A stretch of 45,360 nt of DNA from a virus. The number at the start of each line of letters is the position of its first letter. The first letter of the stretch is position 1. The translations under genes were made by a program, and so were the position numbers. The stretch spans positions 1 through 45,360 of IMG/VR virus record IMGVR_UViG_3300028400_000011; one strand, given 5' to 3'. Shown one piece after another: positions 1 to 45,360 of the stretch. The notes beneath the pieces were generated by a model. That model was not told the DNA's origin. It did not search any database and saw only the letters and a program-made list of their open reading frames with translations.

Positions 1-131
1 AAATGCCGAGGAAATTGTCTACAACAGAAAGACCAAACCTATCCCGGAGAGCCCGCCCGGAGCTATTGGCGGGAGTGGCGGAGAAACTGACATGCCATTC
101 TATTCAAAGGCAGCTCAGTGGGCTAAAGAGA
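1..131. repeat. Terminal repeat, left copy (genome closure)
   Basis: These bases recur at the right end of the window (45231-45360). The only difference is a homopolymer: AAA at 125-127 here, AA at 45355-45356 there. The repeat lies inside one continuous gene, as expected for an assembly overlap of a circular or terminally redundant genome rather than a mobile repeat. This copy keeps the gene frame open, so it is probably the correct one. Confidence 0.93.
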
Positions 132-478
132 CGACTGATCGCTTTACTGATTGGGTTGATAAGGCTCTATGGAAAGCTGGCATGAAGTCCAAAGGGGACA
201 AGGCCGCTATTCTTGAGGAAGCGGCCAGGCAAGCAGCAGAAAGAAACCCGGCACAGGCTGCTGCGGTATATGACGTTGCAACGCCCGAATTGGCGCAGAC
301 ACTTGGCTTTGGCTCTGCGCTTTTCCAGCCGCAGCAGGCTTACATCGCTCCAGAAATGATGGCTTTGCCAATTCTCTTGCAGCTTGCCCAGATTGCCGGC
401 AGAAGCAACGCTGCTGGAGAGGCCGCACGGTACAGCATTCTTGGCGGTATGCTTAATCCAGGCCCATTCACTTATTAG
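1..478 (+). CDS. Internal virion-like helical protein, C-terminal part (gene crosses the window ends)
   Basis: This is the 3' part of the gene that starts at 44788. Codons are in phase from base 2, and joining the ends gives one 306-residue protein, 178 residues before the internal Met at 92 and 128 from it. The part here is helical and Ala/Gln-rich (EEAARQAAERNPAQAAAVYD), with a hydrophobic stretch near PILLQLAQIAG and a Gly/Pro-rich end. There is no recognisable catalytic motif. It lies between other helical proteins and the 2832-aa giant, the usual place for podovirus ejection proteins. That role is inferred from position and composition. Met 92 lacks a good ribosome site, so a separate 128-aa protein is less likely. 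Confidence 0.75.
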   Translation, partial: NAEEIVYNRKTKPIPESPPGAIGGSGGETDMPFYSKAAQWAKETTDRFTDWVDKALWKAGMKSKGDKAAILEEAARQAAERNPAQAAAVYDVATPELAQTLGFGSALFQPQQAYIAPEMMALPILLQLAQIAGRSNAAGEAARYSILGGMLNPGPFTY

Positions 479-490
479 GCGGTGATAACA

Positions 491-895
491 ATGCTTACTT
501 ACTCAGGTATTCAAAGCCTTCCACCGGAACTCAAACAGGCTCTTGCAGCTTACCTCACGAATGATAAACTCAGGACGAAAGAGAACGCCATGAGGCTCAA
601 TCAGCTTCTCGCGCCTTATGGTGTTACTGTGCCTGAGCCAAATGATCATGCTGCCCTAAAGAAGCTTCTTGATATTGCAGTCTCAGCAGGACTCATTGCC
701 GCTGGTGTCGGCGGTGCGAAATGGGCTATTGGGGCTCTGCGTGGAAGCAAGGCCGTAGAGGCGGGTAGCGGTCTGCTTAATGCTGCCAAAGGAGCTGTTA
801 ACAAGAGTGGGCTACTGCGCAAAGTTTTCAAGGTGGGAACTGCGCCTGCTGCTGCCCAGAGTTTCGAGTGGATGAAAGGCACATATACACCATAG
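491..895 (+). CDS. Small putative internal virion protein with one hydrophobic segment
   Basis: This 134-residue protein starts at ATG 491, 12 bp after the previous stop, with GGTG just upstream; an in-frame GTG at 482 is an alternative. It has a helical N-terminal half, a hydrophobic Gly/Ala-rich stretch at about residues 55-80 (around AGLIAAGVGGAKWAIGAL) and a basic C-terminal third. A small protein with a membrane-active helix beside very large internal proteins recalls the ejection proteins of T7- and P22-like phages. I recognise no family, so the role is an inference from context. It ends 3 bp before the giant gene and is surely cotranscribed with it. Confidence 0.75.
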   Translation: MLTYSGIQSLPPELKQALAAYLTNDKLRTKENAMRLNQLLAPYGVTVPEPNDHAALKKLLDIAVSAGLIAAGVGGAKWAIGALRGSKAVEAGSGLLNAAKGAVNKSGLLRKVFKVGTAPAAAQSFEWMKGTYTP

Positions 896-898
896 AGC

Positions 899-3800
899 AT
901 GGATGATAAAGAGTTCATTGAACAGTATCTCAGGTATCAGAAATCGCCTGAGTCTTTCACTTCCTCTGAGGAGCTCAATCTCCAGCTTGAGGCAGCCAGG
1001 AGAGGTATTGATTTTCGCACCAGACTGCCCCTGGTTGACTATGTTCCTAAGCCAGAGGAACCATTCCTTCAGCGAGTACTCCACACCGCAGAGCAGGTCC
1101 CGTTAGGCTTTATCGAGGGCCTGACTACGATTCCCATCCCCGCCGTTGAGCCAAAAACAACGGGAGAAGGCATCTTCCGCTCTCTCGGCTCTGTTCTTGG
1201 TTTCGCCTTCCCGGGTAGTGCGCCACAGCGTGTCTTCAAAGCTGTAGACAAGGCCATCTCTGGCGCTATCCTGCATGGCGTGAAGGAAGGCCTCGAAGGC
1301 GTCGCGAAGATGTCTACAGCCAAGAAAATGCTGGTCAACATGGCCAAAGAGGGTACGGCTATGGCGGCCACCTCTGCAGTCATGTCATGGCCCTCTGTCT
1401 GGACGGATGGTGTGAAAGGGCTTGCTGAAGCCGCTGCCTGGGGTGGATTCTACGGAGCTGGATTCAATGCCCTTAGGCTGATCCCTGCTTTTGCTGGAGC
1501 TGGGAAGGCACGGGCTTTTGCACGTGTTCTTGCAAGCGGTATGTTCATGGCTTTGCCGTCCCACTTGAGGGGACAGACTACTCCTGAGCAGGTCTATCAC
1601 TTTCTGCTGGGTGCCTATTTCGGCATTCCGGGTAGGGGCCCGAAGGAGACAGTAAAGGAGTATGTGGACAGGGACCTCATCAGTGCTGTTCTCAGAGAGA
1701 TTGACAATACCCTGAGTGGGGACCCAGATGCCTGGAGAAAGGTCCTGACATATCTTGGCGACTATGTGGTTACTCCTCAGAACGCCGAGAATAAGCCCAT
1801 CTACATGCGAGATGGCCAGTACTACGTGCTGGATACCTTTCATCCCAGAAAAGAACAGATTGTCCTGAGAAGGCTTGAGAGACAGGAAAAGTCAGGCAAC
1901 CTGGATAAGTTCACACCGACCAAGGACGTCCTCACGCTTTCTCCCAATGTTCTTGAAGAAGGGCTCAGGCTTTTCTCACCAAGGAGCAGAATGGTGGAAT
2001 TGCCTGACGGGAAGAAGCTGGTTGTTGCCCACAGTTTCTACGGGAGTGGCATTGATAGCTTCAGACTGGTAGACAACATCAAGAAGATTCCGCCCGTTGG
2101 TACAGAGGCCGAGGAAATTCTCAAGTCTGCTCTGAAGCGTACAACCTTCAAGGTGAATGAGCTAAGAGGTCTTGCCAACCGGTGGATTGTACGTTATGGT
2201 GATGACTACTATCTGCCTATGACCACCAGGGAAACAGGCGTGCTGAAGCTCCATAAGGTTTACAATGCAGCACTCCCCGATGTGGAATGGGTTGTAGATA
2301 CATCGCCTAAGAATTCTATACCTGCTACGGAGCGATACTTCCCCGATAGTTTTGAGCCGGTGAGGGCTATTCAGGCCGATGTTTTTGAGCCCCTTGATCC
2401 AGAAAGTCTTGACGCGCTGAGAAGGAAGATTACTGCCGAGTTCACAGAGTCCCTCAGCCCGGACATCAAGGAAGACATGCCCGAAGAGTTCAGGGTGCCT
2501 GAGCTTTCTGATGAGCCCTACACACTGAGAGATCTTATTACGACGAAGAAAGAAGTCCTTGATACGGTCAAAAACAGGGAAGCAAGCCTTGAGCACTCTA
2601 CTGGGGATGCTTACTATGATTCGCTTCTTGCTTTCAATGCGCTGCCTTACAAGGTGAAGGAGACAATCTACGACCAGATTGCCAAGAGCAGAGATCCTGT
2701 AGACTTTGCTACCAGGGCTCTCAAGATTGTCTCAAGCTACAAGGAAATGCCAAGGGAGATCGCTGAAGCACCTGAGATCTTCAATCGCCTGTGGTTCAAT
2801 CGTCAGAAGGTGCCAATTAACAGCAAGAATATTGCTGAGTTCATCGTACCGCAGGTGCGTGACAGCAAGATCATGGGCAGAACCATGCGGCTTAGAGACG
2901 TGGATTGGCTTCTCGACTACGTGAGAACGCACAATCGGGATGTTGAGGATCGTGTCTTTCCGTCTTATCTTGATACGATCAAGGATGTGACCTTCAAGCG
3001 AGTTCGATATGCTGTCTACAATGGCGATCTTGTTGATATTGCCAATCTCAAGCCGGATGTTTGGAAAAGTATTGTTCGGTACATTGAGGCCAAGGACGGT
3101 TCTGTTCTGATTGGGGTCTATCCAAAATCTGGACGTTCAGAGGCTCTCTTTGCAAAGAAATTGAAACCTGATATTGCGAAGAAAGAGTTCGCTGAAATGC
3201 AAGAACAGTACAAACAAGCTACTGGACAAGATATGCCGGAACGCCTTGACCCGACTGAGATGGGCACGCTCCACAAGGCTCTGAAGGCGCTCTATGGCGA
3301 CAATTACCTTGCGACTGGCAGGTTCATTAAGTTCAGTGATATCACAAAGAGACTTCAGCTCCCCATTGCCAAGGGATTTAAGATCCCCGATTCTGTGCTG
3401 AAGCAGATCCCTGATGGAAATGGCATTGTCACCATTGATGGCAAGAAGTACCTTAGGTACAAGGTCAGGGCTGATGAGGGAACGGGAACAGACGGCCTGA
3501 CCTACACGGTTCGCCCTGTTCTTGACCTTTACAGTGACATCACTGGCTTTTCAAACAAAGCCGGTGCCCTTAAGACAGCGGTGATTTTCAGGGACAAGAA
3601 CGGTGCCTCAGTAACCATGCTGAAGCACTCCGAACAGCCTCCCCCACCTGATCTTGAGAAAGAGCTGATATCTCAGGGGTACGCTGGTATCGTTCATGAG
3701 TCCGTGCTCAAGGGTAACAAAGGGCTGAATGGCGAGAAGATGTACAAGGATGGGGATGATCTCCTTGTGCCAATGGATTCTGTGATTGTCATCAGCCAGA

Positions 3801-6800
3801 AGCATATTCCCCCAGAGCACAACTGGAAGGTGGTTATTCCAAAGCAGTTCAGCTATCTCACCAGTCTCACGTCAGACATCATGGAGAAGTCCGCTGAGAA
3901 GCAGTACGAGCGGATTCAGATTCTGAAACGTGAAGAGGCTGGCGTGAGGAATTTCCTTGAGACGGTTGGCTCTCAGATCGCTGCTGAGCACCTTGAGAGG
4001 GAATTGGCCGGTGGCCCAGAGGGAGCTGGAGAGGCCGTTCTGACACCAGGTCAGCTCATGACGGCCATGCTGGACGGTTCTTTCGGCATGCTGCTTGAGA
4101 ATAGAGCGGCCAACTACATTGAGGGTGTAGTCAGGACAAGAATCCAGACGGGTGCTTTTGGGGACAGGGTAGCTGGAGGGATTGCTGTTCTCGGTGATTA
4201 CGATACTCCATTTCTCAAGTACATGGAGAAGACGCTCGGCAAGAACTACATGCGAAAAGCCGAGAAAGCAGGCGTTCCCGAACTTACAAGAGTCTATCTG
4301 GACTATGGCTGGCGCGAGATGCCCCTTTCCGATGTTTTTGACCAGCTTGTTGTCGCAGAGTGGACAAAAGGCAAAATCAAATACAAGACGCTTGATAAAC
4401 TCGTGCCTGAGGAGTACAGGAAGAGAACCCTTGGCGACGCCTGGGATTATCTCAAGAACGCGGAGAAAAGGACGCAGAAGTTCTATACGATCAAGATCGT
4501 CGCAGGCAGAACTCCTATCTCGACTAGCTATGATGTTCAGGCTCTTGATCTTATCGGGTTCACTGGCGAGGAACATCCTGGTTACAGGGCTCACATCACT
4601 GATACCATGATGCATATCTTTGGCGGGGCTGACCTGGATATAGATACGGCGTTCTTGCTCCCTGGTGTAGGGAAGGAGGTTACTCTAAGAACAATTGAGA
4701 GAACTGGCGGCCTTGCTGAGGAATTGAGCAAGCTGGATAGCGTGCTCAACAGGACAGTCAAAGCAAGCAATGAGACAAACTGGTTTGATCTTGATAAGAG
4801 GGCCGAGAAGTCTCTTGGTGTGGCCAAAACTCAGAATATGATTGGCTTCATCATGAGCCACGCTAGAAATGTGAGAGCCTTTTGGCAAATCAAGCTGGGT
4901 AAGGGAAACAAGTCTATTGAGAAGCCTCTCGATCTTCTCACAGCAGTCTACCAGCGTGCCATTCTTGATAGCGGCAAGTATGGGGTAGCTATTGATCTTC
5001 AGACGGTGAGCAACGGCTATGCACTGCTTGCCGAAGCCATTGCGAAAGATCACAAGTTTGCGAAGCGCATAGCTACCATCATGAACAGGCCCAATGATGT
5101 AAGAGACATTTTGAGTGGTAAGATAAAGGGGAAGATCTTCAAGGATGCTATGGAGATCACCGGCATTGATGACCCGAAGAACGCTTTCAAGAACTACGGC
5201 GATCTTTTCTATGCACTCAGGGATCTCCACAATGTCTGGCTGAGCAGGAATTACTACGCAGGCAGGAAGTACAATCTGTTTGAAATCGCGACGGCCATTG
5301 ATCGTTTTTCTACAGCCCTAAAGGAAGCTGGCTACACCAAAGAGCAGTTGCCTGGCTATCTCAGGGTAATCTCCAATCCGAAGTATGCTGTGACGGGTCT
5401 CGATACATTTGACTTTGTGACGCCTTACAAATACAGGCGCATGGTAGAGACTGGAGCTATTTTCCCCGAGATGCAGGATGTGCCCAAAGGCACTGGCATG
5501 CTAGCATCTCTCGACAAGCTTGGGCTTCTTAATGAGGCCGAGATTGTCAAGATCGCGATGGAGATGAGCAAGCAAGAGAACATCGCCAGTGTCATCAGGC
5601 AGATCACTAACGCCAAGAGGAGTGGCATCCTCGCAAGAGATATCATGGAGAAGCCCGGCGGGAAGCTCAGCCAAGATTGGGCTAGAACAGGCTACTCCAT
5701 GCACAGAGCTGTACTCAGGCTCCTCGAAAACCGCTATCCCTATCGTTCTCTCAGGGATCTCATGAGAGATGCGGTTGGCGAGGGCTGGGGGGAAGCTTTT
5801 GACTATGACAACTACGTAGAGAGATACATCCAAGAACACCAGGGTGAGAAAACGAAAGTGCCGCTTGAGTACCTTGCAGACCGGTCCTATCTCACCTGGT
5901 TTACTCGTGCCCTTGAGAAAGTGACTACAGATCCGGATATCAGTCTACCCAAGAGGGCAAAACAGAAGCTTGCTGGAGATATTGTCTACACCTTCTACTC
6001 CAATGCCAGGAACGATCTGAGAGCTACGATCTCGGACTATCTCAAAGGGATGGCCTTCTGGCGGTTAAGAAACTCGTCTGACTTTGTTGGTGTTGATGAG
6101 AAGCTTGCTCATGAGATTATCGCCAGGAGTGTGCTTATTAAACGTTTCGAGCACAAACTTAAATTAGCCAACAGAACACGCGATGAGGCGGCCATCAAAG
6201 AAAACCTGAACAAGATGAGGCGCGAGGAAGGCAAACTGTGGAATCTCGTCAAAGACGATGAGAAGCTGAGACAGTTTGCCTCTGCTGTCATGTTCAGTCC
6301 TGTCAGGCCTGATTTTGAGAAGCTGCCTGCCTCTCTCAAGCAGATCATGCAGCCCATTCTCAGGAGCTGGAGAAGGGCTGAAATCAGCGATTCTACCAGG
6401 TGGAGAGAGGACCCCTGGTATGATCCTGCTGTTTTTGCCAAGGTTCTTTCTGGCTATCGCTATTACGCCGATCTTCTCATGGATCCTACCTGGTCTCAGG
6501 CAGAACACCTTGAGGCTATGAGGGCGGTCAAGGATACGCTCAGTGACATCAATGCACCTCTACAGGATGGTTATGTTTTTGTTATTAACCCAGAACCAGG
6601 GGATCTGGCAGGCAAATGGATGGAACCAGGCCTCAGAAAAGAGTGGAGAAGGTTTGTAGCTGAAATCAAGGAGAAAGGCCCATACTATCTCGGCTACCTT
6701 GACTGGGCAGCGAAGCTTTACGTAGGCAGGCCTCTTACAGATCTCTCCACTCCTGAGCTTCGGTTCTTCATGAGCAAGGTACGAGATGAAGTAAGTGGGA

Positions 6801-9397
6801 AAAAGATGGGCCCGCTCAATAAGTACCTGCTCAAACATGGCATGTTATGGCTCTTCCCCGAATACGTGGATAAGTACGTCCGGGGCCAGATTCCAGTTAA
6901 GCAATCCTCGCAGGTCATCGCAAGAACTATGGTGTCGCCCTACGGCGGGCCTGTTATGAGACTCCAGCAGTTCGGCGCCAATGCTGCTTTCGCCAAGGAT
7001 GAACTCATTGCTCGTCATGAAAAAGAACTCACGCCGCTTGTGGATGAGCTTACAAATCCACGTTACAGCGACCAGAACCCATTCCGTCCTGAAGATATTG
7101 AGCATCTGACAAAAGTAGCCTCTGCTCTGTACGAAGCTGGATTCACACTTGAGAACAAAGCTGGCAGGTGGATACTGAGCAACCCGGACCTGGACCACAT
7201 CAGGAGACTGGCCGAGATTGACGGGGATGTATTCCTGCTTGAGAATGCCTCCGCTGCTCAGCACGTTGTTCTTGAGATGCTCAAGAACGCGAAGGAGAAG
7301 AGGACGCAAGATCGGCTTGCCTACATGGCGAAGCTCATGGACTTCTACAGGAAGTTCAGTAAGTTCGCTCAAAGCAGGTACGAGGGAGAACCGGGCAAGT
7401 ACAATGGAGAGTCCCAGTACAGGTATCTCTTTGCCAAAGAGTTCTACCGTTTCTTCAACCTGAGGCGACAACATGATATGCTGCCTGAGCACTGGAAGAA
7501 TCTCAAGCTCTCGCCACCCAACAGGAAGAACTATGAGCCTGCTATCAGAAAGAACTACATTGGCCGCATGTGGCGTTCAGACAGAGAGTTTGTTGAGGCA
7601 CTTAAGGCGGCAAAGCTCAAGTACGAGCAACTGATCAAAGCGGGTGGAGAGGCTGTTAGCTTCACTCACGGAAGAGACAAAGTATACCTGCCAATCCCAA
7701 AAGAGGTTATTGCTACGTTCGAGGAGAGAGTCGCTCTTATTGATCAGGCTCTGAAGAGGATTGAAGCTGGCGAGAATATCTCTACCATCAGAGCTGCTCT
7801 CCAGGGTGAGGTTATCGAGGAAGACTTTCCCGACGATCTCATCAGACCAAGAACGTCGAGCTACATGCTGCCTCGCATCCTGTTCTTGCCTGGTTATGAT
7901 GCTTCTCCAAAGAGACTGATGGAATACCTGAATCACCAGGCAAGGCGCTACTCTCAGAACAGGTTTGGCTACGAGGCGCTGAAGTTCTACAACAACATCA
8001 TTCCTCAGTTTGCCAAGATGAGGATTGTCGGCTTTGACAACAAGGAACATCCTGAGATCAAGAGCCTTGTGGATCGCTATATGCTAAGTCAGCTCTATCA
8101 GATCACCGGCAGGGCCGCCCCTGAGTGGGTGCTTGGGAAATGGTCTGACGAGGCCATTGCAGCACGGCTTACCAAGATTCAGAACAAACTGGCAAGTTTC
8201 TTCGGACTTAAGCAGAAGGAAATCACGCCATACGATGTAGCCCGTTGGTCTATCCTTGAGGGTCAGTACCAGCTTCTCAGTAAGCTTGCTGTGGCTCGCT
8301 TTGTTGTTGCCAACGTCTTTGGCGGCACAGTTTTAACTTACCAGCGCTCGCCGGGAATCAAAGCCGTCATGGACGGCTACAAAGCTTACATCAACAACGA
8401 ATGGCCAAGAGAGTTTGTCAAGCGCTTTCCTTTCCTCGGTACAGAGGAAATGAGACCTCATGAGGTCGTGGTTCATGGCGGTATTGCCCAGGAGTTCTAC
8501 TCTTCGGAACTGCGGGGCAAAGTCATGGAAAGCACGCCTCATTTCAGACGTCTTGTTGCCGAGTTCAGGAAAGCTATGGAGATGAGCCCCCATGACAAAA
8601 AGCTTGGGAAGGTTTTTGAATCTCTCAAGAACGCCTCTGAGGAAGCTGGGGTCAATGATGCCATCTCCTGGTTTGGAACCATGTTCATCAGAAAACCTGA
8701 GAAGATGCTCAGGTACGGTTCCTTCCTGACTGGCTACATGCAAGCCATGAAGATGGGATTCAGCCACGAGGAGGCGCTTGCCTTCGCAAGGCGGTTTGTC
8801 GAGAGGAGCCAGTTTTTCTACGATGCTCCATACAGAATGCCCATTGCCAACTCTGCCCTTGGCAGAATCTTCTTCCGGTTCAGATTATGGACGCTCCAGA
8901 ACCTGAGGACACAGAAAGAATACCTGCAAGACGCTGCCAGAATTGGCTTTAAGAAAGGCACAGCTCCATTCGAGCGATTTGAGAGAGCCTTTCTCTCCAA
9001 CCTGTTCATGGTTGCTATGGCAAGCGCCTTTCCTTACACTGTCTTTGATGCAGCGCTGCCAGCACCCTTTAGCTGGGTACAGGATCTCTCACTCATGTTC
9101 TTCGGCAATGACGAGGATAGAAAGAGAGCTTTCTGGGGTACCTATGGACTCAGTGAGATTACACCGCCTATTCTTGGGCTGCCGCTTGATGTAATGATGA
9201 GCTTCGTGAATCATGACTTTGACAAGATTATGAACTACACCATCTGGACTGTTTTCCCATTTGGGAGATTGGCAAGGGACATCAGCAAGTCCATTGGGCA
9301 GCCTCACATGCTCATGGACAGGATGACAGGGCTTCCATTCCACAGAATGAGCTGGTACCGGAAAGACGTGATTGGAGCATACTGGCCGAGCCTATGA
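899..9397 (+). CDS. Giant internal virion (ejection) protein, 2832 aa
   Basis: One uninterrupted reading frame takes up about 19% of the genome. The N-terminal ~220 residues hold several hydrophobic, Gly/Ala-rich helices (strongest about 150-220). The long middle is charged and mostly helical with a few beta-rich islands. Near the C-terminus another hydrophobic stretch (about 2697-2726) is followed by a Pro/Phe-rich tail. Giant late proteins after the tail genes are known in podoviruses as ejected internal proteins or polyvalent multi-domain proteins; N4 packages a ~3500-aa RNA polymerase. I looked for single-subunit RNA polymerase motifs and found none convincing, and saw no clear peptidase, transglycosylase or ADP-ribosyltransferase motif. 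The gene is certain; the ejection role is inference from size, composition and position. Confidence 0.9.
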   Translation: MDDKEFIEQYLRYQKSPESFTSSEELNLQLEAARRGIDFRTRLPLVDYVPKPEEPFLQRVLHTAEQVPLGFIEGLTTIPIPAVEPKTTGEGIFRSLGSVLGFAFPGSAPQRVFKAVDKAISGAILHGVKEGLEGVAKMSTAKKMLVNMAKEGTAMAATSAVMSWPSVWTDGVKGLAEAAAWGGFYGAGFNALRLIPAFAGAGKARAFARVLASGMFMALPSHLRGQTTPEQVYHFLLGAYFGIPGRGPKETVKEYVDRDLISAVLREIDNTLSGDPDAWRKVLTYLGDYVVTPQNAENKPIYMRDGQYYVLDTFHPRKEQIVLRRLERQEKSGNLDKFTPTKDVLTLSPNVLEEGLRLFSPRSRMVELPDGKKLVVAHSFYGSGIDSFRLVDNIKKIPPVGTEAEEILKSALKRTTFKVNELRGLANRWIVRYGDDYYLPMTTRETGVLKLHKVYNAALPDVEWVVDTSPKNSIPATERYFPDSFEPVRAIQADVFEPLDPESLDALRRKITAEFTESLSPDIKEDMPEEFRVPELSDEPYTLRDLITTKKEVLDTVKNREASLEHSTGDAYYDSLLAFNALPYKVKETIYDQIAKSRDPVDFATRALKIVSSYKEMPREIAEAPEIFNRLWFNRQKVPINSKNIAEFIVPQVRDSKIMGRTMRLRDVDWLLDYVRTHNRDVEDRVFPSYLDTIKDVTFKRVRYAVYNGDLVDIANLKPDVWKSIVRYIEAKDGSVLIGVYPKSGRSEALFAKKLKPDIAKKEFAEMQEQYKQATGQDMPERLDPTEMGTLHKALKALYGDNYLATGRFIKFSDITKRLQLPIAKGFKIPDSVLKQIPDGNGIVTIDGKKYLRYKVRADEGTGTDGLTYTVRPVLDLYSDITGFSNKAGALKTAVIFRDKNGASVTMLKHSEQPPPPDLEKELISQGYAGIVHESVLKGNKGLNGEKMYKDGDDLLVPMDSVIVISQKHIPPEHNWKVVIPKQFSYLTSLTSDIMEKSAEKQYERIQILKREEAGVRNFLETVGSQIAAEHLERELAGGPEGAGEAVLTPGQLMTAMLDGSFGMLLENRAANYIEGVVRTRIQTGAFGDRVAGGIAVLGDYDTPFLKYMEKTLGKNYMRKAEKAGVPELTRVYLDYGWREMPLSDVFDQLVVAEWTKGKIKYKTLDKLVPEEYRKRTLGDAWDYLKNAEKRTQKFYTIKIVAGRTPISTSYDVQALDLIGFTGEEHPGYRAHITDTMMHIFGGADLDIDTAFLLPGVGKEVTLRTIERTGGLAEELSKLDSVLNRTVKASNETNWFDLDKRAEKSLGVAKTQNMIGFIMSHARNVRAFWQIKLGKGNKSIEKPLDLLTAVYQRAILDSGKYGVAIDLQTVSNGYALLAEAIAKDHKFAKRIATIMNRPNDVRDILSGKIKGKIFKDAMEITGIDDPKNAFKNYGDLFYALRDLHNVWLSRNYYAGRKYNLFEIATAIDRFSTALKEAGYTKEQLPGYLRVISNPKYAVTGLDTFDFVTPYKYRRMVETGAIFPEMQDVPKGTGMLASLDKLGLLNEAEIVKIAMEMSKQENIASVIRQITNAKRSGILARDIMEKPGGKLSQDWARTGYSMHRAVLRLLENRYPYRSLRDLMRDAVGEGWGEAFDYDNYVERYIQEHQGEKTKVPLEYLADRSYLTWFTRALEKVTTDPDISLPKRAKQKLAGDIVYTFYSNARNDLRATISDYLKGMAFWRLRNSSDFVGVDEKLAHEIIARSVLIKRFEHKLKLANRTRDEAAIKENLNKMRREEGKLWNLVKDDEKLRQFASAVMFSPVRPDFEKLPASLKQIMQPILRSWRRAEISDSTRWREDPWYDPAVFAKVLSGYRYYADLLMDPTWSQAEHLEAMRAVKDTLSDINAPLQDGYVFVINPEPGDLAGKWMEPGLRKEWRRFVAEIKEKGPYYLGYLDWAAKLYVGRPLTDLSTPELRFFMSKVRDEVSGKKMGPLNKYLLKHGMLWLFPEYVDKYVRGQIPVKQSSQVIARTMVSPYGGPVMRLQQFGANAAFAKDELIARHEKELTPLVDELTNPRYSDQNPFRPEDIEHLTKVASALYEAGFTLENKAGRWILSNPDLDHIRRLAEIDGDVFLLENASAAQHVVLEMLKNAKEKRTQDRLAYMAKLMDFYRKFSKFAQSRYEGEPGKYNGESQYRYLFAKEFYRFFNLRRQHDMLPEHWKNLKLSPPNRKNYEPAIRKNYIGRMWRSDREFVEALKAAKLKYEQLIKAGGEAVSFTHGRDKVYLPIPKEVIATFEERVALIDQALKRIEAGENISTIRAALQGEVIEEDFPDDLIRPRTSSYMLPRILFLPGYDASPKRLMEYLNHQARRYSQNRFGYEALKFYNNIIPQFAKMRIVGFDNKEHPEIKSLVDRYMLSQLYQITGRAAPEWVLGKWSDEAIAARLTKIQNKLASFFGLKQKEITPYDVARWSILEGQYQLLSKLAVARFVVANVFGGTVLTYQRSPGIKAVMDGYKAYINNEWPREFVKRFPFLGTEEMRPHEVVVHGGIAQEFYSSELRGKVMESTPHFRRLVAEFRKAMEMSPHDKKLGKVFESLKNASEEAGVNDAISWFGTMFIRKPEKMLRYGSFLTGYMQAMKMGFSHEEALAFARRFVERSQFFYDAPYRMPIANSALGRIFFRFRLWTLQNLRTQKEYLQDAARIGFKKGTAPFERFERAFLSNLFMVAMASAFPYTVFDAALPAPFSWVQDLSLMFFGNDEDRKRAFWGTYGLSEITPPILGLPLDVMMSFVNHDFDKIMNYTIWTVFPFGRLARDISKSIGQPHMLMDRMTGLPFHRMSWYRKDVIGAYWPSL

Positions 9398-10134
9398 CAA
9401 CGATACTAATCCTGGCCGACGTTCATCTGCCCTATCAGAACGAGGCTGCGCTATCTGCCGTTGAACAGTTTATGCCAGATCTTGAGCCCGATGTTCTTGT
9501 GCTTCTTGGCGACATCCTGGACATGGCGCCAGTAAGTCACTGGCTCCATTCAGCAGGGAGCAGACAAGAACTGGAGGGGAAAAGGCTGGCTCATGACTAT
9601 GGCCTTTTGCGAGATAAGCTCACTACATGGTGGGAGAAATGCAAAAGGCCAGAAGTCTGGTATTTCCTGGGGAACCACGAGGGTTTCTTGAATCGCTATA
9701 TCAAACAGCATCCGGAAATTGAAAATCTTATCGAGATTGAGATCCAGCTTGACGTACCATTCCCCGTCAATTTCGTTAAGGAGAACCATGTTCGCAACTT
9801 CGGTAAGCTCTACTTCTTACACGGTATATGGGCCAACAAGTACCACGCCAACAAGCATATCCTTGCCTATCACAAGAACCTGGTCTACGGACATTTACAC
9901 AGCCTGCAGGTCTTCACCGAAGTGACTCCCCTTGAAGATGACCCTCACACGGCCTGGTCCATTCCCGCGTTGTGTGATTTCAACCAGCTCAGCTACCTCA
10001 ACAACAAACCAACAGCGGGGGTGAATGGGTTTGCCGTGGCCTACGTCATGGATGATGGGAACTACAATCTCTATCCGGTGGTTATAAGCCGTGGCCGCTT
10101 TGCATGGGATGGAAAGGAGTACGGGAATGTTTAA
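9394..10134 (+). CDS. Calcineurin-like metallophosphoesterase
   Basis: This 246-residue protein has the full motif set of the calcineurin-like phosphoesterase fold: D9-x-H11 (ADVH), G39-D40 with D43 (GDILD), G93-N94-H95-E96, H143 (LHG) and G166-H167-L168-H169. These bind two metal ions and hydrolyse phosphomono- or diesters. Its ATG overlaps the stop of the giant gene by 4 bp, so it is translationally coupled at the very end of the late transcript. The substrate cannot be read from the sequence: nucleic-acid ends, cyclic or dinucleotides and phosphoproteins are all possible. A late-expressed phosphoesterase could act in virion maturation, host takeover or removal of a defence signal; those are guesses. 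Confidence 0.9.
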   Translation: MTTILILADVHLPYQNEAALSAVEQFMPDLEPDVLVLLGDILDMAPVSHWLHSAGSRQELEGKRLAHDYGLLRDKLTTWWEKCKRPEVWYFLGNHEGFLNRYIKQHPEIENLIEIEIQLDVPFPVNFVKENHVRNFGKLYFLHGIWANKYHANKHILAYHKNLVYGHLHSLQVFTEVTPLEDDPHTAWSIPALCDFNQLSYLNNKPTAGVNGFAVAYVMDDGNYNLYPVVISRGRFAWDGKEYGNV

Positions 10135-10351
10135 ATTCTGCCCTGTAATCAAAAACAAATGTGCCTTCGCCTCGCACGATGGAGAAGATCTGATCTGTGG
10201 ACACAATGGCATAAAAGTAAATGATATCCTGCTTGCTATCCCGAAGACAAAGAGTTTAAACAAACTGAAGAAGCTCTGTCCTCAGGTTGCAAAAATAAAA
10301 GCCCGCAGGGAGCAGGGCTCCCATACGGGCTTTATGGAGAGAAGGAGGTGA
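10127..10351 (+). CDS. Small cysteine-containing protein, last gene of the rightward block
   Basis: This 74-residue ORF overlaps the end of the phosphoesterase gene by 8 bp and has a strong ribosome site (AAAGGAG, about 6 bp before the ATG). Four cysteines (C5, C12, C24, C50) could bind metal, but I do not recognise a family. Its last ~18 codons are the DNA of the strong hairpin terminator at 10291-10333, so the C-terminus may be incidental or the transcript may end within the gene. The Shine-Dalgarno and the overlap favour real translation. Confidence 0.6.
   Translation: MFKFCPVIKNKCAFASHDGEDLICGHNGIKVNDILLAIPKTKSLNKLKKLCPQVAKIKARREQGSHTGFMERRR
10291..10333. terminator. Hairpin terminator between the convergent gene blocks
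   Basis: Outer stem AAAGCCCG (10298-10305) pairs with CGGGCTTT (10326-10333). Inside it GGGAGC (10308-10313) pairs with GCTCCC (10317-10322). Read leftward, the hairpin is followed by TTTTATTTTT, the classic signature of a Rho-independent terminator for the leftward block. Read rightward it has only a short T run. It therefore mainly stops leftward transcription and may weakly stop the late transcript, although it lies in the coding region of the last rightward gene. Confidence 0.85.
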
Positions 10352-10358
10352 TCACTAC

Positions 10359-10601
10359 TTATACGCTTTCGTTCTCTCCCGGTTCCTCAATTTTTCCTAC
10401 CTGTTCTTGTTCGAGCTTGTCGGGATTAGTCTGATCCACGATCACCTCTACGGGGCCAAGGTATCTCACAGCTTCTGCTGTGACTGCATTCTTCTTCTCG
10501 ACAAAATTGGCAACGTAATCGAATCTTGGAGATCCTGTGGCCACGTAGAAGCTGAGACCTTCTCCTTCGACTTCAAACAGGTTCATCAGTTTGTATTTCA
10601 T
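10359..10601 (-). CDS. Small hypothetical protein (last leftward gene)
   Basis: This 80-residue acidic protein has a good ribosome site (GGAGGAATC before the ATG), and its ATG overlaps the stop of the gene before it (ATGA). The N-terminal ~60 residues look beta-rich, with alternating hydrophobics around YVATGSPRFDYVANFV. The last ~20 are charged and probably disordered. I recognise no family. It is the promoter-distal gene of the leftward block, directly before the terminator. Confidence 0.75.
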   Translation of the reverse strand: MKYKLMNLFEVEGEGLSFYVATGSPRFDYVANFVEKKNAVTAEAVRYLGPVEVIVDQTNPDKLEQEQVGKIEEPGENESV

Positions 10602-10786
10602 GATTCCTCCATTTGCAAGCTTGTGTTAAAGTAGAACGGTCCAACTCCGAGCGTAAATCCGATGTAGTCATGAGCAACGTTGACACTGATCTTAAAGAAG
10701 CCCCAGAGAAGCAGAATGGCATAGATTTGCACACTCCGTGCTTCTCTGTGGACAAACTTCACAAGTTCAGTCAATTTGCCTCCCAT
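10598..10786 (-). CDS. Small membrane protein
   Basis: This protein of 62 residues or fewer carries a hydrophobic, aromatic-rich region (about residues 20-55, around IYAILLLWGFFKI) that could be one or two membrane helices. Its start is uncertain. ATG at 10786 has only a weak upstream site, while the fifth codon, a TTG at 10774, stands right behind GGGAGG and would give 58 residues. It overlaps the preceding gene by 16 bp and the following one by 4 bp, so it belongs to a tightly coupled run. The function is unknown. Confidence 0.65.
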   Translation of the reverse strand: MGGKLTELVKFVHREARSVQIYAILLLWGFFKISVNVAHDYIGFTLGVGPFYFNTSLQMEES

Positions 10787-11010
10787 TCAATCTCTTTTCC
10801 GATCGTCAGCGTTTCTTTGCCGGGGTAGAAGTTCTCAACAAGTTCCAGAAGTCTCTTCTTTGTACCTGGTACATAGAGATGGCCATGCGGTGACCGGATC
10901 ATCACCGTCATATCCGCATAGCTTACCTTCTTCCAGAACTTGTTGATTGCCGCTTTCCACGTTCTACCTTGCACAATCGTTGTATAGTCTTCATTACGAA
11001 TCGTTTTCAT
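10771..11010 (-). CDS. Small hypothetical protein
   Basis: This basic 79-residue protein has a GGGAG-type ribosome site. It looks like a compact alpha/beta protein with a central beta segment near MTVMIRSPHGHLYV. I recognise no family. It overlaps its neighbours on both sides (17 and 16 bp), so it sits in a coupled set of small leftward genes. Confidence 0.72.
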   Translation of the reverse strand: MKTIRNEDYTTIVQGRTWKAAINKFWKKVSYADMTVMIRSPHGHLYVPGTKKRLLELVENFYPGKETLTIGKEIEWEAN

Positions 11011-11176
11011 TTTCTCCCAACCTCAGTTTTGTACTTGATTTCCCATCGTCAAAGCCTCTATCATAGCCATCTTGCCAAGCTATCGTCCTACCATGTGCTG
11101 CAAGAACGCCCATGATGATCATACCGAGATAAGCCCCAAGCAGGAAAGCGAGGCCATGGATGACGATCTCTCGCAT
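10994..11176 (-). CDS. Single-pass small membrane protein
   Basis: I chose ATG 11176, one base past the stop of the preceding gene, with AGAAGG upstream. A longer in-frame version from 11251 would overlap that gene by 74 bp. The 60-residue product has one clear membrane helix (about residues 6-27, GLAFLLGAYLGMIIMGVLAA), then a hydrophilic, charged tail. The family is unknown. Small membrane proteins in early phage regions often alter the host envelope or exclude other phages, but nothing here shows that directly. Confidence 0.65.
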   Translation of the reverse strand: MREIVIHGLAFLLGAYLGMIIMGVLAAHGRTIAWQDGYDRGFDDGKSSTKLRLGENENDS

Positions 11177-11177
11177 G

Positions 11178-11558
11178 TCAGCAACCTTCTCTTCTGTTCC
11201 ACTTTCCGATAGCTTCCTTCTTTGTTTCCCCAAACGGTCCAAAGGACTCACAGGTCATGCAGTGGCAGTAATATCCTTCATTTGGATCGCTTTCAACAAA
11301 AACGTCTTTGCTGCCGCAAAATGGGCACTGAAGCGGCTCTTTGCTGTCTTGTTCCTGTCGACCCGTGAAAAGGTTGTAGAATTTCTCAGCCTCTTCTTTT
11401 CCGAGGGCAGGAGAAGTTACATTGTTACAATTGAGAGCAACAACAACTTCGTAGCGCTCGTCATCTGCGTAAGGCAAATATCTGAGTGCTACGGCTACGA
11501 TTGCTTCTCTCTTGACCTTTACTTTTTCTTTGTCCGTCTCGAACTTAATCCAGCTCAT
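11178..11558 (-). CDS. Lar-like zinc-ribbon protein (possible restriction alleviation)
   Basis: This 126-residue protein starts at ATG 11558 behind GGAGGAAACA; an upstream in-frame Met at 11588 lacks such a site. The C-terminal ~55 residues match the Lar pattern: CPFCGS, a spacer, then CHCMTC, a GPFG turn and EAIGKWNRR at the end. Lar-family proteins are small phage and prophage proteins, and the founding member (Rac prophage) alleviates type I restriction by helping DNA modification. The N-terminal ~70 residues are an extra alpha/beta part. The family resemblance is good; anti-restriction activity is not established for most members. Confidence 0.7.
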   Translation of the reverse strand: MSWIKFETDKEKVKVKREAIVAVALRYLPYADDERYEVVVALNCNNVTSPALGKEEAEKFYNLFTGRQEQDSKEPLQCPFCGSKDVFVESDPNEGYYCHCMTCESFGPFGETKKEAIGKWNRREGC

Positions 11559-11974
11559 TGTTTCCTCCACTGCTTTGGTTTTGGCCACTGGTTCATCGCG
11601 AGAAGCTGGGCTCTCTTCTCATTCGTAATCTTAATTGCGTGCTCCTTGTTTTTGGCCCAGCATTTGTTGTAGAGATTACCGTGAATGTCTGGGCCATATC
11701 TTTTTTCATCGGGCTGAAAGCCATAATCGCTTTCTTCCCTATACACGTCAATGACCTTCCCATCTTTAGACATCCTGACAAAATAAGGAAAGTAATCGTT
11801 TCTGAGCTCCAGTTCAAACGGGTTCAAGGGCCATTCTTCTACCTCGCAGTGAAAGTGAGCTGCAAACTTGCGGGCCAGCTTCTCATCATCAAAAACGCCA
11901 GCAATGTGGTAGTCTGAATAATCTCCTTGTGTGCAGACATAGATGATTTTCTTTTTGTTGTCTTTCTCATTCAT
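11555..11974 (-). CDS. Hypothetical protein
   Basis: This 139-residue protein has AGGAGACCGAA directly before its ATG and overlaps the next gene by 4 bp. The N-terminus (IIYVCTQGDYSDYHIAGVF, then a helix rich in Lys/Ala) resembles small proteins with a G-x-YSD-x-x-I-x-G-VF motif seen in many phages and bacteria, which have no established activity. The middle is aromatic-rich and the C-terminus is basic. No catalytic residues stand out. Confidence 0.75.
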   Translation of the reverse strand: MNEKDNKKKIIYVCTQGDYSDYHIAGVFDDEKLARKFAAHFHCEVEEWPLNPFELELRNDYFPYFVRMSKDGKVIDVYREESDYGFQPDEKRYGPDIHGNLYNKCWAKNKEHAIKITNEKRAQLLAMNQWPKPKQWRKQ

Positions 11975-12149
11975 TTCGGTCTCCTATTTTTGTCTGTCCT
12001 TTTGGGACGTACTTCATTTCGCCACACACTGTACATCTGTAGGATTGGCCATCATTCTTTCGCGTCTGGTTATGAGCGCGCATGTGACGACCGTATTTCT
12101 CATCCTGGTACGGATGCGTACAAGAACAGCGAAGAATCAGAACTGACAT
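11967..12149 (-). CDS. Small zinc-finger-like protein
   Basis: This 60-residue protein has a very strong ribosome site (AGGAGGGGCA before the ATG). It holds a CSC pair near the N-terminus and a C-T-V-C pair near residue 40, with histidines between (THPY, GRHMRAHNQ), consistent with a small metal-binding fold. It overlaps the next gene by 8 bp. It could bind nucleic acid or protein; I recognise no named family. Confidence 0.72.
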   Translation of the reverse strand: MSVLILRCSCTHPYQDEKYGRHMRAHNQTRKNDGQSYRCTVCGEMKYVPKGQTKIGDRNE

Positions 12150-12157
12150 TGCCCCTC

Positions 12158-13033
12158 CTATTTCACTTTGTTCTCAAGCCACTCAAGTGTGAGCTGCATC
12201 TTATCTCTTGGCATGTCTTCCCAGCTATCCACATTTGCCTTCTTGAGGATCTTCATCAGCTCCTCTTCTGGGATATTGAGGACAGCCAGAAATTTGTTCA
12301 GCTTCTCAAGTTGCTCTTCTGTAGCGAGTTCAACTGGCTTTGCTTCCCTCTCGATCACATCTTTTCCGTAGTACTCGAGGAAGTTCTCATAGCTCCACTC
12401 GAACTCGTTAGGGAACCTGTTCTTACCCGGCAAAGCTCTCTCTTTCTCCTTAATTGCATAGACTAACCCATTTCTCCTCTCGATTCGGAAGACAAGGTCA
12501 AAGACATAATCGTCTCCTCTCATGCTGTCAAATGTCACGCCGAGTTTTGTGAAGCCCTGGCCGTAGACATCCTTCTGATGGGCAGTGACGATTACATTCA
12601 TGTCCAGGCTGAGGAGAAGTCTCTCAAAGCTCTTGAAGTCAGCTTTGACTTTCGCCCAGTATCTGACACCGAAATCTTGAATCTCAGCGTCCTTCTGGGT
12701 TTTTGCATACTTAGTAAAGATCCTTGCCCATTTCTCCTGAGCGTCGTTGTACAGGTGCGTGATTGGATCAATAACAAGGGTGCGGTATGGGTGTTTCTCG
12801 CTCAAGAGAGCCCGCACTTCCTGGCGGGCATCATCGAGCGAAGTTGTGTTGAATACCACACTGTTGGACGCAGCTATGATCTCAGCGTACTCATCGGTTC
12901 CATGCTCTGTGTCGATGATATAGCTTGACGGGAACTGAAGAACCGATGTGGTCTTGCCCACACCAGCAGGTCCATAGATGAACATCTTCAGCCTCTTCTC
13001 AATCTTCTCTGGTGTTTTTGCTCTCAGTGGCAT
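12158..13033 (-). CDS. Sak4-like P-loop ATPase (recombinase)
   Basis: This protein has Walker A GPAGVGKT (residues 21-28) and Walker B RTLVID (about 84-89). It matches the phage RecA-fold ATPases of the Sak4/AAA_24 type, which promote single-strand annealing together with a phage SSB. At 291 residues it has the family's size. I placed the start at the second ATG (13033), 7 bp after GGAGG; the first (13039) is too close to that site. An SSB-like protein and a nuclease-like protein lie upstream in the same block, which fits a recombination set. The annealing role is known for the family and inferred here. Confidence 0.82.
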   Translation of the reverse strand: MPLRAKTPEKIEKRLKMFIYGPAGVGKTTSVLQFPSSYIIDTEHGTDEYAEIIAASNSVVFNTTSLDDARQEVRALLSEKHPYRTLVIDPITHLYNDAQEKWARIFTKYAKTQKDAEIQDFGVRYWAKVKADFKSFERLLLSLDMNVIVTAHQKDVYGQGFTKLGVTFDSMRGDDYVFDLVFRIERRNGLVYAIKEKERALPGKNRFPNEFEWSYENFLEYYGKDVIEREAKPVELATEEQLEKLNKFLAVLNIPEEELMKILKKANVDSWEDMPRDKMQLTLEWLENKVK

Positions 13034-13035
13034 AT

Positions 13036-13224
13036 TCATTCCTCCGTTAGATAGAACAATGGCGCCTCTTCGATTGTCAGGTTCACTCCGGGTTTCTCAG
13101 AGCCATCCCTGAAGCCTCTGGCAAAATGCTTCGAGTTTGATACAGCCAAGATTCTGTTGAACCCAAATTTGTCAAACTCGATAAGAACATATGCTTTCTC
13201 TTCTTTTACTGCAGGGTCCTTCAT
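13036..13224 (-). CDS. Small hypothetical protein
   Basis: This 62-residue protein has AAGGAGGGAAC before the ATG. It is acidic and alpha/beta-like, with a beta strand at YVLIEFD and a helix near KHFARGF. The next gene starts at the edge of its stop codon, so the two are coupled. The family is unknown. Confidence 0.72.
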   Translation of the reverse strand: MKDPAVKEEKAYVLIEFDKFGFNRILAVSNSKHFARGFRDGSEKPGVNLTIEEAPLFYLTEE

Positions 13225-13233
13225 GTTCCCTCC

Positions 13234-13527
13234 TTATTTTTCCATGTAAGTTGCTTCAATCTGCTTCAGCTCTGCTCTGAACGTGTCTACATGCGCCTTT
13301 GTAATTTTGATCTTGTATCCTCCTCCATAGGTCGGCCATTTGTAATCTATCCTGTTGTGGAGATAGATCACTTCATTCGCAAGAACAAGAGAGAGATCTC
13401 TGTAGAAGTTTCTCTCCCTCTCCAGCTCCATGAAAACAAGGATTGGCAGCAGCAGGGCTTTGCCAATGAGAAGGATAATGACAAAGCCAAGTGCTGCACT
13501 ACTTGCTTTCTGAATCAATCTTGTCAT
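13234..13527 (-). CDS. Single-pass membrane protein
   Basis: This 97-residue protein, read from ATG 13527, has one strong membrane helix (about residues 11-32, around GFVIILLIGKALLLPILVF) followed by a soluble, Lys/Glu-rich helical region. The ribosome site is weak (GTGG only), so initiation may depend on translation of the overlapping upstream gene. An upstream in-frame Met at 13602 would overlap that gene heavily and looks less likely. The pattern of a helix plus a charged arm fits holin-, spanin- or exclusion-type proteins but is not specific. Confidence 0.62.
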   Translation of the reverse strand: MTRLIQKASSAALGFVIILLIGKALLLPILVFMELERERNFYRDLSLVLANEVIYLHNRIDYKWPTYGGGYKIKITKAHVDTFRAELKQIEATYMEK

Positions 13528-13672
13528 AGTACCACTGCCAGAATGATGATACTTCTTGGTCGAGCTCATTGAGCTTCTCCGACAGTTCTTGGATTGCCTC
13601 ATCCAACTTCACAATCTTGTCGTCGATCTCTTTCAGCTTGTTGTAGACTTTGTCGCTTCGTGCCTCATTCAT
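13499..13672 (-). CDS. Very small coiled-coil protein (57 aa)
   Basis: This short ORF starts at ATG 13672 behind GGAGC and overlaps the stop of the preceding gene by 4 bp (ATGA). The product is an almost continuous heptad-patterned helix (IDDKIVKLDEAIQELSEKL), ending in an aromatic patch (FWQWYYDK). The overlap, ribosome site and coiled coil support a real gene. Its end overlaps the start of the next membrane-protein gene by 29 bp, and the two products may work together. The function is unknown. Confidence 0.68.
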   Translation of the reverse strand: MNEARSDKVYNKLKEIDDKIVKLDEAIQELSEKLNELDQEVSSFWQWYYDKIDSESK

Positions 13673-13899
13673 CTGTATCGCTCCTCAATGATGTAGTCGA
13701 AAACCTTTCTCAGCACGTATTTCTCTCCTTCCGATGCCCATCTAGCCTGCAAGATCTTTACTGCATCGCTGGCGCTCTTAGCTAGCGCCTCTGGGTTACT
13801 GATATAGGCCGAGTAGACAATGCCGCCGATTGCGTCTAAGAGCGGGCTTTGATCTGCTGCAATGCCTTCTTCACTCTGTTCTTGGTCTCTAATTCCCAT
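13669..13899 (-). CDS. Small hypothetical protein
   Basis: This 76-residue helical protein has AAAGGAGGCAAA before the ATG. It contains a mildly hydrophobic segment (LLDAIGGIVYSAYI) and an amphipathic C-terminal half. The start overlaps the preceding gene by 64 bp, yet the ribosome site is strong. No family is recognised. Confidence 0.7.
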   Translation of the reverse strand: MGIRDQEQSEEGIAADQSPLLDAIGGIVYSAYISNPEALAKSASDAVKILQARWASEGEKYVLRKVFDYIIEERYR

Positions 13900-14204
13900 T
13901 TTGCCTCCTTTGGTGGTTTAATACCGTAACGCACTCCCAGCTCCAGTAGTTCCTTGTGGTTTGAGCGATGACGTTTCTGGCCCAAGAAATGTCTTCTGAG
14001 GCTGGGCAGGTGCCAGTGAAACCCCGGCACCCTGTAGCCCAGCCCCGAGACAATCTTGCATACACGCAGAGCATGCCTGAGCTCACCTTTTGGTGTTTTG
14101 TTGTCGTCTGTCTTGATAGTTAACGACAGCTCAGGAACATTGCTCAGCCATCTTCCTTCTTCTTCCAGGTACTCATTGAGCACTAGATTTATATCCTCGT
14201 TCAA
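13836..14204 (-). CDS. Hypothetical basic protein (non-ATG start likely)
   Basis: The open frame extends up to 14291, but an ATG start there would overlap the preceding gene by 119 bp. Better starts are TTG 14204, with GGAG 7 bp upstream, or GTG 14183 behind GAGG. The product (about 115-122 residues) begins with an acidic helix, then has a basic region rich in His/Arg (HWHLPSLRRHFLGQKRHR) and a Lys-rich C-terminal helix, suggesting nucleic-acid or protein binding. It overlaps both neighbours. The family is unknown and the exact start is uncertain. Confidence 0.6.
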   Translation of the reverse strand: MNEDINLVLNEYLEEEGRWLSNVPELSLTIKTDDNKTPKGELRHALRVCKIVSGLGYRVPGFHWHLPSLRRHFLGQKRHRSNHKELLELGVRYGIKPPKEAKWELETKNRVKKALQQIKARS

Positions 14205-14796
14205 TTGCTTTCTCCATTGCTTTGTATGCCTTCTTTGTGTCCTTGATAGTTTGCTTAAAGATTTCCATGTCCAGCTTTTCCATCCTGCCAAATAGTTTTC
14301 TGAGCTCGTCAGCTATTCCTTTCAGTGTATCGCCTCCAGGAATATAGAACCTTTTGACTGACACATCAACGCCGTCGTAGAAGACAAGATCGCTGGTACC
14401 GAAAACTACGAGGATATAGGGATAATCGTTATACTTGCCAGCCGGAAAGAATTCATACTTATAGACGTATTCTGTTTCATCCACTCTGATAATCGGGGAA
14501 ATGTGCATACCGGCCCTGGATCTTATTGTCCTGCCGAAGGTTCCTGTAGTTGTCGGAATGTAAAGTGTTACTTCTTGTCTAACGACTGGCTTGCAGGTAG
14601 TAGCAGGAACGACTTCGTATTGCCTTGTTACGTAGTTGTTAACATCCTTTGGGTATACAACATCTCCCATGAATGGTGTAATGAGCTCGCCAGGCTTTTT
14701 ACTAATGAGAATCGTTTTCCCACCAACGAACAGTTCTCTTTCGTAGTCCATGCAGTAGTAGATAAGCGAACTGGACCTTGAAATCTCATGGCACAT
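14173..14796 (-). CDS. Hypothetical protein, intact member of a tandem pair
   Basis: This 207-residue protein starts at ATG 14796 behind AAGGAG. It opens with MCHE and looks beta-rich through the middle, with a LYIPTTTGTFGRTI motif, a DYPYILVVFG strand and a FYDGVDVSVKRFYIPGGD segment, then a helical Lys/Glu-rich tail. The gene just upstream (14786-15427) is a clear paralogue with the same order of motifs, so this is a local duplication. The two overlap by 11 bp. I recognise no known family and no active-site pattern. Confidence 0.8.
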   Translation of the reverse strand: MCHEISRSSSLIYYCMDYERELFVGGKTILISKKPGELITPFMGDVVYPKDVNNYVTRQYEVVPATTCKPVVRQEVTLYIPTTTGTFGRTIRSRAGMHISPIIRVDETEYVYKYEFFPAGKYNDYPYILVVFGTSDLVFYDGVDVSVKRFYIPGGDTLKGIADELRKLFGRMEKLDMEIFKQTIKDTKKAYKAMEKAIERGYKSSAQ

Positions 14797-15427
14797 AGCT
14801 TTCTCCTTTTTGCAAGTTTTCTCTTGTTTCGATGATTTTCTTCCCCAACTTCCAAACTCTTTCCGTAGCCCTTTCCAGGTCAAGGATCAGCGTTGCTTGA
14901 TATGTTCCTTCTGCATCACAGACTTTCATGAGCTTGTTGATCATTCTTCCCGCTTGCCACGGGTCTGGAATGTAGAACTTTTTAACACTAACATCCTCTC
15001 CATCGTAGAAGAGGATGTCATCGACCAAAAACAAGGCCAGAACGTGTGGATAATAGTCGTCATCGAGATGTTGCCCTGTCCTTGTCTCGTTGAATCTGAG
15101 CCGCTTACCTGGATCAGCACCGGTCAGGATTGGCGCAATGTGAATTGCAGCTCTCAGGTCAATTGTTCTGCCATACTGTCCTCTTTCCGTTGGGATATAA
15201 AGTCTAACCTATTGTTTTGTTATTGGTTTCTCCGTCGTTACCAGAACCGTGTCAGAATAGCGCTCGTTTGTTGGCTTGTACACCTCGTATCTCGTGAGCA
15301 TTGATACAGCGCTGATGAAAAGTTCACTCTCATGTACTGCGAGTCTTTTAACTCCGACAAAAGCCTCTCCCGTAAGGCGCCAGGCTAAAAAGGACCCGGT
15401 CCCGTTTGGCGTTACCTGGTGGCACAT
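14786..15427 (-). pseudogene. Tandem paralogue interrupted by one in-frame TAG
   Basis: Starting at ATG 15427 (strong AAGGAGG site, MCHQ start), this frame matches its downstream neighbour along the whole length but carries one TAG at 15209-15211. Around it the neighbour reads KPVVRQ-E-VTLYIPT and this gene reads KPITKQ-stop-VRLYIPT, so TAG replaces a Glu codon (GAG to TAG). After the stop, the similarity continues in the same frame for ~140 more residues to a stop at 14786. Explanations are a recent nonsense mutation, a sequencing error, or readthrough (context CAA TAG GTT). Phage-wide recoding of TAG is excluded, since other genes end in TAG. Read through, it would be 213 residues. Confidence 0.78.
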
Positions 15428-15445
15428 GTTTTTATCCTCCTTTTT

Positions 15446-15739
15446 TTATCCGAAGAGATCCTGCAAAACCTCATCAGGGATGTCTTCTCTGATGATGAAC
15501 ACATCCTGATCTTGGTAGATTCTCCACTTGTTCCCGTCCTCATCTTCAAGGATACCGTTGTCAAGAACGTTCTCCCACGCTTCCCAGTACCACTCGTCTT
15601 CTGGTCCTTTAAGCAGACTGATAATGTCTTCTACATCGACCCCAGTTAGATACGTCTGATATCTTTCAATAAAGGCCTGTGGGGCGTAGATCCCCCAACC
15701 CCCATCTACAGCAACTTCAATCCAGTTGTTCCGTGCCAT
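15446..15739 (-). CDS. Hypothetical acidic protein
   Basis: This very acidic 97-residue protein has GAGAGGGAAATAAC before the ATG. It is tryptophan-rich (WYWEAWENVL) and has a C-terminal IPDEVLQDLFG helix. A strongly negative, small early phage protein could be a DNA mimic or a partner-binding protein, but I recognise no family and this is speculative. Confidence 0.75.
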   Translation of the reverse strand: MARNNWIEVAVDGGWGIYAPQAFIERYQTYLTGVDVEDIISLLKGPEDEWYWEAWENVLDNGILEDEDGNKWRIYQDQDVFIIREDIPDEVLQDLFG

Positions 15740-15775
15740 GTTATTTCCCTCTCGCTTTTGGGCTTCTAAGGCGGT

Positions 15776-16348
15776 TTATCTCGCGTTTTTTCTTATCAGG
15801 TTGACCTTCTTTACCTTTTTTATTACTCCCGCGCAGAGCAGTTCTAGTTCAAGTTTGGCAAAGTTGATATCAATGCCCCAGGGATAGATTGGGTAGTATC
15901 CGAATTTGTTTTCCATGAGCCATTCTTTTACTTCCTCCTCGTCGAATTCGTATGTGATCATTGTCGTCCGGTTGATCTCGTAGAGTTCATCAATGACGTC
16001 TTCGATAGCTTCAAGGAAGTATTCCATATCGATTTCTTCGAAGATGGCCCTGGCCTCTTCGTCTGGGAATGGATACTTCTTCAGTTCTGCTTCTTCTCTT
16101 GGCGTGATGTAGACGAAGGCATTTTCACCGAAGAATGGGGCATCTTCAGCCCAGGTCCTCTTTGGATAGTGGGTTTTGTAGTATTTGATAAGGACCTTAT
16201 CCAGGATGGTTCCCCCGTAATCAGTGTAGGCAAGATTGAGCACTTTATTCTGCGATTTCTTGCCCAATAGCTCAACTACTTTCTGTCTGAGCTCTCGCGA
16301 GGCGGCGCCTGCGCCGTTACTCACTTCCTCGATTGTCAAAATTTCCAT
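15776..16348 (-). CDS. Hypothetical protein
   Basis: This 190-residue acidic alpha/beta protein has AAGAGGGGTGAA before the ATG. It carries a helix near the N-terminus (RELRQKVVELLGKK), a Gly-Gly turn (YGGTILDKVLIKYY), an acidic middle (FEEIDMEYFLEAIEDVIDEL) and a basic C-terminus. There are no cysteine clusters or P-loop. It is of unknown family and overlaps the next gene by 13 bp. Confidence 0.78.
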   Translation of the reverse strand: MEILTIEEVSNGAGAASRELRQKVVELLGKKSQNKVLNLAYTDYGGTILDKVLIKYYKTHYPKRTWAEDAPFFGENAFVYITPREEAELKKYPFPDEEARAIFEEIDMEYFLEAIEDVIDELYEINRTTMITYEFDEEEVKEWLMENKFGYYPIYPWGIDINFAKLELELLCAGVIKKVKKVNLIRKNAR

Positions 16349-16647
16349 TTCACCCCTCTTTGTTTTTTTGGTTCAAAGTGGAATGTCACGATGTAGCCAT
16401 CGTATTTGCCTGTTACGTATACTTCTGTTAGATCGAGTGTGGTTTCCAATGATGGTACCATTTCACGAGCGTACTTGACTGCGTAGTCGATTGCATCTTC
16501 TTCTGATGCTTTTTCATAGCGCCTTGGATAGTATCGCATTTCAGTTGCGTCTCTTGAATCGACCCATCTCACAAGCCACCTGGTCCCCTTGTAATCTGTC
16601 GGGCCCAGGTACTTAGCAAAGACGGATCGCGTTCGAATCACTTTCAT
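16336..16647 (-). CDS. Hypothetical protein
   Basis: This 103-residue protein starts at ATG 16647 behind AAGGGGAAAAGG; an upstream in-frame Met at 16695 overlaps the neighbouring gene more and lacks a site. It looks like a small beta-rich fold (TRWLVRWVD, then EVYVTGKYDGYIVTFHFE) with one central helix. No family is recognised. Confidence 0.7.
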   Translation of the reverse strand: MKVIRTRSVFAKYLGPTDYKGTRWLVRWVDSRDATEMRYYPRRYEKASEEDAIDYAVKYAREMVPSLETTLDLTEVYVTGKYDGYIVTFHFEPKKQRGVKWKF

Positions 16648-16996
16648 CCTTTTCCCCTTGAAGTTTGATTCCGTAGTATGCACAAAACTCTTCAAGTGTT
16701 AGCCTGCGCCAGCCTAGTTCTAGTTCAGGCATCCATCTTACTGGCCTGAAGTGCGTTACTCTAGTTTCAATTATCCCTCCTATACATTCCTCCTCTACTT
16801 CTGCAATAACCCTGTCCAGCTTGAGTTTGCTAATAAAGTCCCATTCGTATGGTATGTAGGTTCTTCTTGTTGTTGCGAGATATGGTTTCAGCTTCTGGTA
16901 CAGCATACTGATGTACTCAGGGTCTTCGCGTCTGTACTCTCTAAATTTTCTGCCGACTGGCACAGTATAGCATGTCAATCTTCTTATCGGTGTCAT
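16613..16996 (-). CDS. Hypothetical protein
   Basis: This 127-residue protein has an adequate ribosome site (GGAG about 10 bp before the ATG). It is rich in Arg and aromatic residues in the first half (RKFREYRREDPEYISMLY) and has a helical C-terminal part ending in a short charged tail. It overlaps the downstream gene by 35 bp. The family is unknown. Confidence 0.7.
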   Translation of the reverse strand: MTPIRRLTCYTVPVGRKFREYRREDPEYISMLYQKLKPYLATTRRTYIPYEWDFISKLKLDRVIAEVEEECIGGIIETRVTHFRPVRWMPELELGWRRLTLEEFCAYYGIKLQGEKDESDSNAIRLC

Positions 16997-16999
16997 AAT

Positions 17000-17197
17000 T
17001 TACACACTCCAGCGATCCCAGAAGACGCTAATCCATTTCTCTGGCTCCTGTGTCCAAATGACGGGCAATAACTCTTTGCCAATCTCATCCTGGGCGAGCC
17101 TGAGGCTTGCTGCGGCCATGGCTTCGTCCACTGTGCTCGCTTCGACGGCGATTACATAGCCATTGCCCGTGTCTGTGTCGCTCCAAACGTACAACAT
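17000..17197 (-). CDS. Small hypothetical protein
   Basis: This 65-residue protein has GGAGG 8 bp before the ATG. A strand, a helix rich in Ala (DEAMAAASLRLAQDE) and a Trp-rich C-terminus suggest a compact alpha/beta domain of the small kind often found in phage early regions. No family is recognised. Confidence 0.7.
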   Translation of the reverse strand: MLYVWSDTDTGNGYVIAVEASTVDEAMAAASLRLAQDEIGKELLPVIWTQEPEKWISVFWDRWSV

Positions 17198-17282
17198 GGC
17201 TTAGCCCTCCATTATTCTTCGTTCAGTGCTTCCACTACTTCGCGGTTTTTAGTCATGTTCTATACCCTATCTCGCCGCGTTA
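17198..17282 (-). other. Gap with a possible 14-codon leader ORF
   Basis: This 85-bp gap separates two leftward genes. It holds a 14-codon ORF (17256 to 17212) with a moderate site (AGGG) before its ATG, directly upstream of the next gene's GGAGG. It could be a leader peptide or chance; nothing else supports it. Confidence 0.25.
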
Positions 17283-17624
17283 TCATGGTTCTCTTTTTAC
17301 GACTTGAAGAACTTCATATGCTTCAGACTCCGCTTCTTCTCGAAGCTTCTCAGCACGATATTCCAATCTGTCGGCGACCTCAAGGAGCAATATGCGTGCC
17401 TTGTCTTGAACTAATTGCAGAAATTCTGAGACAATAAAGTCAGGCCATGGACAAATTGAACTACGACCGTACACGCCGTACCATGTTTCGAGTGCCTTGA
17501 GTGTAATGCCAAACTTATCTACTTCATAGCGTACTCCGTCACGGTGTTCCAGAACCTTGTTGGCGAATTGACGGGTTTGCTGTGCCTTTGCTTTAGCCTC
17601 TTTCCAATCATCTATTTTGCTCAT
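17283..17624 (-). CDS. Hypothetical helical protein
   Basis: This 113-residue protein has AAAGGGAGAAGAA before the ATG. The N-terminus is a Lys/Ala/Gln helix, the middle has an aromatic patch (ALETWYGVYGRSS), and the C-terminal ~50 residues form a long amphipathic helix with heptad-like Leu/Ala spacing. A coiled-coil partner-binding protein is plausible. The family is unknown. Confidence 0.75.
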   Translation of the reverse strand: MSKIDDWKEAKAKAQQTRQFANKVLEHRDGVRYEVDKFGITLKALETWYGVYGRSSICPWPDFIVSEFLQLVQDKARILLLEVADRLEYRAEKLREEAESEAYEVLQVVKREP

Positions 17625-17635
17625 TTCTTCTCCCT

Positions 17636-18052
17636 TTATCTTGCCACGTTATACGGTTTGGTCCACTCCGTTGGTACTAGCACATCCTCAAGTTTCATCC
17701 ACTCACCGTTCTTGAGTTCCCATAGGTGAAATGTTCTTGCGTATCTTCTCAGATCTATCTCAGATCTTGTTGAGACGTACTGAGCAAGAACAACGGTGTC
17801 AGTCTCATGCCAGGGTACTTTTTCAAGCTTTCTTTTCCTCTGGCTCACTGCAGGCGCCTGGCCAGACGTAACCTGAATGTAGACATGGGAGCCATCAGGT
17901 TTTTTCCCAACCACATCCGCGCCGAAAAAGTCCACTTTTTGCCACATGGTTCGAATACTTCTTCTCGTGAGGATGCACCCAAACTTATGAACAGCCAGGT
18001 GTTCTGCAGCTCTTTCAGCCTCTTTCCAGAGATTCTTTCTTTTCTTTGCCAT
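17636..18052 (-). CDS. PD-(D/E)XK-like nuclease, possibly resolvase-like
   Basis: This basic 138-residue protein carries the layout of a small restriction-endonuclease-like nuclease: an N-terminal helix with Glu (KEAERAAEHL), then VDFFGADVVG followed about 12 residues later by YIQVTSG, matching D-x(n)-(Q/E)-x-(K/T) patterns of archaeal Hjc-like and related phage nucleases. The expected second-motif Lys is replaced (QVT), as in several members. The size (~130-140 aa) and its place next to the primase-helicase favour a role in resolving or trimming DNA branches. The fold assignment is by motif only. Confidence 0.6.
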   Translation of the reverse strand: MAKKRKNLWKEAERAAEHLAVHKFGCILTRRSIRTMWQKVDFFGADVVGKKPDGSHVYIQVTSGQAPAVSQRKRKLEKVPWHETDTVVLAQYVSTRSEIDLRRYARTFHLWELKNGEWMKLEDVLVPTEWTKPYNVAR

Positions 18053-18053
18053 T

Positions 18054-19667
18054 TTAGTTCTCCATCAGTTTAACTCTCAGTGTTATTGGATTAACTATCA
18101 AGAGCGCCTCGAAGGATGGTGCATCTCTTGTTTTGAGAGTTCTGACGTCTACGACATCCATCCCGTCTGGTCTCTTGCTCTGTTTTGACACGGCCAGCAT
18201 GACAGAACTTTCGCCCTCTGAAATTGAGTTTCTACCACTTGACATGTTTGTTTGACCTTCTCTTTGGCTAACTCGTGAAACATGATCGATGGCAAGAACA
18301 ACGGTGGAATACTCTCTTGCCATCTTGGAGAGGAGTTTACTTCTCGTCGCCATGAGATCTCCGTAGTCCGTCTGACCTGTGATCATGCCAATGTGGTCAA
18401 TGATCATGAGTTGTGGGCGGTATTGTGTCATGATTTCGGAGAAAACATTGCGGAGATTGGTAACTGTGAGATCCCTATCTATAACTGTGGCGGGAACATC
18501 CTGTTCTGTGAGCTCACCAGAAATAATGGCATTGATTACCTCTTCTTTGGACATGTTTCTGTCCATTTGAAGATATCTTCGCATGGTCAACTCTGGCTGC
18601 ATGTCCATACTAACGTAGACGGTTCTGACGCCGAGTTCAATACCTAACCATTGGGCAATTAGACTTTTGTAGCTGCCTGGCATGCCGAGTATGGTTATCA
18701 GCTCACCAGGCAGTACTTTTATGCCTGTCTTGCCAAATGGTTTCCCAAAATCGAGAGCATTCTTGTAGTGGACTGCTGCGTAAGTGAACAGATCGCCAGT
18801 CCTGTCACTGAATGCTCTGTATGGGCAGGGGAGTTCACAGTGCGGTTGGAGTTCCGGTGAACTACAACCGTAGACATACCCCTTCTTGAAGACCTCGGAG
18901 ACTACGTGCTTAAGCTCATCATCTGGCAGTGGGTCTGATGCCAGCCAGTAGGAAAGCATGTGGAGCGTCTCATCCTGGTTGAAGTTCCAGCGTCTGAAGA
19001 ACTGAGCCAGGATAAGAGCATTGATATGTCTAGATCCTCTGACTGGACCTTCATGCCAGATGTTTCGGATACACGGTGGCCAGAATGGTCTGTCTCTAAC
19101 TTCTGGTGACTTTCCTTTTGTTTTTGTGGTTGGTTTCTCTTTTTTGAAGATTTTGACTTTCTCAAAAACAGCGGAAGGAACAGGAGAGTTGGGTGGTTTT
19201 GAGGCTAGCTTCGCTGCATCTTCGGGGTCAAGGAGCTCTGGCAGTTTTATTTTCCAGAGGCCTCTTTTCCTATTGAATGTATTCTCCAGACGGATAAGCT
19301 GGTTTCTCCTGTAGCGCTGGATGTCAGCGTAGGGGAAATATTTCTTGATGGTCTGTGCTACAACGCCTGTTTCAATGTCTTCAATAGTGAAGTCCCATCC
19401 GTCCTGGAGATTTATGTGGTAGCCTCCACCAGACCACCAGATCTCGTGTTGCAGTCCGCTGTCCTTGAGGGTTTGTTTAAGCTGCGAGAGGATTTGTTCG
19501 GTTGGATGGTCAACATCAATCCACAGGTCCACCAGTCTTGGGACATTATCGTAGACGAGAATGGACCTGTGGATCTCTTCTTTGCCATAGAAGTTCTTTC
19601 TATCTTGAAAGGGTACGAAGTTCCCTCTCCGTACCCTTTCTCCGAACGTAGCTATTTCGACAAGCAT
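18054..19667 (-). CDS. AEP-type primase fused to RecA-fold replicative helicase
   Basis: This 537-residue protein has GGGAGGGGCTT before its ATG. The N-terminal half has archaeo-eukaryotic primase motifs: LWIDVDH with D51 and D53 as the metal-binding pair, then WWSGGGYHINL (79-84, S-x-G-x-x-H), then a later basic strand region. A Cys-rich stretch lies around residues 266-283 (CSSPELQPHCELPCPY). The C-terminal half is a helicase of the DnaB/RepA kind, with Walker A GMPGSYKS (about 328-335) and Walker B LMIIDHIG (about 418-425). It would both prime and unwind at the phage fork. No DNA polymerase accompanies it, so it probably recruits the host replicase. Confidence 0.88.
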   Translation of the reverse strand: MLVEIATFGERVRRGNFVPFQDRKNFYGKEEIHRSILVYDNVPRLVDLWIDVDHPTEQILSQLKQTLKDSGLQHEIWWSGGGYHINLQDGWDFTIEDIETGVVAQTIKKYFPYADIQRYRRNQLIRLENTFNRKRGLWKIKLPELLDPEDAAKLASKPPNSPVPSAVFEKVKIFKKEKPTTKTKGKSPEVRDRPFWPPCIRNIWHEGPVRGSRHINALILAQFFRRWNFNQDETLHMLSYWLASDPLPDDELKHVVSEVFKKGYVYGCSSPELQPHCELPCPYRAFSDRTGDLFTYAAVHYKNALDFGKPFGKTGIKVLPGELITILGMPGSYKSLIAQWLGIELGVRTVYVSMDMQPELTMRRYLQMDRNMSKEEVINAIISGELTEQDVPATVIDRDLTVTNLRNVFSEIMTQYRPQLMIIDHIGMITGQTDYGDLMATRSKLLSKMAREYSTVVLAIDHVSRVSQREGQTNMSSGRNSISEGESSVMLAVSKQSKRPDGMDVVDVRTLKTRDAPSFEALLIVNPITLRVKLMEN

Positions 19668-19684
19668 AAGCCCCTCCCGCTATT

Positions 19685-20149
19685 TTATAATGGCAAGGGC
19701 TCACCTGCTTCGTCTTCCTCCTGCTTTTGAGGCCGTTCTCTGTTTAACCACCACTGGTTTCTCTTTTTGTAGTCTTCAAGCTTTTCGTCTGCGTAGGGAG
19801 GGGTCTTGCCGATAGTCAGGTAGCCCGATGTATCCTTGTAGATGAATGCTTTGATCGTCTTGCCAATCATCTCGTCTGTTTGGTAGACCTTGCCATATTC
19901 GGACTCTGTAGGCTTAAGTCCTGCGGCAATGTACCAGTGTTCCAGACTCCAGAGCCGATCCATTGGGAAGAATAATGTTCTTTTGATCTCAATCGCGCCA
20001 AGCTTAAAGGATGCACGCACCCTTACTGCTTGGCCCTTTTCATTTGAGATCTCATCTTCTTCCCACTGCGTGATTATGACGTTCTGAAAAGATTCGTCAG
20101 GGTAACTGATTTTCCTTGACTGTTGATCCTTAGGGATAGTCCTTTGCAT
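19685..20149 (-). CDS. SSB-like protein with acidic C-terminal tail
   Basis: This 154-residue protein starts at ATG 20149 behind AAAGGAGAAGAAG; an upstream in-frame TTG at 20167 is less likely. The body is beta-rich with aromatic residues, as in OB-fold DNA-binding proteins. It ends in an acidic tail (QEEDEAGEPLPL) like those by which SSBs bind partner proteins. It lies directly upstream of the primase-helicase in the same transcript and in one block with the Sak4-like ATPase, whose family typically works with an SSB. The assignment is by context and tail, not by a diagnostic motif. Confidence 0.55.
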   Translation of the reverse strand: MQRTIPKDQQSRKISYPDESFQNVIITQWEEDEISNEKGQAVRVRASFKLGAIEIKRTLFFPMDRLWSLEHWYIAAGLKPTESEYGKVYQTDEMIGKTIKAFIYKDTSGYLTIGKTPPYADEKLEDYKKRNQWWLNRERPQKQEEDEAGEPLPL

Positions 20150-20163
20150 CTTCTTCTCCTTTG

Positions 20164-20571
20164 TCAAAATTCACTCGGCTCTACTGTTTTGCCACACGTC
20201 TCACAGGTGTATTCTTTTCCGGTTTTGATCCAACTGTGGTAACAGCCAGGTTGTTTTGCAGGTTTGACTGACAGTTCGACATCTTCGAGTGGAATTGAAT
20301 AGATCTGTGGGCCGGTAGGAGGAATATACTCCCCCGCTGACTCAAAAACAAGGTAGATTCTAACCCTTGGCAGGTCTAGCATGTAGGTTGCTTCGATTCT
20401 GATAGTTAAGCAACGTACCTTGAGCTCTTTTCTTGGCGCTATAGGAATTCCTCTTGGAACTAGGTCTGCTGGTTTACCTGGTCTGATTTTGGTTTTGTTG
20501 TAGACTTCTTTTGCTAGAACTGCCAAACTGTCTTCAATCTCTTTGATTTTCTTCTTGATCTCTGTAGACAT
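20164..20571 (-). CDS. Hypothetical protein with C-terminal zinc ribbon
   Basis: This 135-residue protein has ACGGAGGCAGAGA before its ATG. An N-terminal coiled helix leads into a beta-rich middle. The last ~30 residues have CYHSWIKTGKEYTCETCGK, a C...H...C-x-x-C arrangement likely to bind zinc. It lies next to the SSB-like gene, so a replication-related or nucleic-acid role is possible. No family is recognised. Confidence 0.72.
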   Translation of the reverse strand: MSTEIKKKIKEIEDSLAVLAKEVYNKTKIRPGKPADLVPRGIPIAPRKELKVRCLTIRIEATYMLDLPRVRIYLVFESAGEYIPPTGPQIYSIPLEDVELSVKPAKQPGCYHSWIKTGKEYTCETCGKTVEPSEF

Positions 20572-20707
20572 TCTCTGCCTCCGTTTTTACTTCGAGTCCT
20601 CTCCAAAAACACTCTTCACAGACCACTCTTTCACCAATGACAAATACCATGTCCTCTGGCCAGTGGGCATGGCAGATGTCACATTCTACGTAGCTGTCTG
20701 CGTACAT
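20534..20707 (-). CDS. Small double-CxxC zinc protein (57 aa)
   Basis: I chose ATG 20707, which stands behind AGAAGGAGG; a longer open frame reaches 20920 but would run through the neighbouring gene. The 57-residue product has two CxxC pairs (CDICHAHW and CEECFW) about 20 residues apart, a clear small zinc-binding fold, and then an acidic tail. It overlaps the next gene by 38 bp. It is probably a DNA- or protein-binding accessory factor. Confidence 0.72.
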   Translation of the reverse strand: MYADSYVECDICHAHWPEDMVFVIGERVVCEECFWRGLEVKTEAENVYRDQEENQRD

Positions 20708-20772
20708 TTTAGACCTCCTTCTCTCTTGTTTTTGTTCAAGGGCACGAGCCTTTTTGCCCGCGCCCCGTGTTT

Positions 20773-21054
20773 TTACTTGAGGATCGTGACGTCCATTGAG
20801 CCGTCTGGATATTCTATAGCCGCAGCCAAGTATTTCGGCCACGGACCTGGCTCCCAGATCCAGTAGATATCCTTGATTGCTTCGCCTGCAAGAACGTGGC
20901 GGCGAACGGCCTGAGCCCATGGACTTGTTCGCTTATTGCGGTTCTGACGGGCGCCTCTCAGATGGACTGGTTTTTGTGTGCTGATGTAACTCACGTGCTT
21001 TTCCTGGAGTTCCATGACGGTACGCAGGACTTCTTCTTCTGTTTCTTGTTTCAT
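20773..21054 (-). CDS. Hypothetical protein
   Basis: This 93-residue protein has AAAGGAGGGCAAAGAA before its ATG. The acidic N-terminal helix (EEEVLRTVMELQEKHV) is followed by a basic linker (RGARQNRNKRTSPW) and a beta-like C-terminus that ends DVTILK. It overlaps the preceding gene by 4 bp. The 65 bp after its stop hold a weak GC-rich inverted repeat and one copy of the CAAAAAC word. The family is unknown. Confidence 0.72.
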   Translation of the reverse strand: MKQETEEEVLRTVMELQEKHVSYISTQKPVHLRGARQNRNKRTSPWAQAVRRHVLAGEAIKDIYWIWEPGPWPKYLAAAIEYPDGSMDVTILK

Positions 21055-21275
21055 TTCTTTGCCCTCCTTTTCAGTTTGCTTTTTGGGTAGACAAAGTAGT
21101 TGTTGCCGTATCCTATGAGTACAGCTTCCTTATTTGGGGTAATTTCCACAAGAGTAACTGGGCTTCCTGCGTCGTTCTTGAGCCCAAGGTGGATCGTGAC
21201 TGTTCCGAAATCTGTGTTGATGCGGAGCAGGTCTCTATCTCCGATTTCTTCCGAGTGGAAATTGATCGTCTTCAC
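21051..21275 (-). CDS. Small hypothetical protein (GTG start)
   Basis: This 74-residue protein starts at GTG 21275 behind GGAGGGGG, inside the end of the preceding membrane-protein gene (41 bp overlap). It is beta-rich (INTDFGTVTIHLGL, EAVLIGYGNNYFVY) and ends in a basic tail (KSKLKRRAKK). It may bind nucleic acid. No family is recognised. Confidence 0.7.
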   Translation of the reverse strand: MKTINFHSEEIGDRDLLRINTDFGTVTIHLGLKNDAGSPVTLVEITPNKEAVLIGYGNNYFVYPKSKLKRRAKK

Positions 21276-21462
21276 TTTCCCCCTCCATTATCCCGGTTAC
21301 AATGAGAACCACTGCAACAAAAACAAGGAGGATGATTAGCGCAGTCGTGCCGAAGAATACCTCGTCCGATTTGATTGCGAGATGGTAGAGCCTCTGGTTG
21401 AAGTTCAAGAAGTAGACTCCGACCAAAAGCAGCAGACCTAGTACTAACCTGACTGGCTTCAT
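21235..21462 (-). CDS. Small two-helix membrane protein
   Basis: This 75-residue protein has AGGAGGAAATCTC before its ATG. It has two membrane helices (about residues 4-22, VRLVLGLLLLVGVYFLNF, and about 38-58, TTALIILLVFVAVVLIVTG) and an acidic-basic soluble tail. It is the first gene after the promoter-like gap at 21463-21622, so it may head a transcription unit. Holin-like topology is possible, but early expression makes an envelope-modifying or exclusion role equally likely. Confidence 0.75.
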   Translation of the reverse strand: MKPVRLVLGLLLLVGVYFLNFNQRLYHLAIKSDEVFFGTTALIILLVFVAVVLIVTGIMEGESEDDQFPLGRNRR

Positions 21463-21527
21463 GAGATTTCCTCCTGTTTTTGTTTGTTATAGCCAGTTAA
21501 CATCCTGTTTAGTTGGCGGATTGTAGG

Positions 21528-21577
21528 TGTGCAAATTTTGCACAGTTGGACAGTTTAGGCTGTTGAGATTTTCTACA
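21528..21577. promoter_or_regulatory. Two operator-like dyads in the gap before the replication block
   Basis: The 160-bp gap 21463-21622 contains a near-perfect dyad, TGTGCAAATTTTGCACA (21528-21544, 8-bp arms around one base), and TGTTGAGATTTTCTACA (21561-21577). The second is nearly identical to a dyad at 22222-22238 in the larger array before the preceding gene (one base differs). Shared sites at two places before leftward genes suggest one regulator acting on both. I see no convincing -10/-35 pair of the E. coli type here. Confidence 0.6.
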
Positions 21578-21581
21578 ATAA

Positions 21582-21611
21582 GCCAGGGCATCCCTATTGG
21601 GACACCCTGGC
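21582..21611 (-). terminator. Hairpin after the 139-aa leftward gene
   Basis: GCCAGGG (21582-21588) pairs with CCCTGGC (21605-21611), and TCCC pairs with GGGA around a TATT loop; a CA/CA internal mismatch separates the two stems. It lies 11 bp past the stop of the gene at 21623-22042. Read leftward it is followed by TTATTGTAG, a weak T tract, so termination may be partial. Confidence 0.6.
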
Positions 21612-21622
21612 GGTGTCAGGCG

Positions 21623-22042
21623 TTACTCCGGTAGTATCCCAGGTGGATATTTGTCCCCAAATTGTAACGCGACTTTTTTGAGTTCCTTGAATGTTGTAGC
21701 TTTCTTAAGAAACTGCTTTGTTTTCCATCTGAGCGTTGTGTATGCGTAGAATGTGGCCCAGATGAGAAAAGCTGCCACTGATGCTGGCCTTGTTTCAATG
21801 ATTTCTCCATCATACTCATAATCGAGTATGATTTCGTCTTTGTCGAGGTTGGTGTAAATGCTGTAACCCGTTCTTGTTTTCCGGTCATAGCCTGGCTCGA
21901 ATGCCATGAAGCTGTGGCTAGAGAGGCTTTCTTTGTCAATGAGCGGGCTGACGTATCTCACATCCCAGCCGAGACTCTCAAGCGCCTGGACCAATTCTTG
22001 AACTGTGAACACTGCTTTTGATTTAATTTCTGGAGATTGCAT
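21623..22042 (-). CDS. Hypothetical protein downstream of the operator array
   Basis: This 139-residue protein starts at ATG 22042 behind AGGAGGGG; the longer open frame up to 22168 would run into the operator array. It has an N-terminal helix (FTVQELVQALESLGWDV), an acidic strand-rich middle (KDEIILDYEYDGEII), a mildly hydrophobic helix (AAFLIWATFYAYTT) and a basic C-terminus. Directly downstream of a multi-site operator and followed by its own terminator, it is the best candidate for a regulated early gene, perhaps autoregulated. No helix-turn-helix is evident and no family is recognised. Confidence 0.75.
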   Translation of the reverse strand: MQSPEIKSKAVFTVQELVQALESLGWDVRYVSPLIDKESLSSHSFMAFEPGYDRKTRTGYSIYTNLDKDEIILDYEYDGEIIETRPASVAAFLIWATFYAYTTLRWKTKQFLKKATTFKELKKVALQFGDKYPPGILPE

Positions 22043-22081
22043 TTTGTCCCCTCCTGCAGATCCTTTGTTTTTGTACCCACA

Positions 22082-22091
22082 CCACGCGTGG
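22082..22091. repeat. Perfect 10-bp palindrome CCACGCGTGG
   Basis: CCACGCGTGG lies between the dyad array and the ribosome site of the gene starting at 22042, in what should be its 5' leader. It could be a protein site or a leader hairpin. A copy of the GTTTTTG word follows on its left at 22067. Confidence 0.45.
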
Positions 22092-22118
22092 CTGGAGTTT
22101 ACTAGGTGTGGACGTTTA

Positions 22119-22238
22119 TGTGCGAAAATGCTGCACGGTGTAGAATATTCAACAGTGAGTGTTGACAAAACCCAACACCCCTGTGAAATTCCATTTCACA
22201 CCATGTACCATTTGGTACACATGTTGAGATTCTCTACA
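22119..22238. promoter_or_regulatory. Array of TGT...ACA dyads (putative operator/promoter region)
   Basis: Five dyads start with TGT and end with ACA: TGTAGAATATTCAACA (22139-22154), TGTTGACAAAACCCAACA (22160-22177), TGTGAAATTCCATTTCACA (22182-22200), TGTACCATTTGGTACA (22204-22219) and TGTTGAGATTCTCTACA (22222-22238). A weaker one (TGTGC...GCAC) lies at 22119-22137. Centres are 18-24 bp apart, about two helical turns, so bound proteins would lie on one face. The first site overlaps a possible leftward -10 (TATTCT, with TTGTCA 15 bp upstream). This looks like the switch for the gene at 21623-22042. Confidence 0.65.
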
Positions 22239-22263
22239 CATATGCTACTCTGCCACAGTTTGA

Positions 22264-22298
22264 GCTGCGGAAACCCAAGATGTGTTGAGTTCCGCAGC
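22264..22298. repeat. Inverted repeat GCTGCGGAA/TTCCGCAGC
   Basis: Perfect 9-bp arms (22264-22272 and 22290-22298) surround a 17-base loop, between the dyad array and the hairpin terminator. There is no T tract on either useful side, so it is not a simple terminator. It could be a protein site or an RNA structure downstream of the terminator. Confidence 0.5.
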
Positions 22299-22307
22299 AA
22301 AAAAGCC

Positions 22308-22340
22308 AAGCACGCCTGTGTGAGATGCACAGGCGTGCTT
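22308..22340 (-). terminator. Strong Rho-independent terminator of the 83-aa leftward gene
   Basis: Perfect 13-bp arms, AAGCACGCCTGTG (22308-22320) and CACAGGCGTGCTT (22328-22340), flank a 7-base loop. Read leftward, the stem is followed by GGCTTTTTTGC, a T6 tract. It begins 11 bp past the stop of the gene at 22352-22603, so that gene is its own transcription unit. Confidence 0.9.
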
Positions 22341-22351
22341 GTGCAAGAACG

Positions 22352-22603
22352 TCAGGAAAGCAGAGTAGAGAGATCCTCTTCCTCTGCTCCGGCGATTAGC
22401 AGCACCCAATCGGTGCCACTCTCCGCTGTTCTGACAGTGGCCACGACACCCAGCGCCTTGCTGAGCGTCTTGGCGAGTTCATCTGCTGGCGTGTCTGAAC
22501 TTGCCACACCAACGTTGCTGCCAGACTCCAATGTCTCTTTGATTTCCGAGACGCTGATTGGAGCGATTCCCCTGCGGGTCCATGTCCAGGCTCTGCCTTT
22601 CAT
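22352..22603 (-). CDS. Small monocistronic protein (83 aa)
   Basis: This 83-residue protein has GAGGTG 5 bp before its ATG and a strong terminator just past its stop, so it is transcribed alone. It is acidic, rich in Ser/Ala/Thr and free of Cys. A helix (VSEIKETLES) is followed by a likely beta strand (TDWVLLIAG) and an acidic end (EEEDLSTLL). It is the first leftward gene beside the gene-free region, the place where phages often put a regulator or an immediate-early host-takeover protein. No family is recognised. Confidence 0.68.
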   Translation of the reverse strand: MKGRAWTWTRRGIAPISVSEIKETLESGSNVGVASSDTPADELAKTLSKALGVVATVRTAESGTDWVLLIAGAEEEDLSTLLS

Positions 22604-22697
22604 GTTGCACCTCGCTCTTTTGGTTCACTACCTTCTCTCCATGGCATCCCCCAGGACCATCCAAAGCCGAGCGAAGCGAGGCGAAAGAGAGCACAAG

Positions 22698-23056
22698 CAA
22701 AAACAACCTGCAAAAACAGAAGGGGGTACCCACACCCTTGAAAGTTGAGCTTACAGGGGGATAGAGTACTCACTCACAAATTAGTACAACTCTGAAATTT
22801 TGAACGCTGTTAGTTAAGGAAAGAACATTCAAAAACAAGGAGTGAAAGTTCAGGCAGGCAAGACTGCTGGGGAGAAGCACATCCAGTGCTGCGATTTCAA
22901 CCTCTGTTTTTGAGACACCCTCCTGTCCCCAGAAAAGAACGCACCCTCCCGCAACTTCTTTAACGCGTAGCGTTGTTCCCTGGTTCCAAAAAATTGAGCA
23001 AATTTGCACAACAAAATGAGAAAATTGGCGGGAAAGCTTACAAGGATAGCAAAAAC
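22698..23056. repeat. Cluster of the CAAAAAC/GTTTTTG word
   Basis: Five copies lie within 360 non-coding bp: CAAAAAC at 22698, 22711, 22830 and 23050, and its complement at 22906. This is several times denser than in the genes (about one per 1.1 kb). Most copies extend to CAAAAACA. Elsewhere the word is scattered on both strands through the genome. Confidence 0.7.
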
Positions 23057-23122
23057 AAGTAGTTAAGCATGCTTGCAGTTTCAGTAAGCATAGACTACCC
23101 CACAATTCGGAGCATCACGCTC

Positions 23123-23163
23123 GCAAGGGGCTGGGCAGGGTTGCGAAGCGCCCCGCCCCTTGC
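23123..23163. repeat. GC-rich long hairpin
   Basis: GCAAGGGGC (23123-23131) pairs perfectly with GCCCCTTGC (23155-23163), and an inner GGGC/GCCC continues the stem. Neither side has a T tract, so it is not a typical terminator. It is part of the gene-free region. Confidence 0.65.
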
Positions 23164-23226
23164 TCGCTATTGACTATGATCAAGTTTATTAGTATGTTCA
23201 ACCAGGTATGTAAGAGCGAAATAAGC

Positions 23227-23254
23227 GCGAATGGGGGGCTACGCCCCCCTTCGC
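23227..23254. repeat. G-run/C-run hairpin
   Basis: GCGAA, a bulged T and GGGGGGC pair with GCCCCCC and TTCGC around a 3-base TAC loop. This very stable structure has no T tract. It may act as a cruciform or RNA structure in the gene-free region. Confidence 0.7.
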
Positions 23255-23355
23255 AAACAACCCCCGGGACGCAAGATTTACTAAGGCAAGTACCCCATCC
23301 GACTAGCAAGCTGCTTAAAGAAGCTTGCCAAGCAAGCTGTAAGTTGCTAAACTAG

Positions 23356-23372
23356 CAAGCGTAGAACGCTTG
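23356..23372. repeat. CAAGCGT/ACGCTTG hairpin
   Basis: Perfect 7-bp arms with an AGA loop. It follows a run of related GCAAGC/GCTTGC words (23308-23358), including GCAAGCT...AGCTTGC, so the stretch 23300-23372 is a small repeat-rich patch just before the rightward block. Confidence 0.6.
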
Positions 23373-23473
23373 AGAAATGAAAAAAGTTCCTGAAATTTTT
23401 GTAACAATGGAACTTTGTGATACTACGGTAGTTAAAGGCAGTAGAGAGATTTAAAATCTTGCAAAAAGTTCTG

Positions 23474-23479
23474 TATTAT
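23474..23479 (+). promoter_or_regulatory. Possible -10 element for the rightward block (leaderless start)
   Basis: TATTAT ends 4 bp before the ATG of the first rightward gene, which lacks any Shine-Dalgarno, unlike almost every other gene here. If this is the -10 box, transcription would begin at or next to the ATG, giving a leaderless mRNA. The -35 region (TTTAAA about 17 bp upstream) is not canonical. Confidence 0.4.
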
Positions 23480-23483
23480 TTAC

Positions 23484-24041
23484 ATGAGGAAAGCTAAAGT
23501 GAAAGGTTATGAGCTGTTGAAGCTGGCAGCAGAGTTGAGGAAGAAGGAGAAACCGGTTATTCTCCAGGCTGTTTCCTCTGCTCTTGATCTTGTCTACAGG
23601 ACGAGGAGGCCGAGGTATAAGTTTGTCAGGACTGGTGTCATGGATGATGAAGGAAATCGACTCTACCGGAGGGTTCAGATCCCTGACTGGGAGTATCTGG
23701 TTCCCTATGGGGATACGATTATCTCGTATGTTCAGAGGAAAGATGGTTATGCTGTTCTTGTTAAAAAAAGGGAGGCCGATGAGGAGAAGCTATTTGACGT
23801 CATGAATAGCCTTGTGGGTGATGGTTTTGATGTTGTTGTATTTCCTGAATACAACCAGCAGTGCTTTAACACTGCTTATCTTGCGTACTACATTGCCAGG
23901 GTTCTTCACCATGAGTTCCACAAGATCCCATTCAACTACTACGATCTGACGTGGATAGAATTTGCGGAACATCTCAAGAAGATTGGCGTTCAATTTAAAA
24001 CCTATGAACCAATCCAAAACCATTTCAATGAAGTCTTTTAA
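23484..24041 (+). CDS. Hypothetical protein, first gene of the rightward block
   Basis: This 185-residue protein starts at ATG 23484 with no ribosome site. The N-terminus is basic and helical (AELRKKEKPVILQAVSSAL), followed by a beta-rich section (WEYLVPYGDTIISYVQRKDGY) and an alpha/beta half with a Cys and several aromatics. No helix-turn-helix or catalytic motif is clear. As the promoter-proximal gene of the block that carries packaging and virion genes, it could be a late regulator, but that is only position. Confidence 0.8.
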   Translation: MRKAKVKGYELLKLAAELRKKEKPVILQAVSSALDLVYRTRRPRYKFVRTGVMDDEGNRLYRRVQIPDWEYLVPYGDTIISYVQRKDGYAVLVKKREADEEKLFDVMNSLVGDGFDVVVFPEYNQQCFNTAYLAYYIARVLHHEFHKIPFNYYDLTWIEFAEHLKKIGVQFKTYEPIQNHFNEVF

Positions 24042-24064
24042 CTCAAAAAACAGGAGGATGAGTC

Positions 24065-24693
24065 ATGCCGCTCTTTAACGTGAGGTTTAACGGAGAAGGT
24101 GTTCCTACTGATGTGTTGGCTCTTGAGGGGCGTCTTAAAGAAGAGTTTAGCTACAAGAATTACAGGGATGGCGATATTGGCTCTGGCCTAGATGGCACTA
24201 CTGTGGTTACTGTGGACGCGATTGGCGCAGAGCTAGCCATAGCAAGGGCGAGAAGGCTATTTCAAGGATACATGCGACTTGGCAAGCTAACAGAAGAACG
24301 TGAGAAGCTCTTCCTTGTTGTTCTTGACGAAGATGTTGGCGAACCGATTGATATTATCCAGCTACCTGACACGGTAAATGTTGAGTGTGGTGAGATGGTT
24401 GGTTCCAATGTCTTCGTCAGGGCCAAGAACGAAGATGAGGCGAAGGAAAAGGCACTTGGTGTCTACTACGACAGGCCATTCTTCCGTGTTTTTGATAAAA
24501 AAACAAAGAAAGAGGCGGATGTAGAATACATGGAAACGTATCTCAAAACACGGTTGAGACATGGGCTGTTAATATCGATCCAGAAGAGCTTCAGTGCTGG
24601 GCTCTGATACAGGACGGAGATCTCGTTCTGCTTGACATGGAAGGTAGATACGACTACGCGCCTGATCGATTTGACATTGTTGAAGAGGACTGA
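24065..24693 (+). CDS. Hypothetical protein with a -1 frame break near 24544-24549
   Basis: ATG 24065 follows AGGAGG. The literal frame stops at 24607, but the frame one base back is open to TGA 24691-24693 and reads naturally (TVETWAVNIDPEELQCWALI, then an acidic end). That stop overlaps the next ATG as TGATG, the coupling used elsewhere in this phage, so the gene should end there. The simplest repair is one extra A in CTCAAAACACGG, which would restore both the frame and a CAAAAAC word. A second A run (A7 at 24497-24503) is another possible slip site. The restored product is about 210 residues of unknown family; programmed frameshifting, mutation or a homopolymer error are all possible. Confidence 0.72.
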
Positions 24694-25439
24694 TGAGGTA
24701 CGTCAACGCAACGGACGGGAAACAGCTTGTTTTTGACCGGCCAGAGGCCGATATTCTCGGCATTGAGTATCAAACGTGGCAGGATTGGGATGAAGAAGCC
24801 GAGTACATCCTGTCAGCAGACGGAGAGGTTGTTCCCGTACTCTATGTTTTCTACGATCACAAAAACAGGCGCTACATTGCGACAACACCATTTGGTCAGG
24901 TTATTCAGCATTATCCGTTTCAGACAAGAAATTCGACGAGGCGTGCATCCCTTCTCAACTCAATTACTTCAAAGAGAAGGGAGCTTCTTGTCAGAATGGT
25001 GATCATCAAGTGGGCCAGGGGCGGATCTCTTGACCAGGCTTACTACGAGGTCTATGGCAGGCGCCTTAAGCGGCCTGAGCGCTTTATCTACAATCCGGAG
25101 GTTATGAAAGTGGCACGAGAGGTTCTCTCTGAGATTCTCGCTGAGCTTGGCATTGACAAGAATTTTGTTCTCTCGAACTATCTGAAACTACTTGAGGAGA
25201 GCAAGAATGACCTTGTGAAGCTCAAGGTGAACGACAGATTGGCCGATCTTGTTGGCCTCTTCAAGAAAGAGAAGATGCTTCCGCCTGCAAGCGAAGCGAG
25301 CAACGTGATCAAGGGGAGGCTCAAGGGTGCTCAGATTTATTCCGGCGAGAACCATATCGAAGAAGCAGATTTCGAGGTTGTGGGCGATAGCACACCAGAG
25401 AAGAGTGAGCGAAATCAAGATTCGCAGGATGATTCATGA
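24693..25439 (+). CDS. Terminase small subunit (likely)
   Basis: This 248-residue protein lies three genes before the large terminase. The N-terminal ~90 residues are beta-rich and unfamiliar. The central part has helices in the style of small terminases, including a DNA-binding-like helical pair (SLDQAYYEVYGRRLKRPERF) and a KLLEESKNDLVKLKVNDRLA-type helix that in such proteins precedes the oligomerisation region. The last ~45 residues are polar and acidic. These overlap a second gene by 113 bp in another frame. The role would be recognition of the packaging site on phage DNA. Position and helical pattern support the call; no diagnostic motif exists. Confidence 0.62.
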   Translation: MRYVNATDGKQLVFDRPEADILGIEYQTWQDWDEEAEYILSADGEVVPVLYVFYDHKNRRYIATTPFGQVIQHYPFQTRNSTRRASLLNSITSKRRELLVRMVIIKWARGGSLDQAYYEVYGRRLKRPERFIYNPEVMKVAREVLSEILAELGIDKNFVLSNYLKLLEESKNDLVKLKVNDRLADLVGLFKKEKMLPPASEASNVIKGRLKGAQIYSGENHIEEADFEVVGDSTPEKSERNQDSQDDS

Positions 25440-25530
25440 TCTGTTCGGGAAAGAGAGCATCAAGGATCTTGTTCAAACCGAGTGCGAAAAACTAATATGG
25501 GAGATTGAACATGGAGAAACGATTTCCTAA
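25327..25530 (+). CDS. Small helical protein overlapping the terminase small subunit gene
   Basis: This 67-residue protein starts at GTG 25327 with GGGGAGG about 8 bp upstream, inside the previous gene (113 bp overlap). The pattern ISKKQISRLWAIA, then a loop, IRRMIHDLFGKESIKDL and a final CEKLIWEIE helix match a small helical domain common at the C-termini of phage recombination and GemA/gp16-like proteins (x-x-x-Q-L-x-x-I...G-x-x-S-x-x-x-L-T-x-x-E-A-x-x-L-I). Here it stands alone. Its role is unknown; a protein-interaction module is likely. The GTG start is favoured because it includes the whole domain. Confidence 0.65.
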   Translation: MLRFIPARTISKKQISRLWAIAHQRRVSEIKIRRMIHDLFGKESIKDLVQTECEKLIWEIEHGETIS

Positions 25531-25924
25531 TCCGGATGATGACTGTCCGATTTGCGGTAAACCAGTGGACTCGTCTGAATGTCAGCACTTTGATGTTTTT
25601 AGAGATGATGATTCCGTTGTTGTGAAGCTCACGAATATTGGAATGGCTTCTCTTTTTAACGCCGGGACCGTGTGGGACCTGCAGAGTTCCGCGTCTGTTG
25701 AGATTCAGTTCTACGAGAAAGAACCGGCGAAAGTGAGCGGAATTGTTTCTCGTTGGCTTTCTCATGGTGCTCATCAGATTACTGTTTTGAGGGAGCTAGA
25801 TCGTTTCACTGTTTTTGTCTACATCAGCGAGGACAAAGCCATGAAGATCGTCTCGGAGAGATTGCGTGATCTTATGTCTGCTCAGGATGACGACTTTATT
25901 GCCGCCTTTGAGGGAGTTGGATGA
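25511..25924 (+). CDS. Hypothetical protein with N-terminal zinc knuckle
   Basis: This 137-residue protein starts at ATG 25511 (GGGAG upstream) and overlaps the gene before it by 20 bp and the large terminase by 4 bp (ATGA). It has CPICGK near the N-terminus with a Cys-x-His (CQH) about 15 residues on, so a small metal site is likely. The rest is alpha/beta with a VFVYISEDKAMKIV strand-helix. Tight coupling to the large terminase hints at a packaging-related role, which is inference. Confidence 0.75.
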   Translation: MEKRFPNPDDDCPICGKPVDSSECQHFDVFRDDDSVVVKLTNIGMASLFNAGTVWDLQSSASVEIQFYEKEPAKVSGIVSRWLSHGAHQITVLRELDRFTVFVYISEDKAMKIVSERLRDLMSAQDDDFIAAFEGVG

Positions 25925-27429
25925 TAGAAGATCTCAAAAAACAGCTCCGTGATCCACCTGTCTTTGCGAAGGCGCTGTTTCCCGACATGGTGAAACAGCC
26001 CTTCTCAAAGACTCTTCACTCCAAGTTCTTTGAGATCATGCGCAGGCAGCCTCGCTTTGCCTGCATTATCAGTCCAAGAGGCCACGGGAAGACCAGTATC
26101 AACTCGATCATCGGTACGCTGTACGATATTGCCTACGACCGTGAGGATTTTGTTGTTGTCATCCACAAAACCCACAAGCAGGCTACGTCTACCATCGAGA
26201 ACATTCGTATCCAGCTTGAAGGGAACAAAGAATTCAACGATATCTTTGGGCCATTCTACCTCCAGACTTCCCGCTCCGATGAGATTGTTGTTGTCAATGT
26301 GGAGACAGGCCACTCTACCAGGATTCTTGCCAGGGGGTCTCTCCAGGATATCCGCGGCTTCATTGCTAAAAATGCAGCCAGATTCACCAAGGTTATTGGG
26401 GATGACATCGAATCTGAGCTGAATACGCAGACGGCTGAGCAGAGGTCCAAAAACAGGAGGCTTCTCTATGCCGCTGTCTTGCCTGGTATCCATCCGACCA
26501 ATGGGAAGGTATGGCTCATTGGTACTATTGTTCACAACGATTCTATTCTTGCACGGATCAGAAGGGGAGCGACTGCCGAGGAGTCCGCCTGGGAAGTCTA
26601 CTTTTACCAGGCTACCAAGAACGGGAAGTTGGATGGGGAGCCTATTTGGCCTGAGCGATTCCCTCCAGAAGAACTTCAGAACATCTTCAAGCGCTACTCC
26701 GAAATAGGCGAGGAGGGTCTTTTCTGGCAGGAGTACATGAACATACCGTACTCGCCAGAGGAAAGAGAACTTGCTGACTATGGCTTTTTTGAAGGGGAGC
26801 TTGAAGGAAAATACTTGACAATTAATGGAGAAAAGCGTATAGTTACACGGTTTGTAGGGATTGATCCGTCCCTTGGAACAGCGGGTGGGGACTATACTGG
26901 CTTTGTTGATTTGCTTGTAGACCAGAAAGGCAGGCGTTACGTCTGGAACGCCTGGCGCCGGAAACTTCCTCCTCATGTTTTTGTGAACTGGTTCTTTGAA
27001 ATGGTGGAAGAGTTAAAGCCTGATGGGGTTGTCTTGGAGACTGTTGCTCAGCAGGAATACCTGAGGAGCTGGCTTCTTGATGAAATGCAATACAGGGATT
27101 CCTGGAATATTCCCCTTATCAGGATAGACGGGATTAACTATGCCGTCTCGAAACAGCACAGGCAGGCGATGACGCTTGCTGGACCGCTCAGAGACAGACG
27201 GTTACTCATCAATAAGCGCCTCATGGATTCTGATTTCACTGGCGAACTTGATGACTACCCCAAGCCTCAGCACGATGACATTACGGATGCCCTCTGGCTT
27301 GCCTACAAAGGATCGTATCCGCCATCCGAACGGACGATGAGGCAGATTGAAGAGAAGAGAGGGAAGCGCTTTTTGCCCTTTAAGAGGAAGAAATCACAAG
27401 CAGAAATGCCAGAATGGATTGTACTGTAA
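25921..27429 (+). CDS. terL: Terminase large subunit (packaging ATPase-nuclease)
   Basis: At 502 residues it has the family's normal length. The N-terminal ATPase has Walker A SPRGHGKT (51-58) and Walker B VIGDDIE (about 160-165). The C-terminal RNase H-like nuclease has the three acidic motifs: GIDPSLG (about 314), VVLET (about 370) and DDITDALW (about 453). It powers DNA translocation through the portal and cuts the concatemer. It lies after the small subunit and before the portal, the classic order. Packaging mode (headful or unique ends) cannot be told from this sequence alone. Confidence 0.95.
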   Translation: MIEDLKKQLRDPPVFAKALFPDMVKQPFSKTLHSKFFEIMRRQPRFACIISPRGHGKTSINSIIGTLYDIAYDREDFVVVIHKTHKQATSTIENIRIQLEGNKEFNDIFGPFYLQTSRSDEIVVVNVETGHSTRILARGSLQDIRGFIAKNAARFTKVIGDDIESELNTQTAEQRSKNRRLLYAAVLPGIHPTNGKVWLIGTIVHNDSILARIRRGATAEESAWEVYFYQATKNGKLDGEPIWPERFPPEELQNIFKRYSEIGEEGLFWQEYMNIPYSPEERELADYGFFEGELEGKYLTINGEKRIVTRFVGIDPSLGTAGGDYTGFVDLLVDQKGRRYVWNAWRRKLPPHVFVNWFFEMVEELKPDGVVLETVAQQEYLRSWLLDEMQYRDSWNIPLIRIDGINYAVSKQHRQAMTLAGPLRDRRLLINKRLMDSDFTGELDDYPKPQHDDITDALWLAYKGSYPPSERTMRQIEEKRGKRFLPFKRKKSQAEMPEWIVL

Positions 27430-27444
27430 GATGGAGGACCTGCC

Positions 27445-27738
27445 ATGAAAGTCCTTGGTGTGGAGTTGCCGCTGGACAGTGCACTTGCTCCGCTGGTTAA
27501 GCTTGGGGCGAAGATCGGTACGAAGCTAACGATTGACGCGGTGGAAAAGAAGCTTGGCCTGCGCTCTGCCTCTCTCTATGTTGTTGAGATGTATCCTATT
27601 GTTGACACGATTGTTGAGGACTACGTAGAGGGAACTCCTTCTGCGCTTGATGATGCTGCCAAAGATGGCACCAAGCAGGCGCTTGAGGAATGGGCCAAAG
27701 ATCACAACATCGAACTGCCTAACCTGGACGAAGACTGA
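27445..27738 (+). CDS. Small hypothetical protein between terminase and portal
   Basis: This 97-residue protein has GGAGG before the ATG and overlaps the next ATG (TGATG). The first half is Leu/Ala/Gly-rich with moderate hydrophobicity (ALAPLVKLGAKIGTKL); the second is acidic and helical. It is probably a minor virion or assembly protein, but no family is recognised. Confidence 0.75.
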   Translation: MKVLGVELPLDSALAPLVKLGAKIGTKLTIDAVEKKLGLRSASLYVVEMYPIVDTIVEDYVEGTPSALDDAAKDGTKQALEEWAKDHNIELPNLDED

Positions 27739-27947
27739 TGGAAAAGAGAGTCTCTGTACTCAATATGGACGCGGTGAAGCTGATTAGCTTTCTGCGCCAA
27801 CTGGAAAAAGTGCATTTTCATGGGGAGCTGCATTTCAAGATCTACGATGGGAAAGTCAAGCAGGTAAAACGCCTTGAGAGTGTGAACCTGCACAAGCTCT
27901 GGCCAGAGACGGAGGAAGAGTTTGGATCCACAGGAGATACTGCTTGA
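27738..27947 (+). CDS. Small protein resembling DUF2292-type domains
   Basis: This 69-residue protein has a helix (DAVKLISFLRQLEKV), then FHGELHFKIYDGKVKQVKRL. It follows the pattern of DUF2292-like small proteins, where a helix leads into a Gly-containing beta hairpin ending in K-V-x-x-V. Its start overlaps the preceding stop (TGATG) and its end overlaps the portal start by 26 bp. The function is unknown for the family. Confidence 0.7.
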   Translation: MEKRVSVLNMDAVKLISFLRQLEKVHFHGELHFKIYDGKVKQVKRLESVNLHKLWPETEEEFGSTGDTA

Positions 27948-29889
27948 ATACGAAAAAGCTCGTGAGAATCGCACGACATGGATGAGTGAAGCCAATGTCG
28001 ATCACGAGTTCAAAAACTCTATTCAATACACTGAATCGGAGATCAAGCAGTTAAAAGAGCGTGGCCAGGCACCTGTTGTAGTAAACAGGATCCTGCCTCA
28101 GGTCAGTCACCAGGTCAACATGATTGTTTCCTACATGCCTGGCCCGACTGTGGTCCCTGCCTCCGGTGGTGACGAAGACAAGGCCGACCTCCATCGCCGC
28201 ATCCTCAATCACATCCTCTATCGCTCGAACTATCCTCGTGTAGTAAAACAGGTGGTCACTGACCAGGTTACCGATGGCGTAGGCTGGTTTTACGCCTTCG
28301 TAGACCGCAATCCCATTGATGGTCGCCCTGAGATCTTTGTTGGCTACATCCCCTGGTACAGAGTTTTCCCGGATCCCGAATCCATTCGTCCTGATATCTC
28401 CGATGCGGCCTATGTTTACGTTGCAAACTACATTTCCAGGGCAAGGGCGAAGGTACTTTTCCCGGAGTATGCTGATAGGATTGATGAGATTGCTTCGTCA
28501 ATCGAGGATGTTCCAACGGCATCTGGCTACAGCGAAGAGAATATCAAGCTCTGGAAGATTGTGACGGATGGGCAGAAAGACAATGTGCTCTATCTTGAGC
28601 GCTATTACCAGGAAAGGGAAAAACACTACGTCCTTACGTCTCTTGTGCCTGAGAAGCCGCTCACTGTTATCATGGACTCGCGGCAGTTCTCTGAGTTCAG
28701 GGAACAGTATGGCTCTGCCATTGATAACGAGGTCATGGTAACGGAAGCGAATCTTCCTGTGATCAAGCGCGAGGCTATTCTTGGCTACGACAGTGTTGCT
28801 AAGGATACGCTTTACACCTGGTTTGACAACTATCCGATTTATCCCGTTGTACCAGCCTGGTATGAGCATCTTGGCAATACAGAACCGATAGGTCTTGTTC
28901 GTTCGATCAGGGGCCAGCAGCAGCTTTTCAATAAGCTTAACATGATTATCGTTGCCCATGGTATTGCTACTGCTGGTGTCAGGCTCATGGGTCCAGAGAA
29001 CGCTGTGGACAAGGATGAAATCCAGGTAGAACTCTCGAAGCCCATCGGCTACATCAGTATCAAACCATTGCCTGACAAGCTTCTCAAGCCTGAGCCCCTC
29101 AACGTTAACCCACTTCCTCCTGCTGTTTTTGCTCTTCTTGAGGACATTAAGCGCGATTTCGAGTACACGGCTGGTTCTTCGTCCATGAGCCTTGGCGTTC
29201 CAGAGAAGGTGCCGAGGACTGGGATTGCTACGCTGGCTATGGAGGAGTGGGCCAGGCGTAGGATCGCACCCGTTATGCAGAACACGGCTGATGCTGTAGA
29301 GAGACTTGGCAGGGTGTTGATCCGGCTTGTTCAGAAGTATTACTCCGATTTTCAGGTTATCAGGATAGTGAATCCGCAGGAACCGGAAAAGATGGAAGAG
29401 ATCGCGGTGAACCTGCCGCTCTATGACAGTGTGTCTCAACGGGCCATTGAAACGATCAATGATGTAACCGTTGGTATCTACGATGTGAGGGTGGATGTCA
29501 ACAAATACACATTCTCCTCACGCATGGCTGAGCTTCAGTTCTACGCTCAGCTTTACCATGATGGATTGCTTGACGATATTGCGCTGATGCAAATGCTTCC
29601 AATCCCAAACAAGGATGAACTTATTAAGCGCAAGAGCTTGCTTGCTCAGCTTCAGGCCGCAATCAAAGAGATGGCTGAATATGCCAAGATGCTTGAGGAC
29701 AAAAACAAGATCCAGGAGAATCAGTTGATCATGACGCAACTGAGGAACAAGATTCTTGAGATCACCAGCCGTCTTGAGCGCCAGGAAGCTGAGAAAAGAC
29801 TGAGGGCTGAGAGAGAATTTTCTCTGGTCATGGATAATCTGAAGACAGCGGCAGAGGAAGCAAAGAGAGGTGGTAAAGGTGGCGAATAA
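27922..29889 (+). CDS. Portal protein (P22-type), TTG start
   Basis: This 655-residue protein lies directly after the terminase group and before scaffold and capsid. The N-terminal sequence (GQAPVVVNRILPQVSHQVN, then an LHRRILNHILYRSNYP helix and DGVGWFYAF) follows the P22-like portal family, which forms the dodecameric ring through which DNA passes. The C-terminal ~150 residues are a long charged helix as in portal barrels. The start is TTG 27922, 6 bp after GGAGGAAG; no ATG lies nearby in frame. An inefficient start codon could keep portal low relative to capsid. Confidence 0.88.
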   Translation: MDPQEILLEYEKARENRTTWMSEANVDHEFKNSIQYTESEIKQLKERGQAPVVVNRILPQVSHQVNMIVSYMPGPTVVPASGGDEDKADLHRRILNHILYRSNYPRVVKQVVTDQVTDGVGWFYAFVDRNPIDGRPEIFVGYIPWYRVFPDPESIRPDISDAAYVYVANYISRARAKVLFPEYADRIDEIASSIEDVPTASGYSEENIKLWKIVTDGQKDNVLYLERYYQEREKHYVLTSLVPEKPLTVIMDSRQFSEFREQYGSAIDNEVMVTEANLPVIKREAILGYDSVAKDTLYTWFDNYPIYPVVPAWYEHLGNTEPIGLVRSIRGQQQLFNKLNMIIVAHGIATAGVRLMGPENAVDKDEIQVELSKPIGYISIKPLPDKLLKPEPLNVNPLPPAVFALLEDIKRDFEYTAGSSSMSLGVPEKVPRTGIATLAMEEWARRRIAPVMQNTADAVERLGRVLIRLVQKYYSDFQVIRIVNPQEPEKMEEIAVNLPLYDSVSQRAIETINDVTVGIYDVRVDVNKYTFSSRMAELQFYAQLYHDGLLDDIALMQMLPIPNKDELIKRKSLLAQLQAAIKEMAEYAKMLEDKNKIQENQLIMTQLRNKILEITSRLERQEAEKRLRAEREFSLVMDNLKTAAEEAKRGGKGGE

Positions 29890-30097
29890 AGGATATTGGA
29901 TGCAGCAGGCTCGGCGCAGAATGGTGGTTAATGGAACGGTTGGTTCTTTTACTGCTTGGTGCAAGCGCCAGGGATACAAAGGGGTCACGGCAAGTTGCAT
30001 TTGTCGGGGGTTGAGATCGAAGAACAAAGCGATTGTCAAAAAGGCTACATTTGCAAAAGCTGCTTGGAAGACGAAAGGTAAGTCCGTACCTTGCTAG
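29879..30097 (+). CDS. Small basic phage protein with repeated-Lys C-terminus
   Basis: This 72-residue protein starts at GTG 29879 behind AGAGAGG, overlapping the portal end by 11 bp. The sequence WMQQARRRMVVNGTVGSFTA, then WC and ASCICRGL with a KKATFAKAAW end, matches a small protein common near structural genes of many phages (pattern KGTVGSFT...C...I..ATFA..). It is strongly basic and may bind DNA or the capsid interior. The function is unknown. Confidence 0.72.
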   Translation: MANKGYWMQQARRRMVVNGTVGSFTAWCKRQGYKGVTASCICRGLRSKNKAIVKKATFAKAAWKTKGKSVPC

Positions 30098-30106
30098 GAG
30101 GGTATC

Positions 30107-31120
30107 ATGCCAGAAGAAACGGTGAAAAGTCAGGTCGACGAGACCGCCGAGGGAACTCAAGAACAGCCGCTTGAGGGCGACGAGTTTATCCAGGGATCTG
30201 AGACTACGCTCGATCTTGCTGATCAGCTTCAGAAGGCGCTTCTTGGTGAAGTGCCAGAAGGGGTTATCGAGGCAGAAGAGGAACCCGCTGAACCAGAGGT
30301 GTCAACACCTGAGGATGAAGAAGTAGCAAAAGAGGCGGTTGAGCAGGCTGCTGAGGCTCAGGATGAGGAGTTCTGGACCGAAGAAGAGTTCGAGCAGGCC
30401 CTTGATGAGTATCTTGAGAAGGTCGAGGGTTCTGGTGAGATTCCAGAGGAATACCAGCAGGCCAAGCAGTTTGTAGACATGATTCAATCGAATCCGGAGA
30501 TGTATGCTGCGTTTCTGGATTCGCTCAAAAGCACGGTGGGTGGCAGGTCGGAACCTCAGGGCGCTCATGAGCAGCAGGAAGCTGTTCCGCGCCTTGAGAT
30601 TCCCGACGTACCGAAGCCTGAGGATTTCGATCCTACGGAAGCTTTTGATCCGAATACTCCGAGCGGGAGATGGGTCTATTCGCAAATCGCCAAACAGATT
30701 GCCGGATCCCTTTCTCCTGTTCTTGAGGAAGTAACAAAGAAGGTAACCGGAGTTGAGCAGTTCATCAACACCCTGCAACAGAGGGAGGTTCAGCAACAGC
30801 AGCAACAGCAGGTGCAGACGGTGCTGGCAGAGTTTTTTGGTCAGCACAAAGAGGCAGAACCGTATGCCGACGATTTCATTAAGTTCCTAACCGATCCGAA
30901 CGACATTACGCTTGAAGACATGTGGGAATTCTTCAAAATGAAGAATGGGATTGCAGTAGAAAAAGCGAAACAGGTGGCGCGTGAGGTAGTGAACAGAGAG
31001 CCGCCACAGGCACCGCCAGCATCTGCTGTTGGTGGTAGAGCTGGAAAAGCCCAGCCGAAGTCATTTGGTGACATGCTCACTGATTTCTTGATTGGGAATC
31101 AGCAGGTACTTGACTATTAG
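30107..31120 (+). CDS. Scaffold protein
   Basis: This 337-residue protein lies between portal and capsid with AGGAGG before the ATG. It is very acidic and Glu/Gln-rich in the first ~150 residues, then has helical parts and a Gln-rich stretch (QQREVQQQQQQQVQ). It ends with a basic, Pro/Ala-rich segment and an amphipathic end (SFGDMLTDFLIGNQQ), the region that usually binds the coat protein. Composition, position and size are typical of podovirus scaffolds that guide procapsid assembly and then leave. Confidence 0.85.
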   Translation: MPEETVKSQVDETAEGTQEQPLEGDEFIQGSETTLDLADQLQKALLGEVPEGVIEAEEEPAEPEVSTPEDEEVAKEAVEQAAEAQDEEFWTEEEFEQALDEYLEKVEGSGEIPEEYQQAKQFVDMIQSNPEMYAAFLDSLKSTVGGRSEPQGAHEQQEAVPRLEIPDVPKPEDFDPTEAFDPNTPSGRWVYSQIAKQIAGSLSPVLEEVTKKVTGVEQFINTLQQREVQQQQQQQVQTVLAEFFGQHKEAEPYADDFIKFLTDPNDITLEDMWEFFKMKNGIAVEKAKQVAREVVNREPPQAPPASAVGGRAGKAQPKSFGDMLTDFLIGNQQVLDY

Positions 31121-31135
31121 TGGAGGTGAGCTCCA

Positions 31136-32416
31136 ATGGCATCGACCGGAATTCAGGCCCTGGGTGATCCAAATGCGAGTACTGTTCTCGCTACGGACCG
31201 GAGGGATCACTATCTAAGGCCGAATACTTTTAGTGAGCTCTACCCAAATGTTGCGCCTTTTTATACCTTTGTGTCGAAATTGCGCACTCTTGGTGGGAAT
31301 GAGCTCAAGGATGTAGACTTCAAGCTGTTTTATCACAAAAACATCGTTGTCGATAGTTTCCGTTTCTACATCAACGGCTCGACGGATGCGATTCCTGCGG
31401 CTGGTTCTGATGTGACGCCGAATATCGACGATGGCTCTGGTTCGGCTCCTGGTTTTGTTGTTCCGGGCCAGGTGGTTCGTGTTCGTACTTCTGCTGGAAC
31501 ACTTAAGGCCTACATGCGGGTTAAGAGCGTTGCGAGTAATGGTTTGAGTGCGACATTGACCACGATCTACCGCAGCGGCACTCCTTCCTTCGCTGATAAC
31601 GATGTCCTGGATATCGTTGGTACGGCTTATGGTGAGGGTTCTGCTGCACCGGATAGCTGGTACGATGATCTTTCCACCTTGTGGAACTCGGTTCAGACAT
31701 TCCGTACCAGCTTGAAGCTGACTGACCAGATGATCCGTGCGGTTCTGCGCGGTGGCAAAGAGATGCCGATTCAGATTCAGCGAAAGGCGATGGAGCACAA
31801 GATGAATATCGCCAGGGATTTCTACTTTGGCATGCGTCCCAATGGCGTGAGTGCTCCTTCTACTACCATTACTGACTCTGACGGCAACATTGTCACCCTG
31901 ACTCAGGGCATCATCAGTGCGATCAAGTATCTGAGCCTTACTGGTGCAAACTACTTCGTGGCGGATTCGGCCACGTATACGTGGGATGATTTCGTTGATG
32001 ACATGAAGCAGGTTGCCCAGTATGCCAATGCCAAACAGACGCTGTATGGCTTTGCCGGCTACGATGTGATTGCTTGGTTTGGCAAGGTTGGCTCTGGTAG
32101 TTCGTTCGCCGGTAACTCTGGATTCAATTTCCAGCTTGCACCGACAGTGCAGACGCGGTTTGGCTTCCAGGTGAAGCGTATTGAGCATCAGTTTGGTACG
32201 TTGAACCTGGTTCTTGACCCGTTGCTTCGCGGGCCGGATGCTGGATACATGATTATTGTGGACCCGGAGCATATTGGCCGCGCTCAGTGGGAGCCGCCAC
32301 GGTTCCGTCAGAACATTCAGGAGCGCAAGTATCTCTACACCTGGCACGAGTATGTCAGCATCGAAGGTTTGTGGTTTGACCAGATCGAGTCGCATGCTCT
32401 GTTCGAGTTGACGTAA
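31136..32416 (+). CDS. Major capsid protein (HK97-fold, SU10/DUF5309-like)
   Basis: This 426-residue protein has GGAGGTGAGCTCC before its ATG and sits directly after the scaffold. The N-terminal arm, the DVDFKLFYHKN strand, an inserted beta domain at about 80-170, the helix AMEHKMNIARDFYFG and the C-terminal P-domain strands (KRIEHQFGTLNLVLDPLL) fit the coat protein family of phage SU10-like and P22-like podoviruses. Product copies build the head; it should be the most expressed protein. A GC-rich inverted repeat follows the stop. Confidence 0.87.
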   Translation: MASTGIQALGDPNASTVLATDRRDHYLRPNTFSELYPNVAPFYTFVSKLRTLGGNELKDVDFKLFYHKNIVVDSFRFYINGSTDAIPAAGSDVTPNIDDGSGSAPGFVVPGQVVRVRTSAGTLKAYMRVKSVASNGLSATLTTIYRSGTPSFADNDVLDIVGTAYGEGSAAPDSWYDDLSTLWNSVQTFRTSLKLTDQMIRAVLRGGKEMPIQIQRKAMEHKMNIARDFYFGMRPNGVSAPSTTITDSDGNIVTLTQGIISAIKYLSLTGANYFVADSATYTWDDFVDDMKQVAQYANAKQTLYGFAGYDVIAWFGKVGSGSSFAGNSGFNFQLAPTVQTRFGFQVKRIEHQFGTLNLVLDPLLRGPDAGYMIIVDPEHIGRAQWEPPRFRQNIQERKYLYTWHEYVSIEGLWFDQIESHALFELT

Positions 32417-32426
32417 TTTTGGGGCT

Positions 32427-32456
32427 GAGGTTGGGGGTACAGGTGCCCCTGGCCTC
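32427..32456 (+). terminator. GC hairpin after the capsid gene (attenuator-like)
   Basis: GAGG (32427-32430) pairs with CCTC (32453-32456), and GGGG pairs with CCCC inside. No T tract follows, so it may act as a partial terminator or an mRNA 3' protector that raises capsid mRNA over downstream genes. Confidence 0.45.
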
Positions 32457-32476
32457 TAAACTAAATGGAGGAAACC

Positions 32477-32800
32477 ATGCTATTTCGTCGTGTTCTTGCC
32501 TGCAAAATCGGGCCGTATGATTTTCGCAATTCTGAGGTCATTGAGGTCAATGACGAGGCATGGGTGAAGCGCCTCAAAGAGCAGAGGTTTAAACAGTATG
32601 TTCTTCCTGTTGAGGAATGGGAAGAGGTCTACGGCAAGAAAGAGGCTGCGGAGAGGAAGGCATCTATCTATGATAAGATGTCTCGCGCCGATCTTGTCCA
32701 CGCCGCTGCTTCTCGTGGACTCAAGGATGCTCAGAAGATGAAGAAAGAAGAGCTAATTAACTGGCTTGAGCAGAATCCGCACAAGGTCGAAGAGGAGTAA
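32477..32800 (+). CDS. Small protein with Rho-N/HeH-like C-terminal domain
   Basis: This 107-residue protein starts at ATG 32477 behind GGAGGAAACC (an in-frame ATG at 32465 overlaps that site). The C-terminal ~40 residues (MSRADLVHAAASRGLKDAQK, MKKEELINWLEQ) match the helix-extended-helix pattern of Rho N-terminal and SAP-like domains, often found in small head genes next to capsid. The N-terminal half is alpha/beta. It may bind DNA or assist head completion. The stop overlaps the next start. Confidence 0.78.
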   Translation: MLFRRVLACKIGPYDFRNSEVIEVNDEAWVKRLKEQRFKQYVLPVEEWEEVYGKKEAAERKASIYDKMSRADLVHAAASRGLKDAQKMKKEELINWLEQNPHKVEEE

Positions 32801-33492
32801 TGGCCTACACATCTCTTGAGAATATTCGTGCGGCAGTTAGGCGTATCATGGGCCAGCCGTCTACTGCGGACGTGCCAACCGATGATGAACTCGATGCTTT
32901 TATCTCGTCGGCGATAGTACGAGTGTTCGGTGTGGTCGATCCCCAGTACTGTGGCGAATACCACAAGACCCTGTCTATTGATATCGACAATTCGGCTGGT
33001 GGCGTGCCTCTTGACGTAGACGGCTGGTCCGGTTTTTATACTAACTACACCAAAGACAGTGTGAGGATCACGAAGGTTTCTATCTCGAAGAGTTTGATCT
33101 ACGATTCGAACAGTGATGCAACAACTTTTTACCCAGCCAGGAGAATCGAGAAAGCGATTGCTGATGAGCTTAAGGCAGGGCTGTATACGTTCTACAGCAA
33201 ACTAGAACCTGTATGGTGGACAGAGGGCGATGAAATTTATTGGCGGCCTATTTGCAATGATGGTTACCTCGATTCTGGCCTTGTTGGGCACATTCATGTT
33301 GAGCTTATTTCTGAGCCTGATTACGGCAGTCTCGATAGTTCGAGTACTCATCTTGAGGAAAAGCTAAATGAGAGGGTACTGACGCCTATCGAGTACATGG
33401 CTGCATCAGCAGCTCTGAAAGCTCTTGGCCTCACGGCCCCTGGCGAGGATAACCTGAACGAGGCGATGAACATGCTCAAGCTCATGGCTTAG
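32800..33492 (+). CDS. Head-tail adaptor-like protein
   Basis: This 230-residue protein's start overlaps the previous stop (TAATG). An N-terminal helical segment (LENIRAAVRRIMGQPSTADV, DDELDAFISSAIV) and a C-terminal helix (NEAMNMLKLM) frame a beta-rich body, the layout of podovirus adaptor proteins that bind below the portal ring. It is followed by a second adaptor-like gene. Position between capsid and tail genes supports a neck role; family assignment is by pattern. Confidence 0.68.
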   Translation: MAYTSLENIRAAVRRIMGQPSTADVPTDDELDAFISSAIVRVFGVVDPQYCGEYHKTLSIDIDNSAGGVPLDVDGWSGFYTNYTKDSVRITKVSISKSLIYDSNSDATTFYPARRIEKAIADELKAGLYTFYSKLEPVWWTEGDEIYWRPICNDGYLDSGLVGHIHVELISEPDYGSLDSSSTHLEEKLNERVLTPIEYMAASAALKALGLTAPGEDNLNEAMNMLKLMA

Positions 33493-33500
33493 GAGATGCG

Positions 33501-34109
33501 ATGACTGTAGCCGATATGGTGACACATATTCGTACTGTTGCTGCTCGCCATGGGGTCAAGGACGAGGTGCCTTTGTCTGAGGTTCTGATGGCAATCAATG
33601 ATGCAGCTTCCAGGGTAGCGGCGGCCGTGCCGATCAACATCAAGTCCACTACTCTGTCACCTACTGTAGCTGGCGGGAATGAGTATGATCTCCCCACAGA
33701 TCTTATTAAGATCCGGAGAGTGAAAATTTCTGATACGGGCCAGTATCTCAAGAGGCTGAACAAGTACGCTGGAACGGAGCTTTCTTATACGGCGATTGAT
33801 GAACTATCTGAGACGGTTTGGGAGCCAGTTGGCTCGAAGCTGTATTTGTGGGATTTCAGTCTTGATAGCGGCTATAAGCAGGCTGCTGATGTGGATGAGA
33901 TTGTTCTTGTTTACCAGGCTCTTCTTTCAGAGGTTACGGAAGATAGTATGAGTTCGTCTGTGTCAGGGAACAGGATTGCTGACTCTGCCATTGAGAATCT
34001 TGCGATATCGTTCATTGTTTCGGCCAATGGAGACCCACTTGCTGCGGCCAATTATGAGACCAGGGCAAGGTATTTAATCCTTGATATCCCAACCGATGCA
34101 AGCATTTAG
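33501..34109 (+). CDS. Second neck/adaptor-like protein (tail tube A-like)
   Basis: This 202-residue protein has TTAGGAGATGCG before the ATG. An N-terminal helix (MVTHIRTVAARHGVK) is followed by a LSEVLMAINDAASRVAA helix, then the motif NEYDLPTDLIKIRRVKI, characteristic of tail-tubular-A type adaptors in T7-like and related podoviruses, and a C-terminal helix pair. It would join portal or first adaptor to the tail nozzle. Confidence 0.72.
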   Translation: MTVADMVTHIRTVAARHGVKDEVPLSEVLMAINDAASRVAAAVPINIKSTTLSPTVAGGNEYDLPTDLIKIRRVKISDTGQYLKRLNKYAGTELSYTAIDELSETVWEPVGSKLYLWDFSLDSGYKQAADVDEIVLVYQALLSEVTEDSMSSSVSGNRIADSAIENLAISFIVSANGDPLAAANYETRARYLILDIPTDASI

Positions 34110-34119
34110 GAGGTATGAG

Positions 34120-34566
34120 ATGAAACGGATTGGAATTGTACTGGCTATCGTGTTGTCCCTTGTTCTTGTTTCCTTTGCGGCTGACACGGGCTGGAAGGGG
34201 ATTTTTGGAACGGATGACTCTCCTTCCTACACGACGACTTTTACCGGAACTTCTACCTCCAGGACGTTGAAGTTTGTTCCATCAAGGAACTACAACGGCG
34301 ATGCCAGTTTGGTTGTCTACGCTGTTCTCAATAGCGGCTCCATGCCGACTGTGACAGTGAGTTACAGGAAGTACTACGGCGTGGACGATGAGAACTTGCA
34401 GTATGGTCCTTGGAACACGCTTGGTACATTCAGCTCGGCTTCTACAAGTACGGAGTTTGTGGTTAGTAAGGACACGAATTGGGGCTACTGTGACGGAGTT
34501 CAGTTCAAGTTCACTGCTAGTGGCACGTTCAATATCACGCTTCATGCTGCATTCAGAATTCGCTAG
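34120..34566 (+). CDS. Secreted beta-rich protein with Sec signal peptide
   Basis: This 148-residue protein starts at ATG 34120 behind TAGGAGGTATGAG. It begins with MKR and a hydrophobic core (IGIVLAIVLSLVLVSFA), with likely cleavage before ADTG, a textbook Sec signal peptide. The mature part is beta-rich and Ser/Thr-rich, in the style of a small beta-sandwich. Structural phage proteins normally lack such signals, so this protein may be exported by the infected cell. It lies between neck and fibre-like genes. The family is unknown. Confidence 0.8.
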   Translation: MKRIGIVLAIVLSLVLVSFAADTGWKGIFGTDDSPSYTTTFTGTSTSRTLKFVPSRNYNGDASLVVYAVLNSGSMPTVTVSYRKYYGVDDENLQYGPWNTLGTFSSASTSTEFVVSKDTNWGYCDGVQFKFTASGTFNITLHAAFRIR

Positions 34567-34575
34567 GAGGTTTTG

Positions 34576-36552
34576 ATGATGCGGCAACTGAAACTTATTT
34601 TTGTTCTTCTGATTTTCCCGGCTTTGCTCTATGGTCAGACCGGCTGGAGTACTGGTGGTAGTGGTGCTTTTGCCGACTCAGCGCGGGCTGCCTCAATTGC
34701 AGACAGTGCCAAGCATGCGGCCGCTTGGGTGCAGGATTCAAGCTGGGTTAAGATGGGGACGGATGTTATTGTCCAGCACACGGCTGGCAAGGATACGATT
34801 GGCTTCTGGTCAAACCTGAAGGTGAGACCGTGGAAGAAAGCCGCTCAGTGTGATTCTGTTAGTCAGCAGTATGCCGTTATCGCTGACGCATCTCAATCTG
34901 GTCTCGATCCTGGCTACTCTGATTATGCTGTTTTCCAGACAGTTGTTTTCGATTCTCTACCGGCATACGACGGGAATCATGCCATTCTGTGGTCAAAGGG
35001 CTACGATGCGACTAACATGATTCAATTGTCGCAGCAAAAGGATGCAACTGGGTATAAGCTTGTGTTGTTCATGCGGCAAGGTGGTACCGCTGTCTCTAAA
35101 GATTTTTACTTTGATGCGCAAACGAGCAAGTCATACAACATTCTTAGCCTATATGACCGAGATGGCAATGAGTACCTTTATGTCGATGGCGAGAGTCTCG
35201 GCTCGACGTCTATTTCTGCCATTAGCGGCGACGTGGACAATAGCGTTGGATTTTATATTGGTACGAACTCATACGGTAGCGTCATCCTGCGCGGCAAGGT
35301 GCTCGTGACTCGCGTGTTCAACTTCGGCACGGACGGTGCTCCTTCTGACCCAGATGCCTTTGCTCGCGCTCTCGCCCGCAGGCCCCTGGCGACAATGGCA
35401 GAGCTGGGGTATCCGGAATATGAGGATGCGGATTGGACAAATGTAAAAAGTAATCCTGGGATTGAAAACGGGACGACTGGCTATAATCTGTACAACGGTG
35501 CTACGATAGCGCAAGACGCCACAAACGTGCATGGCGGAAGTTACGCGCTACTCGCTAAGGATGCCGGGGCTACAGACTTCTACGGCACCTACAGTAATTC
35601 TTTCACAACAACCTTAGGAGCACACGTTTACGAGCTTTCGTTCTTGGTGTATCATGACGGCGCATCTAATGCTGATTTCAGGGCGCAATATTGGGATGCT
35701 GTTCATGGGGCGGTATCAACGACAACTTCTGTAGCGCCGAGTACGTGGACGCAACTGCGCCTCGTTTTTGAGGTACAGAGTGATGCTGTGTCGGCCAGCA
35801 AGTATGTCTACGCCATCTGTACGTCGAGCGTCCCGGACTCGTTTTGGGTAGACGACTTTGACGTTCATGAAGTGGGTGAGGTTGCTCGCTGGGATTTCAA
35901 CGATGCCAGTTCCTCAACTGTCTTTGCCGACAAGACAAGCAACGACAACGATCTAACGCCCTACAGCTCTGGCGCTACAACAACGGCTGGGAACCTGCAG
36001 GAGACAGCTTGGTTGAACCATGGGTTTTTCGCCAAAGCTGGCATTGACACGGTTGTTGCAGATACAACTTTTTCATGGAACGTCCTGACGCGACGGGTTT
36101 ATTTCGAAAATGACGATGTTCCAGGTGCTGGTACGACAGATCCGTTGCTCTACGCAAGTGGAGGGGAAATCTACGCGCACGACGCCAGTGGCAACAACAC
36201 TGTGATTTCTCCTCACATGGATGGAGACTGGGTTTACAATAGCTGGAATGCACAAACTGGACTCAGGACATTCATCAACCTGTTTGATCTTGTCAAGGTG
36301 CTGGAGAAGCTGACAGGTAGGAAGCTGATGTACCAGGACACGGTAGCAGTGCAGATCCCAGTTGAGCAGGCTGTTGACACAGTGTATGTCACGGTTGTCG
36401 ATACAATAAAGCATCTGACGTCAAGGGTGCGCGTTCTCAGGCCGCGGAAGCATGTGATCAACATCAACGGCAAATGGTATCGGATCGATGCGGCCAAAAT
36501 CAGGAAGCCGCCTGCTGCGTATCTCGAAGCGATCGGAGTTAAGCCGTGGTAG
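34576..36552 (+). CDS. Large secreted LamG-like surface or fibre protein with signal peptide
   Basis: This 659-residue protein starts at ATG 34576, 5 bp after AGGAGG. The N-terminal LKLIFVLLIFPALLYGQ is a clear signal peptide with a YGQ-type end. Then come a concanavalin/LamG-like domain (about 110-250, with YLYVDGESLGSTSI and GFYIGTNSYGS), a carbohydrate-binding-module-like region (about 290-430, GGSYALLA...FWVDDFDVHEVGE) and a C-terminal part with VININGKWYRID. Such domains bind sugars. Without the signal it would be called a tail fibre; with it, secretion or surface display is possible. Confidence 0.78.
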   Translation: MMRQLKLIFVLLIFPALLYGQTGWSTGGSGAFADSARAASIADSAKHAAAWVQDSSWVKMGTDVIVQHTAGKDTIGFWSNLKVRPWKKAAQCDSVSQQYAVIADASQSGLDPGYSDYAVFQTVVFDSLPAYDGNHAILWSKGYDATNMIQLSQQKDATGYKLVLFMRQGGTAVSKDFYFDAQTSKSYNILSLYDRDGNEYLYVDGESLGSTSISAISGDVDNSVGFYIGTNSYGSVILRGKVLVTRVFNFGTDGAPSDPDAFARALARRPLATMAELGYPEYEDADWTNVKSNPGIENGTTGYNLYNGATIAQDATNVHGGSYALLAKDAGATDFYGTYSNSFTTTLGAHVYELSFLVYHDGASNADFRAQYWDAVHGAVSTTTSVAPSTWTQLRLVFEVQSDAVSASKYVYAICTSSVPDSFWVDDFDVHEVGEVARWDFNDASSSTVFADKTSNDNDLTPYSSGATTTAGNLQETAWLNHGFFAKAGIDTVVADTTFSWNVLTRRVYFENDDVPGAGTTDPLLYASGGEIYAHDASGNNTVISPHMDGDWVYNSWNAQTGLRTFINLFDLVKVLEKLTGRKLMYQDTVAVQIPVEQAVDTVYVTVVDTIKHLTSRVRVLRPRKHVININGKWYRIDAAKIRKPPAAYLEAIGVKPW

Positions 36553-36764
36553 AAGAGAAGCTAATCGACGAACTAAAGAAGCTTGTCGAAAGATGGCGTG
36601 ATCTTGTAGAGCGGGAAATTCCAGATGCTTACAGGGACCGTGGCCTTGAGAGGAAATATCTGAATCTCGATAACTGGGCAGGTGGTGTAAGTGACTGTGC
36701 AGATGAGCTTGAAGAGCTAATCGAGGAATACAATGGGAAAGAAGAAAGATCCGACAGAGATTAA
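36546..36764 (+). CDS. Small helical protein (GTG start)
   Basis: This 72-residue acidic, mostly helical protein starts at GTG 36546 (GGAG upstream), overlapping the end of the previous gene by 7 bp and the next gene by 32 bp. The heptad-like ELIDELKKLVERWRDLVE pattern suggests a coiled coil. The family is unknown. Confidence 0.65.
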   Translation: MVEEKLIDELKKLVERWRDLVEREIPDAYRDRGLERKYLNLDNWAGGVSDCADELEELIEEYNGKEERSDRD

Positions 36765-37029
36765 AACTGGGTACGTTTTGACGCAATATGATGCCGAGGC
36801 GATCAAACGAGCCATAAAGGCGCTGGAACAATATCTTGAGCAGATAGGTGAACCGACGATTGAGCAAGAAGAGCTAGTTGACAGAAGAATGGAAGCTGTT
36901 GATGCCATGTTTGATCTACAGGATATTGCCGAGTGTGTTGAGCAGCAGATTGGCAAACAAAAGTTTGCGGATGAGCAGAATTGGGATGATGCTAAGCGGC
37001 CAATGATAGCCAAGCCAGGAGGCCGTTGA
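36733..37029 (+). CDS. Small helical hypothetical protein
   Basis: This 98-residue protein has GAGGAATACA before the ATG. It is helical and charged (EAIKRAIKALEQYLEQIGE, then DAMFDLQDIAECVEQQ), with a short Gly-rich end. It overlaps its neighbours on both sides. Its place between a surface protein and the lysis-type genes gives no clear role. Confidence 0.68.
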   Translation: MGKKKDPTEIKTGYVLTQYDAEAIKRAIKALEQYLEQIGEPTIEQEELVDRRMEAVDAMFDLQDIAECVEQQIGKQKFADEQNWDDAKRPMIAKPGGR

Positions 37030-37430
37030 TGGTAAACATGCGTAAAGTCTGGTGGGTACTAATTCCTCTCCTGTTTTTGACGTTATTGATCTATGCCGTT
37101 GTTGGTCACTGTGGGGAGACGGACGAGGCAAAACTGTGCGAGCAGCGTGGCCATATTTGGCGTGCTGTAATGATCTACGGTGTATATACTGAGCCATATT
37201 ACGTCGATACGGATTCTACTACACTTTTGATTATTCCGCATGCGCCAGTTAGGCGTGTCTGTATGCGCTGCGGGAAAGCAGAGAATTACACAGCCAAGCC
37301 GGACACGATAGTAATTTGGAGAATCGGAGATGGCAAAAAAGATTTTGATCTTTCTTTCGCTTTGCCTGCTTTTGGTTATTCCTACAGTTACGCGAGCACA
37401 GGCCATTGGCAAGTGGCGCACAGCCAATGA
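37029..37430 (+). CDS. Membrane-anchored protein with C-x4-GH / CxxC metal-site pattern
   Basis: This 133-residue protein starts at ATG 37029 behind AGGAGG. The N-terminal hydrophobic helix (VWWVLIPLLFLTLLIYAVVG) may anchor it or serve as a signal. The outside part has CEQRGHIW and, about 45 residues later, CMRCGK, a spaced metal-binding pattern seen in small phage proteins. Its last ~33 codons overlap the next gene's signal peptide by 101 bp, so the true C-terminus may be shorter. The function is unknown. Confidence 0.6.
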   Translation: MVNMRKVWWVLIPLLFLTLLIYAVVGHCGETDEAKLCEQRGHIWRAVMIYGVYTEPYYVDTDSTTLLIIPHAPVRRVCMRCGKAENYTAKPDTIVIWRIGDGKKDFDLSFALPAFGYSYSYASTGHWQVAHSQ

Positions 37431-37761
37431 TACATGGACTGGCGATGATAAGTGGGCTCACTGTATGGGAAGCTACTTCCTGTGTAGCCAGCTTGACAAC
37501 ACGATGCGGCTGGATCATGCTATTTTGCTGACGTGGCTTGCAGGTTTGGTATGGGAAGTAAAAGATGCTTACATCCCGTATGAGAAAGTGGGTTATTTTG
37601 GTGGAGATGGATTCAGTAGAAGAGATCTTGTTGCGGACTATGTAGGCACTTTTTCCTACGTGTTTTTGAACTATGTTGTATTCCATCATGACAAAGACAA
37701 GGGGGTTAGTATTGTACCTGTTGAAGATGGCGCCGTACTTACACTTTCCTTGGAGTGGTGA
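37330..37761 (+). CDS. YfiM/DUF2279-like protein with signal peptide
   Basis: This 143-residue protein has GGAGAATCGGAG before the ATG. Its N-terminal signal peptide (KILIFLSLCLLLVIPTVTRA) is followed by a pattern like YfiM/DUF2279-type envelope proteins: DKWAHCMGSYFLCSQL, hydrophobic helices (HAILLTWLAGLVWEVKDAY) and SRRDLVADYVGTFSYVFLNY, with Asp/His/Glu at conserved-looking places. These proteins sit in the envelope and their function is unknown. Finding one in a phage lysis neighbourhood is unusual and may relate to envelope disruption or exclusion. Confidence 0.65.
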   Translation: MAKKILIFLSLCLLLVIPTVTRAQAIGKWRTANDTWTGDDKWAHCMGSYFLCSQLDNTMRLDHAILLTWLAGLVWEVKDAYIPYEKVGYFGGDGFSRRDLVADYVGTFSYVFLNYVVFHHDKDKGVSIVPVEDGAVLTLSLEW

Positions 37762-37763
37762 GA

Positions 37764-37997
37764 ATGAATGGAAATGGCAAGAACTGGATCATAGCTCTCA
37801 TCATGCTGATTGTGGCCTCTCTCACATTCCTTGCCGGGACTTACACTGATCTTGGCAAGAACAAGCAGCGGATTGCCACAAATGAGAGGGACATTAGAGC
37901 TATACAGGAAGCGCTTAGAGATAACACAAGGATTCTTCTCGATATCAAGGATAGGCTTGCGAGAATTGAAACTAAGCTGGAAGATCAGGGGAAGTGA
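37764..37997 (+). CDS. Membrane-anchored coiled-coil protein (spanin-like)
   Basis: This 77-residue protein starts at ATG 37764 (GGAG upstream). One N-terminal membrane helix (about 9-27, IIALIMLIVASLTFLAGTY) is followed by a long charged coiled coil (NKQRIATNERDIRAIQEALR). This is the layout of inner-membrane spanins and some holin partners. The lysis neighbours (holin-like, endolysin) support this, but no outer-membrane lipoprotein partner is seen, so the call is tentative. Confidence 0.6.
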   Translation: MNGNGKNWIIALIMLIVASLTFLAGTYTDLGKNKQRIATNERDIRAIQEALRDNTRILLDIKDRLARIETKLEDQGK

Positions 37998-38260
37998 AAC
38001 GTACAGAATCGCTTGATGCTGCAAAAGAGAAACTGGCAGAAGCTGAGAAGCTTGCAAGGCTTCTCCATCTTTTTATTCGGCACCATCTTGATGAAATGCT
38101 CCAGTACGGCGATGTAGCCATTGAGAAGTATGCGGATAGATGGTACATGGATTGGAAAGAGATGTCGGATTATGATCAGACCTACTTTATTGGTTGGGCA
38201 TTGAGAATCCAGGGAATGATGCAATATGAAGCTTCTAGAGAAGCTGAAGAAGGTGCCTAA
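37994..38260 (+). CDS. Hypothetical helical protein
   Basis: This 88-residue protein starts at GTG 37994 (GGGG upstream) and overlaps the previous gene by 4 bp and the next by 35 bp. It is helical (DAAKEKLAEAEKLARLLHLF) with an aromatic-rich middle (YADRWYMDWKEMSDYDQTYF). It may partner the spanin- or holin-like proteins around it. The family is unknown. Confidence 0.65.
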   Translation: MKRTESLDAAKEKLAEAEKLARLLHLFIRHHLDEMLQYGDVAIEKYADRWYMDWKEMSDYDQTYFIGWALRIQGMMQYEASREAEEGA

Positions 38261-38456
38261 GACAGCTACTGGCCTTTTACTTGTTTTTGCTGGCTATGCG
38301 GTGAAAGCAAAGGTTCAGCCGATTGGGGAGGCGCTTATCTATGTGGGCACGTTTCTTGCTGGACTCGGCGGGGCCCACAAGGCTATGAAAAAAGTCAAGG
38401 GTATGGACCCGTTCGAGGGCGAGAAGGAGATTGCAAGAGCAGTTGGGTTGAAGTAG
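38226..38456 (+). CDS. Holin-like small membrane protein
   Basis: This 76-residue protein has two hydrophobic helices (about 14-30, TATGLLLVFAGYAVKAK, and about 36-52, ALIYVGTFLAGLGGAH), a short positively charged N-terminus and a charged tail. This is the size and topology of class II holins, placed just before the endolysin. Lesion formation would let the lysin reach the wall. The evidence is topology and location only. Confidence 0.65.
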   Translation: MKLLEKLKKVPKTATGLLLVFAGYAVKAKVQPIGEALIYVGTFLAGLGGAHKAMKKVKGMDPFEGEKEIARAVGLK

Positions 38457-38489
38457 GTTCTGATCTAAAGTCAAGGCGAGTTTAGAGAT

Positions 38490-38858
38490 ATGCCTAAAGA
38501 GAAACTGAGCAAGATGGATAAAAGGGCTATCTTTCTTGAGATGATAGCCGACCTCATCCATTTTGCCAAAGAGAATGGGATCCGGCTTATCTGTTTCTCT
38601 TTTCACAGAACGGAGAAGCAGCAGAAGATGCTCTATGAGTACGGCAAGAGTAAGGTCAAACATAGCAAGCACCAGGACTGGCTTGCGATGGATCTTGCTA
38701 TACTGGATGACAATGACGAGATTGTCTGGGATAGAAACGAGGATTACGAGCTTTTGGGGAGCTACTGGAAACATTTAGGTGACGTGTATGGAGTCCATGC
38801 CCGTTGGGGTGGCGACTGGAAGAGTTTGAATGACATCTATCACGTGGAAGTTGACTGA
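38490..38858 (+). CDS. Endolysin, M15-family peptidase (L-Ala-D-Glu type)
   Basis: This 122-residue protein has the zinc-peptidase residues of the M15 family: FHR near residue 38-40, H61 in SKHQDWLAMDL, D68 and H118 in YHVEVD, with the WGGDW segment between. Phage members cut the L-alanyl-D-glutamate link of peptidoglycan stem peptides. It has no signal peptide, so it depends on a holin, and a holin-like gene lies just before it. Its stop overlaps the spike gene start (TGATG). Confidence 0.87.
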   Translation: MPKEKLSKMDKRAIFLEMIADLIHFAKENGIRLICFSFHRTEKQQKMLYEYGKSKVKHSKHQDWLAMDLAILDDNDEIVWDRNEDYELLGSYWKHLGDVYGVHARWGGDWKSLNDIYHVEVD

Positions 38859-41230
38859 TGTGGAAGCGCCTGCTTACATACCTCGTACTTTTCATTCCTG
38901 TTTTTGCCCATGCCGGGACCGATAGGGTCCATGACTGGTGGGGACTTTCCAAGCGACAGATCCTGCAAAAGATCAAAGGTGTTCATGGTACTGATGTAGA
39001 TGATCCATTTTACGCTCTTTTCCAATGGGCTCAGGATATCGATGAGAGTTATCCTGGCACTGGGATCTATTATGTAAGCAACTTCAATAGTATCCAGGCA
39101 GCCATTGATAGTGCTCATGCTCATGGTGGTGGCAAGGTTGTTCTGGAATGTGATACCGTTACTGTCACCAGTTCGATTGTGCTCTACAGTAACATCTGGC
39201 TAAGTGGGGTTGGGCCCTGCAGTGTGATTAAGACAGAGAAGTCAAGCACGTTTGACTTGTCAGCCATCAAGATAGATGGCGGTTCGAACAATGTATTTGT
39301 GTCTGATCTTAAAATTGAGCCAGATACAACTTCTGTGTATGCCACAGAGTATGATCATGCTGTAAGAGTCGACACGGCTTCCAATGTAAGGATTTTTCGC
39401 GTTGTTGTACCGCAATGTGTTGGAGATGGTGTCTATATAAGAGACTCAGACTACATCTCTGTAACGAACTGCTACTTCTCCGGGCAAGACATTTCTTCCC
39501 CATATGATCCACCATGTCCTAGAAATGGCATCAGTGTTGTTGGCGGCAATGACATTGTAATCTATGGCAACACATTCTACGGTGCTTTTGATCCGGGCGC
39601 CATTGATATCGAGCCAAATGCTGGACAGATTGTCAAGAGGGTCATTGTAGCCAATAACACGATCAAGGGCATTGATCTAACGCATCTCTCAAATGGCGTT
39701 AGTATCTATGCAAATGCTGATTCTGCTAATTCGCTTGTACGGGATGTGCTCATCTATGGTAATGTGATGAGCAGAGTCTATGGCAGGGCTATAAACATCT
39801 ACGATTATTATTCGAACGCGTACAATGTATCTGTTGTAGGCAACAGCATTGACAGTTGTGGCCTTGGTGCTTCCCCGTCTTCTGCTGTTTTTGTTAGGGG
39901 TGCTCCAAAGGCCTTGAACTTGTCAGGCAACACAATAACAAACGGGACAAGAGGCCCTGCGATTTACATCTACGAGACGAATTGGAAAGCCATTGATGGC
40001 GCGTTGGTATCTGACAATGTACTGGACTCTGTGCGATACGGAGTCATGATTTACAGGGATGCAACAAGGCCATCTCCAAGACTTATCAGGGTCCATGACA
40101 ATACAATAAGAAACACTGTTTATGATGGCATTAATGTTCAGAATACAGATGGGCCGATCTTCCTGTACGGTAACACAATAACAGGAGCGGGGAGATATGG
40201 TATAAGCGTGTCAGATGCTGACTCTGTTTATTCGTATGGTAATGCTGTATTCTATTCTTCATCGGAAGATTACAGGCCTGCTGGAACCATAGGCGATAAT
40301 ATTGTTTTTAACTACAATCTCGGTAACGGCGGAACAAGATACTCTAACACTGTTGCCGATATGAAGGCCCAGCAGGACACGATGAAGCTCTCGTTGAGGG
40401 GGCAACACGATAGTAAGGCATTCGCGATTACATCTGACGACAGTGATAGCTTGTTGTTTGTCGTGAACGGCTATGGAGTCGTCAAGACATACAACAGGGC
40501 TGGTGTGAGTTCGTTTGCCGGGCGCTTAACGCAGTGGTGGTTTGCGGATGTTCACGCACCACAGATGGAATGGTATGTGAACAAAGATACGCTCATTCTG
40601 TATGGCAACGACACGTATGGATGGGCTGGCTGGCCATATGTGAAGTCAGGATTCTTCTATGGTAGGTTTGGCCTTGGTGTTTATCCAGGCATAAAGATCT
40701 ACCTCGATGATGAGTGGGATGCCACATCTTCGACGACAAAAGATAGCTACATCTGGTACAACACATCTACGAGTCAGGTTGAAATCGTTGATGATGGCGT
40801 GACTGTATTCCCAACATCTAGTAGTATTAGTGGGACTGCACTGGATCAGACGCTGAGCCTTGGGTCTTACGTCCCATATCTTGGTACTACTAACGGCGTG
40901 TACTTGCAAATCCCTGCTGGGGGCACAGCCGATGTTAGATTGCCCGCGGTTAATAGAGTACACAATACAACTGTGAAGCTGGACACTGTTTGGGTAAGAG
41001 TAACATACAACGGTATTGCGACTGGGTCTGTAGACAGCATCAATGTTTGGTCTATCAGCCCGGCTGCTGGTGCTACATGGCTTGGCCATGCTCTTAGTGT
41101 TGGTGAGGGTACAGTTGCCATTGATACTGGCGACTATGCCATGCCAGAAAACTACACATTGTCTATTAGAGCTTATGACTCAGACACAAACTGGATGTTG
41201 AGAAGTGCGAGACTAAAATACATCTGGTGA
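38858..41230 (+). CDS. Right-handed beta-helix spike protein with signal peptide
   Basis: This 790-residue protein starts with a signal peptide (RLLTYLVLFIPVFAHA, cut before GTDR). Residues about 70-100 carry the pectate-lyase-3 entry (FNSIQAAIDSAHAHGGGKVV). Then follow many repeating short strands with N-x-I/V, G-N-x-I turns (about 120-490) typical of right-handed parallel beta-helices in spikes that bind or cleave polysaccharide. The C-terminal ~250 residues are beta-rich with a jelly-roll feel. A secreted spike is odd because virions assemble in the cytoplasm; it may be an exported glycan-degrading enzyme or may be assembled in an unusual way. Confidence 0.82.
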   Translation: MWKRLLTYLVLFIPVFAHAGTDRVHDWWGLSKRQILQKIKGVHGTDVDDPFYALFQWAQDIDESYPGTGIYYVSNFNSIQAAIDSAHAHGGGKVVLECDTVTVTSSIVLYSNIWLSGVGPCSVIKTEKSSTFDLSAIKIDGGSNNVFVSDLKIEPDTTSVYATEYDHAVRVDTASNVRIFRVVVPQCVGDGVYIRDSDYISVTNCYFSGQDISSPYDPPCPRNGISVVGGNDIVIYGNTFYGAFDPGAIDIEPNAGQIVKRVIVANNTIKGIDLTHLSNGVSIYANADSANSLVRDVLIYGNVMSRVYGRAINIYDYYSNAYNVSVVGNSIDSCGLGASPSSAVFVRGAPKALNLSGNTITNGTRGPAIYIYETNWKAIDGALVSDNVLDSVRYGVMIYRDATRPSPRLIRVHDNTIRNTVYDGINVQNTDGPIFLYGNTITGAGRYGISVSDADSVYSYGNAVFYSSSEDYRPAGTIGDNIVFNYNLGNGGTRYSNTVADMKAQQDTMKLSLRGQHDSKAFAITSDDSDSLLFVVNGYGVVKTYNRAGVSSFAGRLTQWWFADVHAPQMEWYVNKDTLILYGNDTYGWAGWPYVKSGFFYGRFGLGVYPGIKIYLDDEWDATSSTTKDSYIWYNTSTSQVEIVDDGVTVFPTSSSISGTALDQTLSLGSYVPYLGTTNGVYLQIPAGGTADVRLPAVNRVHNTTVKLDTVWVRVTYNGIATGSVDSINVWSISPAAGATWLGHALSVGEGTVAIDTGDYAMPENYTLSIRAYDSDTNWMLRSARLKYIW

Positions 41231-41478
41231 TGGATCTCATTGTCTATGTGACAATTTTGATTGTCTCCTTCTGTGACGGCATAAGAGACGGGAACGTTGC
41301 GAGGCGTGCAGCCTGGCTGCCTTGGCACATAGTGAAGTGGATTGATTTTTACTCGCCAATCGTTCTGCTTATGATTTGTGTTGGTTTTACCGTGCCTGAG
41401 GTTATTATATTGGCGCTCGCTTCGTGGGCATTGTGGAAGATCGGTTACAGCATGAGGTTGCCAAGTGCAGATTCTTGA
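41230..41478 (+). CDS. Small two-helix membrane protein
   Basis: This 82-residue protein starts at ATG 41230, sharing a base with the previous stop (TGATG). It has hydrophobic helices at about 3-14 (LIVYVTILIVSF) and about 42-70 (SPIVLLMICVGFTVPEVIILAL), with a Trp-rich loop between them. Its end overlaps the nozzle gene. It may be an antiholin, a second holin or a membrane accessory. No family is recognised. Confidence 0.65.
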   Translation: MDLIVYVTILIVSFCDGIRDGNVARRAAWLPWHIVKWIDFYSPIVLLMICVGFTVPEVIILALASWALWKIGYSMRLPSADS

Positions 41479-43402
41479 CATAAAACATCCGGCAAGAGGG
41501 CTGATGAGCAACATCAACCCTGAGATTGCGCAGGCTGACTTTGCTGTCAGGCTACAGCAGCTTGTTCCGGATGGGGGTACGCTCAAGCGTTATGAGGAGC
41601 TTGCCCCTCTGAACAACTCTATTGCTGCGCCAGTGAACCTCGCTGGGGCTTTCTTTGACAGGGATGACAACTGGATCCCCTGGGCGGTCTACGGATCCAC
41701 ACTCTACCGTGGTTCGTGGGCTTCTTCTACCAGGACAATAACATGGACAAACATGGGAAGTATCGGCATTAGCCCGACTTCTTACTTGGCTTTCAATGGC
41801 GCTGTGCGTTTCTCAGATGGTACGTACAGCAAGATTCTGATCAACATCCCCGCCGTTACACGATTCGGCGGGCAAGCTCTCACGAGTGGCTGGAAGATTC
41901 TCGACACCAAGCTTTCATCCCCTGTTGTTGAAAATGCTTCTCTACCGCCTTCTGGTGGGATTGCATTTCAGGTTTCTGAGATCACTGATTCTGACACCTA
42001 TTTCCAGGAAGGTGACAAAGTAGAGTTTGGGTTCACTTACCATCGTACTGATGGGGTGAGCTATCTAAGCAGATCGCTTGCCACGACAACCATTAGTGCG
42101 AATGGGAAAAGCTTGTCTCTTAATCTCCATGCCGATGGGAACGTCGATGATAGAGTCGTCTGGATTGGTGTCTGGATCAAGGTGAATGACGGGGTATGGC
42201 AACTGTGGAGGAAGATCCATCGGTCGGATAATGTAGTTGATGACAGTAACTCGGCAAGAGCCTGGAGCTGGGATACTATCAATAACAAGGGCGATATCAA
42301 CGGCATGGTTATTGACGGTTCCCCTCTCACGGATGAATACACCGCTCTTACTGGATACTCAGATGATGACATTAATACCTACGATGCTACTGGCATTCTC
42401 GTTGGCACTGAGGTCTATCCATATGTTCCTTGGGGCGTTGCAATTCCTGCTGGTGGAAGGGCAATCTATGCTGGTGTTACAGTAGATGGCGAGCTTAGGA
42501 ATGACCGGATCTACGTGAGCTATGCCAACCAACCCGACATTGTTCCGGAAACAAACTACTTTGACATCGGCATTGACGATGGTGATTCCATTGTTGCGCT
42601 TGCTTATGTCCCAGGAAGATTGTACGTTTTTAAGACAAACAACATCTATGTCATCAGCGCAGCTTCTTACGATCCAGTTGGCTGGCGGGTTGTAAGTCGG
42701 ATCAAGGGCCTTGGAGTTGATGACTACCGCAAGATCATCACGAGGGCTGATCAGGTCTTTTTCGCCAACAGTTCCGGTGTGTTTTTGCTCTATGGAGATC
42801 AGCTCAAACGTATTGATCTTGCCTGGGCGGACAAGTACGAGCAGTGGGTTCCTGATCCTGTTCTTGGAATCTACGAAGAGAATGGCGATCTTCTTGTTGG
42901 GCAGAGTGCTGGCTATAGTTACTTCTTTGCCATTGCACTCACATCAAGAACAGGCAGAGAGCCATTAAGTGCAGTCCAGCTTTTTGGGCCGGGCGGGACT
43001 ATTGATGACGCGTATTGGCTCCCAGGCCCCGATGGGAATGCCTACTTCATGTTTATCAACAGTAGTGCTGGCGACTCTACGGTCTACTCTTTTTCATCTG
43101 GTGCGACGAAGAGCATTGAATGGGAAACACCTTCTCTGGATCTTGGCAGGGCTTATGTTAGGGGAGTAAGGCTTGTTGGTAGTAAGCTCGGCGGTCTTGA
43201 CCTGAAAGTTAGACTTGATGGGGTGATCAATGCGAGTATGTCAACAACGCTTGATTCCTCGCTTGACAAAACAGCTTTTGTGAGGTTTGCAGGGAAGGGA
43301 AGAAGAGTTGCAATTTACTTGAGCGGATCTGCAGATCAGGATTTTGAACTGGAGAAAGCTGAGTTATGGATCGAGCCACTGCCGAGAGAATTGCCCGATT
43401 AG
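41465..43402 (+). CDS. Tail nozzle/hub protein (beta-propeller-like)
   Basis: This 645-residue protein starts at GTG 41465 behind GAGG. The second half has the hallmarks of podovirus nozzle or stabilisation proteins (T7 gp12-type): DRIYVSYANQPDIVPETNYF, GDSIVALAYVPGRLYVFK, NNIYVIS and QVFFANSSGVFLLYGDQLKR, repeated blade-like strands that form a propeller at the tail tip. No signal peptide is present, unlike the genes before it. It would be bound by the second adaptor and carry the spike. Confidence 0.78.
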   Translation: MQILDIKHPARGLMSNINPEIAQADFAVRLQQLVPDGGTLKRYEELAPLNNSIAAPVNLAGAFFDRDDNWIPWAVYGSTLYRGSWASSTRTITWTNMGSIGISPTSYLAFNGAVRFSDGTYSKILINIPAVTRFGGQALTSGWKILDTKLSSPVVENASLPPSGGIAFQVSEITDSDTYFQEGDKVEFGFTYHRTDGVSYLSRSLATTTISANGKSLSLNLHADGNVDDRVVWIGVWIKVNDGVWQLWRKIHRSDNVVDDSNSARAWSWDTINNKGDINGMVIDGSPLTDEYTALTGYSDDDINTYDATGILVGTEVYPYVPWGVAIPAGGRAIYAGVTVDGELRNDRIYVSYANQPDIVPETNYFDIGIDDGDSIVALAYVPGRLYVFKTNNIYVISAASYDPVGWRVVSRIKGLGVDDYRKIITRADQVFFANSSGVFLLYGDQLKRIDLAWADKYEQWVPDPVLGIYEENGDLLVGQSAGYSYFFAIALTSRTGREPLSAVQLFGPGGTIDDAYWLPGPDGNAYFMFINSSAGDSTVYSFSSGATKSIEWETPSLDLGRAYVRGVRLVGSKLGGLDLKVRLDGVINASMSTTLDSSLDKTAFVRFAGKGRRVAIYLSGSADQDFELEKAELWIEPLPRELPD

Positions 43403-43602
43403 AGCGGAAGGTAATGGAGCTCGAAGAAGCTCTTGCTGCCAAAGACAGGGGCGATACGGGTGTTGGCATTGGGGTGCCGTCACCACGTGAAGGTAGGAAT
43501 GGCGACATTGTGATCAGGAAGAGCGGTGCGTATGTGCTTTTGTGCGCCAAGGTGGATGGCAGGTGGGTACATACGAAGCTCATCAAGGTGGGTGAGAACT
43601 AA
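43366..43602 (+). CDS. Small protein with coiled coil and beta hairpin
   Basis: This 78-residue protein overlaps the nozzle gene by 37 bp and the next gene by 1 bp. The N-terminal heptad helix (ERIARLERKVMELEEALAAK) is followed by a Gly/Pro-rich linker and a beta segment (GAYVLLCAKVDGRWVHTKLI), typical of small trimeric tail accessory or fibre-tip proteins. The family is unknown. Confidence 0.72.
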   Translation: MDRATAERIARLERKVMELEEALAAKDRGDTGVGIGVPSPREGRNGDIVIRKSGAYVLLCAKVDGRWVHTKLIKVGEN

Positions 43603-44081
43603 TGCGACCGGCTGGACCATACAGAAGCAGTGAGGGGTACTTTGGCGAGTCTCTCTACAATACAAACCTTGCCAAATTGCAGCTCCAGAAGCTTCTTGCC
43701 GATGTGAGAGCGAGGATGGCAAGGGATGCTTTCTGGGATGCCTTCAGGCGCAGGCAAAAACAGTTGGCAGTCCAGATGGGCCTTCAGAGAGAGATGTTGC
43801 CCAATGTGCCGAGTTGGGGCGTTGTTCTTGGTTCTACTCTTCTCGGTAGCTTGCCCAGCGCTGCGGCTAATTACTGGGGCAGTCAGCAGATTATGCAGGC
43901 AAGGAACCAGTACCAGGATCTTCTCAGGGCCCTTAATAGTGGGCCATTGGAGTTCGGCGCTCCGCCTGAGTTCAACCCATATGACCGGACGCTCTATGGC
44001 ATGAGGCTGCCAAGCCCGTTCAGTTATGGTACGCCTCAGTACGGTTGGGGCCATGGCTATTCTCCATTTGCTCCGAGGTGA
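43602..44081 (+). CDS. Putative internal virion protein
   Basis: This 159-residue protein's ATG overlaps the previous stop (TAATG). A basic helix region (RARMARDAFWDAFRRRQKQL) is followed by a weakly hydrophobic Gly/Ser segment (GVVLGSTLLGSLPSAAANYW) and a Pro/Gly/Tyr-rich tail. It is the first of five consecutive proteins of this kind that end with the giant, which suggests an ejection apparatus. Inference from context. Confidence 0.7.
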   Translation: MRPAGPYRSSEGYFGESLYNTNLAKLQLQKLLADVRARMARDAFWDAFRRRQKQLAVQMGLQREMLPNVPSWGVVLGSTLLGSLPSAAANYWGSQQIMQARNQYQDLLRALNSGPLEFGAPPEFNPYDRTLYGMRLPSPFSYGTPQYGWGHGYSPFAPR

Positions 44082-44086
44082 TGTAG

Positions 44087-44782
44087 ATGGGTATTCCTTA
44101 CAGTGATTGGGTGCGTCGCTACATGGAGGCGCAGGGCTGGGGGCAGCCTGGTACACAGCCACGAGATACCTTCGAGAATTCTCAGTCGGGGCCTGGACCT
44201 GAGTCTGTTGGAGCGCCCGGTACAGAAATGCCTCAGCCCAATGAGCCCGATCCGAATGTTATGGGAATGCAACCAGCAGTTTCGTCCCCAGATGTAGAAC
44301 TGGCAAAGCTGAGTGGCGAACTGGGTCAGTATGCTCAGTATGGCCTTGGTGGAGACTGGCTGAGACGTGCTTTTTACACCGCAACAGCGCCCATGTCTCG
44401 TCAGGCGCTTGAGAGAGAACGTGCCGTAGGAGAGCAGCAAGCTCTTGCTGGATTTCAGGGCAGTGGATTTCATCAGCGGTTACTTGACTCTATTGAGCAC
44501 CAGAGACGGCTTGCATTACAGAGGGCCTGGGCTGGGATCAGGTCTCAGAATGAGGCAGTGAAACAGTCTGCGGCGAGAGCCTTGAGTGATCTTAATGAGT
44601 TCTACAATCGTCTGAGGGCTCAGGGTCAGTTTGATGATCAGGCATTCCGTGATAGAATTGAGTTGATCAAGGAAAGGTGGAGAAGGGAGCAGGATGCGGC
44701 TACGAAGCAGTTCTGGAGTAACCTGCTGAGATCTTCTCTTGAGCTTGGCGGACGCATGCTTCCGTTCTTGATGGGAGGTTGA
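44087..44782 (+). CDS. Putative internal virion protein, helical
   Basis: This 231-residue protein has a disordered, Pro/Gly/Gln-rich N-terminal ~70 residues, then long amphipathic helices (LERERAVGEQQALAG; LALQRAWAGIRSQNEAVKQ) and a C-terminal hydrophobic patch (LGGRMLPFLMGG). This resembles ejection proteins that can form helical tubes. It is 5 bp after the previous stop. No enzymatic motif is seen. Confidence 0.7.
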   Translation: MGIPYSDWVRRYMEAQGWGQPGTQPRDTFENSQSGPGPESVGAPGTEMPQPNEPDPNVMGMQPAVSSPDVELAKLSGELGQYAQYGLGGDWLRRAFYTATAPMSRQALERERAVGEQQALAGFQGSGFHQRLLDSIEHQRRLALQRAWAGIRSQNEAVKQSAARALSDLNEFYNRLRAQGQFDDQAFRDRIELIKERWRREQDAATKQFWSNLLRSSLELGGRMLPFLMGG

Positions 44783-44787
44783 TTTTT

Positions 44788-45360
44788 ATGGCATACGATC
44801 CTTTACTTTCGCACACACTTGCACAGCTTGGCGTTGGCCTGAGTCACGCTGGTGAAGCTATTGCCAATGCCATTACTGCCAAGGGCGAGTATCAAACCAG
44901 GGGGCTTGAGGCGCAACTTGCGGCTAACTTGCAGAGAGAAGCAATGGGCTTACAGAAGTATTTGGCCCAGCTTGATGATGCTCGCAAGCGCAAGGAGATT
45001 GACAATCGCAAAGCTGCCTTTGATGCGTACATGGCGTTCAGAGAAAAGTATGCCAAAGAGGCGATGAAACTACTCCAGGCCATGAACAGTGGGGATAATG
45101 CGCAAGCACAGCTTAGCGGTACGATTATGAACGTCCTGTCGAATGCGATCAAGAAGATGGAAGATGCCAGGGATCCAAAGACTGCATTTGAACGACTGAA
45201 GGCTATTGCTGACTACGCTGCATCGAAAGAAAATGCCGAGGAAATTGTCTACAACAGAAAGACCAAACCTATCCCGGAGAGCCCGCCCGGAGCTATTGGC
45301 GGGAGTGGCGGAGAAACTGACATGCCATTCTATTCAAAGGCAGCTCAGTGGGCTAAGAGA
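44788..45360 (+). CDS. Internal virion-like protein, N-terminal part (continues at window start)
   Basis: This gene starts at ATG 44788, preceded by GGGAGG. Its coding frame continues without a break into base 2 of the window, giving 306 residues in all. The N-terminal part has hydrophobic Gly/Ala helices (LLSHTLAQLGVGLSHAGEAI), long Gln/Ala/Lys helices and a Pro/Gly linker (PIPESPPGAIGGSGGE) just at the junction. The last copy of the overlap lacks one A at 45355-45356, which would shift the frame; the left copy keeps it open. The ejection role is inferred from context. Confidence 0.75.
   Translation, partial: MAYDPLLSHTLAQLGVGLSHAGEAIANAITAKGEYQTRGLEAQLAANLQREAMGLQKYLAQLDDARKRKEIDNRKAAFDAYMAFREKYAKEAMKLLQAMNSGDNAQAQLSGTIMNVLSNAIKKMEDARDPKTAFERLKAIADYAASKENAEEIVYNRKTKPIPESPPGAIGGSGGETDMPFYSKAAQWAKR
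45231..45360. repeat. Terminal repeat, right copy
   Basis: Matches 1-131 base for base except for one missing A at 45355-45356. It marks genome closure. The homopolymer length difference also gives a hint of the error type to expect elsewhere in this assembly. Confidence 0.93.

Follow-up and report, generated by a model that had tools for sequence, protein, structure and literature searches.

TGTT[T/C]TTG, an over-represented genome-wide word and candidate recognition signal in a taxonomically isolated podovirus-like phage

Genome organization

The window analyzed here, a whole stretch of 45,360 nt, is the genome of a podovirus-like phage, complete and with a circular map. Nucleotides 1–126 were identical to nucleotides 45231–45356 and one open reading frame ran over the joint, which indicated circularity. 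The phage is taxonomically isolated, with a best terminase large subunit (TerL) identity to its relatives of ~33%. The following genes and features were annotated.

12158..13033, -, Sak4-like single-strand annealing/recombination ATPase (PF13479, 1.9e-24; phrog_124, 8.8e-25)
18054..19667, -, DnaB/KaiC-type replicative helicase, possibly a primase-helicase (phrog_243, 2.9e-16; Pfam DnaB_C)
22604..23483, no strand, divergent spacer between minus-strand early and plus-strand late genes, with five TGTTTTTG copies
25921..27429, +, terminase large subunit (phrog_38, 2e-65)
27922..29889, +, P22-like portal protein (PF16510, 2.8e-76)

The minimum of the GC skew (~23,011) fell inside the divergent spacer, a putative origin or control region. 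No RecBCD inhibitor was recognized in the genes scanned against Pfam and PHROGs, a scan that a novel type of inhibitor could escape.

Definition and distribution of the word

A first-pass annotation of the sequence had singled out GTTTTTG/CAAAAAC as a word occurring about 45 times, and we counted 46 copies (26 plus, 20 minus), including every example position that it had listed. The one-base variants were as rare as described (CTTTTTG 11, GTTTTTA 8, ATTTTTG 5, GTTTTTC 5), and the roughly 38 copies said to extend to a longer word proved to be 39 copies of TGTTTTTG (22 plus, 17 minus). Under a third-order Markov model, 10.0 copies of GTTTTTG and 3.5 copies of TGTTTTTG were expected. TGTTTTTG was the top over-represented 8-mer among those tested, with an observed/expected ratio of ~15 under a trinucleotide model and a density of 0.86 per kb.

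The over-representation of GTTTTTG therefore stood, but its definition as the core did not: copies without a preceding T behaved as background, and the core is TGTT[T/C]TTG. The full motif consists of ~9 pyrimidine-rich bases, which are part of the motif, followed by this core; it spans ~17 nt, is asymmetric and has sharp edges. An EM motif search run without an anchor ended up following codon periodicity instead. The core occurred 66 times across the genome on both strands, approximately one copy per 0.7 kb, with 54 of the 66 copies inside genes, and the density of the extended motif was 0.31/kb. The flanks of the 66 copies were unrelated, with between-copy identity at the random level, and the motif at each site arose independently. 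CAGCTG was absent from the phage genome, whereas the TGTT[T/C]TTG word was enriched. The copies with T at the fifth base were located as follows.

1152..1159, -, TGTTTTTG
2380..2387, +, TGTTTTTG
2569..2576, -, TGTTTTTG
4333..4340, +, TGTTTTTG
6430..6437, +, TGTTTTTG
6574..6581, +, TGTTTTTG
10150..10157, -, TGTTTTTG, spacer
11647..11654, +, TGTTTTTG
13013..13020, +, TGTTTTTG
15026..15033, -, TGTTTTTG
19119..19126, +, TGTTTTTG
19163..19170, -, TGTTTTTG
20343..20350, -, TGTTTTTG
20604..20611, -, TGTTTTTG, within small uncalled gene
20727..20734, +, TGTTTTTG; CAAAAACA in early-gene leader, directly upstream of Shine-Dalgarno
21318..21325, -, TGTTTTTG, within small uncalled gene
21475..21482, +, TGTTTTTG; CAAAAACA directly upstream of early-gene Shine-Dalgarno
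22066..22073, +, TGTTTTTG; CAAAAACA directly upstream of early-gene Shine-Dalgarno
22698..22705, -, TGTTTTTG, divergent spacer
22711..22718, -, TGTTTTTG, divergent spacer
22830..22837, -, TGTTTTTG, divergent spacer
22905..22912, +, TGTTTTTG, divergent spacer
23050..23057, -, TGTTTTTG, divergent spacer
24487..24494, +, TGTTTTTG
24728..24735, +, TGTTTTTG
24860..24867, -, TGTTTTTG
25810..25817, +, TGTTTTTG
26448..26455, -, TGTTTTTG
26976..26983, +, TGTTTTTG
29124..29131, +, TGTTTTTG
29700..29707, -, TGTTTTTG
31336..31343, -, TGTTTTTG
37072..37079, +, TGTTTTTG
37661..37668, +, TGTTTTTG
38282..38289, +, TGTTTTTG
38899..38906, +, TGTTTTTG
39886..39893, +, TGTTTTTG
42780..42787, +, TGTTTTTG
43755..43762, -, TGTTTTTG

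The copies with C at the fifth base were located as follows.

1192..1199, +, TGTTCTTG
1525..1532, +, TGTTCTTG
1948..1955, +, TGTTCTTG
3200..3207, -, TGTTCTTG
3517..3524, +, TGTTCTTG
5831..5838, -, TGTTCTTG
7267..7274, +, TGTTCTTG
7881..7888, +, TGTTCTTG
9492..9499, +, TGTTCTTG
10402..10409, +, TGTTCTTG
12121..12128, -, TGTTCTTG
13380..13387, -, TGTTCTTG
13877..13884, +, TGTTCTTG
17732..17739, +, TGTTCTTG
17785..17792, -, TGTTCTTG
18293..18300, -, TGTTCTTG
23753..23760, +, TGTTCTTG
24319..24326, +, TGTTCTTG
30158..30165, -, TGTTCTTG
30718..30725, +, TGTTCTTG
32491..32498, +, TGTTCTTG
33902..33909, +, TGTTCTTG
34161..34168, +, TGTTCTTG
37856..37863, -, TGTTCTTG
42859..42866, +, TGTTCTTG
42945..42952, -, TGTTCTTG
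43823..43830, +, TGTTCTTG

T was the preferred fifth base in spacers, and C was used within genes. As the first-pass annotation had claimed, non-coding DNA was denser in the word: 12 copies of TGTTTTTG lay in 5.3 kb of spacer against 0.7–0.8 expected, although two or three of these spacers are probably small uncalled genes. The claimed mixing of sense and antisense copies also held, with an excess in both senses; plus and minus copies of TGTTYTTG numbered 30 and 13 in the late regions and 9 and 9 in the early region. Positional periodicity was absent (gap CV 0.97 for TGTTYTTG), and regular spacing, for which TGTTNTTG gave a weak signal (p = 0.03) and TGTTYTTG none, was dropped. TGTTTTTG was clustered (scan p = 0.001), and the interval from helicase to terminase, 14% of the genome, held 15 of its 39 copies, a concentration to which spacer DNA contributes and in a region picked after reading PMC3784561.

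Selection on codons and proteins

Many sense copies come from Val-Phe and Val-Leu codons, and in-frame use of GTT TTT G and GTT CTT G accounts for the excess of the word in the sense orientation. Codon choice alone was nevertheless insufficient, as had been proposed, and on this point two codon-aware nulls and a control with matched relatives agreed. With a recoding null that kept protein, codon usage and dinucleotides, TGTTNTTG occurred 71 times in genes against 18.9 ± 3.9 expected (z = 13); in the relatives, the null was well calibrated (66 vs 58.5). Val-Phe was encoded as GTT TTT in 18 of 30 cases before G and in 3 of 30 before other bases (p = 9e-5), and Val-Leu as GTT CTT in 21 of 40 and 7 of 55 cases, respectively (p = 4e-5). 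The proteome was affected as well: VF[VADEG] occurred 30 times against 13.6 expected, so that Val-Phe preceding a codon starting with G was in 2.1-fold excess, and Val-Phe ahead of other codons showed no excess. Neither the excess of the word nor the codon and proteome effects were found in 81 distantly related phage contigs (251,380 amino acids).

Codon or dipeptide bias was ruled out by the codon-aware nulls, the Val-Phe context test and the control with relatives. The excess in spacers also stands against composition or codon bias, and the random level of flank identity against duplication or an assembly artefact; that the word is a product of normal base composition, of bias in codons or proteins, of duplicated sequence or of faulty assembly is extremely improbable. 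Selection, or else a copying process with a bias, favors an asymmetric double-stranded DNA signal in the phage genome, and the preference for this signal is strong enough to change codon choice and even protein sequence.

Relatives, candidate hosts and literature

No close relative of the phage was found in the collections searched, and the distant ones (TerL ≤ ~33%) had no excess of the word, so it was rejected as a general property of related phages. Over 12 kb, TGTTTTTG was missing from the contig closest by terminase (L123, 33%). Among ~660 cellular genomes and in several pattern scans, nothing of comparable density turned up, whether host or other phage. The genomes comprised two miscellaneous sets (18 and 20), 151 from the phylum to which a Synergistaceae MAG belongs, 80 from an Aminicenantes class, 199 from the phylum of a Clostridia MAG and 200 from the phylum of Pseudoalteromonas. 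The best density of TGTTTTTG in this sample, outside which the host may lie, was 0.33/kb compared with 0.86/kb in the phage, and no sampled genome carried the word at ~1/kb, nor did any among the matches listed by a clustered-pattern scan. In the densest genomes, which were re-tested, the extended motif reached at most ~0.04/kb compared with 0.31/kb in the phage. Loci with clustered copies (L206, L232, L047, L324 and others) had no genome-wide excess and were set aside as local repeats or chance, and no host was found through prophage homology. We found no paper in which GTTTTTG, TGTTTTTG or CAAAAACA is discussed as a word of phages or bacteria; the word itself appears to be new, and its kind is already known.

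Possible readers of the word

Among the roles suggested in the first-pass annotation, a Chi-like or uptake word of the host and a binding site are still candidates. To our knowledge, genome-wide recognition words have been described in few cases (Chi, uptake sequences, segregation signals, stoperators), and selection that alters proteins is seen in only a few of these. The phage may encode or hijack an undescribed genome-wide recognition system for its ~66 Y9-TGTT[T/C]TTG sites in both orientations, and selection for the sites may have reshaped its codons and amino acids, a proposal that we regard as tentative. The sequence of the word is cleanly defined, its negative control is calibrated, and one phage genome lacking close relatives was enough to recognize it. 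Once the host is known, TGTT[T/C]TTG can be tested directly as the Chi of an undescribed bacterial nuclease, and the same test would address the alternative of a phage protein that organizes its own genome through ~66 asymmetric sites.

The reader of the signal would be a machine that is directed by sequence and travels along the entire genome or scans it, most likely a host end-processing nuclease of the RecBCD/AddAB/AdnAB type with the word as its Chi-like word; this is our leading mechanism, plausible if somewhat short of even odds. Frequent copies in both orientations could halt the degradation of linear or concatemeric phage DNA, whichever end it starts from, and load a recombinase in cooperation with the phage Sak4-type annealing protein. 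In lambdoid phages, Chi (GCTGGTGG) is over-represented and placed between the replication genes and the terminase, and the class that over-represents it is Rec+Inh- (Bobay et al. 2013, PMC3784561). The present word is likewise an asymmetric T/G-rich octamer, scattered in both orientations beyond composition. Its T form peaks, with a contribution from spacer content, between the replication genes or putative origin and the terminase, as a Chi-like role would explain. The GC-skew minimum at 23.0 kb also favors the Chi-like reading, as does a Sak4-like protein together with no recognized RecBCD inhibitor, the combination of the Rec+Inh- class. The partial dependence of the cluster on spacer DNA and the choice of its region after reading the paper weaken this reading, as does the lack of a sampled genome dense in the extended motif. 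E. coli Chi is not known to have degeneracy at its fifth base or a pyrimidine tract 5' on the T/G strand, and both these features and the lack of orientation bias count against it. The word is also ~4 times denser (0.86 vs 0.2 per kb, the latter being the density of Chi in E. coli itself) and its observed/expected ratio of ~15 is well above the lambdoid medians of 2.5–4.8 (PMC3784561).

Close behind the Chi-like reading ranks the possibility that the motif is bound by a protein which the phage encodes and which acts genome-wide, such as a stoperator-type repressor or a nucleoid, packaging or replication protein. The sharp-edged, asymmetric motif of ~17 nt resembles a protein footprint, and a comparable density was absent from the distant relatives and all sampled cellular genomes. 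The copies are densest in the early control region, with five in the 22.6–23.5 kb divergent spacer and one directly upstream of the Shine-Dalgarno of each of three early genes. L5-type repressors of mycobacteriophages bind asymmetric 13-mers at more than 20 places throughout the genome of the phage (PMC9283540), and the stoperators of cluster A mycobacteriophages share with the present motif its asymmetry, its dozens of copies and its density in the early control region. However, stoperators occupy promoters and short intergenic spaces and are aligned with transcription (PMC9283540), whereas the copies here are mostly intragenic and point both ways. No candidate binding protein was recognized among the phage genes scanned, and no L5-type two-domain immunity repressor was recognized by Pfam or PHROGs in the genes scanned, which included part of the small genes.

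Less likely, and in our view improbable, is that the phage has adapted to a word of another DNA-scanning host system, such as an uptake sequence or a nucleoid or segregation signal. Uptake-type words are expected on both strands, genome-wide, independently arisen and with an amino-acid footprint, all of which fit. USS and DUS of Pasteurellaceae and Neisseriaceae resemble the word in their frequency (about one per kb), strands, independent origins, core with flanking tract and proteome footprint, but the present word is of another sequence and lies in a phage, which when infecting has no need for uptake; no competent host was identified and no sampled genome was as dense. An RNA-level element, in which CAAAAACA and its purine tract act in mRNA as a leader or ribosome-binding enhancer, or through the complement, would explain the CAAAAACA copies upstream of the three early Shine-Dalgarno sequences, but it is very unlikely given that the word and its complement are both in excess in the mRNA sense and that the copies are mostly inside genes. 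A restriction or modification target is a poor fit, since such a word would be expected to be depleted in the phage rather than enriched. A replication or packaging signal had also been suggested as a role, but a single signal of this type does not suit 66 genome-wide copies.

Over-representation of the word

GTTTTTG had been proposed in the first-pass annotation to be over-represented genome-wide, and a third-order Markov model bore this out (46 copies vs 10.0 expected). TGTTTTTG, the T-form 8-mer containing it, was the top over-represented 8-mer among those tested (39 vs 3.5, same model). The strongest pattern in a survey of gapped words was TGTTNTTG (87 vs 16.4), with T at the variable fifth base in 39 copies, C in 27, G in 12 and A in 9. 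A second over-represented word, TGTAGACA/TGTCTACA, had 13 copies vs 2.0 under the Markov model, and 11 vs 3.2 within genes under a codon-dinucleotide null.

Codon bias as the source of the word was ruled out by two codon-aware shuffles, upholding the earlier view that codon choice could not explain it alone. GTTTTTG occurred 33 times within genes vs 9.3 after synonymous shuffling, with both sense (20 vs 5.5) and antisense copies (13 vs 3.8) in excess. Under a stricter synonymous shuffle also preserving dinucleotides, TGTTNTTG occurred 71 times in genes vs 18.9 ± 3.9, with a null maximum of 32 in 200 shuffles. Spacers were enriched for TGTTTTTG (12 vs 0.7–0.8 expected) and scarcely for the C-form TGTTCTTG (1 vs 0.6), suggesting that the T-form is preferred wherever DNA is otherwise unconstrained; the C-form may be the version fitting Val-Leu and Lys-Asn contexts.

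The word is favoured strongly enough in the phage genome to affect its proteins. Before a G-starting codon, GTT TTT encoded Val-Phe in 18 of 30 cases (3 of 30 before other codons; p = 9e-5) and GTT CTT encoded Val-Leu in 21 of 40 (7 of 55 before other codons; p = 4e-5). The tripeptide VF[VADEG] was in excess (30 vs 13.6), VL[VADEG] more weakly so (40 vs 28.7), and VF and VL preceding other residues showed no excess in the phage proteome. The comparison with related phages suggested earlier was made in 81 distant relatives (251,380 residues), which showed no excess: both tripeptides had ratios of 1.02–1.08, context-dependent codon choice gave p of 0.6–0.9, and the pooled codon-null ratio for TGTTTTTG was 1.13, vs 30 copies against 5.3 in the phage itself. 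Since the relatives' ratios were close to 1, the codon null is calibrated, making the effect specific to this phage.

The motif extends beyond its 8-mer core. At the 66 TGTT[T/C]TTG sites, positions -9 to -1 were 59–76% pyrimidine, down to 50% at -11, and the downstream bases carried no signal. Around TGTTTTTG, the pyrimidine fraction of the tract exceeded background at sense (0.70 vs 0.46), antisense (0.67 vs 0.54) and spacer (0.73 vs 0.50) copies, and [ACG]GTTTTTG copies had no tract. At matched Val-[Phe/Leu]-G codons, the upstream pyrimidine fraction was 0.69 with the word vs 0.45 without. Spread of copies by duplication was ruled out because their flanks were no more alike than random DNA.

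Genome organization and placement of the word

The entire 45,360-base virus record was analysed. It appears to be a circular map of the complete genome (~45.2 kb), given an exact 126-base terminal repeat (1–126 = 45231–45356) and an ORF from 44779 that runs over the joint of the record ends. Genes are our own calls, with some small genes missed.

Main features of the phage genome
23.5–45.4 kb, onward through 0–10.1 kb, +: late gene block
899–9397, +: 2,832-residue protein, ~19% of the genome, no match in PHROGs or Pfam
25921–27429, +: terminase (late block)
27922–29889, +: P22-like portal (late block)
31136–32416, +: likely major head protein (late block)
late block, +: beta-helix tail protein
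10.3–22.6 kb, -: early gene block
11181–11558, -: Lar-type restriction-alleviation domain protein (PF14354, 2e-12)
12158–13033, -: Sak4-like protein (early block)
18054–19667, -: DnaB-type helicase (early block)
~20580–20706 and 21260–21462, -: two small genes missed by a simple gene caller, each with a good Shine-Dalgarno sequence and one TGTTTTTG

The word occupies both strands; sense copies predominate in the late block (30:13), and the early block is balanced (9:9). Copies of TGTTTTTG were clustered (scan p = 0.001), and the helicase–terminase interval, 14% of the genome, held 15 of the 39; this cluster is only suggestive, as the interval is rich in spacer DNA and was picked after reading the Chi paper (PMC3784561). 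The divergent spacer at 22604–23483 contains five TGTTTTTG copies and the GC-skew minimum, and CAAAAACA lies directly 5' of the Shine-Dalgarno sequence in three early genes.

By sequence comparison, the phage appears to have no near relative in the collections searched, which may omit near-identical records. Megablast of its first 25 kb against 50,697 phage records gave zero matches, portal matches were all below 60% identity, and terminase relatives in IMG/VR reached at most 33%.

Candidate readers of the word

From this single genome, we infer that something reads an asymmetric DNA word genome-wide. The best analogue is perhaps a Chi-type word, whose reader would be a host end-processing nuclease. 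Chi is over-represented in lambdoid phages that lack RecBCD inhibitors, and in those lacking a recombinase the excess surpasses that of the E. coli core genome; Chi sites in lambdoid phages lie between the replication genes and terminase (PMC3784561). In the phage here, the genes include one for a Sak4-like protein and none recognised as an inhibitor. The chief rival reading, a somewhat more doubtful one, is a DNA-binding protein encoded by the phage, to which the 17-nt footprint and the motif density in the early region point. L5 stoperators, which are repressor sites (PMC9283540), resemble the word in asymmetry and copy number but differ in two defining features, location and orientation.

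The sampled genomes also hint at a phage protein, as none carried the word at such density. The earlier suggestion to check candidate hosts was pursued in ~660 whole genomes spanning only a minority of phyla, where the word reached at most 0.33 per kb vs 0.86 in the phage, and the extended pattern up to ~0.04 per kb in the densest vs 0.31. A GTDB contig scan for the clustered, mixed-orientation pattern yielded, among the matches listed, 38 source genomes that were counted whole, none comparable; a host search by homology found no terminase relative on any genome contig. Two further IMG/VR pattern scans revealed no second phage with the property among the matches listed. That some other host scanning system reads the word is unlikely.

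Restriction sites and codon usage

The PvuII hexamer CAGCTG had 0 copies in the window vs 15.6 expected from sub-words and 39.7 under the coding null (both strands). CTCGAG (1 vs 10.9) and CTAG (33 vs 91) were scarce across the whole window. This looks like restriction-site avoidance, and the Lar-type protein fits restriction pressure on the phage. Arg codons were mostly AGG/AGA at 48.6% G+C, and ATA and TTA were rare; the closest codon usage among the loci compared was that of L001, a distant terminase relative (r = 0.865).

Follow-up and report, generated by a model that had tools for sequence, protein, structure and literature searches.

Predicted Sec signal peptides on the candidate fibre and spike proteins of a short-tailed phage, with MS/MS-labelled counterparts in Cellulophaga phages

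The only two spike- or fibre-like proteins encoded by an unclassified short-tailed phage, genes 34573 and 38858 (genes are named by their first position), both carry predicted signals. Together with the smaller proteins 34120 and 37330 they start with what are predicted to be canonical Sec type I signal peptides. We favour, with somewhat better than even confidence, the reading that this cassette provides receptor-binding equipment made as Sec-exported precursors, which would meet and join the particles either in the periplasm or during lysis. Export of the signal-bearing proteins is well supported by their N-terminal sequences, and attachment of the spike and fibre proteins to the virion is suggested by analogy with Cellulophaga phages.

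The window, by which we mean the whole stretch of DNA analysed, comprises a single IMG/VR virus record, 45,360 bases long. Its relevant features are:

31136-32416, plus strand: SU10-type major capsid protein, no signal (Pfam PF17236 SU10_MCP, E 1.9e-18)
33501-34109, plus strand: SU10-type adaptor protein, no signal; upstream border of the cassette (Pfam PF24175 SU10_adaptor, E 2.2e-10)
34120-34566, plus strand: signal-bearing protein of 148 aa (score 6.84; AGGAGG 5' of the ATG)
34120-34179, plus strand: Sec signal peptide of 34120, predicted cleavage VSFA/ADTG (score 6.84)
34573-36552, plus strand: signal-bearing, fibre-like protein of 659 aa with CBM_4_9 (score 6.03; Pfam)
34576-34635, plus strand: Sec signal peptide of 34573/34576, predicted cleavage LLYG/QTGW (score 6.03)
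37026-37430, plus strand: small protein with an N-terminal apolar segment, start possibly 37029 or 37035 (score 5.98)
37330-37761, plus strand: signal-bearing DUF2279/YfiM-like envelope protein of 143 aa, no lipobox (score 7.40)
37755-37997, plus strand: membrane anchor plus coiled coil, spanin/holin-like (weak PHROG matches to Rz-like spanin and holin)
38226-38456, plus strand: small membrane protein, possible holin (sequence and position only)
38490-38858, plus strand: M15-type endolysin, no signal (Pfam Peptidase_M15_4, E 2e-5; PHROG 465 endolysin, E 7e-17)
38858-41230, plus strand: signal-bearing right-handed beta-helix protein of 790 aa, tail-spike candidate (score 7.26; Pfam; PHROG)
38858-38914, plus strand: Sec signal peptide of 38858, predicted cleavage AHA/GTDR (score 7.26)
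41465-43402, plus strand: putative nozzle/tail tube protein, no signal; downstream border of the cassette (position and size only)

The first approximately 126 bases of the record recur at 45231-45356, and because of this terminal repeat the genome is probably complete. We place the phage in a short-tailed, unclassified lineage because of its predicted terminase, its portal, which is of the P22/BcepIL02 type (PHROG 156, E 8e-82), and its SU10-type capsid and adaptor; it shares these capsid and adaptor families, and the short-tailed gene order, with the SU10-type short-tailed phages. Among isolates its capsid and terminase come closest, at about 24% identity, to those of Caulobacter phage Kuura and Roseobacter phage CRP-810, neither of which, unlike the window phage, has a signal on its fibre or other large tail genes. 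Shine-Dalgarno-like sequences precede 21 of 29 window starts checked; the count in Cellulophaga phage phi10:1 is 2 of 19, a difference that speaks against the window phage having a flavobacterial host. The window terminase found no match in bacterial genomes. The cassette runs from the adaptor through 34120, 34573, small ORFs, the lysis genes and 38858 to the putative nozzle. An earlier reading of the sequence without database searches (the sequence-only reading) had remarked that the nozzle next to the signal-bearing genes has no signal of its own; 41465 is indeed signal-free, and its identity as a nozzle comes from its position, as it had no sequence or profile match to any nozzle or other homologue.

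Signal peptides were scored with a home-made scorer that uses n-region charge, the apolar core, the -3/-1 rule and the absence of an apolar continuation, and that was checked on 106 annotated genes of E. coli K-12. Secreted controls (26) scored 4.4-7.6, cytosolic controls (59) reached 5.26 at most, and one of 21 inner-membrane controls exceeded 6.0, at 6.19. The five ORFs singled out by the sequence-only reading are present, mostly with good ribosome-binding sites, and the signals it called on 34120, 34576, 37330 and 38858 were borne out, with scores (6.84, 6.03, 7.40 and 7.26) within the secreted range, above all cytosolic controls and above or near the highest inner-membrane control. Scores against shuffled first 40 residues gave P values from <0.0002 to 0.018, depending on the protein, and a score of 6.0 was reached by 0.8% of 6,129 six-frame ORFs. 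All four have an n-region net charge of +2, an apolar core of 13-18 residues with no run of transmembrane length, and small residues at -3/-1 without a lipobox Cys (SFA/A, LYG/Q, AQA/I or TRA/Q, and AHA/G). The portal, scaffold, adaptor, putative nozzle, the large ORF and the endolysin had zero signal score, and the capsid scored 3.18.

In 34120 the predicted signal is MKRIGIVLAIVLSLVLVSFA, cleaved before ADTG, and the mature part forms one predicted jelly-roll/beta-sandwich domain (AF2 pLDDT 73, pTM 0.70), so that a small tail or decoration protein is possible. A function read from this fold was rejected, the Foldseek/VIA matches being generic jelly-rolls, with capsid and unrelated domains at similar Z. 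Gene 34573 probably starts at the ATG at 34576, before which an AGGAGG stands, and the alternative starts seen all lie ahead of the apolar segment. Its predicted signal, MMRQLKLIFVLLIFPALLYG before QTGW, is the weakest of the four (shuffle P 0.018), with the L at -3 (LYG) the least typical residue. This protein had been described as LamG-like, for which there was no Pfam match; instead it matches CBM_4_9 (E 1.2e-5, 26.1 bits, just over the cut-off of 25.9), making it a candidate fibre-like receptor-binding protein. Searches of 34120 and 34573 against NCBIfam, the Type IX sorting domain included, gave no match.

The description of the other large protein, 38858, as a beta-helix was correct (Pfam Beta_helix E 3.2e-19). 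Its predicted signal is MWKRLLTYLVLFIPVFAHA, cleaved before GTDR. Like P22-type tailspikes it is a right-handed beta-helix, and it matches a tail-spike PHROG (7458, E 2.6e-9). The P22 spike binds the head through an N-terminal domain and is not known to carry a signal peptide. Residues 20-130 of 38858, where a virion-attachment domain was sought, had no family match, and the protein had no sequence match among solved structures; its AF2 model, made without an alignment, was too poor for a fold search (pLDDT 39.8), and NCBIfam gave a galacturonidase match that was sub-threshold only. We found no signal-free fibre or spike gene elsewhere in the record and no Peptidase S74 chaperone.

The start codon of 38858 and the stop codon of the endolysin share one base (TGATG), so 38858 is probably co-translated with the lysis genes. 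One of these also bears a signal: 37330, with predicted cleavage PTVTRAQA/IGKW, matches PHROG 26616 'lipoprotein' (E 1e-4) and, weakly, YfiM and DUF2279, and is an ordinary member of the lysis cassette. Overlapping it in another frame is 37026/37029, on which a possible signal had also been suggested; it scores 5.98, but its apolar run of 20 residues may also be a membrane anchor, and the score does not separate the two. The family search with 38226, the possible holin, gave no informative match.

Close relatives were not found for any of these proteins in the collections searched. The window signal proteins had no homologue in approximately 50,700 phage records or by pattern scans of IMG/VR, and single-protein scans of IMG/VR with the portal, 41465, the spike, and 34573 with its C-terminal motif found no close relative. 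Translated searches (tblastn) of phage records with 41465, the spike, 34573, 34120 and the adaptor likewise gave none, and comparison of the JC1 and Pam5 head-closure and adaptor profiles with the window proteins gave no match. A portal-profile scan returned 80 distant loci, whose 476 large ORFs included no clear fibre gene with a signal. Nine of the 476 scored above 6.0; one is a TAXI-like binding protein, and several, on the opposite strand, are probably false calls.

As the window proteins are without homologues, the same arrangement was sought in other phages. Runs of distal-tail genes with signal peptides occur in Cellulophaga phages of three families: Assiduviridae (phi10:1), Pachyviridae (phi18:3, phi13:2, phi19:3 and phi46:3) and Duneviridae (Ingeline). 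Nine signal-like proteins, from phi10:1, phi18:3 and phi39:1, carry database labels that name them virion proteins on the basis of MS/MS, and secreted proteins could have co-purified with particles. Signal-like N-termini stand on the products of the last tail genes of phi10:1, gp091-095; of these, gp091-094 bear the label 'structural protein, experimental MS/MS', and no signal was seen on the other structural genes examined. Signal-like N-termini and a direct MS/MS label are also found together in gp085-087 of phi18:3 and in gp25-26 of phi39:1. The phi39:1 gp26 product is a pectate lyase with a CBM_4_9 match, and the signal of gp25, whose apolar segment is interrupted by a glutamate, is rejected by the scorer and was called by eye. 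Cassettes of three to five signal-bearing tail genes are present in phi13:2, phi19:3, phi46:3 and Ingeline. In phi14:2, phi38:1 and phiST, which infect the same host genus, the large tail proteins have no signal.

By these sequence comparisons, the flavophage signals are not accidents. Between the gp093 genes of phi10:1 and phi18:3 the 20-codon signal has six synonymous and no non-synonymous codon changes, so it is under constraint. Together with the approximately 100 residues after it, the signal makes up a conserved module behind which the C-terminal part is swapped: phi46:3 gp080 shares 21/21 signal residues with gp093 and only 133/585 at the C-terminus, and in phi46:3 gp081 another signal module precedes a C-terminus that matches that of phi10:1 gp093 (636/657). 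The enzyme part of phi13:2 gp087 and phi39:1 gp26, 600 residues long, shares 66% identity with the end of phiST gp030, a signal-free protein. The module swaps and the signal-free phiST protein thus show that the signal is tied to the N-terminal module and not to the enzyme. Receptor-binding proteins are usually built in this way, with a conserved N-terminus and a variable C-terminus. Apart from the known isolates, an IMG/VR scan with the signal module of phi10:1 gp093 picked up a single further contig.

The flavophage cassettes resemble the window in having large signal-bearing genes at the tail end, pectate-lyase and CBM_4_9 proteins among them, near lysis genes, just as 34120, 34573 and 38858 with their predicted signals lie around the endolysin 38490. 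In these flavophages, too, the remaining structural genes that were examined are signal-free. They differ in being flavobacterial, in that MS/MS labels exist for them only, and in that phi10:1 is almost without Shine-Dalgarno sequences. No sequence homology was detectable: phmmer of the window against the phi10:1, phi13:2, phi18:3, phi19:3, phi46:3, phi39:1 and Ingeline loci gave nothing at E 0.01. Signals on such proteins had been called unexpected, a fair remark for most phages, since the fibres and spikes of JC1, Pam5, Kuura and CRP-810 have none, but not for flavobacterial ones. The suggestion that spikes are added outside the inner membrane gains support from the labelled, signal-bearing tail proteins of three Cellulophaga phages and, by analogy, may hold for the window phage.

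We propose that 34120, 34573 and 38858 would pass through SecYEG and have their signals cleaved, as their sequences strongly indicate. The mature spike and fibre would then fold in the periplasm, apart from the particles filling in the cytoplasm, until the holin-like protein, M15 endolysin and spanin-like protein break the envelope and the spikes could dock on the exposed tail, a last step with precedent in other phages. P22 tailspikes can join finished particles in vitro as the last step of assembly, which makes late docking physically reasonable, and the virion labels on the Cellulophaga signal proteins suggest that a protein can be both exported and built into the virion. The flavophage proteins, too, would be cleaved, fold in the periplasm and dock there or during lysis. 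Exported glycan-binding or glycan-degrading proteins might bring a further benefit by clearing or masking receptors on the dying cell. The wider proposal, to which we give a little less than even confidence, is of a class of tailed phages that Sec-exports its fibres and spikes and finishes its particles beyond the cytoplasm, whether in the periplasm or during lysis; it would take in flavobacterial phages and at least one short-tailed phage unrelated to them.

The main rival is that the proteins are exported and never bind the particle, acting as a secreted set of glycanases and lectins, or decoys, that degrade capsule or slime ahead of lysis, hide receptors from superinfecting phages or free progeny from debris. 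Exported enzymes or decoys were among the suggestions of the sequence-only reading, as was surface display, and either may apply to the window phage. We consider the rival unlikely, though it fits signals that are real by score, the carbohydrate-binding and beta-helix domains, genes adjoining the lysis cassette, and the known signal-bearing envelope proteins of tail regions such as lambda Lom (PMC12309495); it would leave a complete-looking record without a recognisable receptor-binding protein, and the flavophage counterparts are recorded as virion proteins. A less probable reading keeps the standard cytoplasmic assembly pathway, the N-terminus being no working signal or an internal start giving a second form. 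The alternative starts of 34573 might serve it, except that those seen precede the apolar segment; moreover, the non-homologous N-termini all satisfy the cleavage rule, the changes in the flavophage signal are synonymous only, and an uncleaved apolar N-terminus would be unlikely on a soluble trimer.

Recent capture of genes for host secreted proteins, with signals as relics without a role, had also been raised and is very improbable. Bacteria do have secreted, signal-bearing pectate lyases, and two matched fecal 'phage' records resemble bacterial polysaccharide-use loci, but the codon use and GC content of the window signal genes are close to the phage's own, and the codon use deviates no more than in other phage genes of similar length. 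Nor do 34120, 34573 and 38858 have homologues in phage records, and the flavophage signals are conserved, as a phage N-terminal module reused under different C-termini. That the signals are artefacts of prediction, from chance apolar N-termini or wrong start codons, we regard as scarcely credible. The scorer is home-made and 34573 is weak; against this stand four canonical signals in one cassette, start codons mostly in good context and the signal-free core virion genes tested.

Other Sec-exported phage products are known, among them the SP/SAR endolysins such as Lys44 of fOg44 (phage endolysins of this kind are reviewed in PMC6116005) and lambda Lom, but these are lysis and membrane proteins and not receptor-binding ones. 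Of the lyase-domain proteins encoded by Ingeline and Nekkels, Bartlau et al. noted in one sentence, without a mechanism, that they are 'also carrying signaling peptides' (PMC8776804). Full-text searches covering few subscription journals turned up no proposal that tailed phages export their receptor-binding proteins. The usual teaching is that tailed phages assemble in the cytoplasm until the cell lyses. If their receptor-binding proteins use Sec, the last assembly step would lie beyond the inner membrane, these proteins would fold and form disulphides as periplasmic proteins do, sister phages in one lysate could exchange spikes (phenotypic mixing), and freed spikes could shield or strip the host surface. 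The absence of a signal has been taken as support for phage origin (PMC6199706), and screens that take signal-bearing proteins as non-phage could miss real receptor-binding proteins. The cultured phages phi10:1 and phi18:3 make the question directly testable.

The signal-bearing proteins also differ from the particle core in cysteine content. There are 9 Cys in the 1,597 residues of 34120, 34573 and 38858 (6 of them in 38858), against 4 in the 6,171 residues of 13 core virion proteins (P 2e-4). Ordinary non-structural window proteins have 6.6 Cys per 1,000 residues, and the signal proteins do not rise above this ordinary level, so the comparison shows only that the latter do not share the Cys poverty of the core, and the contrast may reflect a Cys-poor core rather than disulphides in the signal proteins.

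A direct repeat of about 126 bases, in which positions 1-126 of the window recur at 45231-45356 and only a few stray bases follow, indicates that the record is probably a complete genome of approximately 45.2 kb, either circular or terminally redundant. The portal, scaffold, capsid and putative nozzle proteins and the 2,832-aa ORF, together 4,895 residues, contain no cysteine (coding regions 899-9397, 27922-31120, 31136-32416 and 41465-43402), and the rest of the genome differs in this respect.

Within the lysis cassette, two envelope-directed ORFs share 101 bases in different frames and are followed by a third:

37026-37430, envelope-directed ORF (anchor or signal)
37330-37761, envelope-directed ORF (signal-bearing)
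start 37755, anchor/coiled-coil ORF, next after the overlapping pair

Together, the three are possibly an unusual spanin arrangement.

The fibre-like receptor-binding candidate at 34573 has the C-terminal motif GEIYAHDASGN..SPH..EKLTG, coded at 36169-36345, which resembles a recurring C-terminal element in tail proteins of environmental phages; a strict IMG/VR scan for relatives of this motif found none.

A natural domain swap is seen in adjacent genes of phi46:3, gp080 and gp081 (L097 3356-8124), where a signal module of the type found in the phi10:1 distal-tail gene gp094 carries a gp093-type C-terminus.

Signal-bearing or signal-like gene products were also observed in other phage records. 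Pseudanabaena phage Pam5 has two small signal-bearing proteins after its tail spike gene (L002 17837-18304 and 18313-18642), with the endolysin gene a short way beyond. OmpA-family proteins with signal-like N-termini are encoded by CRP-810 (L112 11261-12016), close to a lysozyme gene, and by phi14:2 (L088 283-1278). On a phage contig whose portal is a distant relative, a gene for a signal-bearing TAXI-like solute-binding protein (L064 13476-14414) lies 3' of the portal and may serve as an auxiliary uptake gene. Two unverified fecal records titled 'Bacteriophage sp.', MT836880 (L098) and MT838944 (L099), look like bacterial polysaccharide-utilisation DNA, with secreted pectate lyases alongside a SusD-like lipoprotein.
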